Shown here: piece by piece, positions 1-64,000 of the stretch
Position numbering within the stretch: the stretch's first letter is position 1
How the letters are laid out: every line of letters starts with the position of its first letter
Source: Williamsia soli
GTDB lineage: Bacteria > Actinomycetota > Actinomycetes > Mycobacteriales > Mycobacteriaceae
Assembly: GCF_017377795.1 (NCBI RefSeq)
Contig: NZ_JAFRDR010000005.1
Location: 372,001-436,000 of the forward strand
Direction: 5' to 3'
Length of the DNA stretch: 64,000 bases
The notes under the pieces: generated by a model
The model's database searches: none
What the model saw: only the letters and a program-made list of their open reading frames with translations
Told to the model about the DNA's origin: nothing
Translations under genes and position numbers: made by a program

Positions 1-1216
1 CTGCGCCACTGCGCTCCACCGGAACGGATGAGACCGCGACGTCGGAGACGAGCGAGAAGATCACGCCGTAACCGATGCCGGCCACCGTGGAGCTGATCAG
101 GTAGACCAGCACACCATTCGAGACACCGAGGCCGAGCATGCCCGCGTTGCCTGCGGCGGCCGCCAAGATCGCCAGGACGAAGGCCCACCGGACCGAGACG
201 AACCGGGCGATGCGCGAAGCGCTCATCGAGAAGATCGCCACCGCGATGGCCATGGGGATACCGAGAACCGCGGCGGTCAATACGTCACGACCGAGCACCG
301 ACTGGAGATAGATGCCTGCGAGGTAGCTCAGGGAGGCCAGAGTCATCATGCCGGTCAGGGCACTGCCGATCGCGACCGAGAAGCCGGCGTTCTTGAAGAG
401 TTTCAACTCCAGCAACGGGTGCGCGGTCCTGCGTTCGTGCCGGATGAACAGCCACATGCCGACCACGCCGATCGCCGCGAAGACTGCCGTGGTGGTGTCC
501 AGGCCCTCTGTCGCGCCGTGTTTGATCGCGTACACCAGCGGCAGGATGCCGACCAGCGACAAGACGATCCCGAGGATGTCGAACGGATCGGACGTGCCGG
601 AGCGATACTCCGGAACCAGCCGGGGAGCGAACACCAGGAGGATGAGCAGTACCGGGACGTTGATCAGGAACACCGAGCCCCACCAGAAGTGATGCAGCAG
701 AACGCCGCCGATGACCGGGCCCAGGGCCGAACCGCCGGCGAACGCGGCAGTCCACACACCGATGGCCTTTGCGCGGGCGGCCGGTTCGGTGAACATGTTG
801 CTGATGAGCGACAAGCTCGATGGCAACAAGGTCGCCCCACCTATACCCATGATCGCGCGAGCGGCGATGAGCGAGGTGGCATCGGGCGCGAACGCGGCGA
901 TCGCCGAAGCGATGCCGAAGAGGGTGGCGCCGACGAGCAGCAGCTTGCGCCTGCCGAAGCGGTCACCGAGGTTTCCCATGGTGATCAGCAGGCCGGCGAT
1001 CAGGAAGCCGTAGATGTCGACGATCCAGAGCTGCTGGGTTGCCGATGGCAACAGCTCGGCACTCAGTGTCGGGATTGCGAGATAGAGAACAGAGAAGTCC
1101 ATCGAGACCAGGAACACCGGGAGGGTGAGAACGGCCAATCCCATCCACACCCGGCGGTCCGGGCGGCTGATCTTCGCCTCGGCTCGCGGGTTGGTCGGGC
1201 GGTCCATGATGCTCAC
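1..1216 (-). CDS. DHA2-family MFS multidrug exporter (3' end cut by window edge)
   Basis: The protein is a proton-driven drug exporter of the major facilitator superfamily in the inner membrane. The 405 visible residues begin VSIMDRPTNPRAEAK and carry alternating hydrophobic helices, the loop GNLGDRFGRRKLLL typical of MFS motif A and the stretch GPVIGGVLL resembling motif C. DHA2 members have 14 helices and about 470 to 520 residues, so roughly the last quarter lies outside the window. The GTG start at 1216 is chosen because AGGAGA sits seven bases upstream; an ATG at 1207 is the alternative. It is divergent from a TetR repressor with a perfect inverted repeat between them, which suggests substrate-induced expression. 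The exported compound is unknown. Confidence 0.9.
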   Translation of the reverse strand, partial: MSIMDRPTNPRAEAKISRPDRRVWMGLAVLTLPVFLVSMDFSVLYLAIPTLSAELLPSATQQLWIVDIYGFLIAGLLITMGNLGDRFGRRKLLLVGATLFGIASAIAAFAPDATSLIAARAIMGIGGATLLPSSLSLISNMFTEPAARAKAIGVWTAAFAGGSALGPVIGGVLLHHFWWGSVFLINVPVLLILLVFAPRLVPEYRSGTSDPFDILGIVLSLVGILPLVYAIKHGATEGLDTTTAVFAAIGVVGMWLFIRHERRTAHPLLELKLFKNAGFSVAIGSALTGMMTLASLSYLAGIYLQSVLGRDVLTAAVLGIPMAIAVAIFSMSASRIARFVSVRWAFVLAILAAAAGNAGMLGLGVSNGVLVYLISSTVAGIGYGVIFSLVSDVAVSSVPVERSGA

Positions 1217-1245
1217 TTCTGATCTCCTGCTTCTGTCCTTGTTGG

Positions 1246-1275
1246 GTACAACGTACGCATATGAGTACGTTGTAC
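1246..1275. promoter_or_regulatory. Probable TetR operator in the exporter/repressor promoter
   Basis: A perfect 11-bp inverted repeat, GTACAACGTAC / GTACGTTGTAC, with an 8-bp spacer lies between the divergent exporter and TetR genes. Size and position fit a TetR dimer site that would control both genes. Binding is inferred. Confidence 0.75.
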
Positions 1276-1339
1276 GCAAAGGCTTTATTCCGCGACAATC
1301 GACCGTCGGCAGGACAATGGGCGAGCGAAGGAGGTTCAC

Positions 1340-2038
1340 ATGAGTGTCGCCGATGCCGTCTCAGGCGCGGACGGTCCCAAACTCACGCGTGCCGCCGTGG
1401 TCAGTGCAGCGATCGAATTGGCCGATGCGGACGGGTTCGGCGCGGTCACCATGCGCAAGATCGCCGACCGCCTCGGGGTGGGGACGATGTCGCTGTATCG
1501 GCACGTTTCCGACAAGGACGCCCTGCTCAGGGCCATGTCCAACGAGATCGGACTGCGATTTCCTTACCCTCCGGCCGAGGGCGCCAACTGGCGGCAGCGG
1601 GCTCTGATCGCGGCCGAGGTCGACTGGGGTCTGTACCAACGACACCCCTGGGTACTGCTCGCCTTCGCATCCCCGCGCACCAGCATGGGCCCGCAAAGTC
1701 TCAACTGTCTCGACTGGCTCGTCGAGGCGTTCCTGGAGTTGAAGGTCACCACGGCCGAAGCGACCGAGATGGCGCTCACCCTGTGGAACCACATCGCAGG
1801 TTGCGTGCTGACGACGGTCGCCGAGCGACTGCTGCTCGACCGCGCCGACGATGACGACGAAGGACAGAGTGGGCTGACGCATCTGCTGGCCGGACATCCC
1901 GAGGCAACTCCTCCGCCCCACTTGGCCGAGCTCGTCGGCACGGGCAACCAACAACTGCACGATCCGCGCTACCTACTTGATCAAGGCGTCGAGGCCTTGT
2001 GCGACGGCTTCGAGGCGAGGGCCGAGCGCCTGCGCTGA
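1340..2038 (+). CDS. TetR family transcriptional repressor
   Basis: This 232-residue protein has an N-terminal TetR helix-turn-helix at about residues 16-62 (ELADADGFGAVTMRKIADRLGV, then the recognition element TMSLYRHVSDKDALL). The C-terminal part resembles the tetracycline-repressor-like ligand domain (WRQRALIAAEVDWGLYQRHPW). AAGGAGG lies just upstream of the ATG. It is divergent from a DHA2 exporter and separated from it by a perfect inverted repeat, so it very probably represses the exporter and itself until a ligand binds. The ligand cannot be predicted. Confidence 0.9.
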   Translation: MSVADAVSGADGPKLTRAAVVSAAIELADADGFGAVTMRKIADRLGVGTMSLYRHVSDKDALLRAMSNEIGLRFPYPPAEGANWRQRALIAAEVDWGLYQRHPWVLLAFASPRTSMGPQSLNCLDWLVEAFLELKVTTAEATEMALTLWNHIAGCVLTTVAERLLLDRADDDDEGQSGLTHLLAGHPEATPPPHLAELVGTGNQQLHDPRYLLDQGVEALCDGFEARAERLR

Positions 2039-2346
2039 GTTTTTGGCTCGCTTCGCTCGCGGGCAGGCGGCCGCCATCGCGTGCTCTTCCTCCGTCGACT
2101 CAGTCGCTGCGCTCCCTCGTCGTCTGTCCAGACGACGCGGGCCGCCTGCCGGGCGGGGCGAGTTCGCCTTGCTCACCGCCCTGAGTCGGGTTCGTCGAGC
2201 GTGCCGTTACCGCCGCCGAGCGTGCCCTTACCGCCGTCGAGCGTGCCGTTACCGCCGTCGAGCGTGCCGTTACCGCCGCCGAGCGTGCCGAAGCCATGCA
2301 CGTTCGCCGACAAGAAGGGGCACGTTCGGCGTGGTGGGGGCCTCGA
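2039..2346. other. Convergent intergenic region with hairpins and a tandem repeat
   Basis: No convincing gene is seen between the TetR gene and the mannosyltransferase gene, which converge here. The stretch holds a 9-bp perfect stem with a 2-base loop at 2118-2137 (CGTCGTCTG / CAGACGACG). This is nested inside an 11-bp long-range inverted repeat, 2062-2072 with 2140-2150. A 21-bp tandem repeat follows. The structure could act as a two-way terminator, although no T-run is present. Confidence 0.5.
2196..2290. repeat. 21-bp tandem repeat, four and a half copies
   Basis: The unit CGAGCGTGCCGTTACCGCCG plus one base is repeated at 2196, 2217, 2238 and 2259, with a partial fifth copy from 2280. Copies differ by one or two bases. 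The repeat is open in several frames but no start, ribosome site or family resemblance supports translation. Confidence 0.8.
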
Positions 2347-3636
2347 TCACATGGCGTGCGGATAGACCGTCAGCATGTGGGCGCCGAACCACGAGCTGAA
2401 CGTGATGACGACGAGAGAGGCGATCACCTGTGTCGACATCGAGCGCTTGGCCAACCCGATCGCGATCGGGATGAGCAGGACAAAGGCGGGTAGCAACAGC
2501 CGTGGCCGGCTCATCATCAGGCCGCTCGAGGCGACGATCGACACCACCACCAATGCGCCGTACACCGATACCGGCCACGGCACCCGTTCGGCGAAACTGA
2601 ACAACGCCAGACCGATGGTCAGCACGATGATCCATGCCGTCGCCACGGGCGCGATCTCTGACGAGTTGACCAGCGCGTAGTTGACGAAGTCCCAAGCGGC
2701 TTTGCCGTAGTCGACCCCGGTGTTCCAGCCTTCGGTCTGGATCCGGAACCAGCCCAGGGGCTCGCCGGTCTTGTGCCAGACAACCGCCAGATAACCCAGA
2801 TAGCCGAGCGGGCTGAGGACGATTGCCGTCCACGCCCGCCAACCGTCGCGACGATGTAGCAGCGCCGCGAGTATCACCACGGCGATCAGCACGCCGGCCG
2901 TCGGGCGAGACAGTCCGGACAACAATGCGCACACGCCGGCCAGTAGCCATCGGTGCTCGAGCACCCCGACCAGTGCCCACGCCGCCAGCGCGCAGAACAG
3001 GGCCTCGGTGTACGCCATGGACAGCACGATGCCCATGGGCGCCGCGGCGAACAGCACCGCGAGCAGCAGGCCGGCCCGCCGCGGGTCGGCACCCACGGCC
3101 GGCGGTTTCGGTTCGGATCGGTCCGAGTCCTCAGCGAACCAGCCGCTGATGCGGGCAGGCATCCATTGCGACCGCGTGGCGCGGTTCTGCATCTGCGTAC
3201 AACAGAGCGCACCTAGTCGGGCCACGCCCACGGCTGCCAGTGAGCCGAGCACCACGTTGACGGTCAGCGCCGCTCCGAATGGGCTGAAACCGGGGAGCTT
3301 GTCGACGGCGCCGGCGAGCAACGGGTAGCCGGGAAAGAATGCGTACGGAGTGTCGGAGTCGCGCATGCCCTGGGCATCGGTCTGGGTCAGCGGAACCCCG
3401 CCGTAACCGTGCTCGGCGATGGCCAGCATCCACTTGCCATCCCACGCCGACAGAGCGGACCCGAGACTGCCGCCGCGCAACTGGGTGAACCGCTCCAGAG
3501 CGAGCATCCCGATCAATCGGATCACGAGGAACACCGCGATCGGTTCGATCCAGTCGCGCCGTTGGTACAGCCGATCGCTGATGGTGTCGATCGTCGCTCG
3601 GCGCAGCACGTGAGCGATCCTAATGCCACCGCACAC
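2347..3636 (-). CDS. PIG-V-like membrane mannosyltransferase
   Basis: This 429-residue polytopic membrane protein resembles actinobacterial relatives of the PIG-V GPI-mannosyltransferase family. These are GT-C type enzymes that would use a polyprenyl-phosphate mannose donor on the outer face of the membrane. The diagnostic early segment is [16 protein letters not shown] followed by [10 protein letters not shown]; the Asp of WDGKW matches the position of the GT-C catalytic acid. About ten hydrophobic helices follow. The GTG at 3636 gives the longest form; a GTG nine codons in is possible. The gene is convergent with the TetR gene and divergent from ask. The acceptor is unknown, with cell-wall glycolipid or protein mannosylation both plausible. 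Confidence 0.75.
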
Positions 3637-3698
3637 CGGACCGCGGACACCTCAGTGCACGAGAAAATGCAGGTCGCTATCCTTGCACGGGGCGGATG

Positions 3699-3712
3699 AC
3701 GGTACGTACCGT
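3699..3712. promoter_or_regulatory. 14-bp palindrome upstream of ask
   Basis: ACGGTACGTACCGT is a perfect palindrome 55 bases upstream of the aspartokinase start, inside the divergent promoter region shared with the mannosyltransferase gene. It could be an operator; no regulator is indicated. Confidence 0.35.
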
Positions 3713-3766
3713 TACCCGCTCCTTGATTTAAAAGAAGCTCGACACAAGCGAGAGAAGGGAAACTGC

Positions 3767-6060
<2,294 letters not shown>

Positions 6061-6072
6061 CCCGGTCGCGAG

Positions 6073-7011
6073 TTGCCTTCCATCTCGGTCGACGAGATCG
6101 TCGCCGCACGGGGCCGGATCAGTTCGCTGATTCGGCCCACGCCGGTCCTGCACGCCGAGGTCCCGACGCCGTCCGGACCGGTCCCCGTCGCCCTCAAGCT
6201 CGAGTACCTCCAGCTCGGTGGATCGTTCAAGATCCGCGGCAGTCTGAACGCGATCCTGCACGCTCAGGAAGGTGGCAGGCTCACCGACTCCGGTGTCGTC
6301 ATCGCGTCGGGCGGCAACGCCGCCATCGGTGCCGCGATGGCCTGCAGGATGCTCGATCTGCGGTGCAGCGTCGTGGTGCCGACCACCGCTCCGGCGGTCA
6401 AGGTTGCACGCCTGAACGCTCTCGGCGCCGACGTCCACCAGATAGGTGACCGATACGCGCTCAGTGCCGAAGCAGCCGCGCTGATGGCGGAACAGACCGG
6501 GGCACTACAGCTTCACGCCTACGACCTCCCCGACATCGTCGCGGGAGCCGGCACCATCGGCCTCGAACTGCGCGAACAACTCGACGTCCCGCTGGATGTC
6601 TTCGTGGCCGTCGGGGGCGGAGGTCTGGTCGGCGGTCTGGTCGCTGCGCTGGCACCGGAACATGCGGTCACCGGAGTGGAGCCCGTCGGCGCCTCCGCGT
6701 TGCATCAGGCCTTGGCCGCCGGCAGGCCGGTGCCCGTCGAACTCGACAGCGTCGCCTCGGACTCTCTCGGGGCCACCCAACTGGGTGCACTCTGCTGGGA
6801 CACCATCTCTGCCTTGCCGATCGGCAGTATCACCGTCACCGACGACGAATTGACCGCAGCACGGAACCTGCTGTGGGACGAGTTCCGCATCGTCGTCGAA
6901 CACGGGACAGCAGCGGCGTTGGCACCGCTTCTGTCCGGTGCGGTGGAGCCGGAGCCCGGCCGGCTACCGTGCGTCATTCTCTGTGGCGCCAACACCTCTG
7001 TCACTCCCTGA
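6073..7011 (+). CDS. PLP-dependent serine/threonine dehydratase family protein
   Basis: The 312-residue protein is a fold-type II PLP enzyme. Lys53 in GGSFKIRG would form the Schiff base, SGGNAAIG binds the cofactor and GGGGLVGG holds the phosphate. It resembles catabolic threonine ammonia-lyases and serine racemase-like enzymes but lacks the C-terminal ACT-like domain of biosynthetic IlvA. It starts with TTG twelve bases after the asd stop, without a clear ribosome site, so coupling to ask-asd is likely. The exact substrate is uncertain. Its stop codon is the first part of a large hairpin. Confidence 0.8.
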   Translation: MPSISVDEIVAARGRISSLIRPTPVLHAEVPTPSGPVPVALKLEYLQLGGSFKIRGSLNAILHAQEGGRLTDSGVVIASGGNAAIGAAMACRMLDLRCSVVVPTTAPAVKVARLNALGADVHQIGDRYALSAEAAALMAEQTGALQLHAYDLPDIVAGAGTIGLELREQLDVPLDVFVAVGGGGLVGGLVAALAPEHAVTGVEPVGASALHQALAAGRPVPVELDSVASDSLGATQLGALCWDTISALPIGSITVTDDELTAARNLLWDEFRIVVEHGTAAALAPLLSGAVEPEPGRLPCVILCGANTSVTP

Positions 7012-7080
7012 AAACCGGCACATAGCAGCCCGCCGAGGGTAAATAGCCCTCGGTGGCACGATATTTGCCGGTTTTCAGGG
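7006..7080 (+). terminator. Nested hairpin ending the ask-asd-dehydratase operon
   Basis: Two stems are nested. The outer is a perfect 15-bp inverted repeat (CCCTGAAAACCGGCA at 7006 with its complement at 7066). The inner is a perfect 7-bp stem, CCGAGGG / CCCTCGG, at 7033-7053. It begins in the dehydratase stop codon and lies before the next gene, so a terminator role is likely, although no T-run follows. Confidence 0.6.
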
Positions 7081-7102
7081 TGCCTCGTGCTTTCATGTCT
7101 GG

Positions 7103-8509
7103 GTGAAATGGGTCCGGGGGATTGCGGCAGGTCTGGCACTGGTGGCGTTGGTGGCGCCGGCGAATCCGGCTTCGGCCGCACCTGTCGGCCCCGATGTGGG
7201 CCCGGCCGGGACCTCGCTGATCCACGGTGACCTGGCGTCCACCGATTCGACGCCGCACCCCGGACCGGGGCCGGCGGGGAAGCTCACCGCGTCGTCGTTT
7301 CCCGCAGGTGCCTGTGCGGCGACGTTCATAGGCAGCGACTCGCTGCCGGTCGCGTTGTGTACCGGCTACGTCGGCGTCAACCCGGTCAATGTCGCGGTCC
7401 CCACCGTCCAACTCTTCGACCCGGCGACCGCCCAGCCGATCGCGTCGCTCCAGCTGGCCAAAGGCGGACTGCTCGGTGGGGTGTACGGCTACCTCGACAA
7501 TCGCAACCGCGTGGTGGTCGCCGATGGGTCGGGCTCGATCCTGAAGGTTGCTCACCGTAAGAATCCCGACGGCCGCTGGCAGCTTCACGTCGACCAGCGC
7601 ATCGACGTCCGTGGGCACATCCCGACCGGTGATGCGATCACCGGTCTCGCTCCGGACTACCAGGGCCGCATCTGGTTCGCGACGACGAACGGTGTGATCG
7701 GCACCGTCGACCCGGCCGGTGTCATCGGCTCGACGCCGCTACCGGCAGGCGAGAAACTGACCAATGGCCTGAGCATCAGGCCGGGTGGCGCCTCGATTCT
7801 GACGAGCCGCGCACTGTACGAGATGACAGCCGACGCGACCGGTACGCCCACGACCGTGTGGCGGCACGTGTACGACGCGGGCGATTCCCGGCGGCCGGGC
7901 CAGCTGGCTCCCGGATCTGGCACGACGCCAACCTATTTCGGTCCCGGGGGAGACGACTGGGTCGCCATCGTGGACAACGCGGACCGGCCGAACCTCATCG
8001 TCTACCGCAGCAGCGATGGCTCGCGGGTCTGCTCGACCCCGGCTTTCGGCACCTCCGGGCAGGGCACCGAGAATTCACCGATGGCGTGGGGCAATTCGAT
8101 CGTCATCCCGAGCACCTACGGGTTCGGATACCCGCCGTTCGCGACGTCGGGCCCGAGTGATCCGCCGGCTGCGGCCTTTACCGGCGGGATGACCCGCATC
8201 GACGTCTCGGAGGCCGGGTGCCACCGGGTCTGGGAGAGCAACGATCGGGTGGCGACCCTGCCCAAGCTGTCCCGCGCCGACGGCTTGATCTACGCCCTCG
8301 CCTACGGTCCGCTGCCCGCCGGCGGAGGTATTCAGCAGGTCGGACCGGTCTACTTCACGGCCGTCGACTTCGAGACCGGTCACCGCAAGGCGTTCACGCA
8401 GGTCGGTACCGCGCCGCTGGACGAGCCACTGCAGCTCACCGGCACCATTGGTGCCAGTGGAGCGCTCTGGCAGGCCACCGTCGGGCGGATGCTGAAAATA
8501 TCTCCGTGA
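7103..8509 (+). CDS. Secreted protein of unknown function, propeller-like
   Basis: The 468-residue product starts with a clear signal peptide (MKWVRGIAAGLALVALVAPANPASAAP, cleavage expected after the Ala-Ser-Ala near residue 26). The mature part has repeated glycine-rich strands such as GVYGYLDNRNRVVVADGSGS and GLAPDYQGRIWFATTNGVIG. These resemble the blades of a beta-propeller (SMP-30 or quinoprotein-like), but I cannot assign a family. No transmembrane helix or lipobox is seen. The GTG start at 7103 is chosen from the signal peptide; no good ribosome site is visible. Its role is unknown. Confidence 0.7.
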   Translation: MKWVRGIAAGLALVALVAPANPASAAPVGPDVGPAGTSLIHGDLASTDSTPHPGPGPAGKLTASSFPAGACAATFIGSDSLPVALCTGYVGVNPVNVAVPTVQLFDPATAQPIASLQLAKGGLLGGVYGYLDNRNRVVVADGSGSILKVAHRKNPDGRWQLHVDQRIDVRGHIPTGDAITGLAPDYQGRIWFATTNGVIGTVDPAGVIGSTPLPAGEKLTNGLSIRPGGASILTSRALYEMTADATGTPTTVWRHVYDAGDSRRPGQLAPGSGTTPTYFGPGGDDWVAIVDNADRPNLIVYRSSDGSRVCSTPAFGTSGQGTENSPMAWGNSIVIPSTYGFGYPPFATSGPSDPPAAAFTGGMTRIDVSEAGCHRVWESNDRVATLPKLSRADGLIYALAYGPLPAGGGIQQVGPVYFTAVDFETGHRKAFTQVGTAPLDEPLQLTGTIGASGALWQATVGRMLKISP

Positions 8510-8530
8510 GGATGCCGCTACCGTGCAGTC

Positions 8531-9049
8531 ATGGCCATGGCACCGAGAAGAATGCAGACATCGGACAGTATCGACATCGCCGCCTCCGCGCAGGCGCTGT
8601 ACTCGATGATCAGTGATCCGACCCGGATGGGGGAATGGAGTCCCGAGAACCTCGGCGCAACCGTCGTCAATCCAAAGCCCGACGGTGAGGCCTTCGTCGG
8701 GATGGTGTTCGAGGGCACGAACCGCCGAGGGCGGGCACGGTGGGTTACCCGGTGCACGGTGACCGCCGCCGACAGCGCGGAGAGGTTTGCCTTCCGCGTC
8801 CACGCGATCGGACGCAAGGCGCCGAAGCTCAAAGGAGCCAACGCTTCCTGGGAGTACCGGTTCGAGGCAAATGATTCCGGCGGCACCACGGTGACGGAAA
8901 CCTGGTTCGATGACCGACGCCGGTGGCCTCGCGCGGTCGTCGAGATCTTCGATCGCGTCGTCACATCGGGGACAACCTTCCCCGAGTTCCAGGAAAAGAA
9001 CATCGCGCGGACCTTGCAGGCCCTGAAGTCGGCTGCCGAAGCGTCCTGA
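8531..9049 (+). CDS. SRPBCC family (polyketide cyclase/dehydrase-like) protein
   Basis: The 172-residue protein has the helix-grip fold pattern of the START/Bet v1-like superfamily. After the first strand (DSIDIAASAQALYSMISDPTRMGEWSPENL) come a central beta sheet and a long C-terminal helix (GTTFPEFQEKNIARTLQALKSAAEAS). Such proteins bind hydrophobic ligands in a cavity; the substrate is not predictable. A second ATG two codons downstream could also be the start. It follows the secreted protein by 21 bases on the same strand. Confidence 0.75.
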   Translation: MAMAPRRMQTSDSIDIAASAQALYSMISDPTRMGEWSPENLGATVVNPKPDGEAFVGMVFEGTNRRGRARWVTRCTVTAADSAERFAFRVHAIGRKAPKLKGANASWEYRFEANDSGGTTVTETWFDDRRRWPRAVVEIFDRVVTSGTTFPEFQEKNIARTLQALKSAAEAS

Positions 9050-9105
9050 CGGCGGTGCGCACCGGCTGGGTGGGGTCCGAACGGACCTAGTGCAACAATC
9101 GGGGT

Positions 9106-9843
9106 GTGACGCAGGACCCAGAAGAGCAGCCGACCGATCCGCAGTCCGACCGCCCGAACCTCGAGAAGCCGAGCGCCAGGTCCCCGGACTCGTTCCATGT
9201 GCCGCCGGATCTGTCTGGAATGCCGACACTCGCCGAGCTCGACGCCCTGGACATGGCCGAGCTGGCCGCCGGGCGGAAGTCGAAGGACAAAGACCACGCC
9301 AACTTCGACGAGCCGGCCCCGCCACCTGCGTCCCTGCATCACGCGTGGCTGCTATGGATCGGTGCCGCCGTCGCGGCGCTGGTCAGCGTCGTCTACGGGT
9401 TCGCCAATCTGGGCGCGATCAGCGATCTGCTGAACGAGCGTCTGCAGGTCGGTGTCGCACAGGATCCCAACAATGCGGCTCCCGCCAATCGTATCGATTC
9501 CCTGTCCGGACTCTTCCCGCCGGCCTTGTTGATCACGACGCTCGTCATGCTCGCGATCCAGTACCCGCTGCTCGTCGCGACGTCGCGGCGCCGTAGCCGC
9601 GGCGCGCGCAACTTCTACGTCACGATGGTCGTCGTGACGCTGCTGTGCATCCCGATGGGGATGGACCTGCTCTTCGACTACCCATCGGTCCCTGGTGCCC
9701 TGCGGATCGTCGGGTGGATCCAGTTCGCATTGCTCTTGTTGTCGGCACTGTTCACGCTGCGTCGCAGTGTCGACCGTTGGCTGCCGCCGTCTGAACGGAT
9801 GAAACCCAGTCACCTGATCAGGCCGGGTAACCGCTTCAAGTAG
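9106..9843 (+). CDS. Four-helix membrane protein, unknown function
   Basis: The 245-residue protein has a hydrophilic, proline-rich N-terminus of about 80 residues. Four predicted membrane segments follow: HAWLLWIGAAVAALVSVVYG, FPPALLITTLVMLAIQYPLL, FYVTMVVVTLLCIPMGMDLL and IVGWIQFALLLLSALFTL. The layout with an acidic, disordered tail is common in actinobacterial conserved hypotheticals. The GTG start is preceded by GGGG only. The stop is six bases from the end of the convergent gluconate regulator gene. Confidence 0.7.
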   Translation: MTQDPEEQPTDPQSDRPNLEKPSARSPDSFHVPPDLSGMPTLAELDALDMAELAAGRKSKDKDHANFDEPAPPPASLHHAWLLWIGAAVAALVSVVYGFANLGAISDLLNERLQVGVAQDPNNAAPANRIDSLSGLFPPALLITTLVMLAIQYPLLVATSRRRSRGARNFYVTMVVVTLLCIPMGMDLLFDYPSVPGALRIVGWIQFALLLLSALFTLRRSVDRWLPPSERMKPSHLIRPGNRFK

Positions 9844-9849
9844 TGGTTC

Positions 9850-10563
9850 TCAGCCGGAGTGGGTCGGATCCTGTACGGCGGCAGCGGCTTCGACGATGAT
9901 TTCCCGCATCGCGAGTTCGGCTGCTTCGGCATCTCGGAGTCTGATCGCCCGTGCCACATCGTCGTGCAGCGCGATCGCTGCCGGGTTGGGACGCGTCGGC
10001 ATCATGCCGTGATGGGTCCGTCCGGTGAGCACCTCGCCCACCACCTCACTGAGTGCGCGGAACATCTCGTTGCCGCTCGCCTCGAGCAAGGTGCGGTGGA
10101 ATATCTTGTCGGCCAACAGGTACTGGGTGAGGTCGCCGGAACGTCCATGTACGACCATGTCCGAGACCGCCGCCGCGAGAATGCGGCACTGATGTTCGTC
10201 GGCACGCTCCGCCGCCAAGGCGGCTGCAACGGGTTCGAATCCGCGACGTAGTTCCGAGAGGGTCAGCAAGAAGTCGGTACGTTCGCCGGCGTCGAGTCGC
10301 CAGCGGATGAGCCGTGGATCGAAGACGTTCCAGCGGTCTCGTGGTTGAACGGTGATGCCCACGCGTCGACGTGAGGCGACCAGCCCCATGGATTCGAGAA
10401 CGCGGATGGCCTCTCGGGCGACCGTGCGCGAGACCCCGTACTCGACGCCGACGCTGTCGAGGGTCAACACCGCACCGGCCGCGTGATCACCGGACACGAT
10501 CCTGGTCCCGATTCCGGTCAGAACACTGCCGTGGAGTTCGCCGACAGTCACATCTGAAGCCAC
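9850..10563 (-). CDS. GntR/FadR-family regulator, probably of gluconate use
   Basis: The 237-residue protein has an N-terminal winged helix (GTRIVSGDHAAGAVLTLDSV, then VSRTVAREAIRVLESMGLV) and a C-terminal all-helical FCD domain, which in this family binds small acids through a metal site. It is divergent from gluconokinase and gluconate permease genes, so repression of these genes with release by gluconate or 6-phosphogluconate is the natural reading, as for Corynebacterium GntR proteins. It starts at GTG 10563. The 125-bp divergent region contains AAAGTATGATCTTT, a short symmetrical element that may be its site. Confidence 0.85.
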   Translation of the reverse strand: MASDVTVGELHGSVLTGIGTRIVSGDHAAGAVLTLDSVGVEYGVSRTVAREAIRVLESMGLVASRRRVGITVQPRDRWNVFDPRLIRWRLDAGERTDFLLTLSELRRGFEPVAAALAAERADEHQCRILAAAVSDMVVHGRSGDLTQYLLADKIFHRTLLEASGNEMFRALSEVVGEVLTGRTHHGMMPTRPNPAAIALHDDVARAIRLRDAEAAELAMREIIVEAAAAVQDPTHSG

Positions 10564-10688
10564 GACATTTATCTTCTCATTCTGATGCGCTACGAGTAAA
10601 CAACTGCCTTATCGAAGTCAGGGGTTGCAAAAGTATGATCTTTGAAGCAGTATGTGTGACCGGTAGCACAGATGGGCAAGGAGAAGCT

Positions 10689-11189
10689 ATGGGATCGCCA
10701 CTGGTCGTGATGGGTGTGTCCGGTTCGGGTAAGTCGACGGTCGGTGCGGCAATCGCCCAGCGCCTTCGGGTCCCGTTCGCGGATGCGGACGACTTTCACC
10801 CAGCCGAGAACATCGCCAAGATGTCATCTGGTCAGGCGCTCGACGACACCGATCGATATCCCTGGCTGGACACGATCGGTGAATGGCTCGCCACTCACTC
10901 CCGGGGCGGCGTCATGAGCTGCTCTGCCCTCAAGCGCAAATATCGAGATCAACTGCGGGCCCACTGTCCCGAAGTCCGCTTCGTGCACCTGGATGGCACC
11001 CATGACGTCATCACCAGGCGGCAGGCCAGCAGGCCCGGGCACTTCATGCCACCGTCGCTGCTCGCGTCGCAGTTCGAGACCCTCGAAGCGCTCGGCGAGG
11101 ACGAGCGCGGCGTGGTCATCGACATCGATCAATCCATCGACGACATCGTCGAGAGTTTCGTCGCCACAACCACAACCGAGGAGAACTGA
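10689..11189 (+). CDS. gntK: Gluconokinase
   Basis: The enzyme phosphorylates D-gluconate to 6-phosphogluconate for the pentose phosphate route. The 166-residue protein carries the Walker A loop GVSGSGKST at residues 9-17, the substrate segment FADADDFHP, and SCSALKRKYRD and SRPGHFMP, all typical of GntK. AGGAGAAGCT precedes the ATG at 10689; the reading frame stays open far upstream but this start gives the normal family length. The stop overlaps the start of the permease gene by one base. Confidence 0.95.
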   Translation: MGSPLVVMGVSGSGKSTVGAAIAQRLRVPFADADDFHPAENIAKMSSGQALDDTDRYPWLDTIGEWLATHSRGGVMSCSALKRKYRDQLRAHCPEVRFVHLDGTHDVITRRQASRPGHFMPPSLLASQFETLEALGEDERGVVIDIDQSIDDIVESFVATTTTEEN

Positions 11190-12586
11190 TGTCCGCACAA
11201 TCGGTGGTCTTGCTGGCCGCCGACACCGAACTACCGGAGCCCGTCGCGGCCGGCTGGCAGCTGATCGTCGCCGCCCTTGCGGGTATCGCGGTGATCGTCG
11301 TCCTCATCACGATCGCAAAAGTCCACCCCTTCCTGGCGCTGGTCTTCGGCGGTCTGACGGTGGGTGTGGTTGCCGGGGAGGCAATCCCGACTGTCCTCGA
11401 ATCGTTCACCGACGGCTTCGGATCCACGGCAGCGGGTGTCGGAATCCTGATCGCCTTGGGCGCGATGTTCGCCAAATTGCTCGCTGACTCCGGCGGCGCT
11501 GACGAGATCGTCGACACCATCGTCGGCCACGCCTCACCACGTATGTTGCCGTGGGCGATGGCCCTGGTCGGCGCCATCATCGGTTTGCCGATGTTCTTCG
11601 AGATCGGCCTCGTTCTGCTGATGCCGGTCATCTACCTGGTGGCCCGCCGCTCGGGTCTGTCGCTGATCACGGTCGGCATCCCTGCCCTTGCCGGCCTTTC
11701 TGCCATGCATGGCTTCGTGCCACCACATCCGGGGCCGCTGGTGGCGATCGACGCGCTCGGTGCTGACCTGGGCACCACACTCGCACTCGGTGTCGTGGTG
11801 GCGGTCCCGACGATCATCGTCGCCGGACCCCTCTTCGGGAAACTCGCAGGCAAATGGGTCGTACTTCCGGTGCCGACCACTTTCGATGCCGACCCCGCCG
11901 ATGGCGAGACCACCAAGCGGCCGTCCTTCGCGATCACGCTCTTCAGCGTTCTGCTCCCGGTCGTGCTGATGCTGGGCAAGGCCATTGCCGAGATCTTCAT
12001 CGAGAACGACGACCAGATCGTGCGCCAGATCCTCGACGTCTTGGGTACGCCTGTCATCGCCCTCCTGATCGCGGTGGTGGTTGCAATGTTCACGCTTGGC
12101 CGTGGGTCAGGGATGGACCGCGACACCATCGCGAAGTGCACCGGTGCGGCCCTCCCGGCCATCGCCGGGATCTTGCTCATCGTTGCTGCCGGTGGTGGCT
12201 TCAAGCAGGTGCTGGTCGACAGCGGGATCGGGACGCTCCTGGCCGACTGGGCGAGTGACGCGAACGTGTCGGTACTGCTACTCGGCTGGGTTCTCGCGGC
12301 ACTCATCCGGCTCGCGACAGGCTCGGCGACGATTGCGACGATCACCGCCTCCTCGCTGATGCTCGGTTTGATCGACGGTCTCAGCAGCGGTGAGATCTCT
12401 CTGCTGGTGCTGGCGATCGGAGCCGGCTCGGTGTTCTTCTCCCACGTTAACGACGCCGGCTTCTGGCTGGTGAAGGAGTACTTCGGTATGAGCGTCGGAC
12501 AGACGATCAAGACCTGGTCGATCATGGAGACGGTGTTGTCCGTGAGCGGTCTGATCGTGGTGCTGCTGCTCGGGTTGGTGATCTAG
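11189..12586 (+). CDS. gntP: Gluconate:proton symporter, GntP family
   Basis: The 465-residue membrane protein imports gluconate. It has about 12 hydrophobic helices and family segments such as HPFLALVFGGLTVGV, SAMHGFVPPHPGPLVA (the HGFVPPHPGP signature) and LATGSATIATITA. The ATG overlaps the kinase stop (TGATG), so kinase and permease are translationally coupled. The FCD-type GntR gene on the opposite strand probably controls both. Confidence 0.95.
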   Translation: MSAQSVVLLAADTELPEPVAAGWQLIVAALAGIAVIVVLITIAKVHPFLALVFGGLTVGVVAGEAIPTVLESFTDGFGSTAAGVGILIALGAMFAKLLADSGGADEIVDTIVGHASPRMLPWAMALVGAIIGLPMFFEIGLVLLMPVIYLVARRSGLSLITVGIPALAGLSAMHGFVPPHPGPLVAIDALGADLGTTLALGVVVAVPTIIVAGPLFGKLAGKWVVLPVPTTFDADPADGETTKRPSFAITLFSVLLPVVLMLGKAIAEIFIENDDQIVRQILDVLGTPVIALLIAVVVAMFTLGRGSGMDRDTIAKCTGAALPAIAGILLIVAAGGGFKQVLVDSGIGTLLADWASDANVSVLLLGWVLAALIRLATGSATIATITASSLMLGLIDGLSSGEISLLVLAIGAGSVFFSHVNDAGFWLVKEYFGMSVGQTIKTWSIMETVLSVSGLIVVLLLGLVI

Positions 12587-12596
12587 CCGGGGATGT

Positions 12597-12617
12597 GGCG
12601 CCCGGTGTCAGGGCGCC
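12597..12617. terminator. Hairpin between convergent gntP and the secreted propeller gene
   Basis: GGCGCCC and GGGCGCC form a perfect 7-bp stem with a 7-base loop. The stop codon of the minus-strand gene lies in the loop. It is placed to terminate both convergent transcripts; there is no T-run. Confidence 0.5.
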
Positions 12618-13573
12618 GCGGTCCGGGCATTCGGGTCGAAACCGCCGGGGATCTCGTAGATGTCTCCGTCGAACCCGGCGCGGAACAACCGGCCGTCCGA
12701 GAACCCTGTGCCGCCGCGGCCGTAGGTGACCACACTCGAACCCTGGAGACCGGACGCCAAGGCGCAGAACTGATTCGGTCCGGTGACCCGCAGGATCTCG
12801 CCGCTGATGTCGGTGGGCACGATCGGACGGTTGCGGGAATCGAGCGTCAAACCGTCGGCGGCAGCTATGACGTCGCCGCCACCGAAGGTCACCAGCGACT
12901 GGGGCGCTCCGGGATTTCGCAACGGGATGCGACTCACGCCGGGATTGACGAAGGTGCGGGATACGTAGAGGTAGGAATCGTCATTGCCGAGGACTGCACC
13001 GTTGGCACTGGGTAGCCTCGCCCAATCCGCCTGCACTGCGCCGTTCGGGAACACGCGGCCTATGAGGGATCCGAAATCGTTGGTGGCGTAGGTGACCCCG
13101 TTCGCAGCCACCGCCAGACCGTTCGCGGCGCTGAGCCCGCCGACGAACGGGGTGAGACGGCCGGTGGTCGGATTGAACTTGGCGATCGATGCCGCGCGTA
13201 TCGCATCGCCGACCAGGACGCGAGGATCCGCGCCGTAACCGACCAACAGCGTGCCGTCCGGAGTCCAGGCCAGGGCGCCGCCTCCGTTGCCGCCGGGGAC
13301 GGTCGCGACCGGTATCGCCCTGGCTCCCGGGCGGTCGACCCGGTAGAGACGGCCGGTGACGATGTCGGTCGTGTAGAGCCTGCCGGCCGGATCGACGGTC
13401 ACACCTTCGAGGGCGGCCCCGGGGATGCGCGCGACGAGAACGGGGGCCTGCCCGGCACCGGGGCAGATGCCCGCGGCACTCGCCGCCGGGATGCTGACCA
13501 AGGACACGGTGACCGCGACCAGCGCACTGACCATCGCGAGACGGAGAACCGATCGCACGGATGACTTCGACAT
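12608..13573 (-). CDS. Secreted SMP-30/NHL-like beta-propeller protein
   Basis: The start at 13573 gives a 321-residue product with a signal peptide (MSKSSVRSVLRLAMVSALVA, cleavage near the Ala-Ser-Ala-Ala at about residue 34). GGAGG lies eight bases upstream. The frame is open further upstream but then has no signal peptide. The mature part shows repeated propeller-type strands such as VTVDPAGRLYTTDIVTGRLY, NGLAVAANGVTYATNDFG and GLTLDSRNRPIVPTDISGEI, resembling gluconolactonase or NHL repeats. No catalytic residues can be assigned with confidence. It is divergent from furA with a 133-bp promoter region. Confidence 0.75.
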   Translation of the reverse strand: MSKSSVRSVLRLAMVSALVAVTVSLVSIPAASAAGICPGAGQAPVLVARIPGAALEGVTVDPAGRLYTTDIVTGRLYRVDRPGARAIPVATVPGGNGGGALAWTPDGTLLVGYGADPRVLVGDAIRAASIAKFNPTTGRLTPFVGGLSAANGLAVAANGVTYATNDFGSLIGRVFPNGAVQADWARLPSANGAVLGNDDSYLYVSRTFVNPGVSRIPLRNPGAPQSLVTFGGGDVIAAADGLTLDSRNRPIVPTDISGEILRVTGPNQFCALASGLQGSSVVTYGRGGTGFSDGRLFRAGFDGDIYEIPGGFDPNARTAAP

Positions 13574-13663
13574 GGTTGCCTCCAGGCTGAGCTGAGAGTC
13601 CAAGACTATGTGAGGGCGGTCACCGACGACCTGCCTGTCGGTTTTGTCGCGATTTCCCCGGGT

Positions 13664-13692
13664 CTCTTTTCTGGACTGATTCCAGAAAAGAG
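13664..13692. promoter_or_regulatory. FurA autoregulatory box (12-bp perfect inverted repeat)
   Basis: CTCTTTTCTGGA and TCCAGAAAAGAG form a perfect repeat around a 5-bp spacer, ending 14 bases before the furA start. The position and the GACTGATTCCAGAAAAG core resemble, from memory, the furA-katG operator of mycobacteria. It would sense peroxide through FurA for the furA-katA-dps block. Confidence 0.75.
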
Positions 13693-13706
13693 GGTATGTT
13701 CGTGTC

Positions 13707-14147
13707 ATGGCTTCGGAACCTGAACATCACGACGTGCGGCAACAGCTGCGCGCGGTGGGACTTCGGGTGACAGCACCGAGGCTGGCCGTGCTCGATGTGC
13801 TGGAACTCCACCCGCACTCGACGGCTGACTTCGTGGCTGCCCGGGTTCGTGGTCAGCTGGGTGGCGTGTCCACCCAGACCGTCTACGACGTTCTGCGGGT
13901 GTGCTCAGAGCATGGCCTGCTGCGACGGATCGAACCCGCCGGTTCGCCGGTCCGGTACGAGAACCGAACTGGCGACAATCACCACCACCTGGTGTGTCGC
14001 AACTGTGGCGACATCAGGGATGTCGACTGCGCGAAGGGGGCGGCTCCCTGCCTCGCGCCCGACACCGACCACGGTTTCATCATCGACGAGGCGGAAGTGA
14101 CCTACTGGGGACTGTGCTCGGTCTGCCACGCGGCTGCCCCGCACTGA
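13707..14147 (+). CDS. furA: FurA-type peroxide-sensing repressor
   Basis: The 146-residue Fur-family protein has an N-terminal winged helix ([31 protein letters not shown]), the HHH metal segment at residues 92-94, and two CxxC zinc sites (Cys97/Cys100 and Cys137/Cys140). It precedes a catalase gene by 82 bases and has a perfect palindrome just before its start, the arrangement of actinobacterial furA-kat loci. There it represses itself and the catalase until oxidised. The ATG follows the palindrome closely and no clear ribosome site is seen, so a leaderless or nearly leaderless message is likely. Confidence 0.9.
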
Positions 14148-14229
14148 CAACAGTTTTCACGCTTTTCCGGTCGAAGTATCTTCTCGTCCGACGAACACCC
14201 TTCGTCGCACTCGAAACAGGAGGCAAGCA

Positions 14230-15684
14230 ATGACCCCGAAAACCACCACCAACTCCGGGATCCCCGTTGTGAGCGACAACGAGTCGCTGACCGCCGGTAC
14301 CCAGGGTCCGATTCTGCTGCACGATCACTACCTGATCGAGAAGCTCGCGCAATTCAACCGCGAGCGGGTGCCGGAGCGAGTCGTCCACGCCAAAGGCGGT
14401 GGCGCGTACGGCGAACTGACGATCACCGGCGACGTGTCGAAGTACACGAAGGCCAAATTCCTCCAGCCAGGAAAGACCACGGAGTCGCTGGTGCGGTTCT
14501 CGACGGTCGCCGGCGAGCAGGGCAGCCCCGACACCTGGCGCGATCCCCGCGGCTTCTCGATGAAGTTCTACACCGAGGACGGCAACTACGACCTCGTCGG
14601 GAACAACACACCGATCTTCTTCATCAAGGACCCGATCAAGTTTCCCGACTTCATTCGGAGCCAAAAGCGGCTTCCCGGTCCAGGTTTGCGTGACCACAAC
14701 ATGCAGTGGGACTTCTGGACCCTGCGTCCGGAGACGGCGCATCAGGTGACCTGGCTGATGGGGGATCGCGGTATCCCCAGGAGCTGGCGACACATGGACG
14801 GGTTCGGCTCGCACACGTACCAGTGGGTGAACGAATCGGGAGAACGATTCTGGGTGAAGTACCACTTCAAGACAGACCAGGGCATCGAGTTCCTCACCCA
14901 GGCCAAGGCCGACGAACTGGCAGGCACCGATCCGGACTACCACCGGCAAGATCTCTACGAGGCAATCGAGCGGGGTGAGTTCCCCACCTGGACCCTGAAG
15001 ATCCAGGTCATGCCCGTCGACGAGGCAGAAGGGTACCGGTTCAATCCCTTTGATCTGACCAAGGTCTGGTCGCAGCAGGACTATCCGCTGATCGAGGTCG
15101 GCAAGTGGACGCTGAACCGCAATCCGGCGAACTTCTTCTCCGACATCGAGCTCGCCGCCTTCGAGCCATCGAACGTGGTACCCGGCATCGGGTTCTCCCC
15201 GGACAAGATGCTGCTCGGTCGTGTCTTCAGTTACGCGGATGCGCATCGCTACCGGATCGGCGCCAACTACTCGCACCTGCCGGTGAACTCGGCCAAAGCG
15301 GCGGTCGTCAACACCTATTCCAAGGAAGGTGCGATGGCGTACAACTTCAGCGCACCTGACGTGCCGGTGTATGCGCCGAACTCCTTCGGCGGACCGCATG
15401 CGGACCCGACCGCAGCGGGCGACGAAGGTCTGTGGGAGTTCGACGGGCAGGCGGTGCGCGCCGGTTACATCTATCATCCTGAAGACGGCGATTTCACTCA
15501 GGCCGGCACCCTGTATCGCGAGGTACTCGACGATGATGCGCGAGAACGGCTGGTGGGCAACATAGTCGGACACGTGCTGGGTGGCGTCACCGAGCCGGTC
15601 CTTTCCCGGGTCTTCCAGTACTGGAGCAATGTCGACCCGGAACTGGGCAAGAAGGTCGAAGAAGGTGTACGCGCCGGGGCATGA
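14230..15684 (+). CDS. katA: Monofunctional heme catalase
   Basis: The 484-residue small-subunit catalase breaks down hydrogen peroxide. The distal His53 (RVVHAKG), Asn126 (VGNNTPIFF) and the proximal heme ligand Tyr335 ([14 protein letters not shown]) are all present. AACAGGAGGCAAGCA precedes the ATG. It lies downstream of furA and upstream of dps, so the three form a peroxide defence block probably controlled from the furA palindrome, perhaps with further promoters. Confidence 0.96.
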
Positions 15685-15739
15685 ATCGTGCCGTCGCAGC
15701 GTTGAAAACACCAGCAGCACAGCAAGGAGAGGATTTCTC

Positions 15740-16213
15740 ATGACAAACCCCATCACCAGCACATTGAACAAGGACCAGCAGGGTGTCGCCGGAAAGGCAT
15801 TGCAGGACACCGTTGTCGACTTGATCGACCTGTCTCTCATCGCCAAACAGGCGCATTGGAACGTGGTCGGCCAGCAGTTCCGGTCGGTCCACCTCGAGCT
15901 CGACGAGCTCGTCACCGCGGCGCGTGACTTCACCGACGCCGCAGCCGAGCGGGCCACCGCGATCGGTGTGAGCCCCGACGGCCGCTCCGAAACTGTCGCA
16001 AAGACCGCAGGCACCAAGGGTTTCGGTGCAGGCTGGACAAAAGACGTCGACGTGGTGACGGCTATTGTCGCCAACATCAAGACCGTGGTCGACGGACTGC
16101 GCCAGCGCATCGAGGCGACGGAGAAGGCCGACCCTGTCACACAGGATCTGTTGATCTCGATCGCGGCGCGTCTGGAGCAGCTGCACTGGATGTGGCAGGC
16201 ACAGGTCGCATGA
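15740..16213 (+). CDS. dps: Dps family DNA-binding ferritin
   Basis: The 157-residue protein belongs to the Dps/miniferritin family, which oxidises ferrous iron with peroxide and stores it in a dodecamer. The ferroxidase segments are AKQAHWNVVGQQFRSVHLELDEL (His and Asp/Glu ligands) and a C-terminal helix ending LEQLHWMWQAQVA. The ATG at 15740 is preceded by AGGAGAGGA; the frame stays open upstream into katA but this start gives the family length. It follows katA by 55 bases and ends before two strong hairpins. Confidence 0.92.
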   Translation: MTNPITSTLNKDQQGVAGKALQDTVVDLIDLSLIAKQAHWNVVGQQFRSVHLELDELVTAARDFTDAAAERATAIGVSPDGRSETVAKTAGTKGFGAGWTKDVDVVTAIVANIKTVVDGLRQRIEATEKADPVTQDLLISIAARLEQLHWMWQAQVA

Positions 16214-16231
16214 CCTGACCTCGAAAGACCG

Positions 16232-16307
16232 ACAGGCGTCATCCCCCCGTGACGCCTGTTGTCGAGAGCCCCCGGCGGCCCAGCCCAAAGGCCGCCGGGG
16301 GCTCTCG
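16232..16307 (+). terminator. Two tandem hairpins ending furA-katA-dps
   Basis: The first stem pairs 16232-16241 with 16250-16259 (ACAGGCGTCA / TGACGCCTGT). The second is a perfect 18-bp stem pairing 16263-16280 with 16290-16307 around a 9-base loop. Neither has a long T-run, as is common in high-GC actinobacteria. Confidence 0.85.
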
Positions 16308-16370
16308 TGTATCCGCGTGTGGTTTGCGGAGTCGCATGCACGGTGAGGCTCGTCGACGTACATTCTTGTC

Positions 16371-16853
16371 GTGGTAAATCCGCAGGACTCACACCCCGAG
16401 TTGCCCTTGGACCCCGACATCGGGTCCACGCGGCCCCTGCATCTGCGCCCGGGTGCACTGGCGTGGATCTTCGCCGGAGGCGTCATCGGTACCGGCGCTC
16501 GGTACCTGCTGGAGAAGGCCTACCCCTTTCACGCTCCCGAGTGGCCGTGGGCGACTTTCGTGATCAACCTGATCGGGGCATTCATCCTGGGAGTCGGTCT
16601 GGAGGGACTGGCCCGACTCGGAGACGACACCGGATGGCGCCGGCGAGCCCGCTTGCTGTTCGGGACCGGGTTCTGCGGCACGTTCACGACCTACAGTGCG
16701 TTTGCGCTGGAGACGTCGTTGATCCTGCGTGAAGGAGATGCGGCGACTGCGGCGGGCTACACCATCGCAACAGTGGTCGCAGGCGCGCTGCTGGCCTGGG
16801 CGGGCATCGCGGTGGCCGCCGCGGTCCATTCGCGAGCGACGGTACAGCGGTGA
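16371..16853 (+). CDS. crcB1: Fluoride channel subunit CrcB (Fluc)
   Basis: The 160-residue membrane protein belongs to the CrcB/Fluc fluoride exporters. Four helices and the segment GTGFCGTFTTYSAFALE, which carries the phenylalanine and threonine side chains lining the pore, are visible. The N-terminus has an extra hydrophilic stretch of about 28 residues. The GTG start at 16371 is taken. The last four bases overlap the second crcB gene, and actinobacteria often carry such pairs that form heterodimers. No fluoride riboswitch was recognised upstream. Confidence 0.92.
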   Translation: MVNPQDSHPELPLDPDIGSTRPLHLRPGALAWIFAGGVIGTGARYLLEKAYPFHAPEWPWATFVINLIGAFILGVGLEGLARLGDDTGWRRRARLLFGTGFCGTFTTYSAFALETSLILREGDAATAAGYTIATVVAGALLAWAGIAVAAAVHSRATVQR

Positions 16854-17215
16854 TCGTCTGGGTGGCGCTGGCGGGCGCGTTCGGTGCAGTCGTGCGGTTC
16901 GTCATCGATTCCGAGTGCAAGCGGCGCCTGCCCTCGCCGTTCCCGTGGGGCACCGCGCTCATCAATGTCACCGGATCCCTGCTCATCGGCCTCATCGCGG
17001 GGATCGTCATCTTCCACGCAGGCGCATCAGAGTTACAGGCCATCATCGGGACCGGATTCTGCGGCGGTTACACCACTTTCAGCACGGCCAGCGTCGAGAC
17101 GGTACGTCTGATCCAGCAGGGTCGCCGAGGCATGGCCGTGGGTTATGCCGCCGGATCCCTGGTGATCTCTGTGGCCGCCTGCGCCGCAGGCCTGGCGCTC
17201 GTCTACGCCGTGTGA
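16850..17215 (+). CDS. crcB2: Fluoride channel subunit CrcB (second copy)
   Basis: The 121-residue protein is the shorter partner of the preceding CrcB. It has four helices and the pore signature GTGFCGGYTTFSTASVE, plus NVTGSLLIG with the conserved Asn. The GTGA overlap with crcB1 indicates translational coupling and a shared complex. Together the pair would let fluoride leave the cell down its gradient. Confidence 0.92.
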   Translation: MIVWVALAGAFGAVVRFVIDSECKRRLPSPFPWGTALINVTGSLLIGLIAGIVIFHAGASELQAIIGTGFCGGYTTFSTASVETVRLIQQGRRGMAVGYAAGSLVISVAACAAGLALVYAV

Positions 17216-17227
17216 GCGACGACTGCG

Positions 17228-17986
17228 TCAGTACGCCTGTTGCTGACCGAGCTGTTGCTGAATCCGTTGGTTGAGACGCTGCAGGCCCATCGTCGACAAC
17301 CCTGGGATCTGACTCTCCAACGTGCGCACCAGGTTGTGGTCGTTGATGACCTTCTCGCTCGATTGAATCAAGACCGTGCCCGAGCCGGTGAAGTCGAATT
17401 GTTGTTCCTCACCACTCGCGGCCCCCATCATCGCGGCGCCGGCCGCCATGAAGCCGGTGATCCAGCTCTGGTCGAAGTGGTGGCTGGGTGAGGGGCAATC
17501 TGCCCATCCGACAAGGGCTTCGGGATCGACGCGCAGCGGGGGTTCGGCGAACATGACCGGTCCGTTGGACGAGGCGAGGAACTTGCCGGTGCCGATGAGC
17601 GTCAGGTAGCCGGGCACGATCGACTGATTGAGCTGCAGCCCTGGTTCGAAGGCGAGGAGATTGGCGGCCCGCACCGTCAGGTTGCCGTCCTCGAGGTCGT
17701 AAGAGTTGATGTCGTAGCCACGGTCGCCGATGATCAGAGTGCCCTGACCCTGGGCGATGATGTAGTCGCCCATGTACAACGGGGCGCTGATCGTGCCGGC
17801 CAGCTGCTGCATCATTGCTGTCTGCATACCCTGGATCAGCGCCTGGAACTGCATCTGCCCGTAGTACGCGATCATCGCGCCCTTCGACATGATCCAGGGC
17901 TTGGTCAGCTGCATGTAGTAGGCGTAGGTGTTGCCGGGGATGTTGTCGTCGCCCTGCAACATGGACGGATTCAAGATGTCGCTCAT
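17228..17986 (-). CDS. AIM24 family protein (third gene of a tandem trio)
   Basis: The 252-residue protein belongs to the AIM24 (DUF124) family, which folds as beta helices and has no agreed biochemical role in bacteria. Recognisable parts are KPWIMSKGAMIAYYGQMQF, the strand pattern GDYIIAQGQGTLIIGDRGYDI, and GSGTVLIQSSEK near the C-terminus. The tail is rich in glutamine (QQQLGQQQAY). It lies nine bases after the stop of the middle copy and is the most divergent of the three. Confidence 0.85.
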   Translation of the reverse strand: MSDILNPSMLQGDDNIPGNTYAYYMQLTKPWIMSKGAMIAYYGQMQFQALIQGMQTAMMQQLAGTISAPLYMGDYIIAQGQGTLIIGDRGYDINSYDLEDGNLTVRAANLLAFEPGLQLNQSIVPGYLTLIGTGKFLASSNGPVMFAEPPLRVDPEALVGWADCPSPSHHFDQSWITGFMAAGAAMMGAASGEEQQFDFTGSGTVLIQSSEKVINDHNLVRTLESQIPGLSTMGLQRLNQRIQQQLGQQQAY

Positions 17987-17995
17987 GGCTTTTCC

Positions 17996-18730
17996 CTACA
18001 GCTTCTCTTCGGAGGCTTGCACGAATACGGTTCCCTGGCCTTGGCATTGCAGCTGCATCGCCTCGCCGGCGCCGCGGCCGACTGCGTCACGCCAGCCTGC
18101 CGTCGACTTCAACTGGGTTTGCACATTGCCGAACGTGCCGACGAATGCCTGCGGATCGACGATCACCGGGTATTGGCCACCGACCTGGATCTCGAGTACT
18201 TCTCCGTGCGCGAGGAGCACCACCGAACCCGTGCCCTGCAGTTGGGTGGTGAACATGCCGTCACCGGTCAAGGCGCCGGTGGCCGCGCCCCGCAAGGCTC
18301 CCATCAGACCGCCACCGCGCCCTCCGCCGCCTCCACCGCCCTGGGACGTCATTGAGACGATCGATGCTTGCAACCCTGCGGTGTACCCGAGTGTGCGTGA
18401 GGCGTCGGCGGTGACCGTGCCACCCTGGGGCATGTCGATGACATGTACTGCGAGACCGGCGAATCCGTAATGGACCTCGCCGTTGCCCTGCGCCATCATG
18501 GTGGCCTCGTGCTCGCCGCGCATCATGCGCCCGGCCATGCCGGCAATCGCGCCCATGCCGCCCATCCCCGGCATACCGCCGCCCCCGGCGCCCGGGATCT
18601 GATGGGGTGAGAAATGGACCTGTCCGGTGTAGAAGAGCATCGCGCCCTTGCGTGCCACCACACCACCGGCATGTCCGACGTTGACCTTCACGACCTTCGA
18701 GTTGATCTTCTGGAATACCATGCCACTCAC
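17996..18730 (-). CDS. AIM24 family protein (middle gene, glycine-rich insert)
   Basis: The 244-residue protein shows the AIM24 pattern: KVVKVNVGHAGGVVARKGAMLFYTG, a beta-rich core, GMFTTQLQGTGSVVLLAHGEVLEI and a final QGQGTVFVQASEEKL. Two glycine-rich stretches (AGGGGMPGMGGMGAIAGMAG and QGGGGGGGRGGGLMGAL) interrupt the core. The GTG at 18730 overlaps the stop of the upstream copy (GTGA); an ATG three codons in (18721) is equally good. The frame stays open upstream through the first copy, which is not meaningful. Confidence 0.85.
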   Translation of the reverse strand: MSGMVFQKINSKVVKVNVGHAGGVVARKGAMLFYTGQVHFSPHQIPGAGGGGMPGMGGMGAIAGMAGRMMRGEHEATMMAQGNGEVHYGFAGLAVHVIDMPQGGTVTADASRTLGYTAGLQASIVSMTSQGGGGGGGRGGGLMGALRGAATGALTGDGMFTTQLQGTGSVVLLAHGEVLEIQVGGQYPVIVDPQAFVGTFGNVQTQLKSTAGWRDAVGRGAGEAMQLQCQGQGTVFVQASEEKL

Positions 18731-19350
18731 CGTTCCGCGGGTTGGATCGACACGACGCCCTGGCCCTGCCAGCGCAGGGAGAATGCCTCGCCACCGTCCT
18801 GGCCGATCATCGAACGCCAGCTGACGTCGGTCACGAATGATTGCTGCAGTTGGCCTTTGGCGGAAACGAACGCGTCCGGATCCACGACGAGGGGCAGATT
18901 GGGATTGACCTCGAGGTGGATCAGCGGTCCACCGGCCGACAGGAGGGCGACCTGTCCGGTTCCGGTCACGGTGGTGGTGAAAAGGCCTTGCCCGCTGGAC
19001 ATCCCGCCCAGTCCGGCAAACTGGACATTTGTCTGTAGATTGCCTGCCATCGCGAGCAGCTGCCGCGATTCGACCTGGATAGTCTCGTTGTTCAGCTGCA
19101 ACACGGTGGTGTACTGCGCCTGGATGGCCAGGTGCACGATCCCGTTTCCGGTGCACTCCATCAGTTTCAGTGACTCGCCGGTGGCCTTCTGTTTCAGGCC
19201 GGCCACCAGGCCTGATCCGCCACCGAATCCGGCCGACTTGAACTCGACCTGCCCCTGGTAGGAGACCATCGAACCGCTGACCGCCTTGATCGAGGAGTTG
19301 TTGAGCCGCGCCTCCACGATGCGCTTGGTCAATCCTAGTAACTCGGCCAT
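18727..19350 (-). CDS. AIM24 family protein (first gene of the trio)
   Basis: The 207-residue protein has the AIM24 pattern, for example SSIKAVSGSMVSYQGQVEFK, GQGLFTTTVTGTGQVALLSAGGPLIHLEV and WQGQGVVSIQPAE. GGAGGGAAATCGGTGAG precedes the ATG. The three genes are transcribed together with GTGA and 9-bp spacings. The three paralogs are related but clearly diverged, so they may form a hetero-complex; this is inference. Confidence 0.85.
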   Translation of the reverse strand: MAELLGLTKRIVEARLNNSSIKAVSGSMVSYQGQVEFKSAGFGGGSGLVAGLKQKATGESLKLMECTGNGIVHLAIQAQYTTVLQLNNETIQVESRQLLAMAGNLQTNVQFAGLGGMSSGQGLFTTTVTGTGQVALLSAGGPLIHLEVNPNLPLVVDPDAFVSAKGQLQQSFVTDVSWRSMIGQDGGEAFSLRWQGQGVVSIQPAER

Positions 19351-19468
19351 CTCACCGATTTCCCTCCAGAGGTCATCCCTGCATCTGCGATACCGGAGTT
19401 ATCGTAGGCACCCCGGCCCCCGGTGAACAGCGCAATAGACAGTTCAAATGACCGTGCGAGACGCAGGT

Positions 19469-19597
19469 CGGAGCGGAGCTCGACCATTTCTGGGGAGACG
19501 AAGCGGAGCGGAGCTCGACCAATTCTGGGGAGACGAAGCGGAGCGGAGCTCGACCAATTCTGGGGAGACGAAGCGGAGCGGAGCTCGACCAATTCTG
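19469..19597. repeat. 35-bp direct repeats, four copies (last one partial)
   Basis: The 35-bp unit beginning CGGAGCGGAGCTCGACCAAT occurs at 19469, 19504, 19539 and 19574; the fourth copy is cut after 24 bases. Copies are identical except for one base in the first. They are head to tail without spacers. They lie in the region between the AIM24 promoter and a membrane protein gene. Confidence 0.9.
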
Positions 19598-19601
19598 TAA
19601 C

Positions 19602-20084
19602 GTGTGTCAGGTGGATGACGTTGCGTGGGGTGCGACCGGTGTAGGGATCTTCGTCGTGGCATCGGTGATCGGCGTCGGATTGTACGTCTGGTACCGCCAG
19701 CAGGAGACGGTCCGGCTCGACCGCGACATCGATCTGGCAGGAAAGTTGCGGGCGGTTGCGGCTGACGATCCGGTGCGCGGTGCGGCTGTCGACGAGTTCG
19801 AGACCGCCATCTACGAGCGCCTGTTCTACGTCTCTACGGTCGGGCCCCGGGCCAGGGGTGCGGCGTGGGCCCTGCTGGGGGCCGTTCTCGGTGCGTTCGG
19901 ATCGCTCTGGGTGGCTGACGGTTCCGCGATTGTCCAGAAGTCCGTCCACTACGGTTTCGCCGCGCTGGCAATCGGTTTCGCCCTGACGTTCCTGGTGTTC
20001 CTGGCGCTGACGATCTACGCGGCCACCAGCTTGCCGAGGATCTCGTTCGAGGACTCCTACCAGGCCGGAGCTGACGCCGACTGA
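19602..20084 (+). CDS. Three-helix membrane protein, unknown function
   Basis: The 160-residue protein has one N-terminal helix (VGIFVVASVIGVGLYVWY), an acidic middle region and two C-terminal helices (GAAWALLGAVLGAFGSLWVA and YGFAALAIGFALTFLVFLAL). I do not recognise a family. Starts at GTG 19602 or 19611 are possible; no clear ribosome site is present. The 35-bp repeats end just before it. It is convergent with the GlxA-like regulator. Confidence 0.65.
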   Translation: MCQVDDVAWGATGVGIFVVASVIGVGLYVWYRQQETVRLDRDIDLAGKLRAVAADDPVRGAAVDEFETAIYERLFYVSTVGPRARGAAWALLGAVLGAFGSLWVADGSAIVQKSVHYGFAALAIGFALTFLVFLALTIYAATSLPRISFEDSYQAGADAD

Positions 20085-20091
20085 TCTGGCC

Positions 20092-21048
20092 TCAACTGGC
20101 CGCGGTACCGAACCGGGTGCGGAAGGCGGTCGGTGTGATGCCGACGATGGCCGCGAAGTGGTGGCGCAGTAGTGTCGCCGAACTGAAGCCGACCTGGCGG
20201 GCGACCTCTTCGATCCCGAGATCGGTGGTCTCGAGCAGACTTTGGGCGGCGAGTACTCGTTGCTCAGTGAGCCAGCGGAGGGGACTGGTGCCCACCTCGT
20301 CCGCGAACCGGCGGGCAAACGTTCTGGAGGACATGTGGGCTCGGGTCGCCAGGTCGGCGATGGCGATGTCTGCGCTCAGGTTCTGCAGCATCCAGCCGAG
20401 CACCTCGCCGAAGCCGTCGGTGTCACACACGGGGACGGGCGCTTTGACGAATTGTCGTTGGCCGCCCTCGCGCTGCGGGGGTACCACCATCCGGCGGGCG
20501 ATCTTGTTCGCGATGGTGGGTCCGTGTTCTTTCCGGACCAGGTGCAGGCTGGCATCGATACCTGCGGCAGTGCCTGCGCTGGTGATGATGTTGTCCTCTT
20601 CCACATAGAGGACGTCGGTGTTGACCTGCACATGCGGGAACAGCTCGGACATCTCCTTGCCGTACCGCCAGTGGGTGCTGGCCGATAGGCCGTCGAGCAG
20701 GCCGGCCGCGGCGACCACGAACGACCCCGTGCACACCGACAGGATGTACGCGCCTCGCGCATCCGCGGCCCGCAGGACGTCGAGGACCTGTTCGTTGAAG
20801 TCGGCGCGCACCTGGCCGGCGGGGATGGCAATGAGGTCGGCGTCAGCGCACGCGTCGAGTCCGTACTGGGGGATCACCTGGGCCCCGGTGGTGAAGTTCA
20901 GCGGCGTGCCCGGATTGACGGCGCAGACCCGGAGATCGAAGCGTGGTACTCCTTCGTCGGTCCTGTCGACGCCGAACACTTCGCAGATGACGCCGTACTC
21001 GAAGGCGGCGACCGGTTCTTGCAGGATGACGGCGACGGAGCGGAGCAT
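20092..21048 (-). CDS. GlxA family AraC-type transcriptional regulator
   Basis: The 318-residue protein has an N-terminal DJ-1/PfpI-like (class I glutamine amidotransferase-like) domain, with the nucleophile-elbow segment YILSVCTGSFVVAAAG and STHWR. A C-terminal AraC helix-turn-helix domain follows (ADIAIADLATRAHMSSRTFARRF, then GIEEVARQVGFSSATLLRHHF). Such regulators often control catabolic or detoxification genes. The divergent neighbour is a 69-residue membrane protein. The ligand and targets are unknown. Confidence 0.9.
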   Translation of the reverse strand: MLRSVAVILQEPVAAFEYGVICEVFGVDRTDEGVPRFDLRVCAVNPGTPLNFTTGAQVIPQYGLDACADADLIAIPAGQVRADFNEQVLDVLRAADARGAYILSVCTGSFVVAAAGLLDGLSASTHWRYGKEMSELFPHVQVNTDVLYVEEDNIITSAGTAAGIDASLHLVRKEHGPTIANKIARRMVVPPQREGGQRQFVKAPVPVCDTDGFGEVLGWMLQNLSADIAIADLATRAHMSSRTFARRFADEVGTSPLRWLTEQRVLAAQSLLETTDLGIEEVARQVGFSSATLLRHHFAAIVGITPTAFRTRFGTAAS

Positions 21049-21130
21049 GCAGCCAGTATGGCGGAAAATTTGTGAAGACTGTCAAAATGGCCAGTGGTGG
21101 CGAGAAATGTTCGGACGCATAGTTTCGGAC

Positions 21131-21340
21131 ATGGAATTTTTATACATCTTGGTCCCAGCATTCATCGGCGTCTTCATGGTGTTCAAGGAGAACGCAAAGA
21201 AAACCGCCCACCTGCCGCGAGCTCCCTTCGGCGCCGACGCGGAGTACGGGCTCGAGGAGTGGCGGAGGTGGGCGGAAATCGAAGAACTGGACCGTCAGTG
21301 GAAGGCCGGAGTGCAGGTCAGACGACCCGGAAATCCGTGA
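21131..21340 (+). CDS. Small single-helix membrane protein
   Basis: The 69-residue product MEFLYILVPAFIGVFMVFKE... has one N-terminal membrane helix and a charged tail rich in Trp, Glu and Arg (EYGLEEWRRWAEIEELDRQW). The ATG at 21131 is chosen because it begins the hydrophobic segment; the frame is open further upstream through the GlxA gene. Its last 23 bases overlap the end of the convergent protease gene. Family unknown. Confidence 0.5.
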   Translation: MEFLYILVPAFIGVFMVFKENAKKTAHLPRAPFGADAEYGLEEWRRWAEIEELDRQWKAGVQVRRPGNP

Positions 21341-21983
21341 CGCCGTGCCGCTTCATGTCGTCGAGGATCGGCTTGATGTTCGTGCCGGTCTCCGGTCCGA
21401 TGCAGCCGATGAAGTAGTAGGCGTTGACCATCCCGATGAGCTTGTCGCCGACCACGACCGGACTGCCCGAGTCGCCTTCGACGACGCAGATCTGGCTGTA
21501 GTGTGCGAAACCGTCGGAGAACCAGGTGATGCCGCAGGTGTTGGCGGTGGTGCGCCCTTCTTTGCAGCTGATCTCGGGGAACTGCGGTGCCTGCGTACGG
21601 AGGCTGCGGATCGTGACCCCGCCGATCTTCTGGACCGGGTTAACCTTGTTCGCGTCGAATCGGATGATCGCGTAGTCGAGGTCGCTGTTCTTGTAGGTGA
21701 CCTCACCGACGGGGCCTGCATTCTGGGCAGACTCTGCGAAGACCTTGGTGCCGGCGTTGCCGCAGTGCCCGGCGGTCAATCCGACGAGGGCGTTGTTCTG
21801 GTCGCGACCGATCGCCGTGAGGGTGCACGCGGAGGCTTCTCCGTTGCGGTCCGGTAGGAGAATTCCGGATCCACCGCCGAGGTTGACCTTCGCGGGCGCG
21901 GCCGATGCGGTGGACACCCCCAGGGCTGTCAGTGCCAGTACAGCGCACAGAACTGCAAAGAAGGTGCCGGTCTTTTTGATCAT
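21318..21983 (-). CDS. Secreted chymotrypsin-like serine protease
   Basis: The 221-residue protein has a signal peptide (MIKKTGTFFAVLCAVLALTA, cleavage near the Ala-Ser-Ala-Ala at about residue 29) and the S1 catalytic triad: His73 in TAGHC, Asp103 in LDYAII and Ser172 in EGDSGSPVV. Cysteines are placed for disulfides. The ATG at 21983 is preceded by GTGAGGAAT; the frame runs 23 codons further upstream but without a signal peptide there. No pro-domain of the streptogrisin kind is evident. Extracellular proteolysis is expected; the target is unknown. Confidence 0.88.
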   Translation of the reverse strand: MIKKTGTFFAVLCAVLALTALGVSTASAAPAKVNLGGGSGILLPDRNGEASACTLTAIGRDQNNALVGLTAGHCGNAGTKVFAESAQNAGPVGEVTYKNSDLDYAIIRFDANKVNPVQKIGGVTIRSLRTQAPQFPEISCKEGRTTANTCGITWFSDGFAHYSQICVVEGDSGSPVVVGDKLIGMVNAYYFIGCIGPETGTNIKPILDDMKRHGVTDFRVV

Positions 21984-22138
21984 CAATTCCTCACGGTGGA
22001 ACTCGGGTGTCGACATGAGGAACCTACCAGGCAGAGGGCGCGCATCAGTCATCGTCGGAGCCGCACGCAGCAGCTCCGACGATGACCTCCCGACCTAGTG
22101 GTCGGTCGGTTTTTTGTGTGCTGGGAACACTTTTCAGT

Positions 22139-22618
22139 TCAGGACGGCGGACGACTCACGCACTGGGCGAGGTACAGGTTTTCACCCAGGGTCGTCATCA
22201 GCTGGAGCTGCGTTTGCAGGTAGTCGACGTGCTCTTCCTCGTCGGCCAAGATCTTCTCGAGCAAGTTGGCGCTCGTGGTGTCCTGCTTCTCACGACACAT
22301 GACGATGCCGGGTTTGAGGCGGGCGACCACATCGATCTCGATCTGCAGATCACTTTCGAACTGCTCGCCGAGAGTTTGCCCGACCTTCAGCGAGAACAAC
22401 CGCTGATAGTTGGGCAGTCCGTCGAGGAGCAGTATCCGATCGGTGATCGCCTCCGCGTGGTTCATCTCCTCGAAAGACTCCGCGCGGGTGTGCGCCGCGA
22501 CTTCGGTGAAGCCCCAGCTGTCCTGCATCTTGGAGTGCAGGAAGTACTGGTTGATCGCCGTCAATTCACTGGTCAACTGCTCATTGAGCAATTTGAGAAC
22601 TTCCGGATCGCCTTGCAT
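22139..22618 (-). CDS. bfr: Bacterioferritin
   Basis: The 159-residue protein stores iron in a 24-mer with heme at subunit interfaces. The textbook residues are in register: ferroxidase ligands Glu18, Glu51, His54, Glu94, Glu127 and His130, plus heme ligand Met52 (EEMNHAE). The ATG has AGGAGAAACC upstream. It is divergent from the duplicated-domain protein and the Bfd-like ferredoxin gene, which probably helps release its iron. No clear IdeR box was recognised. Confidence 0.96.
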   Translation of the reverse strand: MQGDPEVLKLLNEQLTSELTAINQYFLHSKMQDSWGFTEVAAHTRAESFEEMNHAEAITDRILLLDGLPNYQRLFSLKVGQTLGEQFESDLQIEIDVVARLKPGIVMCREKQDTTSANLLEKILADEEEHVDYLQTQLQLMTTLGENLYLAQCVSRPPS

Positions 22619-22766
22619 GGTTTCTCCTCACGTCAACGACACCTGACGTCTCTCATCGGGAGGGCTGTTCCTGATGGGGCTGTGGACATCACGTGTGAAA
22701 TCAATTTATCTCGGTACGATGCAGTTCGGGTGACATCCATCGCCACCGACGAGCAGGGATTGAAAA

Positions 22767-23384
22767 TTGTCCGAGCATTCGCGCATCCTGGCCTCTGACT
22801 TCTCGCTGCCCAGCGGCGAGGGAATCGTCGAGCGGCTGTCCGAGAACAACGACTCGCTGGCTCGCCTCGGCGCGCGTCATCTGGTGGTCTACCGCGGCCT
22901 GGACGATCCTCGGCGGGTGTTCGCGACCCTCGGGTTGCATGATCGCGGCTCGATAGAGAAGCTGGTTCGTAATCCGGCGGTGTTCGATTGGTTCGACGCG
23001 GCGGGTGTGGACGAGATTCCCCCGCTGTTCGCCGGTGAGGTGGTGGAGAAGATCGACCTGGCCTCGGCAGAGTCCGATCACTCGGGCATCCTCGTCGCCG
23101 CGATCGCTCCGGTGGAGAGCGTGCCCGCCCTACTCGGCGCGGTGCGGAAGAGTCTGCGGAGGTTCATCTCCGCCGGCGTTCGCAGGGTCTGGATCTACCA
23201 GGCTCTCGACGACCGCCAGGAAGTGATGATCTTGCAAGAACTCGACACCGAAGAAAGTGCGGTTGCGTGGGTGGAGCATCCCGACGCCGCCGCCGAGTGG
23301 ATGTCGGGGGCTGGTGTCGGGGTGTATCCGCCGTTGTTCGTAGGAAAGCTACAGCGGATCATGGACCTGCAGCCGCAGACCTAG
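22767..23384 (+). CDS. Protein with two tandem ABM-like domains, unknown function
   Basis: The 205-residue protein consists of two similar halves of about 95 residues. Each ends with a related segment: DEIPPLFAGEVVEKIDL in the first half and GVYPPLFVGKLQRIMDL in the second. Both carry the strand-helix pattern of dimeric alpha-beta barrels (LVVYRGLDDPRRVFATLG and VWIYQALDDRQEVMILQEL). The start is a TTG at 22767. It sits between divergent bfr and the downstream bfd-like gene. Relatives are, as I recall, sometimes labelled as fatty-acid ligases, for which I see no support. Confidence 0.65.
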   Translation: MSEHSRILASDFSLPSGEGIVERLSENNDSLARLGARHLVVYRGLDDPRRVFATLGLHDRGSIEKLVRNPAVFDWFDAAGVDEIPPLFAGEVVEKIDLASAESDHSGILVAAIAPVESVPALLGAVRKSLRRFISAGVRRVWIYQALDDRQEVMILQELDTEESAVAWVEHPDAAAEWMSGAGVGVYPPLFVGKLQRIMDLQPQT

Positions 23385-23398
23385 TCCGGGACCGCCTC

Positions 23399-23578
23399 AT
23401 GTACGTCTGCCTGTGTCAAGGAGTCACCAGCCACGTGGTCGAACAGTCGGTGGCCGATGGCGCACGGACCTCCAAAGAGGTGGCCATCGCGTGTGGTGCC
23501 GGCGCGGATTGCGGTCGCTGCCGCAAGACGGTTCGGGCGATCATCGAGGCCCACTTCGCGAACAGTCCGGCCGGGTGA
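23399..23578 (+). CDS. bfd: Bacterioferritin-associated ferredoxin
   Basis: The 59-residue protein has the four cluster cysteines at positions 4, 6, 38 and 41, as in E. coli Bfd, which binds a [2Fe-2S] cluster and delivers electrons to bacterioferritin for iron release. The fifth Cys at 32 is extra. The ATG at 23399 is chosen so that the protein begins MYVCLCQG; the frame is open upstream through the previous gene. It follows that gene by 14 bases, divergent from bfr. Confidence 0.92.
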   Translation: MYVCLCQGVTSHVVEQSVADGARTSKEVAIACGAGADCGRCRKTVRAIIEAHFANSPAG

Positions 23579-23627
23579 CGGCGACCAGGGATGACGTGGC
23601 GGCCGCGCCACACTAGTGTCAGCGGGT

Positions 23628-25628
23628 ATGGCATATTTTGTGACGGGGGCCACAGGTTTCATCGGCAGAAATCTGCTCGGCGAACTGCTGAACAATCGCG
23701 ACGGCGAGATCTTCGTACTGGTGCGCAGAGGCTCGCGCCGCAAGATCGAACGACTCATCCGGCAGTGGGATACCGACAGGGTCACCCCGGTCGTCGGAGA
23801 CCTGCAGGCCGACAACCTCGGAGTCGACACGGCGTGGATCGCCGACCATCGCGGCGACATCGACCACTTCTTCCACCTCGCGGCGATCTACGACATGACC
23901 GCGTCCGACGAGGCCAACGAGATGCTGAACGTCGGGGGCACGCGGGCGGCGCTCTCTCTCGCCGAGGCACTCGACGCCGGGTGCTTCCATCAGGTCTCCT
24001 CCGTCGCCGCAGCAGGTGAGTTCCGCGGCCGGTTCGACGAGTCGATGTTCGACGAGGGCCAGGAACTGCTGTCGGCGTACCACCGAACCAAGTTCGAATC
24101 CGAACGCATCGTCCGTGACGAGGCCACTGTCCCCTGGCGCGTCTACCGGCCGGCGATCGTCCTCGGACACTCGGAAACCGGTGCGATGGACAAGATCGAC
24201 GGGCCGTACTACTTCTTCCCGTTGTTCAAGCGGATGCGTGACGCGCTGCCGGGCGCCCTACCGCTACTGGGTGTCGACCTCGGAAACACCAACGTGGTCC
24301 CGGTCGATTATGTCGCGCGGGCGATGGACCACCTGGCACATCTGCCGGGCCGAGACGGTGAAGCCTTCCACCTGGTGAACCCGAAGCCGCAGAACACCGT
24401 CGGGATGGTCAACACATTTGCCGCAGCCGCAGGCGCACCCAAATTCGCGGTACCCGTCGACCGGTCCGTGACCGACCTGGTGCCGACGTATCTCCTGCCC
24501 CGCGCGCTGCAACCGAGCTCCTTGCTCGGCACCGTCGTGCGGTCGGGCCCGGCGCAGTTCGCGCTCCGGCAGACTGTCGGGCGGCTTGGGATTCCACCCG
24601 AAGTCCTTGCCCACGTGTCGTTCCCGGGAACCTTCTCCTCCTATGCGACGGAAGAGGCGTTGGCGGGCTCGGGCATCTCTGTGCCTGAACTGGACACGTA
24701 TGCGGCCAACCTGTGGACCTACTGGGAACAGTTCCTCGACGACTCGATCAAATCCGATCGCAGTGTCGTGAAGGAGCTGTCGGGCAAAACGGTGGTGATC
24801 ACCGGTGCCTCGTCCGGAATCGGCCTGGTGACGGCCGTCAAGGTCGCGAAAGCCGGTGGTATCCCGATCCTGGTGGCACGCGGACTCGACAAACTCGAGG
24901 CGACCAAGGATCTGATCGAGGGTCAGGGCGGCACCGCCTACGCATACGGCTGCGACCTGTCGGACCTCGACGCGATCGACGCGCTGACCAAGCAACTCGG
25001 CGACGACTTCGACCACATCGACTTCATCGTCAACAATGCCGGCCGCTCGATTCGCCGGTCGCTGAAGCTGTCGGAAGACCGGTTCCACGATTTCGAACGG
25101 ACCATGCAGCTCAACTACTTCGGCGCGATCCGGCTCGTGATCGGTCTACTGCCGACGATGCGTGCACAGGGCGGTGGCCACATCGTCAACGTCTCATCCA
25201 TCGGGGTGCAGACCAATCCGCCACGGTTCAGTGCTTACGTGGCGTCGAAGGCGGCGCTGGACTCGTGGTCGAACGTGGTGTCGTCGGAGTTGGTCGGCGA
25301 CGGGATCTCCTTCACCGGGATCCACATGCCACTGGTGCGGACACCGATGATCGCCCCCACCAAGCTCTACGACAGATTCCCGACCATCAGTCCGGGCCAG
25401 GCCGCCGACAAGGTGATCACGGCGCTGGTCGACCGACCGCACGAGATCAACACGGCCCTGGGTAATCTCGGGTCCGTAGCGCATACAGTGACGCCCAAGC
25501 TGGCGTTTCGGATCCTGCATTTGGCCTATCAGGTGTTCCCGGACTCCGCCGCTGCGCGCGGCGATCAGGGCCGCAGCGAGTCCGAGCAGATCCTGCTCGC
25601 TCGCGTCCTCAAGGGCGTGCACTGGTAG
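23628..25628 (+). CDS. Two-domain fatty acyl-CoA reductase (SDR-SDR fusion)
   Basis: The 666-residue protein joins two Rossmann modules. Residues 1 to about 365 form an extended SDR of the Male-sterile/NAD_binding_4 type (GATGFIG at 7-13, YHRTK). About 390 to 640 form a classical SDR (TGASSGIG near 391, YVASK near 537) resembling Acinetobacter Acr1. This architecture matches mycobacterial AcrA1-like and rhodococcal FcrA-like reductases, which turn long-chain acyl-CoA into aldehyde or alcohol for wax ester synthesis. The ATG at 23628 fits the start of the nucleotide-binding strand better than the upstream GTG at 23616. Confidence 0.88.
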   Translation: MAYFVTGATGFIGRNLLGELLNNRDGEIFVLVRRGSRRKIERLIRQWDTDRVTPVVGDLQADNLGVDTAWIADHRGDIDHFFHLAAIYDMTASDEANEMLNVGGTRAALSLAEALDAGCFHQVSSVAAAGEFRGRFDESMFDEGQELLSAYHRTKFESERIVRDEATVPWRVYRPAIVLGHSETGAMDKIDGPYYFFPLFKRMRDALPGALPLLGVDLGNTNVVPVDYVARAMDHLAHLPGRDGEAFHLVNPKPQNTVGMVNTFAAAAGAPKFAVPVDRSVTDLVPTYLLPRALQPSSLLGTVVRSGPAQFALRQTVGRLGIPPEVLAHVSFPGTFSSYATEEALAGSGISVPELDTYAANLWTYWEQFLDDSIKSDRSVVKELSGKTVVITGASSGIGLVTAVKVAKAGGIPILVARGLDKLEATKDLIEGQGGTAYAYGCDLSDLDAIDALTKQLGDDFDHIDFIVNNAGRSIRRSLKLSEDRFHDFERTMQLNYFGAIRLVIGLLPTMRAQGGGHIVNVSSIGVQTNPPRFSAYVASKAALDSWSNVVSSELVGDGISFTGIHMPLVRTPMIAPTKLYDRFPTISPGQAADKVITALVDRPHEINTALGNLGSVAHTVTPKLAFRILHLAYQVFPDSAAARGDQGRSESEQILLARVLKGVHW

Positions 25629-25650
25629 GTCGGAGCCGGTCGCGGGCCAC

Positions 25651-26853
25651 TCAGCGATCGGCGGGACGGTAGGCGGTCACCACCACGGCACCGCCGAGCC
25701 CGATGTTGTGTTGTAGCGCGACTTTCGCGCCGTCGACTTGACGTTTGTCGGCGGTGCCGCGGAGTTGCCACGTCAATTCGCTCGCCTGTGCCAGGCCGGT
25801 GGCTCCGAGGGGATGGCCTTTCGAGATCAGACCACCGGACGGGTTCACGACCCAGCTGCCCCCGTAGGTCGTCTCCCCGCCGTCGATCAGCTTTCCACCG
25901 TCGCCCTCACCGCACAGGCCCAGCGCCTCGTAGGTGAGCAGCTCGTTCACGGAGAAACAGTCGTGCAGCTCGATGACGTCGACATCGGTCGGCTCGATCT
26001 CCGCCTGCTCATACACCTTTCGGGCTGCATGACGGGTCATGTCGGCGCCGACAATGGTGATCGCGCTCTTGTCGGTGAAGGTGGTCTCGAGGTCGGTGAC
26101 CATGGCCTGTCCGACGATCTCGACGGCCTGCGCAGCCAGACCGTGCTCGTCGACAAAACGCTCGCTCGCGAGGACCACCGCGCCGGAGCCGTCGGAGGTC
26201 GGTGAGCACTGGAGCCTGGTCAGCTCGATCGGCTCGTAGATCATCTTCGCGGCCTTGATCTCGTCGAGCGAGTACTCGTCCTGGAACTGGGCGTACGGGT
26301 TGTTGATCGAGTGCCGATGGTTCTTCTCTCCGATCTTGGCGAAGTGCTCCGCGGTGGTCCCGTAACGCCGCATGTGTTCGAGGCCTGCAGCACCGAACAT
26401 CCACGGTGCAGCCGGGAATGCGAACTCGAACAATTCCGACTCCGCGGCGATGTGGCGCATCAGTGGCTGTTCCCGGTCTTGCGCGCCGCCGGCCAACGAG
26501 CCCGGTTGCATCTTCTCGAATCCCAACGCCAGCACACAATCTGCCAGTCCGCCGCGAATCGATCGGGCCGCGAGGTACAGCGCCGTCGAACCGGTGGAAC
26601 AGTTGTTGTTGACGTTCGTGATCGGGATACCCGTCATGCCCAGCTCGTAGACGGCACGTTGACCACAGGTCGAATCGCCGTAGACGTACCCGACGTGCGC
26701 CTCGTCGATCTGGTCGAAGGTGATCCCGGCATCCTCCAGCGCTCGGGTGCCCGATTCCTTGGCCATGGCCGGATAGTCCCAGCCCTCCCTGCGACCAGGC
26801 TTCTCGAACTTGGTCATCCCGACACCGATCACAAAGACACGATTTCCGCTCAT
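25651..26853 (-). CDS. Thiolase-like lipid-transfer protein (SCP-x type)
   Basis: The 400-residue protein belongs to the thiolase superfamily branch called lipid-transfer or SCP-x-like proteins. Visible elements are [10 protein letters not shown], the nucleophile Cys85 in [18 protein letters not shown] and [14 protein letters not shown]. Members act in beta-oxidation or in retro-aldol cleavage of steroid side chains. The ATG at 26853 is preferred over one six codons upstream because [12 protein letters not shown] is the usual beginning. It is convergent with the acyl-CoA reductase gene and 40 bases downstream of the epoxide hydrolase gene on the same strand. Confidence 0.88.
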
Positions 26854-26893
26854 CGTGTCAGCGTCCCACATACGGAACGGCGGGACGTGCGGA

Positions 26894-28048
26894 TCAGCGG
26901 TAGGGGCGAAAGAACTCCCTCAGTTCCTGTGCGTACAGCTCGGGCTCTTCGAACGGCGCGAAATGCCCGCCCCGCGCCGGTTCGCTGACGCGCGCGACGT
27001 TCGCGGTGCGATCGAGCCAGTCCCGCGGCGGCAGGACAACGTCTCCGGGGAAGAGCGAGAAGCCGGACGGCACCTGCACCCGCCGAGCGTGTTGCTCGGA
27101 CGGGATCGCGCCGTTGGCCCGGTACATCCGCATCGATGACCCGATCGTCTCGGTGAGCCAGTAGATCGTGATGTTCGTGAGGATTTCGTCTTTGGTGAAG
27201 GCGCGTTCGACGTCACCGGCGCAGTCACTCCAGGACCGCATCTTCTCGACGATCCAGGCCGCCAGGCCCGCAGGGGAGTCGGTGAGCCCGACGGCCGCGG
27301 TCTGCGGTTTGGTGCGGTGGATGGCGGCGTAGGCGCCCTCGGATTGTCCCCACGCCACCGCGCCGTCGACCCAGTTCTGTTCGGAGGGGGTGAGGTCCGT
27401 TGGTGCACCCGGATACAGGGGGAGCCCGGCGTCGGTGCGGTGGACCGCGACAACCCGTTCTGGATTGTCGAGAGCGAGATAGCGACTCACGTGGCTGCCG
27501 ATGTCGCCTCCTGCGGCACCGAACCGTTCGTAGCCGAGGACCCCCATGAGTTCGGCGAAAAGTCCGGCGACAGCGACGGAGTCGATCGGAGCCCCCGGGC
27601 GATCGGAGTAACCAAAGCCTGGGACGTCGGGCACCACGACATCGAAGGCATCGGCGGGGTCAGCGCCGTGGGCGCCCGGATCGGTGAGCAGTGGAACGAC
27701 TTTCGAGTACCGCCAGAAGGAGTCCGGCCAGCCGTGGCTCAGTATCAGCGGCAGAGCGGCTGTGTCGGACTTCGCCCGCGCATGGACGAAGTGGATCCCG
27801 AGTCCGCGGATCGGCACACGAAAACGGGGGAGCGCGTTCAGCGCAGCTTCCTGGGTCGGCCAGTCGAATTCCTCGATCCAATAATCGACCAGTTCCCGGA
27901 GGTAGTCGACGTCGGTGCCGAGCGCCCATCCCGCGTCCTCGGGAGCATCGGGCCACCGCGTTGCTCGCAGGCGCCCCCGGAGATCCTCGAGCGCGGCGGG
28001 GGTGGCCTGCGGTCGGAACGGTTCGGGCTGGGTCGATGTGTCCGCCAT
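26894..28048 (-). CDS. Epoxide hydrolase (EHN plus alpha/beta hydrolase)
   Basis: The 384-residue protein has an N-terminal EHN domain ([24 protein letters not shown]) followed by an alpha/beta hydrolase. The oxyanion segment HGWP is at 105-108, the nucleophile Asp182 is in GGDIGS, and the C-terminal His362 is in [11 protein letters not shown]. The enzyme would open an epoxide to a diol. It precedes the thiolase gene on the same strand with 40 bases between, so the two may act on one lipid substrate. Its promoter region contains a 19-bp perfect inverted repeat. Confidence 0.9.
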
Positions 28049-28083
28049 GGTGTTTGATCTTACGCAAAACCCACAAACCCACC

Positions 28084-28132
28084 CGTTTCAGTCAAACGCT
28101 CCAGCTGAAAACCGGAGCGTTTGACTGAAACG
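28084..28132. repeat. 19-bp perfect inverted repeat in a divergent promoter region
   Basis: CGTTTCAGTCAAACGCTCC at 28084-28102 pairs perfectly with 28114-28132 around an 11-base loop. It lies between divergent genes, so it is not in a terminator position. The loop and stem edge contain CTGAAAACCGG, also found at 7008-7018. Confidence 0.8.
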
Positions 28133-28199
28133 AGTTTATCTGCAATGACTTTCGGTCCATGCGGCCATATTGTCGGATGCCCATGGCATAGTCGACAAC

Positions 28200-30092
<1,893 letters not shown>

Positions 30093-30093
30093 C

Positions 30094-30960
30094 TCATCCG
30101 TGCCACTGGACGAGTACCTCGTCGCGAAATCGTTTGAGGTCGAGAATCTTCTGCTCCGTGGAGACGTCGCTCCCGCTGTAGAGGAGCCAAGGCATCGTCA
30201 GGATGTGGGTGACGCCTGCGGCCTCGGCGTGCCGGTAATGGTCGGCAGTGAAGGCATCGGTGAGGGGCGCGATGATGGAGAAGTCGGTGCCCGTTTGCCC
30301 GTACTCTTCACGCAGCTCGTGAAGGCGGCTGGTGGTGGCGATGGCTTCGTCCGTGGTCATGAGATCGCCGATCCAGCCGTCGTGGTGGGCGGCCCGGCGT
30401 AAGGCGCGTTCGGAGAGTCCTCCGATCAGGATCGGGATCCGCGGCGGCGTGGGTGACATCTCGACACGGGGCACGGTATAGCTCTCGCCGTCGAACTCGG
30501 TCCATCCGGGTGTCCACAGCGACCTCATCAGTTCGACGATCTCGTCGGTCCGCCTGCCGCGACCCTCGAACCGAGCCCCCATCAGCTCGAACTCGTCTCT
30601 ACTCCAGCCCACCCCGAGGCCGAGTTCCACCCGGCCACCGCTGAGTACCGACGCCGTCCCGATGGCCTTCGCTGCGGTGAAGGGATCGCGCAACGCGGCG
30701 ACGTACACCGTGTTCACGAATCGGAGCCGCCGGGTGCACTGGGCGAGGCTACCGATCAGGACCCACGGGTCAGGCCAATCCGTGAACCGATCCCAGCGCC
30801 GCGTTCCGTCGTCGGTGTATGGGTACGGCGTCGACATCTCCTCGAAATCGACGACATGGTCAGGTATTCCCAGCCCGTGATAGCCGAGTTCATCTGCTGC
30901 ACGAGCAATTTGGAGGATCTCGGCAGTGGGGAGAAAGGCGGTGCTGATATAGAACTTCAC
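30094..30960 (-). CDS. LLM class oxidoreductase, probably F420-dependent
   Basis: The 288-residue protein is a TIM-barrel luciferase-like oxidoreductase of the type annotated as F420-dependent in actinobacteria. Typical segments are ARAADELGYHGLGIPDHV, LSGGRVELGLGVGWSRDEFELMG and PILIGGLSERALRRAAHHDGWIG. The substrate is not predictable. It is convergent with the HNH gene, with one base between the stop codons. Confidence 0.85.
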   Translation of the reverse strand: MKFYISTAFLPTAEILQIARAADELGYHGLGIPDHVVDFEEMSTPYPYTDDGTRRWDRFTDWPDPWVLIGSLAQCTRRLRFVNTVYVAALRDPFTAAKAIGTASVLSGGRVELGLGVGWSRDEFELMGARFEGRGRRTDEIVELMRSLWTPGWTEFDGESYTVPRVEMSPTPPRIPILIGGLSERALRRAAHHDGWIGDLMTTDEAIATTSRLHELREEYGQTGTDFSIIAPLTDAFTADHYRHAEAAGVTHILTMPWLLYSGSDVSTEQKILDLKRFRDEVLVQWHG

Positions 30961-31024
30961 AAAGTGGACAGTAGTCTATTTTTCGGCCCGGGCGGAATGT
31001 CCCCACTGGCTTACTGCCGTGGCG

Positions 31025-32173
31025 TCAGAATCCGAGGTCGCGTCCGATGAGGTCTTTCATGATCTCCGTGGTGCCACCGAAGATCGTCTGGATACGTACG
31101 TCCACATAGGCTCTGGCCACAGCGTATTCGTTCATGTACCCGTATCCGCCGTGCAGCTGCAAGCAGTTGTCGATGACCTTCTTACCCAGCTCGGTGCACC
31201 ACCACTTCGCCTTGGCTGCGTCGACCGCGGTCAGCTCGCCGGCGACCACCCCCGCGAGGCAGCGGTCCACGAACTGCTCGGCGATGTCGAGTTCGGTGGA
31301 CATCTCGGCGATGGTGAAACGGTTGGCCTGAAAAGAACCGATCGGCTGACCGAATGCCTTGCGGTCCTTGGCGTACCGGAGTGTCTCTTCATAGATCGCC
31401 CGGGCGCCGGCAATTGCCCCGATGGCGATCGACAGGCGTTCGGACGGAAGGTTCTGCATCAGATGGTAGAAACCCCGGTTCTCGGTTCCCAGTAGATTCG
31501 TCGCGGGAACGCGTACGTCGGTGAAGTGCAGTTCGGCGGTGTCCTGCGCCTTCTGTCCCATCTTGTCGAGCTTGCGGCCACGCTCGAAGCCAGGCATGTC
31601 CCGTTCGACCACCAGCAACGAGAAAGCCTTGTGCTTGGCGGCCGGGTCGGGGTCGGTGCGACAGACCACGATGACGAGGTCGGAGTTGATACCGGCGGAG
31701 ATGAAGGTCTTGGATCCGTTGAGAACCCAGTCGTCGCCGTCCCGCTTCGCCGAGGTCTTGATCCCGGAGAGGTCGCTGCCCGCCCCGGGCTCACTCATGG
31801 CGATCGCTCCGATGATCTCGCCGGAGGCGAATCCCGGGAGCCACCGCTGTTTCTGTTCATCGGTGCCCAGTGACACCAGGTATGGCGCGACGATGTCGTT
31901 CTGGAGGCTGAAAGACGGTGACGCGGAACCGAATTTGGTCAGCTCCTCGACGATGACGGCGTTGAAGCGGAAGTCGTCGACCCCGCCGCCGCCGTACTCC
32001 TCGGGGATGTTGAAACCGATCAGCCCGACCTCGCCTCCCTTCTTGTACACCTCGCGGTCAACCTGTCCGTCGCGTTCCCAGGCGTCGGCGTAGGGCTTGA
32101 TCTCGCGCTCGATGAAGTCTCGCGCCGTGGAGCGGAGCTGTTCGTGCTCGGTCTCGAAAACAAGTCTCTTCAT
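31025..32173 (-). CDS. Acyl-CoA dehydrogenase
   Basis: The 382-residue flavoprotein catalyses alpha,beta-dehydrogenation of an acyl-CoA. It shows AMSEPGAGSDLSGIKTSA for FAD binding and the C-terminal GGYGYMNEYAVARAYVD, where the Glu aligns with the catalytic base of the short/medium-chain enzymes. The ATG at 32173 has GGGAGAG upstream; the open frame extends to 32218 without another good start. It is divergent from a P450-ferredoxin pair, which may oxidise a related substrate. Confidence 0.93.
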   Translation of the reverse strand: MKRLVFETEHEQLRSTARDFIEREIKPYADAWERDGQVDREVYKKGGEVGLIGFNIPEEYGGGGVDDFRFNAVIVEELTKFGSASPSFSLQNDIVAPYLVSLGTDEQKQRWLPGFASGEIIGAIAMSEPGAGSDLSGIKTSAKRDGDDWVLNGSKTFISAGINSDLVIVVCRTDPDPAAKHKAFSLLVVERDMPGFERGRKLDKMGQKAQDTAELHFTDVRVPATNLLGTENRGFYHLMQNLPSERLSIAIGAIAGARAIYEETLRYAKDRKAFGQPIGSFQANRFTIAEMSTELDIAEQFVDRCLAGVVAGELTAVDAAKAKWWCTELGKKVIDNCLQLHGGYGYMNEYAVARAYVDVRIQTIFGGTTEIMKDLIGRDLGF

Positions 32174-32349
32174 CGAAGCTCTCCCGTGCCGGTGCGGTTG
32201 CGGCCACGGTCCGGCCAAAACCTGAGATCGGATTCATTTTACAGGTAGACTGCCGTCTTGGAATGAAAAGTAGAGTTTGTTCCATTGTGGGTAGAGTCCT
32301 GATGTGGCCGCTCGACTGGTCGGCCCGTAACGATGGGGATGGTCACGCA

Positions 32350-33780
32350 ATGCAGACAGAAACGAAGATGAAGCTGCAGGCAGCTGCGGCAGCAGTCGTG
32401 GAGAAGTATCCGAGCTCGCCGCATGCGTTGGCGGAGCCACCCGCCGGGTCTGACCTCAAGCCGGTGATGGGCGACTTCGGTGCCCCTGGGATCGGCCACA
32501 CGCTGGCCGGTCTCGCCGACCCACTGCGGGTCGCGAGGGACCGATACTCCGAGTTCGGGCCGGTGTCCTGGTCCGGTTCGCTCGGGATGAGGATAGTGAA
32601 TCTGGTGGGCCCCGAAGCCCTCCAGCAGGTCTGGTCCAACCGCGACAAGGCGTTCTCCAGTGAAGAGGGCTGGGAACCGATGATCGGACCGTTCTTCCGC
32701 CGCGGAGTGATGCTGATGGATTTCGACGAGCACCTGCACCACCGGCGGATCCTGCAACAGGCCTTCACCCGGCCGCGGCTCGTCGCGTATCTCGACATGA
32801 TGACGTCGCGGATCGTGGCGACCATGGATGCCTGGGAGCCGGCACCTGACTTCCCGGTCTACACCCGGAGCAAGGAGATGCTCCTGGCGATCGCGACCGA
32901 GGTCTTCGTCGGCGCCCAACTGGGGCCGGAGGCGTCCAAGCTCGAGCATGCCTTCGAAGATGCCGTCAAAGGTGGGCAGGCGATCGTCCGGGCCAACATG
33001 CCCGGTGGCACCTGGTCGAAGGGTCTGAAAGGGCGGCGAGTTCTGCAGGAGTACTTCCGTTCCGAGCTGCCCGCACGTCGTGCCGGCGACGGTGATGACC
33101 TCTTCAGCGTGCTGTGTCACAGCGAGAGCGACGATGGGCACACCTTTTCCGACGAGGACATCGTCAACCACATGATCTTCGCGATGATGGCGGCGCACGA
33201 CACCAGCACGCTCGCGGTGTCGATGCTCACGTACTACCTGGGGTTGAATCCGGAGTGGCAGGAACGGCTCCGCGCCGAGTCGTTGGCGCTGGGCAAACCG
33301 ACCCTCGAGTACGGCGACCTCGATTCGCTGCCGAGTCTCGACCTGGCCTTCAAAGAAGCCCTGCGATTGAATGCCCCGGTCGGCATGCTGTTCCGAAAGA
33401 CGGTGAAAGACACCGATGTGATGGGTCACTTCATCCCTGAGGGGACGTTGGTCTCGATCAACCCCTACGCCACCATGCGGATCGACGACTTCTGGCACGA
33501 CCCCGACGTGTTCGATCCCGAGCGATTCACCCCCGAGCGGGCCGAGGACAAATCTCATCGGTTCGCATGGGCGCCGTTCGGCGGTGGCGCACACAAGTGC
33601 ATCGGCCTGTACTTCGGTGGCATGACGGTGAAGGCCACCATGCACCAGCTCCTCCAGCGATTCGAGTGGAGTGTGCCCGACGACTATGTGATGCCGCTGG
33701 TCTGGGGCACCGGGCCGACGCCTGCGGACGGCCTGCCGATCACCCTGCGCCGCAGGACCACCGATCGGGTGACGTCATGA
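32350..33780 (+). CDS. Cytochrome P450, possibly CYP136-like
   Basis: The 476-residue P450 has the I-helix segment MMAAHDTSTLAV, the K-helix ExxR motif in EALR, and the heme loop FGGGAHKCIG with Cys417 as thiolate ligand. The long N-terminus and loop pattern remind me of mycobacterial CYP136, but this is from memory. The ATG at 32350 gives a usual N-terminus; an in-frame ATG at 32263 would add 29 residues. A ferredoxin gene follows ten bases later and would carry electrons to it. Confidence 0.92.
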   Translation: MQTETKMKLQAAAAAVVEKYPSSPHALAEPPAGSDLKPVMGDFGAPGIGHTLAGLADPLRVARDRYSEFGPVSWSGSLGMRIVNLVGPEALQQVWSNRDKAFSSEEGWEPMIGPFFRRGVMLMDFDEHLHHRRILQQAFTRPRLVAYLDMMTSRIVATMDAWEPAPDFPVYTRSKEMLLAIATEVFVGAQLGPEASKLEHAFEDAVKGGQAIVRANMPGGTWSKGLKGRRVLQEYFRSELPARRAGDGDDLFSVLCHSESDDGHTFSDEDIVNHMIFAMMAAHDTSTLAVSMLTYYLGLNPEWQERLRAESLALGKPTLEYGDLDSLPSLDLAFKEALRLNAPVGMLFRKTVKDTDVMGHFIPEGTLVSINPYATMRIDDFWHDPDVFDPERFTPERAEDKSHRFAWAPFGGGAHKCIGLYFGGMTVKATMHQLLQRFEWSVPDDYVMPLVWGTGPTPADGLPITLRRRTTDRVTS

Positions 33781-33790
33781 GGAGGCACCG

Positions 33791-33982
33791 ATGAGGGCGA
33801 TCGCGAACCGGGAAGTCTGTGAGGGCCACGGGATCTGCGAGTCGATCGCGCCCGAGGTGTTCCAGGTCGACGACGACGGGGAGGTGTCGGTCTTGGCCGA
33901 CCACCCGCCCGAATCGGAAGCAAACGCCGTCCGTCTTGCCGTGGACAGCTGCCCCGTTGCCGCATTGCTCGTCGAGGAGTGA
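33791..33982 (+). CDS. [3Fe-4S]-type ferredoxin with a His in the cluster motif
   Basis: The 63-residue ferredoxin has Cys10, Cys16 and Cys54-Pro as ligands, while the second position of the usual CxxCxxC motif is His13 (CEGHGIC). This variant is typical of ferredoxins paired with mycobacterial P450s. AGGAGG lies six bases before the ATG. It is cotranscribed with the upstream P450 and is expected to be its redox partner. Confidence 0.92.
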   Translation: MRAIANREVCEGHGICESIAPEVFQVDDDGEVSVLADHPPESEANAVRLAVDSCPVAALLVEE

Positions 33983-33995
33983 ACCCGAGGACTGT

Positions 33996-35297
33996 TCAGC
34001 CCATGTGCTGTAACAGCGCTCGCGCGGCAGCGACGACCGTCGAGCGATCATGGGTGATCGCATAGGAGAACTCGCGACCCGGCTCGCCATCGTCGCCCAG
34101 ATCGTATGCGATCAGCGCCGCGAAGAAATGCCTACCCAAGACGATCACCGTCCACTCGCGTGCCAGCGGATGGTCGTCCGGGATGGCGGTGCCACGCACA
34201 CCGGGTGATGGTTCGGATGGCATGTCTACGGCGACGACCGCGACAAGTGAGTTCGACGCGGCCAGGTCGCCGTATCGCTGCTCGTCTGCGCCGGAGAAGT
34301 GTTCCGACCGTTGAAAACTCGCCAGAATCGTCAACGGTTCCCCGGAGGCGAGTGCCTGCACCTCGAAGTAGCGCGAGTAGCGCACCAGGACGGGGCGGGT
34401 CGCGACACGGGGCTGGGCGGTATCGAGCAAGTCGGATGGTTTCGCCGGGATGCGCAGAGGATCTCCACTGAGATGCACCCGCCGCGTCGCGGGCACCGGT
34501 GGCCAACGCGTCGGTGGCAGTTCCGCGGGCCTACCCAGAAGCCATCCCTGCCCGAGAGTCGCGCCGATGTCGACGGCGCGCTGCCGGTGGATCTCGGTCT
34601 CGATTCCTTCGGCGAGGATCACCGCGCCGGTCGCCTCGGCATAGGCGGCCACAGCCATGATGATGTGCAGTTGCTCGTGGCTGGGTGAATCCGCGATGAG
34701 GGACCTGTCGAGTTTGACCACGTCCGGAGCGATCAGCGACAGCAGTGTCAGGGAATCGGCGTTGCGCCCGACGTCGTCGAGAGCAATGCCGAGTCCACGC
34801 CGTCGGGCATCGGCGACCACGTTCAGCAACTGCGCCGGGTCGGAGAGAAGTGCCCGCTCTGTCAACTCCAGTACCACCCGGAGACCGGTGGTCGAAGTGT
34901 CGAAAATGTTCCCCGACTCCGGCGGCCGCTCGATGAGTGCGTCGGGTTCGACGTTGACGAAGATCGTCATCCCGTCGTCGAGGTAGCCCAGAGCGGTCAC
35001 GGTGTCGAGCGAGGCATTGCGGCATGCCCGGTCGACCTCGGAGACGCGACCGAGTGCCCGGGACCGTTCGATGACAAAGGACGGATCGACCCCCGGCGCG
35101 TGCGGCCACCGGGCCAGTGCCTCGGCTCCGACCACCGAATCGGTCCGCAGGTCGACGATCGGCTGGTACAGCGGGCGAACCTGCTGTACCGAGGCCGTGG
35201 ACCGCAGAACGCGTTCGACCAGGACCTCTTGCATGAGATCCGAGCGCAGCGGGCCAGAGGGCTGCACGGGGTCGTCCCCTGGATTTCCCACGGACAC
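33996..35297 (-). CDS. EAL domain protein with C-terminal DICT sensory domain
   Basis: The 433-residue protein has an EAL domain at about 40-265 and a DICT-like domain after about 290. The EAL signature itself is present (GAEALARW, Glu59), with ELTER, AEGIET and KLDR. Other motifs deviate: NVEP stands where NVSP is usual, and LDDVG where DDFG is usual. Activity as a cyclic-di-GMP phosphodiesterase is possible but a binding or light-sensing signalling role is equally plausible, as DICT domains accompany sensory proteins. No GGDEF domain is fused. Confidence 0.85.
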   Translation of the reverse strand: MSVGNPGDDPVQPSGPLRSDLMQEVLVERVLRSTASVQQVRPLYQPIVDLRTDSVVGAEALARWPHAPGVDPSFVIERSRALGRVSEVDRACRNASLDTVTALGYLDDGMTIFVNVEPDALIERPPESGNIFDTSTTGLRVVLELTERALLSDPAQLLNVVADARRRGLGIALDDVGRNADSLTLLSLIAPDVVKLDRSLIADSPSHEQLHIIMAVAAYAEATGAVILAEGIETEIHRQRAVDIGATLGQGWLLGRPAELPPTRWPPVPATRRVHLSGDPLRIPAKPSDLLDTAQPRVATRPVLVRYSRYFEVQALASGEPLTILASFQRSEHFSGADEQRYGDLAASNSLVAVVAVDMPSEPSPGVRGTAIPDDHPLAREWTVIVLGRHFFAALIAYDLGDDGEPGREFSYAITHDRSTVVAAARALLQHMG

Positions 35298-35465
35298 CGG
35301 CTTTCCGGTTGGTCGCCCTCGAACGAAATGATTGACAAATCATCGACGCGCTGGTCTCACGATAGTCCGCGCACGCCGGGAGGGAGCGTAAACGGTGCGC
35401 TGGACGCGGCTGCCACCGGGGCGAGAGGTGCACACTGGAGAGCAACCCGTCGACAGGAGACACCC

Positions 35466-35870
35466 ATGAGCAACAACGGACCGTTCGGATTCGACCCCGA
35501 CGATCTCGACCGCATCGCCCGCGAGGCCAGTGAGGGCTTCCGCGACATGTTGGGTCAGGTGGCCAAGGGGATGGGCCAATCGGGAGGCGGGGGAAACCCG
35601 CTCGCGGCGATGTTCGGCGAGTCGATGTTCCGGGGCGCCACCCAGCAGACCAGGCAACCGGCGCCGACGCGCGAGACGACCGGGGAGACCGGTGACGGCG
35701 TGTGGACCATCTACACCGTCGATGACGATGGGACTGCCCGCATCGACCAGGTCTTCTCCACCGAACTCGACGCCTTGCGCGCGCACAAGGACAACGTCGA
35801 CGTGCGCCGCCGCGTTCGCTTCTTGCCCTATGGTGTCTCGGTCGGAGTGCTCGACGACGGCGAGTCGTGA
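35466..35870 (+). CDS. Small acidic soluble protein, unknown function
   Basis: The 134-residue protein begins MSNNGPFGFDPDDLDRIARE, contains a low-complexity glycine and proline-rich middle, and ends with a compact part (WTIYTVDDDGTARIDQVFSTELDALRAHKDNVD). The front resembles short conserved actinobacterial proteins with an FDPDDLDR start. CGACAGGAGACACCC precedes the ATG. Its stop lies one base from the end of the convergent small membrane ORF. Confidence 0.65.
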   Translation: MSNNGPFGFDPDDLDRIAREASEGFRDMLGQVAKGMGQSGGGGNPLAAMFGESMFRGATQQTRQPAPTRETTGETGDGVWTIYTVDDDGTARIDQVFSTELDALRAHKDNVDVRRRVRFLPYGVSVGVLDDGES

Positions 35871-35871
35871 G

Positions 35872-36015
35872 CTAGCCGTCGGCTCGACCCGGCGACCTTC
35901 CAGCTTTCCGGAAGGCCGTGGCGACACCCACGGCGCCGACGATCAGCAGGACGATACCTAGCGGTTGGCCACGGAACGAGAAGAACTCTGTGTCCCGGAA
36001 GAACAGCAGTAGCAC
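35872..36015 (-). CDS. Small two-helix membrane protein after the response regulator
   Basis: A GTG 12 bases after the response regulator stop opens a 47-residue ORF. It has two short hydrophobic parts (LLLFF and GIVLLIVGAVGVATAF) around RDTEFFSFRGQPL and a basic tail. It is in the same frame as the regulator, directly after its TAG. The composition looks like a genuine membrane protein and not a shadow, but there is no strong ribosome site. The true gene could be longer if another start exists. Confidence 0.4.
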   Translation of the reverse strand: MLLLFFRDTEFFSFRGQPLGIVLLIVGAVGVATAFRKAGRSPGRADG

Positions 36016-36027
36016 GATGCCCGCGCC

Positions 36028-36648
36028 CTAGATCCAACCGTGATTGCGGGCTTTGAGCGCCGCCTCGTAACGGTTGGACGCGCCCAGCTTGGCCATCGCC
36101 GAGGACAGGTAATTGCGGGCTGTTCCGGGGGACAGGTGCGCACGTTTCGCGATCTCGTCTACCGAGGCGCCGTCGATGGCGAACTCCAGGACGTCGGCCT
36201 CGCGGGCGGTGAGGATGGTGTCGCCCGCACTGATGGCCTCGGCGGCCAACTGTGGGTCGACGTGGCGGCCACCGTTGTGGACGGTGCGGATCACCTCGGC
36301 CAGGGTCGCCGCTGATGCCGTCTTCGGAAGGAACCCGCGGACGCCCGCGGTCAATGCCCTCTTCAGATAGCCCGGTCGGCCGTGGCTGGTGACGATCAGG
36401 ATCCCTGCGCCCGGGGTGAGTGACAGGATCTCGATGGCGGTGTCGATGCCGTCCAGACCCGGCATCTGAAGGTCGATCACCGCGACCGCCACGGCCTCGT
36501 CGTCGGCGATGCGGGCGCGCCAAGCGGTGAGAAGCTCCTCGCCGGAATCGACGTGAGTGACGACCTCGAGGTCGTCCTCGAGGTCGAGCAGCGCGGCCAT
36601 CGCAGAGCGGATGAGGGTTTCGTCATCGGCCAGGAGTACTGGAATCAT
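36028..36648 (-). CDS. NarL/LuxR-type response regulator
   Basis: The 206-residue protein has a receiver domain with the phospho-acceptor Asp59 (VIDLQMPGLDG) and a C-terminal LuxR helix-turn-helix (TAREADVLEFAIDGASVDEIAKRAHLSPGTARNY). The ATG at 36648 has GGGAGAAAG upstream and overlaps the end of the kinase gene by 26 bases. It is the output of the kinase encoded just upstream and probably controls the ABC transporter in the same operon. Confidence 0.93.
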   Translation of the reverse strand: MIPVLLADDETLIRSAMAALLDLEDDLEVVTHVDSGEELLTAWRARIADDEAVAVAVIDLQMPGLDGIDTAIEILSLTPGAGILIVTSHGRPGYLKRALTAGVRGFLPKTASAATLAEVIRTVHNGGRHVDPQLAAEAISAGDTILTAREADVLEFAIDGASVDEIAKRAHLSPGTARNYLSSAMAKLGASNRYEAALKARNHGWI

Positions 36649-37807
36649 CTTTCTCCCATAGTATTTCGAGCTTGAAACCGTCGCCGGTGACAGTGGTGTC
36701 GAGACGTGCACCGACGGCGGCGAGTCGCTCGGCGAGCCCGACGAGCCCGGAACGTTCATCGGTGGCAGGCGATGCATCGGGGGCACCGTTGTTGCGCAAC
36801 GACATTCCGCCGTCGCCGAGGGTGAGTGTCGCGGACGTCGCGGCCGAGTGTTTGACGATGTTCGTGGTGCCCTCACGAACCACCCACGCGGCGACCTCGT
36901 GGAACGCCGTGGGCACTTTCGCCGGGTCGCCCTCGACGACGAGGTCGCAGCCGGCCGCCGCCAACAGCGAACGGGCGCCCGCGACCTCGGACTCGAGGTC
37001 TATGCCGCGATAGCCCCGCACGAGTTCCCGCATCTGGTCCATCGATTCGACGGCGAGCGCTTTGACCTCGTCGATCTCCGCGGTCGCGCGCTCGGCTGCT
37101 CCCGCTCGGGAAAGCGTCGCCGCCAGTTCACTTTTCACCGCAATCGACGAGAAGCTACGCCCGACCACGTCGTGGAGGTCGCGGGCGAAACGCAGCCGTT
37201 CCTCGGCCACTTGCAGCCTGGCCTCGACGGTCTTGGTGCGTTCCAGCTCATCGACCACCTTCAGTCCCCACAGTGTGAGCAGTGTGGTCAAGACGATGAA
37301 GCCGCCGGTGGCGAAGATGACCGCGGTCAGTTGCACCCCCGCGGTCACCGTCGATCCGAATCCGAAGCCGGTCGCGATGCTGATGGCCGCCAGGACCCAC
37401 CATGTGTGGCGCGTGAACGACACCACCGACAATGTCGCCAGCAGTGTGACGTAGGTGCCGGTCGTCCGTGCCGCATCGAGCGTGGCGTCGTCGGTTGCGC
37501 GATTCGCGACGGTCGCACAGATCGTCCACGCGATGATCGGCGCCCCGATGCCGATCGGTAATGCCCAGCGCCGCAATATTTTCGGCGACCAGGAGGACAG
37601 CTCAGGCTGAGCCTGGATGGCCACGATGGCGGCGATGCCGACCACGGCGATCATTGCCGCCGACCAGCGAACGTCGATGGCGGCGATCGCCGCAACGACC
37701 GCCACCACGGCAGTGGCCCCCTGGAGCGTGAGGAGCGTGTACAACCGGAACTTGTCCGGCGCAGACAGCTCACGCCACCAGGAAGTCACCGACACGACTG
37801 GGTTCAC
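36623..37807 (-). CDS. Membrane histidine kinase of the HisKA_3 (NarL-partner) type
   Basis: The 394-residue kinase has six or so N-terminal membrane helices without a large extracellular loop, then a dimerisation segment with His212 (FARDLHDVVGRSFS) and a GHKL ATPase domain (VREGTTNIVKHS as N-box, ERSGLVGLAERLAAVGARL). The GTG at 37807 overlaps the permease stop (GTGA); the frame is open to 37864. Kinases of this layout often sense membrane stress or the cargo of the neighbouring ABC exporter. Confidence 0.9.
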   Translation of the reverse strand: MNPVVSVTSWWRELSAPDKFRLYTLLTLQGATAVVAVVAAIAAIDVRWSAAMIAVVGIAAIVAIQAQPELSSWSPKILRRWALPIGIGAPIIAWTICATVANRATDDATLDAARTTGTYVTLLATLSVVSFTRHTWWVLAAISIATGFGFGSTVTAGVQLTAVIFATGGFIVLTTLLTLWGLKVVDELERTKTVEARLQVAEERLRFARDLHDVVGRSFSSIAVKSELAATLSRAGAAERATAEIDEVKALAVESMDQMRELVRGYRGIDLESEVAGARSLLAAAGCDLVVEGDPAKVPTAFHEVAAWVVREGTTNIVKHSAATSATLTLGDGGMSLRNNGAPDASPATDERSGLVGLAERLAAVGARLDTTVTGDGFKLEILWEKDDSSTPGR

Positions 37808-38631
37808 CTGCGGTCGTCCCACCGGAAGCTTGTCGCGATCACGGCGAGCGTCAGCACGGTCCATAGACCCAGTGTCGCAAGAGGCTGGCCCATCTCCGTG
37901 AAGGTACCCGCGAAGTCCGTCGGCGCGGTGGCCTCATCGGCCGTGGCGAGCTTGCCTGAGGCGCCGAGCGAGATGAGGTCTGACAAGGCGGCGAACGGGG
38001 TCCAGTCGACTATTCCTGCCATCCGGTCTGGTAACACGTCGCGAATGGAGGTGAGACCGACGAACGCGAGGATCATGACCGGCATCGACGTGATCTGCGC
38101 TGCCTCGGCGTTCTTGGTGAAGGCACTGGTGGCCAGACCCAGTAGCGAGAAGACGATGATGCCTGCGACCAGCGCGATCACCAGGGCTGCCGCGTTGATC
38201 GGTGCCGGAGAACCCGCACCATAGATCACGCCGACGACAACGCCGCCGCCGATGACGGTGAGCAGCGCGCTGGGTACCGCCGGGGCGGCCTGGATCTGCC
38301 AGTCCGAGGCCTCACCTGTGCGTAGGCGTTTGAGCACCCCCTCGCCGCGGCGGGTGGTGATCAGCGACAGGACCGAGTAGTACTGCACGAACAGAAATGC
38401 CATCAGCGCGAACATCTCCAGCCCGTTGGTCGCGACCTCGGCAGCGCTGGTTCCGGATGTGTTGCGGGTCAGGAAGAACGTGATCAGCGGCAACGCGACC
38501 GGAAACACCGTGCCCATGATCACGAGCGTCTTGTTGCGACGGAACTGGCGGTACTCGGCCTTGGACAGGGCGGTCAGGGGACGTCGGCCGAATCCGACGC
38601 CCGCGGTGGTGGGTGGGCTCATGGTGGTCAT
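37804..38631 (-). CDS. ABC-2 type transporter permease
   Basis: The 275-residue protein has six membrane helices in the ABC-2 pattern (ALSKAEYRQFRRNKTLVIMG, then FALMAFLFVQYYSVLSLITTRRGEGVLKRLRTGEAS). The start at 38631 overlaps the ATPase stop (ATGA). With the ATPase it forms an exporter of the daunorubicin/linearmycin-resistance type. The two-component genes directly follow. Confidence 0.9.
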   Translation of the reverse strand: MTTMSPPTTAGVGFGRRPLTALSKAEYRQFRRNKTLVIMGTVFPVALPLITFFLTRNTSGTSAAEVATNGLEMFALMAFLFVQYYSVLSLITTRRGEGVLKRLRTGEASDWQIQAAPAVPSALLTVIGGGVVVGVIYGAGSPAPINAAALVIALVAGIIVFSLLGLATSAFTKNAEAAQITSMPVMILAFVGLTSIRDVLPDRMAGIVDWTPFAALSDLISLGASGKLATADEATAPTDFAGTFTEMGQPLATLGLWTVLTLAVIATSFRWDDRR

Positions 38632-39569
38632 CGTGATGCTCCGATCATGTCGGGGGTGGGTGCCGATGGGTCGGCAGGGTCGTCGGCGATGTCGAGGAAC
38701 ACCGACTCGAGTGAGGCTGCGCGTGCTTCGAGACCGTTCAGCTGCAGTCGGTGCGCGCCGGCCCAGGCCAGCAGCTCGGACAGATGTGCCTGGAGGTCGT
38801 GGGTGTAGATCGTCACTCGCGACTGCGCGTCGATGCCCGCGTCTTGAAGCGGTGGCAAGGGCAATCCCGGGTGATCGAACACGATGCGTGCCGGGTGCTG
38901 GTCGACGATCTCGCGCAGCGATCCGCGGCGGGCGATCTGCCCCTTGTGCATGATCGCGATGGTGTCGGCGAGGGCCTCGGCCTCGTCGAGATAGTGGGTG
39001 GTCAGGACCATCGTGACGCCGGCGGCTTTGAGGCCGGCGAGCAGACGCCACGTGGCGCGGCGACTCTCCGGGTCGAGCCCGGTGGTGGGTTCATCGAGGA
39101 AGAGCAGCCGCGGCTGCCCGAGCAGGGCGCAGGCCAGGTCGACCCGTCGCCTCTCGCCGCCGGACAACGATCCGACCCGGACGTTCGCACGGTCGGTGAG
39201 ATTGACCTGTTCGAGTACCGCTTCGGCGGTCGTGGGGTTGCTACAGGTGCCGCGCCACATCTCCAGGGTCTCGGTGATGGTCAGCTCCGCGGGCAGGCCG
39301 CCGGACTGCAGCATGATGCCGACCTGCGGGCGGACCAGCTTGCGGTCCTTGCGAGGGTCCAGGCCGAAGACGGCCACATCACCCTCCGTGGGGGCTTCGA
39401 GGCCTTCCAGGAGGTCGAATGTCGAGGTCTTGCCCGCGCCGTTCGTGCCGAGGAGGGCGAACACCTCGCCTTCCGCAACGTCGAGATCGATGCCCTTGAC
39501 CGCCTCGAATGCGGAGTCGCCCTGGCCGTAAACCCGGCGTAGGCCGCGTGCGGAGATCACGTTGCTCAT
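38628..39569 (-). CDS. ABC exporter ATP-binding protein
   Basis: The 313-residue ATPase has Walker A GTNGAGKTS at residues 41-49, the signature LSGGERRRVDLA, Walker B LLFLDEPTTGLDP and the switch histidine in LTTHYLDEAEAL. It belongs to the group exporting drugs or lipids with a separate ABC-2 permease. Its ATG at 39569 overlaps the stop of the small membrane gene upstream (ATGA). Confidence 0.93.
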   Translation of the reverse strand: MSNVISARGLRRVYGQGDSAFEAVKGIDLDVAEGEVFALLGTNGAGKTSTFDLLEGLEAPTEGDVAVFGLDPRKDRKLVRPQVGIMLQSGGLPAELTITETLEMWRGTCSNPTTAEAVLEQVNLTDRANVRVGSLSGGERRRVDLACALLGQPRLLFLDEPTTGLDPESRRATWRLLAGLKAAGVTMVLTTHYLDEAEALADTIAIMHKGQIARRGSLREIVDQHPARIVFDHPGLPLPPLQDAGIDAQSRVTIYTHDLQAHLSELLAWAGAHRLQLNGLEARAASLESVFLDIADDPADPSAPTPDMIGASR

Positions 39570-39805
39570 CGCGAACCCCACTTCCGGCTGCCGACGGCCC
39601 AGCGGATCGCAAAGTTCGTGGCGATCGCTGCTGCGGCGATCGCCACGAAGACGATCGGCGCTGCCGCGACCGCTGCGATGATCCCGAACAACACGAAGGT
39701 GCTGATGATGACAGCTACTTCGCGGGGTCGGGTCGGGGCCGGACCGAAGCGCATCGAATCCGACAGGAGATTGCCCAGTGGTGAGTCGTTCTGTGTTGTG
39801 GTCAT
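39566..39805 (-). CDS. Small membrane protein heading the ABC/two-component operon
   Basis: The 79-residue product has two hydrophobic stretches (VAVIISTFVLFGIIAAVAAA and IVFVAIAAAAIATNFAIRWAVG) after a polar N-terminus beginning MTTTQNDSPLGNLL. It is translationally coupled to the ATPase gene (ATGA). It could be a sensor accessory or transporter subunit; no family is recognised. Confidence 0.65.
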   Translation of the reverse strand: MTTTQNDSPLGNLLSDSMRFGPAPTRPREVAVIISTFVLFGIIAAVAAAPIVFVAIAAAAIATNFAIRWAVGSRKWGSR

Positions 39806-39886
39806 GGCAATAACCCTGGTCGAGTTCAGCCGCGGACAGTAGTGCCCGCGATCATCGATAAAGCCTGGTTGTTGCACTACTGAGCC

Positions 39887-39900
39887 ATGACAAAAGTCAT
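39887..39900. promoter_or_regulatory. Short inverted repeat upstream of the ABC/two-component operon
   Basis: ATGAC-AAAA-GTCAT is a perfect 5-bp inverted repeat 82 bases upstream of the operon start. Spacing and symmetry suit a LuxR-type response regulator, so autoregulation is possible. Confidence 0.35.
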
Positions 39901-40098
39901 CGGATGCACGGCGTCTCGGTGCCGCGACGCCTGACTTGTGTTCACCACCTGTCGCGGCGGGAAGCTTGGGGCTACTATGGGGAGAGGAACGCTCTCATTT
40001 TCGAGAATATCGATTTCTTGAGGGCGCCGGAGACAGTCGGCGACCACGCCTCGCATGAGGGGTGGCGCATCGCAACAGAGCGTCAAGAGAGGCTGAAG

Positions 40099-40314
40099 AT
40101 GTCATCCAACGAACAACAGCACGAAGCCGAGTCGAAAGAGGCTGTCGATGCTGCACTCGCGCCGGCGACGCCGGGAGCGGAGAACCTGGGCTCGCAGGAT
40201 GGCCCGACCGCAACCGCCGGTTCGGGATCACGAGATGAAGAGGTGCTGGCTCCTGCCACCCCCGGGGCGGAAGGCTTGGGGACGCCGGAGGGCGAATCGG
40301 GAGAAGGCCGTTGA
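40099..40314 (+). CDS. Small acidic protein with a repeated LAPATPGAExLG motif
   Basis: The 71-residue protein is hydrophilic and contains the motif LAPATPGAENLG and again LAPATPGAEGLG. The two DNA copies use different codons, so the repeat is kept at protein level. GAGAGG precedes the ATG at 40099. Its TGA overlaps the TTG start of the CitE gene. No family is recognised; a carrier, scaffold or tag-like role would be speculation. Confidence 0.6.
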   Translation: MSSNEQQHEAESKEAVDAALAPATPGAENLGSQDGPTATAGSGSRDEEVLAPATPGAEGLGTPEGESGEGR

Positions 40315-41270
40315 CCAAGAGTTCTCCTCGCCCGCGCCGGTCCACCTTGGCGGTACCCGGCTCGAGTCTGAAGATGATCGACAAAGCCCGAGCGCTGAGG
40401 TCTGACGCGCTCTTTCTCGATCTCGAGGATGCGTGTGCCCCGGCGGCGAAACCGGCCGGCCGCGAGAACATCGTGAGGTCTCTCAACGAAGGCGGATTCG
40501 GAGACCGGGTTCGCACGGTGCGAATCAACGACTGGACCACCGAGTGGACGTACCGCGACGTCGTCGATGTCGTGGGTGGGGCCGGTGCCAACCTCGACTG
40601 CCTCATGCTGCCGAAAACTCAAGACGCAGCTCAGGTTCAGGCGTTGGACCTACTCGTCACCCAGATCGAGAAGGCGGAGGGTCTCGAGGTCGGCCGGATC
40701 GGGTTCGAGATCCAGATCGAGAACGCCAAAGGGCTTCTGGCCCTTGACGCCATCGCTGGGGCCAGCCCCCGCATCGAGACCTTGATCTTCGGGCCCGCCG
40801 ACTTCATGGCGTCGATTCAGATGAAGTCACTCGTCGTCGGCGAGCAACCGCCCGGATACGACGTCGGGGACGCCTACCACCACATCCTGATGAGCATCCT
40901 GATGGCCGCGCGCGCGCACGATCTGCAGGCCATCGACGGCCCGTACCTCGCGATCAAAGACCTCGATGGCTTCAGGCGTGTGGCCGGGCGGGCGGCCGCG
41001 CTCGGATATGACGGCAAATGGGCCCTCCATCCGACGCAGATCGACGATCTCAACGAGATCTTCAGTCCGCGCCAAGAAGACTTCGATCACGCCGAGAACA
41101 TCCTCGACGCGTACGCGTGGTGCACATCCGAATCGGGTGGTGCGCGTGGGGCAGCGATGCTCGGCGACGAGATGATCGACGAAGCATCCCGAAAGATGGC
41201 ATTGGTGATCTCGGCCAAGGGTCGGGTAGCGGGGATGGAGCGGCTGGACCGGTGGGTGGCTCCGGCATGA
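40311..41270 (+). CDS. CitE-like acyl-CoA lyase (HpcH/HpaI family), first copy
   Basis: The 319-residue protein belongs to the CitE/malyl-CoA lyase group, which cleaves or hydrolyses beta-hydroxyacyl-CoA such as malyl-CoA or citramalyl-CoA. Seen are LAVPGSSLKMIDKA, the metal-site segment LFLDLEDACAPAAK, TLIFGPADF and GKWALHPTQI. The start is TTG at 40311, overlapping the small gene upstream. A second, clearly diverged CitE copy lies at 45408. The substrate is unknown. Confidence 0.85.
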   Translation: MTKSSPRPRRSTLAVPGSSLKMIDKARALRSDALFLDLEDACAPAAKPAGRENIVRSLNEGGFGDRVRTVRINDWTTEWTYRDVVDVVGGAGANLDCLMLPKTQDAAQVQALDLLVTQIEKAEGLEVGRIGFEIQIENAKGLLALDAIAGASPRIETLIFGPADFMASIQMKSLVVGEQPPGYDVGDAYHHILMSILMAARAHDLQAIDGPYLAIKDLDGFRRVAGRAAALGYDGKWALHPTQIDDLNEIFSPRQEDFDHAENILDAYAWCTSESGGARGAAMLGDEMIDEASRKMALVISAKGRVAGMERLDRWVAPA

Positions 41271-41275
41271 GGGTC

Positions 41276-41311
41276 TTGTCTGATATATCAATTAAAGCAT
41301 AATATATCGAT
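41276..41311 (+). promoter_or_regulatory. Leaderless promoter with probable GntR site before the flavin reductase
   Basis: TTGTCT at 41276-41281, an 18-bp spacer and TAATAT at 41300-41305 form a promoter whose -10 ends six bases before the ATG, the spacing of a leaderless message. No ribosome site exists. The spacer contains TCTGATATATCAA (41279), whose complement TTGATATATCAGA nearly matches TTGATATGTCAGA at 42752. Confidence 0.6.
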
Positions 41312-41812
41312 ATGACTACCGCAGAGCACTTCAAAGCAGCGTTTCGCGCTCACCCGGGCGGGGTGTCGGTGATCACCGCCGACGCCGGCCGGGGACCGGT
41401 CGCTCTGACCGCCACCTCGGTGTCGTCGGTCAGCGTCGATCCGCCGCTGCTGATGTTCTCGGTGTCGCATCAGTCGTCGAGCACTCCTACGATCCGGGCG
41501 GCCGAGACCGTCGTGGTTCACCTTCTGGGAGTCGATGAGCTGCCGATAGCCAAGCTGGGCGCGACTAGCGGAGTCGATCGGTTCGCCGACAAGTCCATCT
41601 GGTCGCGGCTGCCCACCGGTGAACCCCACTTTCCGTCGGCGCGGACCTGGATTCGGGGGAAGGTCATCGGGCAGATGGATGCTGGTAGTTCGGCCGTGAT
41701 CGCTGTGGAAGCGCTCGAGATCAAGGATATGAAGGACGAATGCTCAAGTGCCCCATTGGTTTATCATGATCGAACGTGGCACGTGCTCGGCGCTGCGTCC
41801 CGGGTCGAGTAG
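41312..41812 (+). CDS. Flavin reductase of a two-component monooxygenase
   Basis: The 166-residue protein is a flavin reductase domain protein (RAHPGGVSVITADAGRGPVALTATSVSSVSVDPPLLMFSV). It supplies reduced FMN to a partner monooxygenase, most likely the LLM enzyme at 42804. It appears leaderless because no ribosome site precedes the ATG and a good -10 box lies six bases upstream. It converges with the GntR gene. Confidence 0.88.
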   Translation: MTTAEHFKAAFRAHPGGVSVITADAGRGPVALTATSVSSVSVDPPLLMFSVSHQSSSTPTIRAAETVVVHLLGVDELPIAKLGATSGVDRFADKSIWSRLPTGEPHFPSARTWIRGKVIGQMDAGSSAVIAVEALEIKDMKDECSSAPLVYHDRTWHVLGAASRVE

Positions 41813-41844
41813 AGCCGGGAGTGTCGATGGCGCCCGGACCACTT

Positions 41845-42552
41845 TCATTGCGTAGGCGTGGGGCCCTGGCGGTGGATGTGGGCGCTGAGCAGCTCGGCGG
41901 GCCCGCGGAAGTGGTCTTCGCTGACCCGGCGCGCTGTGGAGCCGTCGCGCGCGGCGAGGGCGGCGACAAGGGCGTCGTGATCGTCCAGCGAGCACGGAAC
42001 CTGTTCGGGGAACAGCTCGAAGAACCGCCGGGGAATCATGCGCCCGGCGTCGCCGAGCATCGCCTGCAGTCGGGGCGAGCCGCAGGCTTTGTTGATCTCG
42101 CGATGAAAAAGCCAGTTCAAGGTGGCGATATCGTCGCCGGCTTGGACCGCGACGTGTATCTCTCGGTTCAGTTCTCGGACACGGAGCAGATCGCGAGGCC
42201 CGATCTTCTCTGCCGCCCATTGGGCCGCGACGCCGGACAGTGCCGCCATGATCGTGAAGTTTTCCATCGTGGTCTCGGCAGAGACCCCGATGACCGTGAC
42301 CCCACTGCGTTGGGCGACCCGCACGAGCCCCTCTTGCGCCAGGGTCAGGCACGCTTCCCGTACCGGGGTCCGGCTGGTACCGAATTCCGTGGCGTACGAA
42401 TCGAGGTCGATTCGGTCGCCGGCGGAGAGCAATCCGGAAAGGATGCGGTCGCGCAGAACGTCGCCGACGCGTTCGCGTTCGGTTCGTCGGCCGGCACCGC
42501 CGTCGCGAACTTCGCCGACTACCCAGGGGCCATTGTCGCCTCGACTCACCAC
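41845..42552 (-). CDS. GntR/FadR-family regulator of the monooxygenase module
   Basis: The 235-residue protein has an N-terminal winged helix (VGDVLRDRILSGLLSAGDRID, then FGTSRTPVREACLTLAQEGLV) and a C-terminal FCD helical domain with metal ligands expected from HREIN and the HIHRQ end. AAAAGGAAGTGC precedes its GTG. It lies between the flavin reductase gene and the LLM monooxygenase gene; related AT-rich motifs in both promoters are the likely binding sites. The effector would be a pathway acid or CoA ester. Confidence 0.87.
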   Translation of the reverse strand: MVSRGDNGPWVVGEVRDGGAGRRTERERVGDVLRDRILSGLLSAGDRIDLDSYATEFGTSRTPVREACLTLAQEGLVRVAQRSGVTVIGVSAETTMENFTIMAALSGVAAQWAAEKIGPRDLLRVRELNREIHVAVQAGDDIATLNWLFHREINKACGSPRLQAMLGDAGRMIPRRFFELFPEQVPCSLDDHDALVAALAARDGSTARRVSEDHFRGPAELLSAHIHRQGPTPTQ

Positions 42553-42732
42553 GCACTTCCTTTTCTAACCGGTCCGTCGCCTTTTCTTGCCTGCCCGTCG
42601 CGCAGACCGTGGCCTTTGGTGCCGCCGACCCAGGATATTGACCGCCGCGTCCCCCGGCGCGGGCGCGTCTGGTCCGAACGCCCGTCGGAACGTCAATGTG
42701 ATCTCCGACTTGACGTCCAGCGGAAACACCAT

Positions 42733-42764
42733 TCAATATATCAACAGTCAGTTGATATGTCAGA
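42733..42764. promoter_or_regulatory. Probable GntR operator before the LLM monooxygenase
   Basis: ATATCAAC (42738-42745) and GTTGATAT (42751-42758) form a perfect 8-bp inverted repeat with a 5-bp spacer. The right arm extends to TTGATATGTCAGA, a 12 of 13 match to the complement of the motif in the flavin reductase promoter. Confidence 0.6.
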
Positions 42765-42803
42765 TGCGCTCGCCACGTCGAGCGTGACCCAGGGAGAAGT
42801 GAA

Positions 42804-44186
42804 ATGACGACACGTAGAACCGACCAGATGACCTTGGTGGCCTTCATGCAGGCGTCGAACGTGTCCGTGTACGCGGGCTCGTGGAGGTACTCCAACTCCG
42901 CCCGCGACTACCTCGACCTGAAGTACTACCAGCGCATCGCACGTGTCCTCGAAGAGGGACGCTTCGACCTGATGTTCTTCGACGACCGCCTCGCGATGCC
43001 GTCGATCTACGGTGACTCGGCCGATGACGCGGTTCGGTATGGCGCCCGTCCTATCAAGCTCGACCTGACGGCCATCCTGGGTGCGGCCGCCGCGGCCACC
43101 GACAACCTCGGGCTCGGCGCCACCTACTCGACCACCTATTACGAGCCATTCCACGTGGCGCGAACCTTTGCCACTCTCGATCACCTCAGTGGCGGACGAG
43201 CCGCGTGGAACGTCGTGACGTCCGTCAACGACGCCGAAGCCCGCAACTTCAGTGTGAACTCGCATTCCGAGCACGATCGCCGTTACGACCGTGCCGAGGA
43301 GTTCATCGACGTCGTCAGCCGGTTGTGGGACTCGTGGGAAGAAGACGCCATCGTGGGCGACCAGGAAAGCGGCCAGTTCGCGGATCCCGAGAAGGTTCAC
43401 GAACTCAACCACAAGGGTGAGTTCTTCAGTGTCCGTGGGCCGCTGACGGTTCCGCGGACACCGCAAGGTCGCCCGGTGATCATCCAGGCCGGCAGCTCGG
43501 GACGCGGTCGGGAGTTCGCTGCCAAGTGGGCTGATCTGATCTTCACCGGCGCGCCGAGTCAGGCGGTCGCCACCGATCAGTACACCCAGCAGAAGGCGTT
43601 GGCCACCGAGATCGGTCGCGATGCCGACAAGGTCCGTCTGCTGCCGATGGTCTACGTGATCGTCGGGGAGACCGAAGAGATCGCCCGCAGCAAGGAAGCC
43701 ATCTTCCTCAACGAGCTCGTGCACCCGATGGCCTCGCTCACGCTGCTGTCCGAGGTCACGAACTTCGACTTCTCCGGATATTCTCTCGACGACGTCGTGA
43801 CCGACGAATTGATCAATTCGATCTCCGGCATCCGCGGTCTGGTCCAAGGGGTCAAGAAGCACGTCGGTGCCGACGTCGAGCTCACGCTGCGTGTGCTGGC
43901 GAACCATCGCGCCACGCTGCTGCAGGGACCACGGTTCGTCGGTACCGCAACGCAGATCGCCGATCAGATGGACGACTGGTTCCAGGCGCGCTCGTGCGAC
44001 GGATTCGTCATCGCTGCAACCCATTTCCCGGGCGCTTTCGAGGACTTCGTCCGCATGGTGGTCCCCGAGTTGCAGAAGCGTGGTCTGACCCGTACCGAGT
44101 ATGCCGGTCCGACACTGCGTGAGAATCTCGGCCTCGAGCAGCCCGCCAACTCCTTCGCAGCCGTCCAGGAGAATGCGAGTGTCTGA
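42804..44186 (+). CDS. FMN-dependent LLM monooxygenase, NtaA/SnaA/DszA type
   Basis: The 460-residue protein has the pattern of the nitrilotriacetate/pristinamycin/dibenzothiophene-sulfone monooxygenase family: YLDLKYYQRIARVLEEGRFDLMFFDD, LSGGRAAWNVVTSVNDAEARNF, and GRPVIIQAGSSGRGREFAAKWADLIF. It uses reduced FMN from a separate reductase and oxygen to cleave C-N, C-S or C-C bonds. GGGAGAAGTGAA precedes the ATG. It overlaps the CoA-transferase gene, placing this oxidation before or beside CoA activation. Confidence 0.9.
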   Translation: MTTRRTDQMTLVAFMQASNVSVYAGSWRYSNSARDYLDLKYYQRIARVLEEGRFDLMFFDDRLAMPSIYGDSADDAVRYGARPIKLDLTAILGAAAAATDNLGLGATYSTTYYEPFHVARTFATLDHLSGGRAAWNVVTSVNDAEARNFSVNSHSEHDRRYDRAEEFIDVVSRLWDSWEEDAIVGDQESGQFADPEKVHELNHKGEFFSVRGPLTVPRTPQGRPVIIQAGSSGRGREFAAKWADLIFTGAPSQAVATDQYTQQKALATEIGRDADKVRLLPMVYVIVGETEEIARSKEAIFLNELVHPMASLTLLSEVTNFDFSGYSLDDVVTDELINSISGIRGLVQGVKKHVGADVELTLRVLANHRATLLQGPRFVGTATQIADQMDDWFQARSCDGFVIAATHFPGAFEDFVRMVVPELQKRGLTRTEYAGPTLRENLGLEQPANSFAAVQENASV

Positions 44187-45408
44187 GGAGCGGCCCACGC
44201 CTGCACCTGGCCCACGAAGTCAGATGCTCTCGGGTCTGCGGGTGCTCGACATGGCGTCCCTCGCGGCCGCTCCGTTGGCCGCCACCTACCTGGGCGAGTT
44301 CGGTGCCGATGTGATCAAGGTGGAGCAACCGCAGGGTGGAGACTCGATACGCGGCTGGGGGGTTCAGAAAGACGGCGTCGGATTGATGTGGAAGAGCGTC
44401 GGCCGCAACAAACGTTCGGTGACGGTCGATCTCCGCAAGGAGGACGGTCAGGCACTCGTCCGGGCATTGGCGAAAGAGTGTGACGTCGTCATCGCCAACA
44501 CCCGTCCCCACACGCTCACTAAGTGGGGACTCGACTATGCAGCGCTCTCGGCGGAGAACCCGAAGCTGGTTATGCTGCACGTCACCGGTTTCGGGCTCAG
44601 TGGGCCGAAGTCGACCCGACCCGGTTTCGGGACCCTCGGAGAAGCGATGAGCGGGTTCGCCCACACCACAGGTGAAGCAGACGGGCCGCCGACATTGCCC
44701 GCGTTCATGCTTGCCGATGGCGTGGCCTCGCTGAATGCGGCGTACGCGATCATGATGGCGCTCTACCACCGAGACGTCCACGGCAGCAACGGACAGCTCA
44801 TCGACATCAATCTCGTCGATCCGCTGGCGCGGCTACTCGAACAATCGCTGCTGACCTACGACCAGACGGGCGTCGTTCCAGAGCGCGCCGGCAACCGTTG
44901 GAACATCTCTGCGCCCCGGAACACGTACAAGACCAAGGACGACAAGTGGCTCGCGATGTCGGGCAGCGCGCCGTCGATCGCACTGCGGGTGTTCAGGGCG
45001 ATCGGTCGAGACGACCTGGCTGAACATGCGGACTTCTCCGACCCCCAGCGGCGGCTCACACGTGTTGTGGAGGTCGATGAGATTGTTGCGGAATGGGTTT
45101 CGCAGCAGACCCTCGCCGAGGCCATGCGCGTGTTCGAGGAGCGGGAGATCGCAGCAGCACCCGTATACGACATCTCGGACCTCGTCGACGACGAACAGAT
45201 GAAAGCTCGGCGAGTATTCGTCCGTATCGACGACGCCGAGCTCGAGAGCATGCTGGTGCAGGCACCGGTACCGCGATTCTCTGACAACGCAGGGATCGTC
45301 GACACCCTCGGGCCGAAACTAGGCGAACACACCGACGAGGTACTCGCCGAGATTCTGGGGCTCGACGACTCTCGTATCAGCGACCTCCGCACCCGAAAGA
45401 TCATCTGA
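44179..45408 (+). CDS. Class III CoA-transferase (CaiB/BaiF family)
   Basis: The 409-residue protein belongs to the formyl-CoA transferase family: GLRVLDMASLAAAPLAATYLGEFGADVIKVE, VGRNKRSVTVDLRKEDGQ, and LADGVASLNAAYAIMMALYHRD. It moves CoA between carboxylic acids. GTG at 44179 has AGGAGA about eight bases upstream and is preferred; ATG 44173 directly abuts the ribosome site. It overlaps the monooxygenase gene before it and the CitE gene after it, so the three products likely act in sequence. Confidence 0.9.
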   Translation: MSEERPTPAPGPRSQMLSGLRVLDMASLAAAPLAATYLGEFGADVIKVEQPQGGDSIRGWGVQKDGVGLMWKSVGRNKRSVTVDLRKEDGQALVRALAKECDVVIANTRPHTLTKWGLDYAALSAENPKLVMLHVTGFGLSGPKSTRPGFGTLGEAMSGFAHTTGEADGPPTLPAFMLADGVASLNAAYAIMMALYHRDVHGSNGQLIDINLVDPLARLLEQSLLTYDQTGVVPERAGNRWNISAPRNTYKTKDDKWLAMSGSAPSIALRVFRAIGRDDLAEHADFSDPQRRLTRVVEVDEIVAEWVSQQTLAEAMRVFEEREIAAAPVYDISDLVDDEQMKARRVFVRIDDAELESMLVQAPVPRFSDNAGIVDTLGPKLGEHTDEVLAEILGLDDSRISDLRTRKII

Positions 45409-46337
45409 TGACCGCGAACTCGACGCCCGACAACTCCGCCAAACCACTTCTCCGCCGTTCCGAACTGGCGACGCCGGCAACCAACGACCGCATGTTCGCA
45501 AAGGCGGCAGCCTCGAATGCCGATCTGGTCTTCTTGGATCTCGAAGATGCGGTCGCACCGGCATTTCGAGAAGAAGCCCGCGGAAAAGCGGTGCACGCTC
45601 TGAACGATTACGACTGGGGATCAACCGTCCGGGCGGTCCGCGTCAACGACATCGGGACCAAGTGGGCCTACGGCGACATCATCGAGATCGTCACCGGGGC
45701 AAGAGAGAATCTCGACACGATCATCGTGCCCAAGGTGACCTCCGCGCGTGATGTCTGGTGGGTCGATGTATTGCTGACCCAGATCGAGGCCAACCTCGGT
45801 CTGTCCAAACAGGTTCGCCTCGAGGTGCTGATCGAGGACGTGGCCGGCGTCGCCCATGCCGAAGAGATTGCTCTGGCCAGCCCCCGGCTCGACGCGCTGA
45901 TCTTCGGTGCCGGCGACCTGTCGGTGTCCCAGAATGCCCGCGTCGACACCAATTTCAAGCCGCGCGGCGGCTATCCCGGCGATTTCTGGCACTATGCGCG
46001 GATGCAGGTCCTCACCGCTGCGCGTATCGCCGGTGTCCTGGCCATCGACGCGCCCTATCCCGATTTCAAAGACACCGATGGTTACGCCGAGGATGCGAGC
46101 AACGCAGCGGCACTGGGGTTCAACGGCAAATGGGCCATCCATCCGGCTCAGATCGACATCGCGAACCGGGTCTACTCCCCGACCGAGGAAGAGATTGCCA
46201 GGGCACGCCGGAACATCGAGGCCTACCGCGAAGCGGAAGCCCGCGGCCTCGGCGCCACCAGCGTGGACGGACAACTCGTCGATGCTGCACACGTGAAGCT
46301 GGCTGAGGCCATTCTCTCGCAGATTCCGGCCGAGTAG
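45408..46337 (+). CDS. CitE-like acyl-CoA lyase, second copy
   Basis: The 309-residue protein is a paralog of the CitE-like protein at 40311. It shows LVFLDLEDAVAPAFREEARGKA, RVNDIGTKWAYGDI, LIFGAGDLSVSQ and GKWAIHPAQIDIANRVYSP. The start overlaps the CoA-transferase stop by one base. Together with the CoA-transferase it could cleave a beta-hydroxyacyl-CoA as in itaconate or mesaconate breakdown, but two diverged copies suggest two different cleavage steps. Confidence 0.85.
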   Translation: MTANSTPDNSAKPLLRRSELATPATNDRMFAKAAASNADLVFLDLEDAVAPAFREEARGKAVHALNDYDWGSTVRAVRVNDIGTKWAYGDIIEIVTGARENLDTIIVPKVTSARDVWWVDVLLTQIEANLGLSKQVRLEVLIEDVAGVAHAEEIALASPRLDALIFGAGDLSVSQNARVDTNFKPRGGYPGDFWHYARMQVLTAARIAGVLAIDAPYPDFKDTDGYAEDASNAAALGFNGKWAIHPAQIDIANRVYSPTEEEIARARRNIEAYREAEARGLGATSVDGQLVDAAHVKLAEAILSQIPAE

Positions 46338-46341
46338 TGTC

Positions 46342-46788
46342 ATGAAAACTCTCGATCGGACAGGTCCGCTGGTGTGTCTCGCGCATCGGCAGGACCAGTC
46401 CGGTCCTGTGCCACCCTCGTCGTACAGATGGCTGGCCGGCAAGGTCGATGTACCGGTGCCCGCCGCCGAAAGTCGTATCCAAGCAGTTGATCTCAGGGAT
46501 GCTCAGCTTCAATCGAATCGTCTGCGCGTTGGGCGGTCGGCCTCAGCGGGTCCGCTGTTCCTGGACATCGATGTGGTTGTCAGCACCTCTGCAGCCGCAG
46601 CCCGACGAATCTTCTCAGAACTGGCGATCCCGCGGCGGCAGCGGACGCTCTACGTCGGGACCGTTTGCGGTCTTTTCGGACTGATCAAAGACATTCACGC
46701 CCTTGAGATCGCCGATGGTGTGGTCCTGTTTCCGCTGTCTCCGCAGAGTTGTTCGGAGCTGGAAGTCAGTGCGTCGCTGATCGCCTGA
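46342..46788 (+). CDS. Protein of unknown function in the CoA-transferase/CitE operon
   Basis: The 148-residue product has a basic, irregular N-terminal half and a more ordered C-terminal half (LFLDIDVVVSTSAAAARRIF, then TLYVGTVCGLFGLIKDIHALEIADGVVLFPLS). The second half resembles the C-terminal end of luciferase-like flavin monooxygenases, where a YVGT element is followed by a helix and an ADGVVL strand. It starts four bases after the CitE stop. It could be a remnant or a stand-alone accessory domain. Confidence 0.5.
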   Translation: MKTLDRTGPLVCLAHRQDQSGPVPPSSYRWLAGKVDVPVPAAESRIQAVDLRDAQLQSNRLRVGRSASAGPLFLDIDVVVSTSAAAARRIFSELAIPRRQRTLYVGTVCGLFGLIKDIHALEIADGVVLFPLSPQSCSELEVSASLIA

Positions 46789-46817
46789 TCCGCTTGGAGA
46801 TCGTCACTCTCTTAATG

Positions 46818-46839
46818 GAGAACGGGATTCTGCTATCGT
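46818..46839 (+). promoter_or_regulatory. GAGAAY-N3-RTTCT operator and leaderless promoter of the SDR gene
   Basis: GAGAAC-GGG-ATTCT at 46818-46831 is one of several related palindromes in this island. A TATCGT -10 element at 46834-46839 ends six bases before the ATG, fitting a leaderless message, so the operator would block the promoter. Confidence 0.6.
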
Positions 46840-46845
46840 AGTGGG

Positions 46846-47694
46846 ATGGCGAACAACTCACTCGAATCCCTATCGGCAGATGCATTCGCGAACCGAACCG
46901 TGGTGATGTCCGGCGGCAGTCGCGGTATCGGATTGGCCATCTCGATCGCTCTCGCCGAGCGCGGGGCGAACATCGTACTGCTGGCGAAAACCGATACGCC
47001 ACACCCGAAATTACCCGGGACAATTCACACCGCGGTGGAAGAAATTCAAAAGAGCGGCGGCAAAGCGGTCGGGGTCGTCGGCGACGTGCGGAATGTCGAA
47101 GACGTTCAGCGGGCAGTGGACACCGCGGTTTCGACGTACGGTGGTATCGACATCGTCGTGCACAACGCCAGCGTGATCAACGAGGCAAAGACGGCTGATC
47201 TACCTCTGAAACGCTATGACCTCATGCAGGGTGTCAACGTCCGGGGGATGTTCGCACTGACGCAAGCAGCGCTGCCTCACCTGATCGCATCCGCCGATGC
47301 GCAGATACTCTCGATTTCGCCACCGCTGAACATGTCGCCGCACTGGCTCGGCAAGTTCCCTGCCTACACGCTCTCGAAGTACGGGATGACGCTGCTGGCA
47401 CTCGGATTCGCCGACGAGTTCGTGCAGCACGGCATCGCTGTCAACTGCCTGTGGCCCGAGACCACGATTGCAACCGCGGCGGTCAAAAACCTGCAGGCCG
47501 ATCCCGATGCGGCTTCGCACGCCAGGGAGCCCGAGGTGATGGCACATGCTGCAGCCTTGGTGTTGGCCCGCAAGGCCACCGACACCGGCGAATGTCTGAT
47601 CGATGCCGACGTACTCATCGGCCACGGTGTCTCCGATCTGTCGGCCTACGGTGGCGTTGAACCCCTCGACTACGACTTCTACGTCGATCGCTGA
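46846..47694 (+). CDS. Short-chain dehydrogenase, HSDL2-like
   Basis: The 282-residue SDR has the cofactor loop SGGSRGIG at about residues 22-29, NASVIN, and the active-site YTLSK near residue 174. The pattern NMSPHWLGKFPAYTLSKYGM and CLWPETTIATAAVKNL resembles the HSDL2 group of hydroxysteroid-dehydrogenase-like proteins. It has its own promoter with a palindrome shared with later genes in the island. The substrate is probably a hydroxy- or ketoacyl-CoA intermediate. Confidence 0.85.
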   Translation: MANNSLESLSADAFANRTVVMSGGSRGIGLAISIALAERGANIVLLAKTDTPHPKLPGTIHTAVEEIQKSGGKAVGVVGDVRNVEDVQRAVDTAVSTYGGIDIVVHNASVINEAKTADLPLKRYDLMQGVNVRGMFALTQAALPHLIASADAQILSISPPLNMSPHWLGKFPAYTLSKYGMTLLALGFADEFVQHGIAVNCLWPETTIATAAVKNLQADPDAASHAREPEVMAHAAALVLARKATDTGECLIDADVLIGHGVSDLSAYGGVEPLDYDFYVDR

Positions 47695-47798
47695 AGCATT
47701 GCCGGCCACGCTGGCCGCGTACCCGGACTTCAGGTGGGACGCTGTCTGCCGAAACGCCACATACAGAGTAAATCAGTATTACATTCTCGTGTATGAGG

Positions 47799-47815
47799 AA
47801 ACTACGTTCTACTCT
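47799..47815 (+). promoter_or_regulatory. Weaker operator-like site before the kinase gene
   Basis: AACTACGTTCTACT at 47800-47813 is identical over 14 bases to the site before the P450 gene (48979-48992). The right arm GTTCT is intact and the left arm is degenerate. TACTCT at 47810-47815 could be the -10 element. Confidence 0.45.
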
Positions 47816-47872
47816 TCGTGAGAGTCATGTTGGTCCCGACGTGAGGTGCGGACGTCGGCGGGTGGAGTCGCT

Positions 47873-48949
47873 ATGACCGTGACGGTGCCGGACACGCTCG
47901 ACGAGGCGTTGTCGCCGCGGTGGCTCACCGGCGCACTGCAGCCTCGGTTCCCGGGGATCGAGGTGACAGAGGTGGCCCCGGGGCCCATTGTCGAACGTGT
48001 GTCGACGAACGCCCGGTTCACGATCAGATGCGCCGGCGGCGTACCCGATGGGCTGTCTGAGTCGCTCTGTGTGAAGGGCTATTTCAGCGAAGTCGGACGG
48101 GAGGCCCGCCATGTCGGGGAGCGTGAGGCGTACTTCTATCGGGACCTCGCACCCGAGAGCGGTGCCCGGACGCTGCGCAGCGTCTACGCCGACTACGATA
48201 CGACTGCGCGCCATGGGGTGATCATCACCGAAGACATGGTGGCCGGTGGCGGCGAGTTCTTGGATGCGGCCAGTGCGTTCACGCCTGACCAGGTTGCCCA
48301 GAGTCTTGGTGAGTTCGCTCGGCTACATGCCTCCACGTGGGGCGGTTCACGGTGGGCTGACGCGCACTGGCTCGAGCCACGCCTTGATGGTGCACTGCGC
48401 GCGTGGGGTATCGACGCGATCACCGACAGGGTCGAGGCCAACTTCGACGGTCCCAATGGTCGTCGCGTACCTGCCGAGGTGCGGGATGCGCCCCGGCTGG
48501 TGGAGGCGTACGTGCTTCTGGCTCAGGCCTTGACGGCCGAACATGCATCCTCGGATTGGTGTGTGATCCACGGTGACGCTCATGTGGGAAATCTGTTCTT
48601 GGACCCGCAGGGAAACCCGAGTCTGGTTGATTGGCAGCTGATTCAACGAGGTATGTGGTACGTCGACATAGGAACGCATATCGCTACGGCGCTCACCGTC
48701 GCCGATCGTAGAAGCAATGAACGCGATCTGCTGGATCACTACCTGGATTGCCTCCGGGCCGCCGGCGTCAAGCCGCCGGCAAGAGACGTCGCTTGGCGGG
48801 CGCTGAGTCGCGGAATCGTGAGGGGCTTCTATCTCTGGGGGATCACATCACAGGTCGAACCGAGGCTGATCGAAATTCTGTTACATCGCCTGGGCTCTGC
48901 TGCCGCTGATCACGATGCTCTGACGTCGGATCTCTTCGCGAGACGTTGA
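47873..48949 (+). CDS. APH-family phosphotransferase (small-molecule or acyl-CoA kinase)
   Basis: The 358-residue protein has the aminoglycoside/ecdysteroid-kinase-like fold, with the catalytic loop HGDAHVGNLFLD (His233, Asp235, Asn240) and the metal-binding Asp in LVDWQ near residue 252. The ATG at 47873 follows GGTGGAG. Stand-alone APH proteins next to acyl-CoA dehydrogenases occur in pathways where a 4-hydroxyacyl-CoA is phosphorylated before elimination (LvaA and ACAD10/11 type). The context fits that model, but the substrate is inferred only from neighbours. Confidence 0.8.
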   Translation: MTVTVPDTLDEALSPRWLTGALQPRFPGIEVTEVAPGPIVERVSTNARFTIRCAGGVPDGLSESLCVKGYFSEVGREARHVGEREAYFYRDLAPESGARTLRSVYADYDTTARHGVIITEDMVAGGGEFLDAASAFTPDQVAQSLGEFARLHASTWGGSRWADAHWLEPRLDGALRAWGIDAITDRVEANFDGPNGRRVPAEVRDAPRLVEAYVLLAQALTAEHASSDWCVIHGDAHVGNLFLDPQGNPSLVDWQLIQRGMWYVDIGTHIATALTVADRRSNERDLLDHYLDCLRAAGVKPPARDVAWRALSRGIVRGFYLWGITSQVEPRLIEILLHRLGSAAADHDALTSDLFARR

Positions 48950-48966
48950 ACAAGAATGCAACTCTC

Positions 48967-48996
48967 TTGCAAGCGAGAACTACGTTCTACTAAGGT
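48967..48996 (+). promoter_or_regulatory. P450 promoter with perfect AGAAC-N3-GTTCT operator
   Basis: TTGCAA at 48967 and TAAGGT at 48991 are spaced 18 bp apart. Between them lies GAGAAC-TAC-GTTCT (48975-48988), a perfect 5-bp inverted repeat flanking three bases, so a bound regulator would cover the promoter spacer. Confidence 0.6.
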
Positions 48997-49031
48997 GGAG
49001 TTTGAGCACTACCGATCAGGGAGATGAACGT

Positions 49032-49135
49032 ATGTCGATTGGGGAACTTGGCGAATGGGCGACGCAATGAAAGGCGCAGCGGGACTGTCCCGGTTCACAT
49101 CTGCGAGACCCGAACCGGCAGGGAGTCCGACATGA
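49032..49135 (+). other. Two chained micro-ORFs before the P450
   Basis: AGGGAG precedes ATG 49032, which opens 12 codons (MSIGELGEWATQ) ending at 49070. That stop overlaps ATG 49067 (ATGA), which opens 22 codons ending at 49135, and this stop overlaps the P450 ATG at 49132 (ATGA). A chain of two ATGA overlaps is unusual. It may be a translational-coupling leader or chance; alternatively an in-frame ATG at 49024 gives the P450 a 36-residue extension. Confidence 0.35.
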
Positions 49136-50385
49136 CTTCGGCCACAGTCGACCGCGCTCGGCTTCGGGAGCTGTTCGACCTCAGAAGCTCGTACAACGCA
49201 TTGACCGGAGGGCTCTACGCCGGTGACCCGTATCCGATCTGGCACGACCTGCGGGCAACCGGGCCGGTACACGAGGGAACGGTTCACGAACTCACCGGAC
49301 ACCCGGGGACCCTGTATTTTCAGGGCTTGCCCTTCCCGGATCGACCGCACTACTCGGCATTCAGTTACGAGGCCTGTTTCGAGGCCTTTCGTAATCCGGA
49401 GGTTTTTGCGTCGTCTTCCGAACCGGTGGATCCGGTCTCCGGGGCGTACGGACATGACAACAGCATGCTGACAATGGGGGGCGAGCAGCATCACCGCTAC
49501 CGCGGTCTGGTGCAACCGTCGTTTCTCCCGAACAACGCCAAGTGGTGGATCCGGAACTGGATCGAGGAGTGCGTACACGAGTTGATCGAGGCGTTCTCCA
49601 GCGATGGTCACGCGGAACTCAACGTGGACTTCTGCGCCGCGATACCGGTATTGACGATCACCGGCAGTTTCGGTGTCCCTGTCGAACAGGCGCTCGAGAT
49701 CAGGGCCTGTCTCAACACCGATCAGGCGCGCGTCATCGAGATTCTGGCGCCGATCGTCGCGGCGCGGCGCAGCGAGCCCCGGGATGACTTGATCAGCGTG
49801 CTGGTGCAGGCAGAACTGACCGATGAGAACGGGGTGACCCAATGGCTCTCGGACAACGAGATCTACTCTTTCTCACTTCTGTTGCTGTCGGCGGGTTCCG
49901 GGACGACGTGGAAGCAGATGGGTATGACGATAACGGCGCTCTTACAGCGTCCCGACATTCTCGACGCGGTGCGGCAGGACCGGGCACTGGTCAAAGCCGC
50001 GATCGAAGAGACTCTGCGGTGGACGCCCACGGACCCGATGTTCTCGCGGTTCGTGACCGAAGACATCGAGTTCTTCGGCAAGGAGATCCCGAAGGGGGCG
50101 GTGATCCATCTGTGTGTCGGCGCCGCCAATCGCGACCCGGAACGGTGGGAGGATCCCGATGTCTTCGACATCTACCGCAAGAAGCGGCCAACTCTGGCAT
50201 TCGGACAGGGAACGCACATGTGTCTGGGAATGCACGTGGCGCGTGCCGAGATGACGGTGGGCATAAACGCATTGCTGGATGCGCTACCGAATCTGCGGCT
50301 GGACCGTGCAGCGGAGCAACCCGAGTTCGTCGGGATGTACGAGCGCGGGGCAACTGCCATCCCGGTGTTGTTCGATGTGACCTGA
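49132..50385 (+). CDS. Cytochrome P450
   Basis: The 417-residue P450 has an I-helix segment LLSAGSGTTWKQMG (AGxGTT where AGxDTT is common), the ExxR motif in EETLR, and the heme loop FGQGTHMCLG with Cys364. AGGGAG lies seven bases before ATG 49132, which gives the standard bacterial N-terminus. The gene has its own operator-bearing promoter. The electron donor may be the KshB-like reductase at 56454 or a ferredoxin elsewhere. A hydrophobic substrate hydroxylation is expected. Confidence 0.92.
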   Translation: MTSATVDRARLRELFDLRSSYNALTGGLYAGDPYPIWHDLRATGPVHEGTVHELTGHPGTLYFQGLPFPDRPHYSAFSYEACFEAFRNPEVFASSSEPVDPVSGAYGHDNSMLTMGGEQHHRYRGLVQPSFLPNNAKWWIRNWIEECVHELIEAFSSDGHAELNVDFCAAIPVLTITGSFGVPVEQALEIRACLNTDQARVIEILAPIVAARRSEPRDDLISVLVQAELTDENGVTQWLSDNEIYSFSLLLLSAGSGTTWKQMGMTITALLQRPDILDAVRQDRALVKAAIEETLRWTPTDPMFSRFVTEDIEFFGKEIPKGAVIHLCVGAANRDPERWEDPDVFDIYRKKRPTLAFGQGTHMCLGMHVARAEMTVGINALLDALPNLRLDRAAEQPEFVGMYERGATAIPVLFDVT

Positions 50386-50400
50386 CGTCAGTCGTCTGAA

Positions 50401-50442
50401 CCGAAGGGGCCGATGAGCATCGATGCTCATCGGCCCCTTCGG
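50401..50442. terminator. 42-bp perfect palindrome between convergent genes
   Basis: The sequence from 50401 to 50442 is a perfect palindrome, giving a 20-bp stem with a CG centre. It lies between the convergent P450 and ABC transporter genes and is placed to terminate both. Confidence 0.85.
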
Positions 50443-50459
50443 CATATCGGCTGTTCTCT

Positions 50460-51479
50460 TCAGAGTTGCTTGGACAAGACGGGCGTGTCCTTCAAGGCCA
50501 CGTCGAGCGGAAAATGGCAGGCCACATACTGTCCGGGCGTAACCTCATGCATCTCGGGTTCTTCAGTAACGCAACGTTCTTCCGCCCTCGGGCAGCGGGT
50601 GCGGAATCGGCATCCGGCGGGAGGCGACAAGGGTGATGGCACATCGCCTTCGAGCGCGGGCCCGGCGAAACCCTTCTCCGGATCGGTCAGCGGGACCGAA
50701 TCGAGCAGTGCCCGGGTGTAGGGGTGGGCCGGGTTTTCGTAAACCTGCACCGAGTCACCGAACTCACATACCTTACCGAGGTACATCACCATGACGTTGT
50801 CGCTGACGGTCCGCACGACGCCGAGGTCGTGGGCGATGAAGACGACGGTGAGATCGAACTCCTTCTTCAGATCCTCGATCAAGTTCAAGATCTGGGCCTG
50901 AACCGAGACATCGAGCGCTGATACGGGTTCGTCGCAGATCAGCAGACGGGGATTGAGAGCGAGCGCCCGGGCGATGGCCACGCGTTGGGCCTGACCACCG
51001 GACAGGGCGCGAGGCAACACATCCGAATACCGATCCGGGGGTAGACCGACCGAGTCCAGTACCTTGGTGGCCTTGGCGACTCGATCGGCTTTCGGCGAAC
51101 CGGACACCGCCATGCCCTCGACCACGATGTCCTTCACGGCACGCCGCGGATTCAGGGAGCTGACGGGATCCTGAAAGATCATCTGCATGTCGCGACGCAG
51201 CTTCCGCATGTGTTTCTCGTCGACCTTGTCGATCCAGTCCTCGCCGAACCTGATGTGACCCGCGGTGACTCGGTCGAGTCGGAGGATGGCGCGTCCGGTG
51301 GTCGACTTTCCACAGCCGGATTCGCCGACTATTCCCAGGGTTTCCCCGGGCAGGACGTCGAAACTGATCCGCGAGACCGCTTGGACGGTGCCTGCGCGGG
51401 TCGGGTATTCGACGACGAGGTCTTGCACACTGAGGAGTGCCTCGTCGCCGCGAAGATGGGCGCTTCCGCTGCCGGCCAT
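50460..51479 (-). CDS. Dipeptide/oligopeptide ABC transporter ATPase (DppF type)
   Basis: The 339-residue ATPase has Walker A GESGCGKST, the signature LSGGQAQRV, Walker B LLICDEPVSALD, and the C-terminal oligopeptide-transporter extension with clustered cysteines (GCRFRTRCPRAEERC). It is the last gene of a five-gene importer operon and powers uptake with the preceding ATPase. Confidence 0.92.
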   Translation of the reverse strand: MAGSGSAHLRGDEALLSVQDLVVEYPTRAGTVQAVSRISFDVLPGETLGIVGESGCGKSTTGRAILRLDRVTAGHIRFGEDWIDKVDEKHMRKLRRDMQMIFQDPVSSLNPRRAVKDIVVEGMAVSGSPKADRVAKATKVLDSVGLPPDRYSDVLPRALSGGQAQRVAIARALALNPRLLICDEPVSALDVSVQAQILNLIEDLKKEFDLTVVFIAHDLGVVRTVSDNVMVMYLGKVCEFGDSVQVYENPAHPYTRALLDSVPLTDPEKGFAGPALEGDVPSPLSPPAGCRFRTRCPRAEERCVTEEPEMHEVTPGQYVACHFPLDVALKDTPVLSKQL

Positions 51480-51483
51480 GGTG

Positions 51484-52491
51484 TTACCTTCCGGAGAGGG
51501 TCAGGGTCTTGATGGGCGTGGGGGTGACCGGGTGCAGGCAGGCCACGCTGTGATCGGTACCGACCGATGCCAACTCGGGCCCCGGCGTGAGGCAGTCGTC
51601 CTGGGCGTGAGTGCAGCGCGGCGCGAACCGGCAGCCGGTGGGAGGGGACGTGGGGTCGGGCAGTGACCCCGAGATGACACGCAGCGGGGCGTGGCGCGGG
51701 TGATCGATGGTGGGTGTGGCACCCAGCAACGCGTGGGTGTACCGATGTAGCGGTTCGTCGAAAACTTCACGGGTCGAACCGACTTCGGCAAGTCTTCCGG
51801 AATACATCACCGACACCCTGTCGGTGCGGCCGGCCACGACTGCCAAGTCGTGGCTGATCAGCATCATCGCCATGTCGCGCTCGCGCTGCACCTTGCGTAA
51901 CAGGTCGAGGATCTGGCGCTGGATCGTGACGTCAAGCGCAGTCGTCGGCTCATCGGCGATCAACAGTTCCGGTTCGCAGGCCAGAGCGATGGCGATCATC
52001 ACGCGCTGCCGCATACCACCGGACATCTCGTGCGGGTAGTTTCGCAGGCGCCGCTCCGGATCGGGCACACCGACCTCCTGTAGGAGACGGAGTGCCCGAT
52101 CATGAGCTTCGGAACGACTGACACCGAGGTGGCGCCTCATGCCTTCGGTGAGCTGACGTTCCACGCGGACAACGGGGTTGAGCGAGCGGCCCGGGTCTTG
52201 GAAAACCATCGCTATCTGGTTGCCCCAGATCTCGAGTTTGTCCTTCTTGGTCAGTGAGAGCAGATCCCGGCCGCCGAACGTGACGACACCGGATCGCGCG
52301 GAACGGGGCGGCATCAGCCCCATGATGGCTCGGGCCATCACCGATTTGCCCGAGCCGGACTCACCGACTACTCCGAGTGCCTGCCCTTTGTCGAGAGTCA
52401 GTGAAACGTCGTCCACGGCGCGAACTGTGCCGCGTGCGGTGCCGATGTATGCACGTAGGTTCTGCACTTCGAGCAGTGGTTCAACGTTCAT
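51484..52491 (-). CDS. Dipeptide/oligopeptide ABC transporter ATPase (DppD type)
   Basis: The 335-residue ATPase has Walker [10 protein letters not shown], the signature [12 protein letters not shown], Walker [13 protein letters not shown] and the cysteine-bearing C-terminal extension ([15 protein letters not shown]). It lies between the binding-protein gene and the second ATPase gene. Together they form the usual heterodimeric ATPase of this transporter class. Confidence 0.92.
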
Positions 52492-52519
52492 GTGATCCGG
52501 CCCTTCCTGTGGCTATCGG

Positions 52520-54094
52520 TCAGTTCATCCAGATGTTCTCGGGCAGAGGCGATCCGAGTGTGTAGAGATCGACGCCGCTGACGTTCTTCGCGTACACGAC
52601 CGACGGGACCGCCCGGGTGTACCAGACGCCCGGGATGATCTCGGCAAGGCGTTCCTGAACCGTGTTGTACGAGTCCTTGCGGGCTTCGACATCCTGCTCG
52701 GTACGGCCGGCGTCGAGGGCTGCGTCGAGCTCGGGATCATTCGTTCCCACGAAGTTTCCCGGCGATTTGGAGTGGAATGCGGTCCACAGCGGGAAGTCCG
52801 GGTCCTGGACGATTGCTGACGAGATGATCATGTCGAAATCTCGCGCTCCGGCCCGTGCCGTGGCTGCGCCGAAGTCCACAACCTCGATCTTCATCTCGAC
52901 ATTGTCGTAGCCACTGAGCTGGGTCTGCAGGCCCTCGGCCAGGGTGCGGCTCTCCGTGGTCGGGTACGACAGGAATGTGAAGGACACCGGCTTTCCCTCG
53001 GCAGCGAGCTCGTCGAAGAGTTGCTGCGCCTCATCCTTGTTCGCCTGCTGCAGCGTGACATCGGTGAAGAACGGTGATTGTTCGTCGAACAGGGTCTCCG
53101 GAACCGTTCCTTCGCCGTTGTAGACGATGGTGTTCAGTCCGGCTAGGTCGGTGGCCAGCGCGACCGCCTTGCGTGCGCGCTGATCGTTGAAGGGCGCGCG
53201 GCGTTCGTTCATGCCCATGTACTGTCCGCCGCCGGTCGGGACGACCTCGGTCTTTAGGCCCGCCGCCTGTGCCTTGTTGACACTGGCCTGATTGGTCTCA
53301 GAGGACAGGTCCGCAGCCCCGGTGGCCATGGTGTTCGCACGGGTGTTGCTGTCTGCAACGGTCTGAACGGTGATCTTGTCGAGGTACGGCTTCGGGGCGT
53401 CGTAGTATTCGGGATTCTTTTCCATGTCGATAGATGCCTGACGCGTCCAATTGGTGAGCTTGAACGGTCCGGCGCCGACGGGATTCTGGTCGAACGATTC
53501 GCGGCCCTTTTGCAGAGCGGTAGGCGAGGCGATCCAGTTGAGCGCACCTGCCACGAGTGACTCGGCGAAGTGTGGGTTGGGCGCCGCCAGTGTGACTTTC
53601 AGATTCGCAGGGTCGATTACCTCACTGCTCGCGACTTGGATGGCCTGTCGGATGGACGTCGAACCGAGTGCCGGGTCCTTGAGGCGATCCCAGTTGAACT
53701 TGACCGCAGCAGCGTCGAGCGGGGTGCCATCGGTGAACTTGAGACCGGGCCGGAGAGCCAGGTTGAACGTCTGACCGTTGTCGGTCGTGGAGAAGTCGGT
53801 CGCCATCTTGTATTCGATGGTGAAGTTCTCGATGTTGTTGATCATGAGCGTGCCGTAGAGGCCGTTGCCGACGACGGGCTGATGCGCCCAGGTGTTGGAG
53901 AGTGCGGCGGGGTCGAGCGATCGTGGTTCGCCGGTTTGGATGACCCGTAGTGTTCCGCCCGGTACCGGGTCCCCTTCGTCTTCGGCGGATGTGCCGGTGG
54001 TGTTGCTTCCACCACCGCATGCGGCGAGGAAGACGAGCAGTGCAGCGGAGAAGATCACGGCGAAGTGGTGCGCAATTCGTCTGGGGCGGAGCAT
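52520..54094 (-). CDS. Solute-binding lipoprotein, family 5
   Basis: The 524-residue protein has a lipoprotein signal with the lipobox LAAC (Cys26) and the family 5 fold: GGTLRVIQTGEPRSLDPA near the start, YKMATDFSTTDNGQTFNLALRPGLKFTDGTPLDA and AKNVSGVDLYTLG near the end. Family 5 proteins bind peptides but also nickel, sugars, and other small molecules. Its position inside a catabolic island suggests it captures the pathway substrate, though this cannot be proven from sequence. Confidence 0.92.
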   Translation of the reverse strand: MLRPRRIAHHFAVIFSAALLVFLAACGGGSNTTGTSAEDEGDPVPGGTLRVIQTGEPRSLDPAALSNTWAHQPVVGNGLYGTLMINNIENFTIEYKMATDFSTTDNGQTFNLALRPGLKFTDGTPLDAAAVKFNWDRLKDPALGSTSIRQAIQVASSEVIDPANLKVTLAAPNPHFAESLVAGALNWIASPTALQKGRESFDQNPVGAGPFKLTNWTRQASIDMEKNPEYYDAPKPYLDKITVQTVADSNTRANTMATGAADLSSETNQASVNKAQAAGLKTEVVPTGGGQYMGMNERRAPFNDQRARKAVALATDLAGLNTIVYNGEGTVPETLFDEQSPFFTDVTLQQANKDEAQQLFDELAAEGKPVSFTFLSYPTTESRTLAEGLQTQLSGYDNVEMKIEVVDFGAATARAGARDFDMIISSAIVQDPDFPLWTAFHSKSPGNFVGTNDPELDAALDAGRTEQDVEARKDSYNTVQERLAEIIPGVWYTRAVPSVVYAKNVSGVDLYTLGSPLPENIWMN

Positions 54095-54159
54095 GTTGGG
54101 CCTCTCGGAGTGAATCTCGGGAATAGAGCTCGGGTGAAATCGTCTGAGCGGGTGTACGT

Positions 54160-55062
54160 TCAGCGCTGAAGTGTCTTGTCGAACTTGGTCCGCAGGTGAT
54201 CACCCAGCTGGTTCAGGGCGAACACGGTGAAGAAGATGGCAAGTGCCGGGACGAAGACCAGGTGTGGGGAGGTCGAGAGGGCATCTTTACCTTCGCTGAT
54301 CATTCCACCCCAGCTCGGGGTGGGTGGCGGGATACCGAGTCCCAGAAAACTCAGGGATCCTTCGGCCACGATCAGCGCGGCCATGACGATCGGCAGGTAT
54401 GCCGCCAGGAGAGAGATGACGTTGGGCAGTATCTCCTTGAACAGGATCCGGGAGTGGCCGGCGCCCATGTTCCGTGCAGCGCGGACGAATTCGCGCGACG
54501 ACCATGCCATCGCATTCGCCCGGGACAGTCGGATGAACGCGGGGATCACGACGAGTGTCAGTCCGAGCAGGATGGTCGATGCGCTGGGTTCGAGAATCGA
54601 GGCCAGCGCGAGCAGCAGGATCAAGGGCGGGAAGGCGAGCATCGCGTCGGCCAGCAGGGAGATACCGTTGTCGAGGTGGCGGCCGAAGTATCCACCGATC
54701 AGGCCCACCAGCGATCCGATGATGAATCCGAACAGTCCCGCGAGGGTGCCCACCACAAGGGAGACCCGTGCACCGTAGATGATCCGGGAGAGCTCCGAAC
54801 GACCAAAGGTGTCCGTTCCCAGCAGGAGATCCAGTGAACCGAACGACGGGCCGAGTCGTGGCGCTCCGACGGGGGTGTCGTAGGGCGCGATCGGCAGCAG
54901 GTTCGCGAAGCACGCAGCAAGGATCAGGGCGGCCAGCCAGACGATGGAGAAGATGACCAGGATCGAGCGACGTTGGCGCACCACCGGCACCACCAGCGAG
55001 GGCGCGGCCAGTTTCTCACTGTCGGAAGGATCAATCGACTTTTTGGCGAGGATGTCGGTCAT
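54160..55062 (-). CDS. Dipeptide-type ABC permease (DppC)
   Basis: The 300-residue inner-membrane permease has an N-terminal helix (ILVIFSIVWLAALILAACFA), the DppC start GTDTFGRSELSRIIYGARVSL, and the coupling EAA-type segment (REFVRAARNMGAGHSRILFKEILPN). Its ATG overlaps the stop of the DppB-type permease gene (ATGA). Confidence 0.92.
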   Translation of the reverse strand: MTDILAKKSIDPSDSEKLAAPSLVVPVVRQRRSILVIFSIVWLAALILAACFANLLPIAPYDTPVGAPRLGPSFGSLDLLLGTDTFGRSELSRIIYGARVSLVVGTLAGLFGFIIGSLVGLIGGYFGRHLDNGISLLADAMLAFPPLILLLALASILEPSASTILLGLTLVVIPAFIRLSRANAMAWSSREFVRAARNMGAGHSRILFKEILPNVISLLAAYLPIVMAALIVAEGSLSFLGLGIPPPTPSWGGMISEGKDALSTSPHLVFVPALAIFFTVFALNQLGDHLRTKFDKTLQR

Positions 55063-56015
55063 GCTGTTGCCGCCACCTTTCTGACGCGAGGATCGATCAT
55101 GCCGTAACTGAGATCGACGATGGTGTTGATACCGACGTAGACGACGGCAATGAAGACCACGATTCCCTGGACCATGATCAGGTCGCGGTTGGTGATCGAC
55201 GAGGCGATGAGCTGACCCAGACCGGGTAGACCGAACAGGGTCTCGACGATGACGGTTCCACCGATGAGGCGCCCGAGGTTCATACCGGCCAGGGTGATCA
55301 GGGAGAACGAGGACGGCCGGAACGCGTGGCGGAACATGACGTAGGTGCCGGACATGCCCTTCGCGCGGGCCGCCGCTATGTAGTCCTCACCGAGCGTGGA
55401 GATCAGATCGGTACGGAGCAGGCGGTGGAAGGAGGCAATCTCGGTGAGGGCGATGGCGATCGCAGGCAGGAATGCGCTCTGCAGGTTGGGGCCGATGCCT
55501 TCGCTGATATCCGACCAGCCGATGACCGGGAAGATCTGGAGCTGTATTGCGAAGAAGTAGATGAGGATCGGGCCCGCGATGAACGCGGGGACAGAGAGGA
55601 ATACCGCGGACAGCGCGTTGGTACCGCGGTCGAGTGATGAGCCGGGGCGGGACGCCGAGATGACGCCCATGAGGACTGCGACGGCCAATGCGATGAACAG
55701 GCCGAGTGCGGCGAGTTCCAACGTCACGGGAAGCCGCTCGATGATCGCGTCGGTCACCGACTGATTGGTCAGCGGCGAGGATCCGAGATCACCCTGTACG
55801 GCGTTCTTCAGCCAATCGACGTACTGCATCCAGACGGATTGGTCGAGTCCGAGCTGCGCGTCCATTTCGGCCACTGCCTCGGGGGTGGCGTTCTCGCCGA
55901 GTATCACCTCGGATGCCGATCCTGGAGCCAGGCTCAAGAGAGCCACCACCGCGATGGTCACCAACAAGACCACGGCGATGCTTCGTCCTAGACGCGTAGC
56001 AACTGTGAGAAGCAT
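55059..56015 (-). CDS. Dipeptide-type ABC permease (DppB)
   Basis: The 318-residue permease has an N-terminal helix, a periplasmic domain (ENATPEAVAEMDAQLGLDQS) and the EAA segment LGEDYIAAARAKGMSGTYVMFRHAFRPS. It is the first gene of the five-gene importer operon on the minus strand. The ribosome site is weak. A 438-bp region separates it from the reductase gene upstream. Confidence 0.92.
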   Translation of the reverse strand: MLLTVATRLGRSIAVVLLVTIAVVALLSLAPGSASEVILGENATPEAVAEMDAQLGLDQSVWMQYVDWLKNAVQGDLGSSPLTNQSVTDAIIERLPVTLELAALGLFIALAVAVLMGVISASRPGSSLDRGTNALSAVFLSVPAFIAGPILIYFFAIQLQIFPVIGWSDISEGIGPNLQSAFLPAIAIALTEIASFHRLLRTDLISTLGEDYIAAARAKGMSGTYVMFRHAFRPSSFSLITLAGMNLGRLIGGTVIVETLFGLPGLGQLIASSITNRDLIMVQGIVVFIAVVYVGINTIVDLSYGMIDPRVRKVAATA

Positions 56016-56453
56016 TGATAGTCAACTTTCGTCCTGCACGGTGGGCTGAATACGCTTCGGAGCCTCGCAGCTGCTACGAGGATCGAGCTGACGAGTGGAG
56101 GGGGCTGTGCTCCACACGTTGTGACGTGTGCCGCTACATCTGGCGGCTGTGAGTAACGCCGCATTGACAAGCGGCTGTGACACCACTGTAGGGAATAATG
56201 GACATCAAAGGCAAGGCCTGAACGACATTGATATCGGGCATCCGGAGAATCGGCCGAGTGACGACATGCTGCGACGCTTAGCCCAATCTGAAAGCCAAGT
56301 AGCGCAACTCGATACGAAGAATTGCGGGCGAAGAGGCACACGCTCTCGATGGCCGATCATCGGAGAACTAGACCCGAAAAATGATTATTGGCAACATGAT
56401 TCATACGAGTATCGACGAAAAATGCTGTTGCAGAACTATTGCACTCTCAGCAT
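56016..56453. other. Non-coding region upstream of the importer operon
   Basis: No convincing gene is seen. The region is visibly less GC-rich than its surroundings. It holds a perfect 7-bp inverted repeat, CACACGT-TGTG-ACGTGTG, at 56113-56130, and a short direct repeat CGGCTGTGA near 56143 and 56172. The first may be an operator for the importer genes. Confidence 0.5.
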
Positions 56454-57494
56454 CTAGTCATACTGCACCTTGATAGATGGGGTGTCGGGTACGGCCTGGC
56501 ACGTCAGAATCATGCCGTCGGCGATCTCGTCGTCGTCGAGTGCATTGTTGGCACGCATGGTCGCGCTTCCCTCGAGCACTTCTCCGATGCAGGTTGCGCA
56601 GTTGCCGGACTCGCACGAAAAGGGGGGTGACAGGCCCGCTCGGCGGGCACTCTCGAGTATCGTCTCGCCCTCCTTGCGGGCGATCTCAACCTTCTTACGG
56701 CCGAGCTGGATCTTGACGGTGCCCAGCTCTACGGCGGCTGTGGCGCCGGTCGCGGGCTTGATGGAGTCGGGAGTGGGTTGGTCCTCCGCGCCTGGAATGG
56801 ATTGCGCTGCCGCGCCGAACTTTTCGGCGAAAACCCGGCCGGGCCCTGGCAGGTTGTCTTCCACGATGGCCATGAAAGGTTCGGGGCCGCAGAGGTAGTG
56901 GTCGCCGTCGGTGTCATCGCCGATGAAGTCCAGCACCCTGGTTGCGTCGAGGAAACCGTCCTCGACGTCATAGCTGTGTGTGACGGACAGTCGGCCAGGG
57001 TACTGGGCCACGAGTTCGTCGAGAGCAGTGTCGAATATTGCCGATGCCCGGTCCCGATCGGCACACAGCAGACGCACGCGGCGATCGGTGGTCGCCAGTG
57101 CGCTCTTGGCCAGGGAGAGGATCGGGGTGATGCCGCTGCCGCCACTGAAGCCGAGCAGGGGCACCGTTGTCTCGTTCAAGCAGAACAGGCCGGCAGGTCG
57201 CGTCAGCTCGACCGTGTCACCCTCGCTGATGTTGTCGTGCATCCAATTCGACACCTTGCCGCCGGGCACGCGCTTGACGGTGGTCATCAGTTCCGTATCG
57301 GTATCTGGCGAACTCGACATGGAGTAGGAGCGGAACAGTTCCTCCCCGTCCACGCTCACCTTGAAAGTGCAGAACTGACCGGCCCGGTAAGAGAACGCAC
57401 CCTCCTCCGGAGCGAGCACGTATGTGCGGGCGTCAGCGGTCTCTTTGACGATCCTCGTCACGGTCGCGCGCTGGAACAACGGGGGCCTCGCCAT
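56454..57494 (-). CDS. KshB/PaaE-type oxygenase reductase (FAD plus [2Fe-2S])
   Basis: The 346-residue protein has an FAD domain (RSYSMSSSP), a NAD domain (GFSGGSGITPILSL) and a C-terminal plant-type ferredoxin domain with the ligands in CESGNCATC and a final Cys in LTCQAVP. It passes electrons from NADH to an oxygenase, as 3-ketosteroid hydroxylase reductase KshB does. The ATG at 57494 has the very strong site AGGAGGTG. No Rieske oxygenase is in the window, so its partner may be one of the P450s or lie outside. It shares an operator-bearing promoter with the divergent ligase gene. Confidence 0.93.
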   Translation of the reverse strand: MARPPLFQRATVTRIVKETADARTYVLAPEEGAFSYRAGQFCTFKVSVDGEELFRSYSMSSSPDTDTELMTTVKRVPGGKVSNWMHDNISEGDTVELTRPAGLFCLNETTVPLLGFSGGSGITPILSLAKSALATTDRRVRLLCADRDRASAIFDTALDELVAQYPGRLSVTHSYDVEDGFLDATRVLDFIGDDTDGDHYLCGPEPFMAIVEDNLPGPGRVFAEKFGAAAQSIPGAEDQPTPDSIKPATGATAAVELGTVKIQLGRKKVEIARKEGETILESARRAGLSPPFSCESGNCATCIGEVLEGSATMRANNALDDDEIADGMILTCQAVPDTPSIKVQYD

Positions 57495-57540
57495 GAGCCA
57501 CCTCCTTCTAGATCGCCGACCCTGCGGCTGTGGTATCCGT

Positions 57541-57583
57541 ATTCTACTGGATGAGAATATCATTCTTCTAGATGAGCTAGGAT
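57541..57583. promoter_or_regulatory. GAGAAT-N3-ATTCT operator in a divergent promoter
   Basis: GAGAAT-ATC-ATTCT (57553-57566) is a perfect 5-bp inverted repeat with three-base spacer between the reductase and ligase genes. TAGAAT on the minus strand (57546-57541) and TAGGAT on the plus strand (57578-57583) are possible -10 elements on either side. Confidence 0.6.
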
Positions 57584-57653
57584 CTTCTCAACTTAGACGG
57601 AACGACGCTTTTCGCCGCGGGTGCCCCAGCAAGCGCCCGGTGAGGATGACTAC

Positions 57654-59075
57654 ATGCACACCCCGACTGCCCTGGTGTTCGAGCAGCAGGAGTTCACACT
57701 CCCGCAGCTCGATCGCCTGACCGCGGGACTTGCCGCGACACTGCGCAGCCGCGGTGTGACGCGGGGTGGCCGGGTGGCTCTCATGTCGTCGAATCGGCCG
57801 GAGTTCGCCATCGCCGTTCGCGCGATCTGGCATGTCGGCGCTGCTGTCGTGCTCCTCAGTCCCGCCTACAAACGAGGCGAGATCGAGCACGCCGTGGAGG
57901 TCACGAGCGTGTCCCACGCTGCGGGTGACAACCCGATCCTCGCGGGATTGATGCCGATGATCGACCTGGACGAACCGATCAGCCCGGTCGACCCGACTGA
58001 ACAGGACGACGAGTCAACCGAGCACGACCCGAATGCCGACGCCGTACTGGTCTTCAGCTCCGGGACGACCGGAATGCCCAAGGCGGTCCGCCACACCCAT
58101 GCTTCGTTGCGCGCCGCCGTTCGGCATTGGCGGGACGCCCTCAAACTAACCAGCGATGACCGCATCCAGATAGTCACGCCACCTTCGCACATACTGGGAC
58201 TGCTCAATCTTGTGACCGCATTCGAAGTCGGCGCCAGGGTGCGTCTGCATCGGCGGTTCGATCTGGACTCGATGTTGCGCCACATCCAAAGTGACCGGAT
58301 CACCCTCGAGATGGTGGTCGCGCCGATTGCGCTGGCGATCGCGGATCACCCCGATCTGGAGTCGTACGACCTGTCGTCGTTGCGATACATGATGTGGGGA
58401 GCCACTCCGGTCACCCCGAGCGTCGCCGAGATCATCACCCGGCGGACCGGTGTCGCCTGGGTACCCGCGTACGGTGCCAGTGAATTGCCGGTGATCACCT
58501 GCAATCCGGTCGACGGCGGAGCGCGACTGGACAGCGTCGGGCGTGCGGTCTCTGGGGTGCGACTACGAGTGGCGGGCATCGAGAGCGGGAAGCCTCTCGG
58601 CGTCGGGGAAACCGGCGAGATCCAGGCGCGCTCGTCGTCGGTGATGGCCGGCTACCTCCCGGGCGAGGCCACGGCGGCCGCCTTCGCTGACAACTGGTAC
58701 CGCACCGGGGACGTCGGGTCCATCGACGCAGACGGCTGGGTGACACTCACCGACCGATCCAAGGAAATGATCAAGGTCAGGGGTTTTCAGGTCGCCCCGG
58801 CTGAGGTCGAGGCGGTGTTACACGGTCATCCGGCGGTCTCGGATTGTGCCGTGTTCGGTGTCCCCGACGCCATGAGCGGAGAGGCAATCGTCGCGGCGGT
58901 CGCCCTCACGAGCCCTGTCGAAGCGCTCGAGCTCGCCGACAGCGTCGGCGAGAGACTCGCCGCGTACAAGCGGCCACACGACATCGTGTTCGTGTCCGAG
59001 ATTCCGCGCCTGCCATCCGGCAAGGTGCTGCGCCGAGTGCTGAAGGAGCGCTATGGACGTACGTCTGACCAGTGA
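57654..59075 (+). CDS. Acyl-CoA ligase (AMP-forming, ANL superfamily)
   Basis: The 473-residue protein has the AMP-binding loop SSGTTGMPKAV, YGASELPV, the hinge YRTGDVGSIDADGWVTLTDRSKEMIKVRGFQV and the catalytic Lys in LPSGKVLRR. It activates a carboxylic acid to its CoA thioester. ATG 57654 follows GTGAGGAT; an in-frame GTG at 57621 is possible. It is the first gene of a plus-strand operon with two acyl-CoA dehydrogenase and two crotonase genes. The compact N-terminal region suggests a non-fatty, probably cyclic acid substrate, which is inference. Confidence 0.9.
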   Translation: MHTPTALVFEQQEFTLPQLDRLTAGLAATLRSRGVTRGGRVALMSSNRPEFAIAVRAIWHVGAAVVLLSPAYKRGEIEHAVEVTSVSHAAGDNPILAGLMPMIDLDEPISPVDPTEQDDESTEHDPNADAVLVFSSGTTGMPKAVRHTHASLRAAVRHWRDALKLTSDDRIQIVTPPSHILGLLNLVTAFEVGARVRLHRRFDLDSMLRHIQSDRITLEMVVAPIALAIADHPDLESYDLSSLRYMMWGATPVTPSVAEIITRRTGVAWVPAYGASELPVITCNPVDGGARLDSVGRAVSGVRLRVAGIESGKPLGVGETGEIQARSSSVMAGYLPGEATAAAFADNWYRTGDVGSIDADGWVTLTDRSKEMIKVRGFQVAPAEVEAVLHGHPAVSDCAVFGVPDAMSGEAIVAAVALTSPVEALELADSVGERLAAYKRPHDIVFVSEIPRLPSGKVLRRVLKERYGRTSDQ

Positions 59076-59958
59076 ACAGCGGCAATTACGGGACGCCGCA
59101 TCCAAGCTTGCCGACGATTTGGGACCGTCATCGGTTTCGGACCTCGACGACGAGACCCGCATCATCCGGCTGGAGAAGGTGGTCGAGAGTACGGGTTGGC
59201 GCGATCTTCGCTCCGACGGTGCTTCGGCCGTCGAGGTCGCCATCGTCGTGGAGGAGTTCGCTCGCGGTTTGGTCGACGTCCCCTTCGTCGGACCGGTGCT
59301 CGCGGACGACGCACTCCGGCACCTGGCCGAAGGCCCGCACCGCTATTCCTTCGTCGTGGATGGCGAAGCTTTCGACGCCCGCGGACTCGAACGAGGGGTG
59401 GTTCTCGGCGAGAACAGCGTCAGCGCCGTGGATCTCGGACCCGGGATCGAGGGTGTGGACCTGACCAAACTGAGCGCGCCGGTGGTGGGCGCCGCTGAGT
59501 CGCTCGGGGAGCTATCGACCGAGCAAGCCCAGCGTGGCCACGCGCTCGCGCTCGTGGCCACCTGCGCTGAATTGCTCGGAGCGGCGAGAGGCGCACACGC
59601 CACGGCTGTGGAATACGCCAAGATTCGAGAGCAGTACGGCAACGCCATCGGTTCCTACCAGGCTGTTGCGCACCTGCTGGCGGAAGGGCTTGCGCTCATC
59701 GAGGGATCGATCAGCGTGCTACGACACGCGGCATGGGCCGTCGACGAACTCGAGCCCGCAGAGGCCATCCATGCGGCCACGGTCGCGAAGCTGTACTGCG
59801 CCCGTACCGCGCGGACGGTGTGCGAAGCAGCAATTCAGGTGCATGGCGGCATCGGCAACACCTGGGAATGTCTTGTCCACGTCTTTTTACGGCGGGCGCT
59901 GACAGCTACCGAACTATTCCCGGTGACCTTGGAGGAGATCCACAGTGGACTTTCGTGA
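59053..59958 (+). CDS. Acyl-CoA dehydrogenase, small partner subunit
   Basis: The 301-residue protein is a short acyl-CoA dehydrogenase family member with an eroded middle domain and the C-terminal helical bundle (AVEYAKIREQYGNAIGSYQAVAHLLAE, then AIQVHGGIGNTWECLVHVFLRRALT). In actinobacterial steroid catabolism, such short proteins pair with a full subunit as alpha2-beta2 enzymes (FadE28-29, ChsE types). It overlaps the ligase gene by 23 bases and the next dehydrogenase gene by 14, supporting a heteromer. Confidence 0.88.
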   Translation: MDVRLTSEQRQLRDAASKLADDLGPSSVSDLDDETRIIRLEKVVESTGWRDLRSDGASAVEVAIVVEEFARGLVDVPFVGPVLADDALRHLAEGPHRYSFVVDGEAFDARGLERGVVLGENSVSAVDLGPGIEGVDLTKLSAPVVGAAESLGELSTEQAQRGHALALVATCAELLGAARGAHATAVEYAKIREQYGNAIGSYQAVAHLLAEGLALIEGSISVLRHAAWAVDELEPAEAIHAATVAKLYCARTARTVCEAAIQVHGGIGNTWECLVHVFLRRALTATELFPVTLEEIHSGLS

Positions 59959-61033
59959 TACAGCCGACGAGGCCGCGTTCCGCGACCGCCTGCGTACCTG
60001 GCTCGGAGAGCGCACAGGTACCTTCGCCACCTCAGGTGATGAGTACTTCACCCGTATGGGCGAATGGCACCGGGCACTGTACGAGGCAGGATTCTTCGGA
60101 CTGAGCTGGCCGAAAGAGTATGGCGGACAGGGGCTGGAGCCGGTCTACGACGTGATACTCGACGAAGAACTGGCCCGGGCGGCATTCCCGCCACGGCCGA
60201 GCCTGGGATACCTGGTCGTCGGTCTCGGCCATCACGGCAGCGATGAGATCCGGCGGCGTTTCGTACCGGGCATGATCAACGGTACCGAGCGCTGGTGCCA
60301 GGGGTTCTCGGAACCGGGTGCCGGATCGGATCTCGCATCGCTGACGACCACGGCCACCCGCGACGGCGACGACTACGTCATCCACGGGCACAAGGTGTGG
60401 ACCAGCTACTCCGACAACGCCGATTGGTGCCTGCTGCTGGCCCGTACCGACAAGGACGTCCCTCGGCACAAAGGTATCTCGGGTTTCATAGTCCCGATGA
60501 AACAGGTCGGCATCGAGCAACGGCCGCTGAAGATGATCAGCGGTGTGACCACAGAGTTCGGGCAGGTGTTGTTCGACGGGGCACGCGTTCCGGCCGCGAA
60601 CATGGTCGGCGCACCCGGCGACGGCTGGAAGCTCGCCATGACCGTGGTCGGACACGAGCGTGAGCCGTCGACCCTTGGTTTCGCGGCCCGCTACAGCAAA
60701 CTGGTCAACCAGATCGCGGCAAAGTCCAAGGGCAAGCCGTCTGATGATCTGGCCTGGGCTGCAGTCGAAACCGAGATGTTGCGTCTGCATGTGCGTCGTA
60801 GATTGTCCGAGCAGCTCGACGGTGTGCAGCACACCTCGGACGGTTCGTTGGACAAGCTGCTGATGACCTGGGTGGAGCAGGCTGTCGGCCACGCGGCGCT
60901 CGACGTGGTCGGTACGAAGGATCCGGAACTGCTCGGTGCGTACTTGTACAGCCGTGCCCAGAGTGTCATGGGCGGCACCTCACAGATTCAGAAGAACATC
61001 ATCGCCTCGCGAATTCTAGGATTGGGAGTTTGA
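59945..61033 (+). CDS. Acyl-CoA dehydrogenase, large partner subunit
   Basis: The 362-residue protein carries the FAD and substrate segments GLSWPKEYGGQGLEP, GFSEPGAGSDLASLTTTATRDGDDYVI and AQSVMGGTSQIQKNIIASRILGL. It starts at GTG inside the end of the preceding small subunit gene. The pair probably forms a heterotetramer acting on a bulky CoA ester, as in cholesterol side-chain degradation. The substrate itself is unknown. Confidence 0.9.
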   Translation: MDFRDTADEAAFRDRLRTWLGERTGTFATSGDEYFTRMGEWHRALYEAGFFGLSWPKEYGGQGLEPVYDVILDEELARAAFPPRPSLGYLVVGLGHHGSDEIRRRFVPGMINGTERWCQGFSEPGAGSDLASLTTTATRDGDDYVIHGHKVWTSYSDNADWCLLLARTDKDVPRHKGISGFIVPMKQVGIEQRPLKMISGVTTEFGQVLFDGARVPAANMVGAPGDGWKLAMTVVGHEREPSTLGFAARYSKLVNQIAAKSKGKPSDDLAWAAVETEMLRLHVRRRLSEQLDGVQHTSDGSLDKLLMTWVEQAVGHAALDVVGTKDPELLGAYLYSRAQSVMGGTSQIQKNIIASRILGLGV

Positions 61034-61035
61034 CC

Positions 61036-61803
61036 ATGTACGACATGCCTGAAGAGATCGACGTCCAGGCTGACGGCTCGCTGCGGATCATCACGTTGAA
61101 TCGGCCGGATGCGCTCAACGCCGTCAACGACGGGCTGCACACCGGATTGGCCCGACTGTGGCCGCAATTGAGTGAGGATCGCGGTGCCCGGGCGGCCGTA
61201 CTGACGGGAGCGGGCAAGGCGTTCTCCGCGGGCGGCGACTTCACATACCTCGCGGAGTTGGCCAAAGACGATGAGCTGCGGGCGAAAACAATTGCACATG
61301 GCCGCGAGATCGTGCTCGGGATGGCTCGCTGCCGGGTCCCGGTGGTGACCGCGGTCAACGGACCCGCGGTGGGCCTGGGGTGCAGCCTGGTATCTCTGAG
61401 CGACATGGTCTACATGGCCGAGACCGCTTACCTTGCCGATCCGCACGTGCAGGTCGGTCTGGTCGCGGCCGATGGAGGCCCGGTGACCTGGCCCCTGCAC
61501 ACCAGCCTTCTGCTGGCCAAGGAATACGCCCTGACCGGTGCGCGCATCTCCGCTGAACGGGCACGCGAGATCGGTCTGGCGAATCATGTCGTCGCGGATC
61601 CCCTCGCGGAGGCAATGGCTTGTGCCAAGCGGATTTCCGAGCAGCCGCAGCAGGCCGTCGAGGCCACGAAACGCCTGCTGAATCTTCATCTCGAGCGTGC
61701 GGTGCTGGCCACCCTCGACTTCGCGATGAGCGCCGAGCACCAGTCGTTCAGCACCGACGACTTCCAGGACAACATCGCCAAACTCACCGCAAAGAAGAGC
61801 TGA
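61036..61803 (+). CDS. Enoyl-CoA hydratase/isomerase family protein
   Basis: The 255-residue crotonase has the oxyanion-hole segments GKAFSAGGDF and GPAVGLGCSLVSLSDMV, and ADPHVQVGLVAADGG in the region that normally holds a catalytic Glu. Hydration of the product of the dehydrogenase pair is the expected role. GGGAG lies seven bases before ATG 61036; a TTG two codons earlier overlaps the upstream stop. Confidence 0.9.
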   Translation: MYDMPEEIDVQADGSLRIITLNRPDALNAVNDGLHTGLARLWPQLSEDRGARAAVLTGAGKAFSAGGDFTYLAELAKDDELRAKTIAHGREIVLGMARCRVPVVTAVNGPAVGLGCSLVSLSDMVYMAETAYLADPHVQVGLVAADGGPVTWPLHTSLLLAKEYALTGARISAERAREIGLANHVVADPLAEAMACAKRISEQPQQAVEATKRLLNLHLERAVLATLDFAMSAEHQSFSTDDFQDNIAKLTAKKS

Positions 61804-61815
61804 CAGAGCAGCACA

Positions 61816-62595
61816 ATGGCTGACGATCTGGGTGCGGGCGGCTTGCGGTTCGAGCGCGAGGGGGCCATCGGATGGTGCACCATCGACCGGCCGGCCGCGC
61901 GGAACGCGTTCACGCCCGCGATGTATTTCGGTCTGAAGAGGGCTGTGCGCCTGGTCAATTCAGATCCCGATCTTGCCGCACTCATCATCACGGGATCCGG
62001 CGACGTGTTCGCGCCGGGTGGTGATCTCGGCGGGCGGGCAGAACCGGGTGACAGTCTTCCGGAGGGACTCGGAAACGATGTCTTGCCGTTTCTGGCGATC
62101 CGAGACAGTCGGGCGCCGGTCATCTCGGCCGTCAACGGCATCTGCCAAGGCGGTGGGCTGCTCGTGGCGATGATGTCCGACATCGCGATTGCCAGCGACC
62201 GCGCAGTCTTCCGGGTACCCGAGTTGCTCCGTGGGATCCCGGACGCCTTCTATGCGGCAGCATTGCCGGCCCACGTCGGGGTGGCGGTCGCGCGGGATCT
62301 GATGTTGTCTGCTCGCAGGTTCGATGCCGCGGAGGCGTTGCGGCTCGGGGTGATCAGTCGGGTCTCGCCCCACGAGCACCTGCGAGACGCGGCGCTGACC
62401 GCGGCTCGTGAGGTGCTTCGAACTGCTCCCGAGGCACGTGCTCAGGTGAAGCGGATGCTCAACGAACGCTATGGACTGATCGACACGCAGACCATGTTCG
62501 GCTCACTGGCCACCTCGCAGGAACTGCGGGAGGGGATGCGCGCCTTCATGGAGAAGCGGGAGCCGAGCTGGGTTCCCGTCGACGTGCCGTCCTGA
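61816..62595 (+). CDS. Enoyl-CoA hydratase/isomerase family protein, second
   Basis: The 259-residue crotonase carries GSGDVFAPGGDL and NGICQGGGLLVAMMSDIAIAS, followed by RVPELLRGIPDAF where a Glu is in the expected active-site place. It follows the first crotonase gene by 12 bases. Two diverged crotonases in one operon suggest separate steps such as hydration and ring hydrolysis. Confidence 0.9.
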   Translation: MADDLGAGGLRFEREGAIGWCTIDRPAARNAFTPAMYFGLKRAVRLVNSDPDLAALIITGSGDVFAPGGDLGGRAEPGDSLPEGLGNDVLPFLAIRDSRAPVISAVNGICQGGGLLVAMMSDIAIASDRAVFRVPELLRGIPDAFYAAALPAHVGVAVARDLMLSARRFDAAEALRLGVISRVSPHEHLRDAALTAAREVLRTAPEARAQVKRMLNERYGLIDTQTMFGSLATSQELREGMRAFMEKREPSWVPVDVPS

Positions 62596-62601
62596 CCGAT
62601 C

Positions 62602-62748
62602 TCAGCGACGAGGTCCGTCGGGTTCTATGGGCACCGAGATCATCAGCGGTGCAACGCCGACGATGGCGGCGGTCGTCAGCAATAGGAACGAATGGCGTTC
62701 GACCAGTCGGCTGGGAGTGGAGTTCTTGGCGATCGGTGCGGGCGACAT
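62602..62748 (-). CDS. Small single-helix membrane protein (48 residues)
   Basis: The product starts MSPAPIAKNSTPSRLVERHS, has one hydrophobic helix (FLLLTTAAIVGVAPLMISVP) and ends EPDGPRR. GAGGAGAATC gives a strong ribosome site seven bases before the ATG, and the composition is unlike antisense noise. It sits just downstream of the convergent crotonase gene. A degenerate relative of the island operator lies about 100 bases upstream. No family is recognised. Confidence 0.6.
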   Translation of the reverse strand: MSPAPIAKNSTPSRLVERHSFLLLTTAAIVGVAPLMISVPIEPDGPRR

Positions 62749-62847
62749 GATTCTCCTCAGCAGGTCACGTACTCGACTCACGACTCGTCATGTGGCGTGA
62801 ATCACTCTGGCAGATACAAACAGAGAACCATGATGCTGTCAAACCGA

Positions 62848-62863
62848 AATGACATTCTCATGC
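62848..62863 (-). promoter_or_regulatory. Degenerate operator-like half-site upstream of the 48-residue gene
   Basis: Read on the minus strand, GAGAAT-GTC-ATTTC has a perfect left arm and a partly matching right arm of the island palindrome. It is about 100 bases upstream of the small gene. Weak on its own. Confidence 0.3.
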
Positions 62864-62950
62864 TGCGGGTGCTTTGTCCTGCCGACAGAAAGCCGCCCGG
62901 TGTCGGATGATGCTCCGATCCCGGGCGACGTCGTACGAACCGACCCTCGA

Positions 62951-63715
62951 CTACTTCGGCGGGAACCGTAGCGCGCCGTCGAGGCGGATGACCTCGCCAT
63001 TGAGGTAATCGTTCTCGATGATGGCAGCGACCAGCGAGGCGTACTCGACCGAGTTGCCCATTCGTTTCGGGTGGGGGACCTGTGGACCCCAATACGCTTC
63101 GAGCTGCTCGGCGGCCTTGCCGTAGGCCGGTGTGTTGATGGTGCCGGGGGCGATGGCCATGACGCGGATGCCCAGGGGCGAGAGGTCGCGGGCGGCGACA
63201 AGGTTCATGCCGACGACTCCGCCTTTGGCTGCGGCATAGGGGAGTTGGCCGATCTGGCCCTCGTAGGCGGCGATGGAAGCGGTGTTGATGATGACGCCGC
63301 GGGTGTTCTCCTCCAGCGGTTCTTGGCGGGCGAGCGCGGCTGCAGCGAGGCGGGTGACGTTGAAGGTCCAGGTCAGATAGGACGTGATCGTCTTGGTGAA
63401 GGCTTCGAGCTTCATGGGGCTGCCGTCTTTGCCGACCAGCCGGCCGCCGCCGGCGGGACCGCCGTGGCAGTCGATGCTGGCGCGGAAGGGGCCGAGCGCT
63501 TCGGCTTCGGCGATGGCGGCGTTGACCGACTCCTCATCGCTGGCGTCGGTGTGGACGTAACGGATACCGAGCTCGTCCTGGAGTGCTTCGCCTTTGTCGT
63601 CGGCTACGTCGGCCACGACGACGTGCGCGCCGGCAGCGTGCAGGCGCCGAACGGTGGCCTCGCCGAGTCCTCCGGTGCCTCCCACGATGAGGACGGAACT
63701 ACCCTTGATCTCCAT
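62951..63715 (-). CDS. Short-chain dehydrogenase, HSD10-like
   Basis: The 254-residue SDR has GGTGGLGEA at residues 12-20, Ser147, Tyr160 and Lys164 (YAAAK), and the pattern of 3-hydroxyacyl-CoA dehydrogenases type II (IDCHGGPAGGGRLVGKDG, INTASIAAYEGQIGQLPY). It would oxidise the hydroxyacyl-CoA made by the hydratases. It is divergent from the second ligase gene with a perfect 6-bp palindrome between them. Confidence 0.9.
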   Translation of the reverse strand: MEIKGSSVLIVGGTGGLGEATVRRLHAAGAHVVVADVADDKGEALQDELGIRYVHTDASDEESVNAAIAEAEALGPFRASIDCHGGPAGGGRLVGKDGSPMKLEAFTKTITSYLTWTFNVTRLAAAALARQEPLEENTRGVIINTASIAAYEGQIGQLPYAAAKGGVVGMNLVAARDLSPLGIRVMAIAPGTINTPAYGKAAEQLEAYWGPQVPHPKRMGNSVEYASLVAAIIENDYLNGEVIRLDGALRFPPK

Positions 63716-63752
63716 GCTGTTTCCCTTCTTGCAATTGATGATCTCAATCTGA

Positions 63753-63767
63753 GAGAATCATATTCTC
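63753..63767. promoter_or_regulatory. Perfect GAGAAT-CAT-ATTCTC operator in a divergent promoter
   Basis: This is the most symmetrical member of the island palindrome, with 6-bp arms and a three-base spacer. It ends directly at the ATG of the ligase gene, so a bound protein would block initiation there, and it also covers the SDR promoter region. Confidence 0.65.
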
Positions 63768-64000
63768 ATGAATATCACGATGATCTTGGAAATGGCAGCG
63801 TCGGCCGACGATCGGGCCGTCGTGACTGCCGGTGGCACGTCGCACAGCGCCGCCGACATCTTGGACCTTGCCCGCCGTGCGGCCTCGGAGTTCACCGCAT
63901 ACCCGGCTGTGCTCTACACGGGCGTCAATGATCTCGCATATCCCGTCGCGCTGTTCGGGGCGGCGATGGCCGGTGTGCCCTTCGTGCCCCTCAACTACCG
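63768..64000 (+). CDS. Acyl-CoA ligase (AMP-forming), N-terminal part only
   Basis: The visible 77 residues (MNITMILEMAASADDRAVVT..., then YPVALFGAAMAGVPFVPLNY) match the N-terminus of ANL superfamily ligases. The gene runs off the window edge. No ribosome site precedes the ATG, which immediately follows a perfect operator, so the message may be leaderless. It is divergent from the HSD10-like SDR gene. Confidence 0.8.
   Translation, partial: MNITMILEMAASADDRAVVTAGGTSHSAADILDLARRAASEFTAYPAVLYTGVNDLAYPVALFGAAMAGVPFVPLNY

Follow-up and report, generated by a model that had tools for sequence, protein, structure and literature searches.

KstR2 is a TetR repressor of cholesterol catabolism in mycobacteria and Rhodococcus; in the accessible part of its description, the motif is given as AnCAAGnnCTTGnT, 14 bp long with a 2-bp centre (PMC3068626). 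Another TetR repressor, KstR3 of Mycolicibacterium neoaurum (HBC operon), acts, according to the accessible part of the corresponding paper, on a CoA-thioester pathway that includes the aldolase gene atf1 and the DUF35 gene chsH4 (PMC10398937). We analyzed a window of 64,000 nt from Williamsia soli (GCF_017377795.1, contig NZ_JAFRDR010000005.1, here C21, positions 372,001–436,000 of the forward strand) and its surroundings, where the palindrome GAGAAYN3RTTCTC is, on sequence evidence, very probably a TetR operator. As with KstR2, so far as the available text of PMC3068626 describes it, the regulator is of the TetR type with the motif in its own promoter, and a conserved catabolic cluster of the acyl-CoA type, shared by related bacteria, carries the palindrome in its divergent promoters. 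Unlike in KstR2, the arms are different and the site is 15 bp long with a 3-bp centre: among 80 loci with orthologs of the regulator, spacer 3 was nearly exclusive, with one match at spacer 8 and none at spacer 2. A KstR2-type operator was rejected on arms and spacer. Set beside KstR3 by its description, the genes at C4:91422 and 91729 look similar by eye; the operon context differs, and the accessible text of PMC10398937 makes no mention of a motif or palindrome.

The TetR gene was found at C21:439195–439851 (67195–67851 on the window scale, minus strand), 3.2 kb beyond the window edge; the first-pass annotation had correctly predicted a regulator just outside the window. A perfect GAGAATN3ATTCTC occupies its own divergent promoter, between the TetR and an acyl-CoA dehydrogenase gene. 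The protein has an N-terminal TetR_N helix-turn-helix (Pfam PF00440, 33 bits vs. a cut-off of 24) and an all-helical TetR fold in the AlphaFold2 model (mean pLDDT 82.6; helical apart from E assignments of single residues), and its DNA-binding region is near-invariant across 20 aligned orthologs, its own sequence included. Foldseek gave 218 PDB matches at E ≤ 0.001, the best 50 of which were headed by EthR2 and FadR; searching the PDB by sequence yielded 14 remote matches. Since the protein is far under the cut-off of all NCBIfam models listed (FadR, 30.3 of 200 bits; FasR, 30.8 of 330; ScbR, 39.6 of 150), its ligand class is judged from structural resemblance to proteins that are about 20% identical. 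FadR (Thermus thermophilus, Bacillus), a TetR-type protein with structures containing lauroyl-CoA or stearoyl-CoA, ranks high among the fold matches (3anp, TM 0.70 by query) and has the kind of ligand expected here, but it differs in the approximately 20% identity and in the low score of its NCBIfam model; the genes putatively regulated here would point to a cyclic acid and not to a fatty acid. EthR2 of M. tuberculosis is the top fold match (6hs0, TM 0.72 by query, 20% identity). Its target genes differ from those found at the TetR here. A search of 72,556 plasmid records at E 1e-20 found no copy of the regulator.

Sites were scored by their mismatches to GAGAAYN3RTTCTC. All six palindromes named in the first-pass annotation were relocated to within 3 bases, with no mismatch at 63753 (GAGAATCATATTCTC), one at 46818 (GAGAACGGGATTCTG), 48975 (GAGAACTACGTTCTA), and 57553 (GAGAATATCATTCTT), and three at 47797 (GGAAACTACGTTCTA) and 62845 (CGAAATGACATTCTC). 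The label "perfect", given to three of them, holds for 63753 with its 6-bp arms; at 48975 and 57553 it applies only across the 5-bp inner arms. The window contains four sites with at most one mismatch, vs. a mean of 0.49 and a maximum of 3 in 200 first-order Markov resamplings, and each of the other 59 arm permutations gave at most two matches. At up to three mismatches, the excess is modest (94 observed vs. 61.8 expected), so the weak relatives carry little weight alone.

Site 57553–57567 is located between the gene of an FAD/NAD/2Fe-2S reductase (56454–57494, minus strand; best NCBIfam models PaaE and GbcB, both under cut-off) and that of an acyl-CoA ligase (57654–59075, plus strand), the first gene of its operon; two acyl-CoA dehydrogenase-like and two enoyl-CoA hydratase-like proteins are encoded at 59053–62595 on the same strand. 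A counterpart was found 51–75 bp upstream of 17/17 reductase orthologs (own included) from six genera, nine of these sites being exact and eight having one mismatch; by consensus match only, the site overlaps the predicted -10 element of the reductase. Site 63753–63767 lies between a 3-oxoacyl reductase-like SDR (62951–63715, minus strand) and another acyl-CoA ligase (63768–64000, plus strand, running on to 65213 outside the window), and abuts the ATG of the latter. W. limnetica and W. faeni have the exact motif at the corresponding position, and it is present in 10/10 SDR and 8/9 ligase orthologs, with a median distance to the ligase start of 0. The first-pass annotation had made its regulon depend on conservation upstream of orthologs, which was found for both of these sites; we regard them as firm predicted members of the regulon.

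The 80 TetR-ortholog loci came mostly from Mycobacterium and also from Williamsia, Rhodococcus, Nocardia, and Aldersonia. They contained the exact motif 227 times (25 permuted-arm controls, 0–4), with at least one copy in 79/80 loci. It preceded 78/79 TetR orthologs, or 79/79 within one mismatch; in another set, 2/31 TetR promoters were without their own operator. No motif within two mismatches precedes the TetR gene in two relatives, whose TetR proteins are 83% and 75% identical. The first gene of the Rieske operon was preceded by the motif in 62/63 cases, as were other operon-first genes: the acyl-CoA dehydrogenase at 440054 (12/12), the SDR (10/10), a thioesterase (14/15), and the ligase (8/9). 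Genes inside the Rieske operon had none, from 0/66 for the Rieske subunit to 0/74. In two gene orders, 64/64 and 11/12 TetR promoters had a second site at +22, which was rare or absent at Rieske-operon promoters (2/44 and 0/16).

Across 401 genomes, 285 of which had a non-zero motif count, the 114 TetR-positive ones carried on average 7.98 copies (98 with at least five, 16 with fewer) vs. 1.23 in the 287 TetR-negative ones (11 with at least five). Because related genomes are not independent, counts overstate the evidence. In three motif-rich TetR-negative genomes, 13 of the 15 matches read were coding. Two Williamsia genomes have only the TetR, without operator, at the junction corresponding to the position of the island. 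The recurrence of repressor and site together in related bacteria would mark one jointly controlled pathway. In W. soli, the regulon is part of an island that measures about 93 kb and runs over onto a further contig; the regulon extends past the window to contigs C4 and C18.

The sites at 46.8–49.0 kb are tandem pairs (46797/46818, 47774/47797, and 48952/48975), which the first reading had overlooked, together with a fourth pair (39982 + 40003, spanning 39982–40017) before the gene at 40099. These four pairs, with spacings of 21–23 bp, are far beyond chance (mean of 0.05 and maximum of 1 in 200 resamplings). The HSDL2-like short-chain dehydrogenase (46846–47694, plus strand; adh_short, NCBIfam NF006133, 363 bits vs. 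a cut-off of 250) is preceded by GAGATCGTCACTCTC at 46797–46811 and by the proximal site at 46818–46832. The pair recurs with the 21-bp spacing in W. limnetica, where the proximal half reads GAGAATAAGATTCTG; in W. faeni, one copy located on a different contig reads GAGAATGGCATTCTG. A site within one mismatch before this SDR was absent in 27/30 homologs examined, including one from the same genus. Before the APH/ecdysteroid-kinase-like gene (47846–48949, plus strand), CAGTATTACATTCTC at 47774–47788, an identical 15-mer in W. limnetica, is followed at a spacing of 23 bp by the site at 47797–47811 (previously placed at 47799), whose W. limnetica counterpart is GGAAACTATGTTCTA. The cytochrome P450 gene (49024–50385, plus strand; the start may be 49132) has AAGAATGCAACTCTC at 48952–48966, with the related AAGAATGCACCCTCTC before the W. 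limnetica P450, and the proximal site at 48975–48989. The latter has AACTACGTTCTACT in common with the APH promoter, and its counterpart is missing from the APH–P450 spacer of the closest relative, W. limnetica.

The weak relative near the 48-residue gene (62845–62859, previously 62848) has three mismatches and is unsupported: no site within two mismatches is listed for the corresponding W. limnetica spacer. A single regulon of all six sites, as originally proposed, was rejected for this member. That proposal stood for 57553 and 63753; the sites at 46818, 47799, and 48975 are narrowly conserved and may or may not belong to it, those of the SDR and APH being seen in Williamsia only and that of the P450 being absent even from W. 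limnetica.

From their sequences, the tandem pairs at 46.8–49.0 kb are probably operators of the TetR beyond the window edge or of a paralog, and their narrow conservation means that the reader may be either. It is quite conceivable, at a little under even chances, that at least two related TetRs with diverged operators are at work, the main one reading GAGAAYN3RTTCTC (57553, 63753) and a relative, e.g., that at C4:42124–42849, reading the 23-bp APH and P450 pairs and perhaps the SDR pair. This relative shares 25% identity with the main TetR across residues 2–210 (E 1.8e-15), and its gene is surrounded by GAGAGTN3RTTCT sites (C4:37768, 39175, and 45188; reverse form, 44605). The two members of C4:39152/39175 and of C4:45165/45188 are 23 bp apart, as in the APH and P450 pairs, compared with 22 bp in the conserved TetR promoters. 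However, no GAGAGTN3RTTCT was found within one mismatch directly upstream of C4:42124, the proximal SDR site is one base off the main motif both here and in W. limnetica, and the tandem spacings are only 1–2 bp apart. More tentatively, the island and its surroundings may be governed by several related TetR repressors that form a small family, their operators having diverged at individual arm positions (GAGAAT, GAGAGT, CAGAAY) and in the distance between tandem copies (21, 22, and 23 bp, about two helical turns), so that one large catabolic programme is split into separately induced blocks; the main TetR would then be the conserved KstR-like master repressor of an undescribed, widespread actinobacterial pathway.

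Our preferred reading, held with high confidence, is that GAGAAYN3RTTCTC serves as the operator of the TetR-family repressor at C21:439195–439851, which would control the divergent catabolic operons and itself. A TetR dimer would bind the 15-bp palindrome; at several promoters, another, degenerate copy lies 22 bp (about two helical turns) further along. Lying over core promoters and beside the starts of both its own gene and the catabolic operons, the bound protein would shut these off until released by an acyl-CoA intermediate of the pathway. The substrate is presumably a carboxylic compound, perhaps alicyclic or terpenoid/steroid-like. The mechanism itself is ordinary. It is unlikely that the TetR acts instead as an activator or dual regulator: some TetR proteins do activate, and FasR, to which it is weakly matched, is labelled an activator by NCBIfam, but operators overlapping a predicted -10 element or abutting a start codon are in places suited to blocking.

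Literature searches, judged mostly by title and abstract opening and covering large result sets in part, returned no report of the motif or the regulator. The TetR, its operator, and the gene list provide a testable handle on a conserved gene set that includes paired acyl-CoA dehydrogenases along with a Rieske oxygenase and a P450. As in the KstR2 case, the pathway is outlined by the list of its operators, and with one of these fused to a reporter, the inducer could be sought by screening.

A plain genome-wide motif count is misleading, because 31 of the 34 matches with at most one mismatch in the rest of the genome are within genes, 27 of them in codon frame; bare counts were thus rejected as proof. 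In C21:352001–444406 and the whole of C4, 14/14 such sites are intergenic, a call that allowed 10–20 bases of slack at gene ends (C4:94476 overlaps one gene end). The earlier reading of the sites as repressor-type operators of a shared regulon was borne out, at its core, by sequence and comparison; with in-frame codon matches counted separately, the motif is less frequent in coding regions and in unrelated promoters. That the palindromes are functionless products of chance or codon usage is highly improbable, since the coding matches and the small excess at three mismatches that favour it are opposed by the intergenic position of all 14 sites, the conservation across genera, and the low permuted controls; this explanation is contradicted for 57553 and 63753 and is the best one for 62848.

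The first-pass annotation had joined six palindromic sites (window positions 46818, 47799, 48975, 57553, 62848, and 63753) into one regulon, and all six were found at these places. With the candidate operator written as GAGAAYN3RTTCTC, the window contained one exact and three one-mismatch sites; 200 first-order Markov resamplings of the window gave a mean of 0.49 and a maximum of 3 sites at this stringency (one mismatch or none), and no more than 2 sites were obtained with any of the 59 alternative arrangements of the arm letters. At up to three mismatches, the excess was slight (94 sites versus 61.8 expected). When up to one mismatch was allowed, the whole genome (6.07 Mb) yielded 52 matches, 50 of which were classed as intergenic or coding. 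Among these 50, all 14 matches in C21:352001-444406 (contig C21 ends at 444406) and on contig C4 were intergenic, contig C18 had one intergenic (exact) and one coding match, and 31 of the 34 matches in the rest of the genome were coding, 27 of them in frame. All five exact copies in the genome were intergenic.

A regulator with the motif in its own promoter had been predicted just outside the window; a TetR gene recognized by Pfam (C21:439195-439851, minus strand) was indeed encoded 3.2 kb past the window edge. A perfect palindrome (C21:439998) lies in the promoter common to the TetR gene and an acyl-CoA dehydrogenase operon. Another copy, with one mismatch (C21:439180), is situated between the TetR stop codon and the adjacent thioesterase gene. 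The TetR of W. limnetica is 99% identical to this protein, and the DNA-binding region is nearly invariant among 20 aligned orthologs, its own included. The predicted fold (pLDDT 82.6) was closest to EthR2 and acyl-CoA-binding FadR; five NCBIfam families were matched, and the protein reached the cut-off of none of them.

Scanning of the genome collection yielded 383 relatives of this TetR, and the best 80 of the 383 loci (1.53 Mb) were kept. They contained 227 exact copies of the motif, with at least one copy in 79 of 80; of 25 arm permutations on the same loci, 23 had no copies, one had 1, and one had 4, while spacers of 0–2 and 4–7 gave no copies and a spacer of 8 gave one. Gene assignment against the retrieved segments of the window genome required at least 45% identity and at least 70% length; groups of fewer than five were excluded, as were genes lying too close to the end of a locus. 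The exact motif was present upstream of the TetR gene in 78 of 79 ortholog loci, the first gene of the Rieske operon in 62/63, acyl-CoA dehydrogenase 440054 in 12/12, and the orthologs of the SDR (10/10), thioesterase (14/15), and ligase (8/9, median distance to the start 0); these counts are not independent because the loci belong mostly to closely related mycobacteria. Internal genes of the Rieske operon lacked it: 0/66 for the Rieske subunit and 0/67 to 0/74 for the next five genes. A hydratase inside the other operon had it in 1/16. Dehydrogenase 441039, which heads the operon where 440054 is absent, had the motif in 63/76. The groups of C4:104037 (28/54) and C4:25680 (18/59) also had it upstream; they are probably neighboring non-orthologs, since the members listed were only 42–49% identical.

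The TetR was present (E ≤ 1e-30, up to seven candidates scored per genome) in 114 of 401 genomes of the family. These genomes had a mean of 7.98 and a median of 9 exact motifs, with at least five copies in 98/114, versus a mean of 1.23, a median of 1, and at least five copies in 11 of the 287 TetR-negative genomes. In three motif-rich TetR-negative genomes, 13 of the 15 located matches (of 22) were within genes, 11 in frame; no TetR relative was found at E ≤ 1e-12 in eight TetR-negative genomes. The exceptions were 16 of 114 TetR-positive genomes with fewer than five copies. In two genomes of the same genus, G006 and G007, both below five copies, the TetR (loci L033, L034, L224, and L225; 83% and 75% identical) stands alone at the island junction, between counterparts of genes at about C4:90.8 kb and C21:411.8 kb. 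No operator within two mismatches was found upstream of it, and the reductase (E ≤ 1e-110) was found in neither genome; both seem to have retained the regulator but not the island. C4 and C21 probably abut at their right ends, since the counterparts of C4:150207 and C21:443290 are neighbors in W. limnetica. From this adjacency and the junction in G006 and G007, the island is estimated at about 93 kb (C4 ~90.8–151.3 kb and C21 ~411.8–444.4 kb), entering the window at 39.8 kb and running past its edge. Four motif sites on C4 (37.8–45.2 kb) fall outside it.

Conservation upstream of orthologs had been expected, and this held for two window sites; for that of the HSDL2-like SDR it was seen only within Williamsia. 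The 57553 operator, overlapping the predicted −10 of the reductase, was kept in 17/17 reductase orthologs at −51 to −75 (9 exact, 8 with one mismatch); these were all the orthologs found in 151 genomes at E ≤ 1e-110 and represent 6 genera. At 63753, abutting the ligase start, the exact motif occurred in the same place in W. limnetica, in W. faeni (a record titled UNVERIFIED_CONTAM), and in other genera. Homologs of the HSDL2-like SDR occurred in 120 of 251 genomes, and among the 30 examined, a site with at most one mismatch preceded the gene in three (own, W. limnetica, and W. faeni) and was absent from G005 of the same genus and from 26 homologs of other genera. Seven of these 27 had a two-mismatch match forming part of a different, asymmetric element. 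This element, close to ACTTGCnnAAAATGAGAATGCCAATATC, lies upstream of the SDR homologs in loci L165, L167, L168, L170, L172, L174, and L176, and the window's genome has a copy of its core at C4:52805. The site at 62848, taken earlier for a weak relative, departs from the motif at three positions, lacks a counterpart in W. limnetica, and is not supported as a member.

Sites 46818, 47799, and 48975 proved to be the nearer halves of degenerate palindrome pairs with spacings of 21, 23, and 23 bp, respectively. The window held four such pairs versus 0.05 in 200 resamplings and at most 2 with permuted arms; the fourth (39982/40003, occupying 39982-40017, 21 bp) lies at the edge of the island, before the 40099 gene. 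In W. limnetica, the SDR pair is kept and the 15-mer at 47774 is identical; the 48975 site is missing from its APH–P450 spacer. This spacer is about 130 bp longer in the window, and the APH and P450 promoters both carry AACTACGTTCTACT, with 14 bases in common (47797-47814 and 48975-48992), which suggests an added promoter.

The palindrome overlies promoters or gene starts, both at divergent operons and at the TetR gene itself; the TetR would bind it and thereby repress these genes. A degenerate second copy (at most four mismatches) 22 bp on was present in 64/64 TetR promoters with the common gene order and 11/12 with the other, in 6/8 SDR/ligase and 7/13 thioesterase promoters, and in only 2/44 and 0/16 Rieske-operon promoters. 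Judged from this spacing, two dimers may sit on one helix face at some promoters. Since the putative targets include CoA ligases, paired acyl-CoA dehydrogenases, hydratases, a thioesterase, and a Rieske oxygenase, the inducer is likely a CoA thioester of a cyclic acid.

The control of catabolic clusters by TetR repressors through operators of such a type is well known. KstR2 was identified by similar reasoning (PMC3068626); its operator motif differs from GAGAAYN3RTTCTC. No description of the latter motif or its TetR was found in the open literature searched. Tandem CAGAAYN3RTTCTG palindromes 21 bp apart (C4:112778/112799 and the triplet C4:121870/121891/121912) are probably operators of another TetR. 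Two TetR genes are encoded nearby (C4:118882 and 119513), and W. limnetica has an exact copy with a one-mismatch neighbor 21 bp off directly before the matching acyl-CoA dehydrogenase gene. The variant GAGAGTN3RTTCT occurs at C4:37768, 39175, 44605 (reverse form), 45188, and 102415, all intergenic; the first four sites surround the TetR gene C4:42124. The cluster C4:4762-14967, with two similar ORFs of 67–68 residues beside ABC-transporter-like genes, looks by eye like a small-peptide locus.
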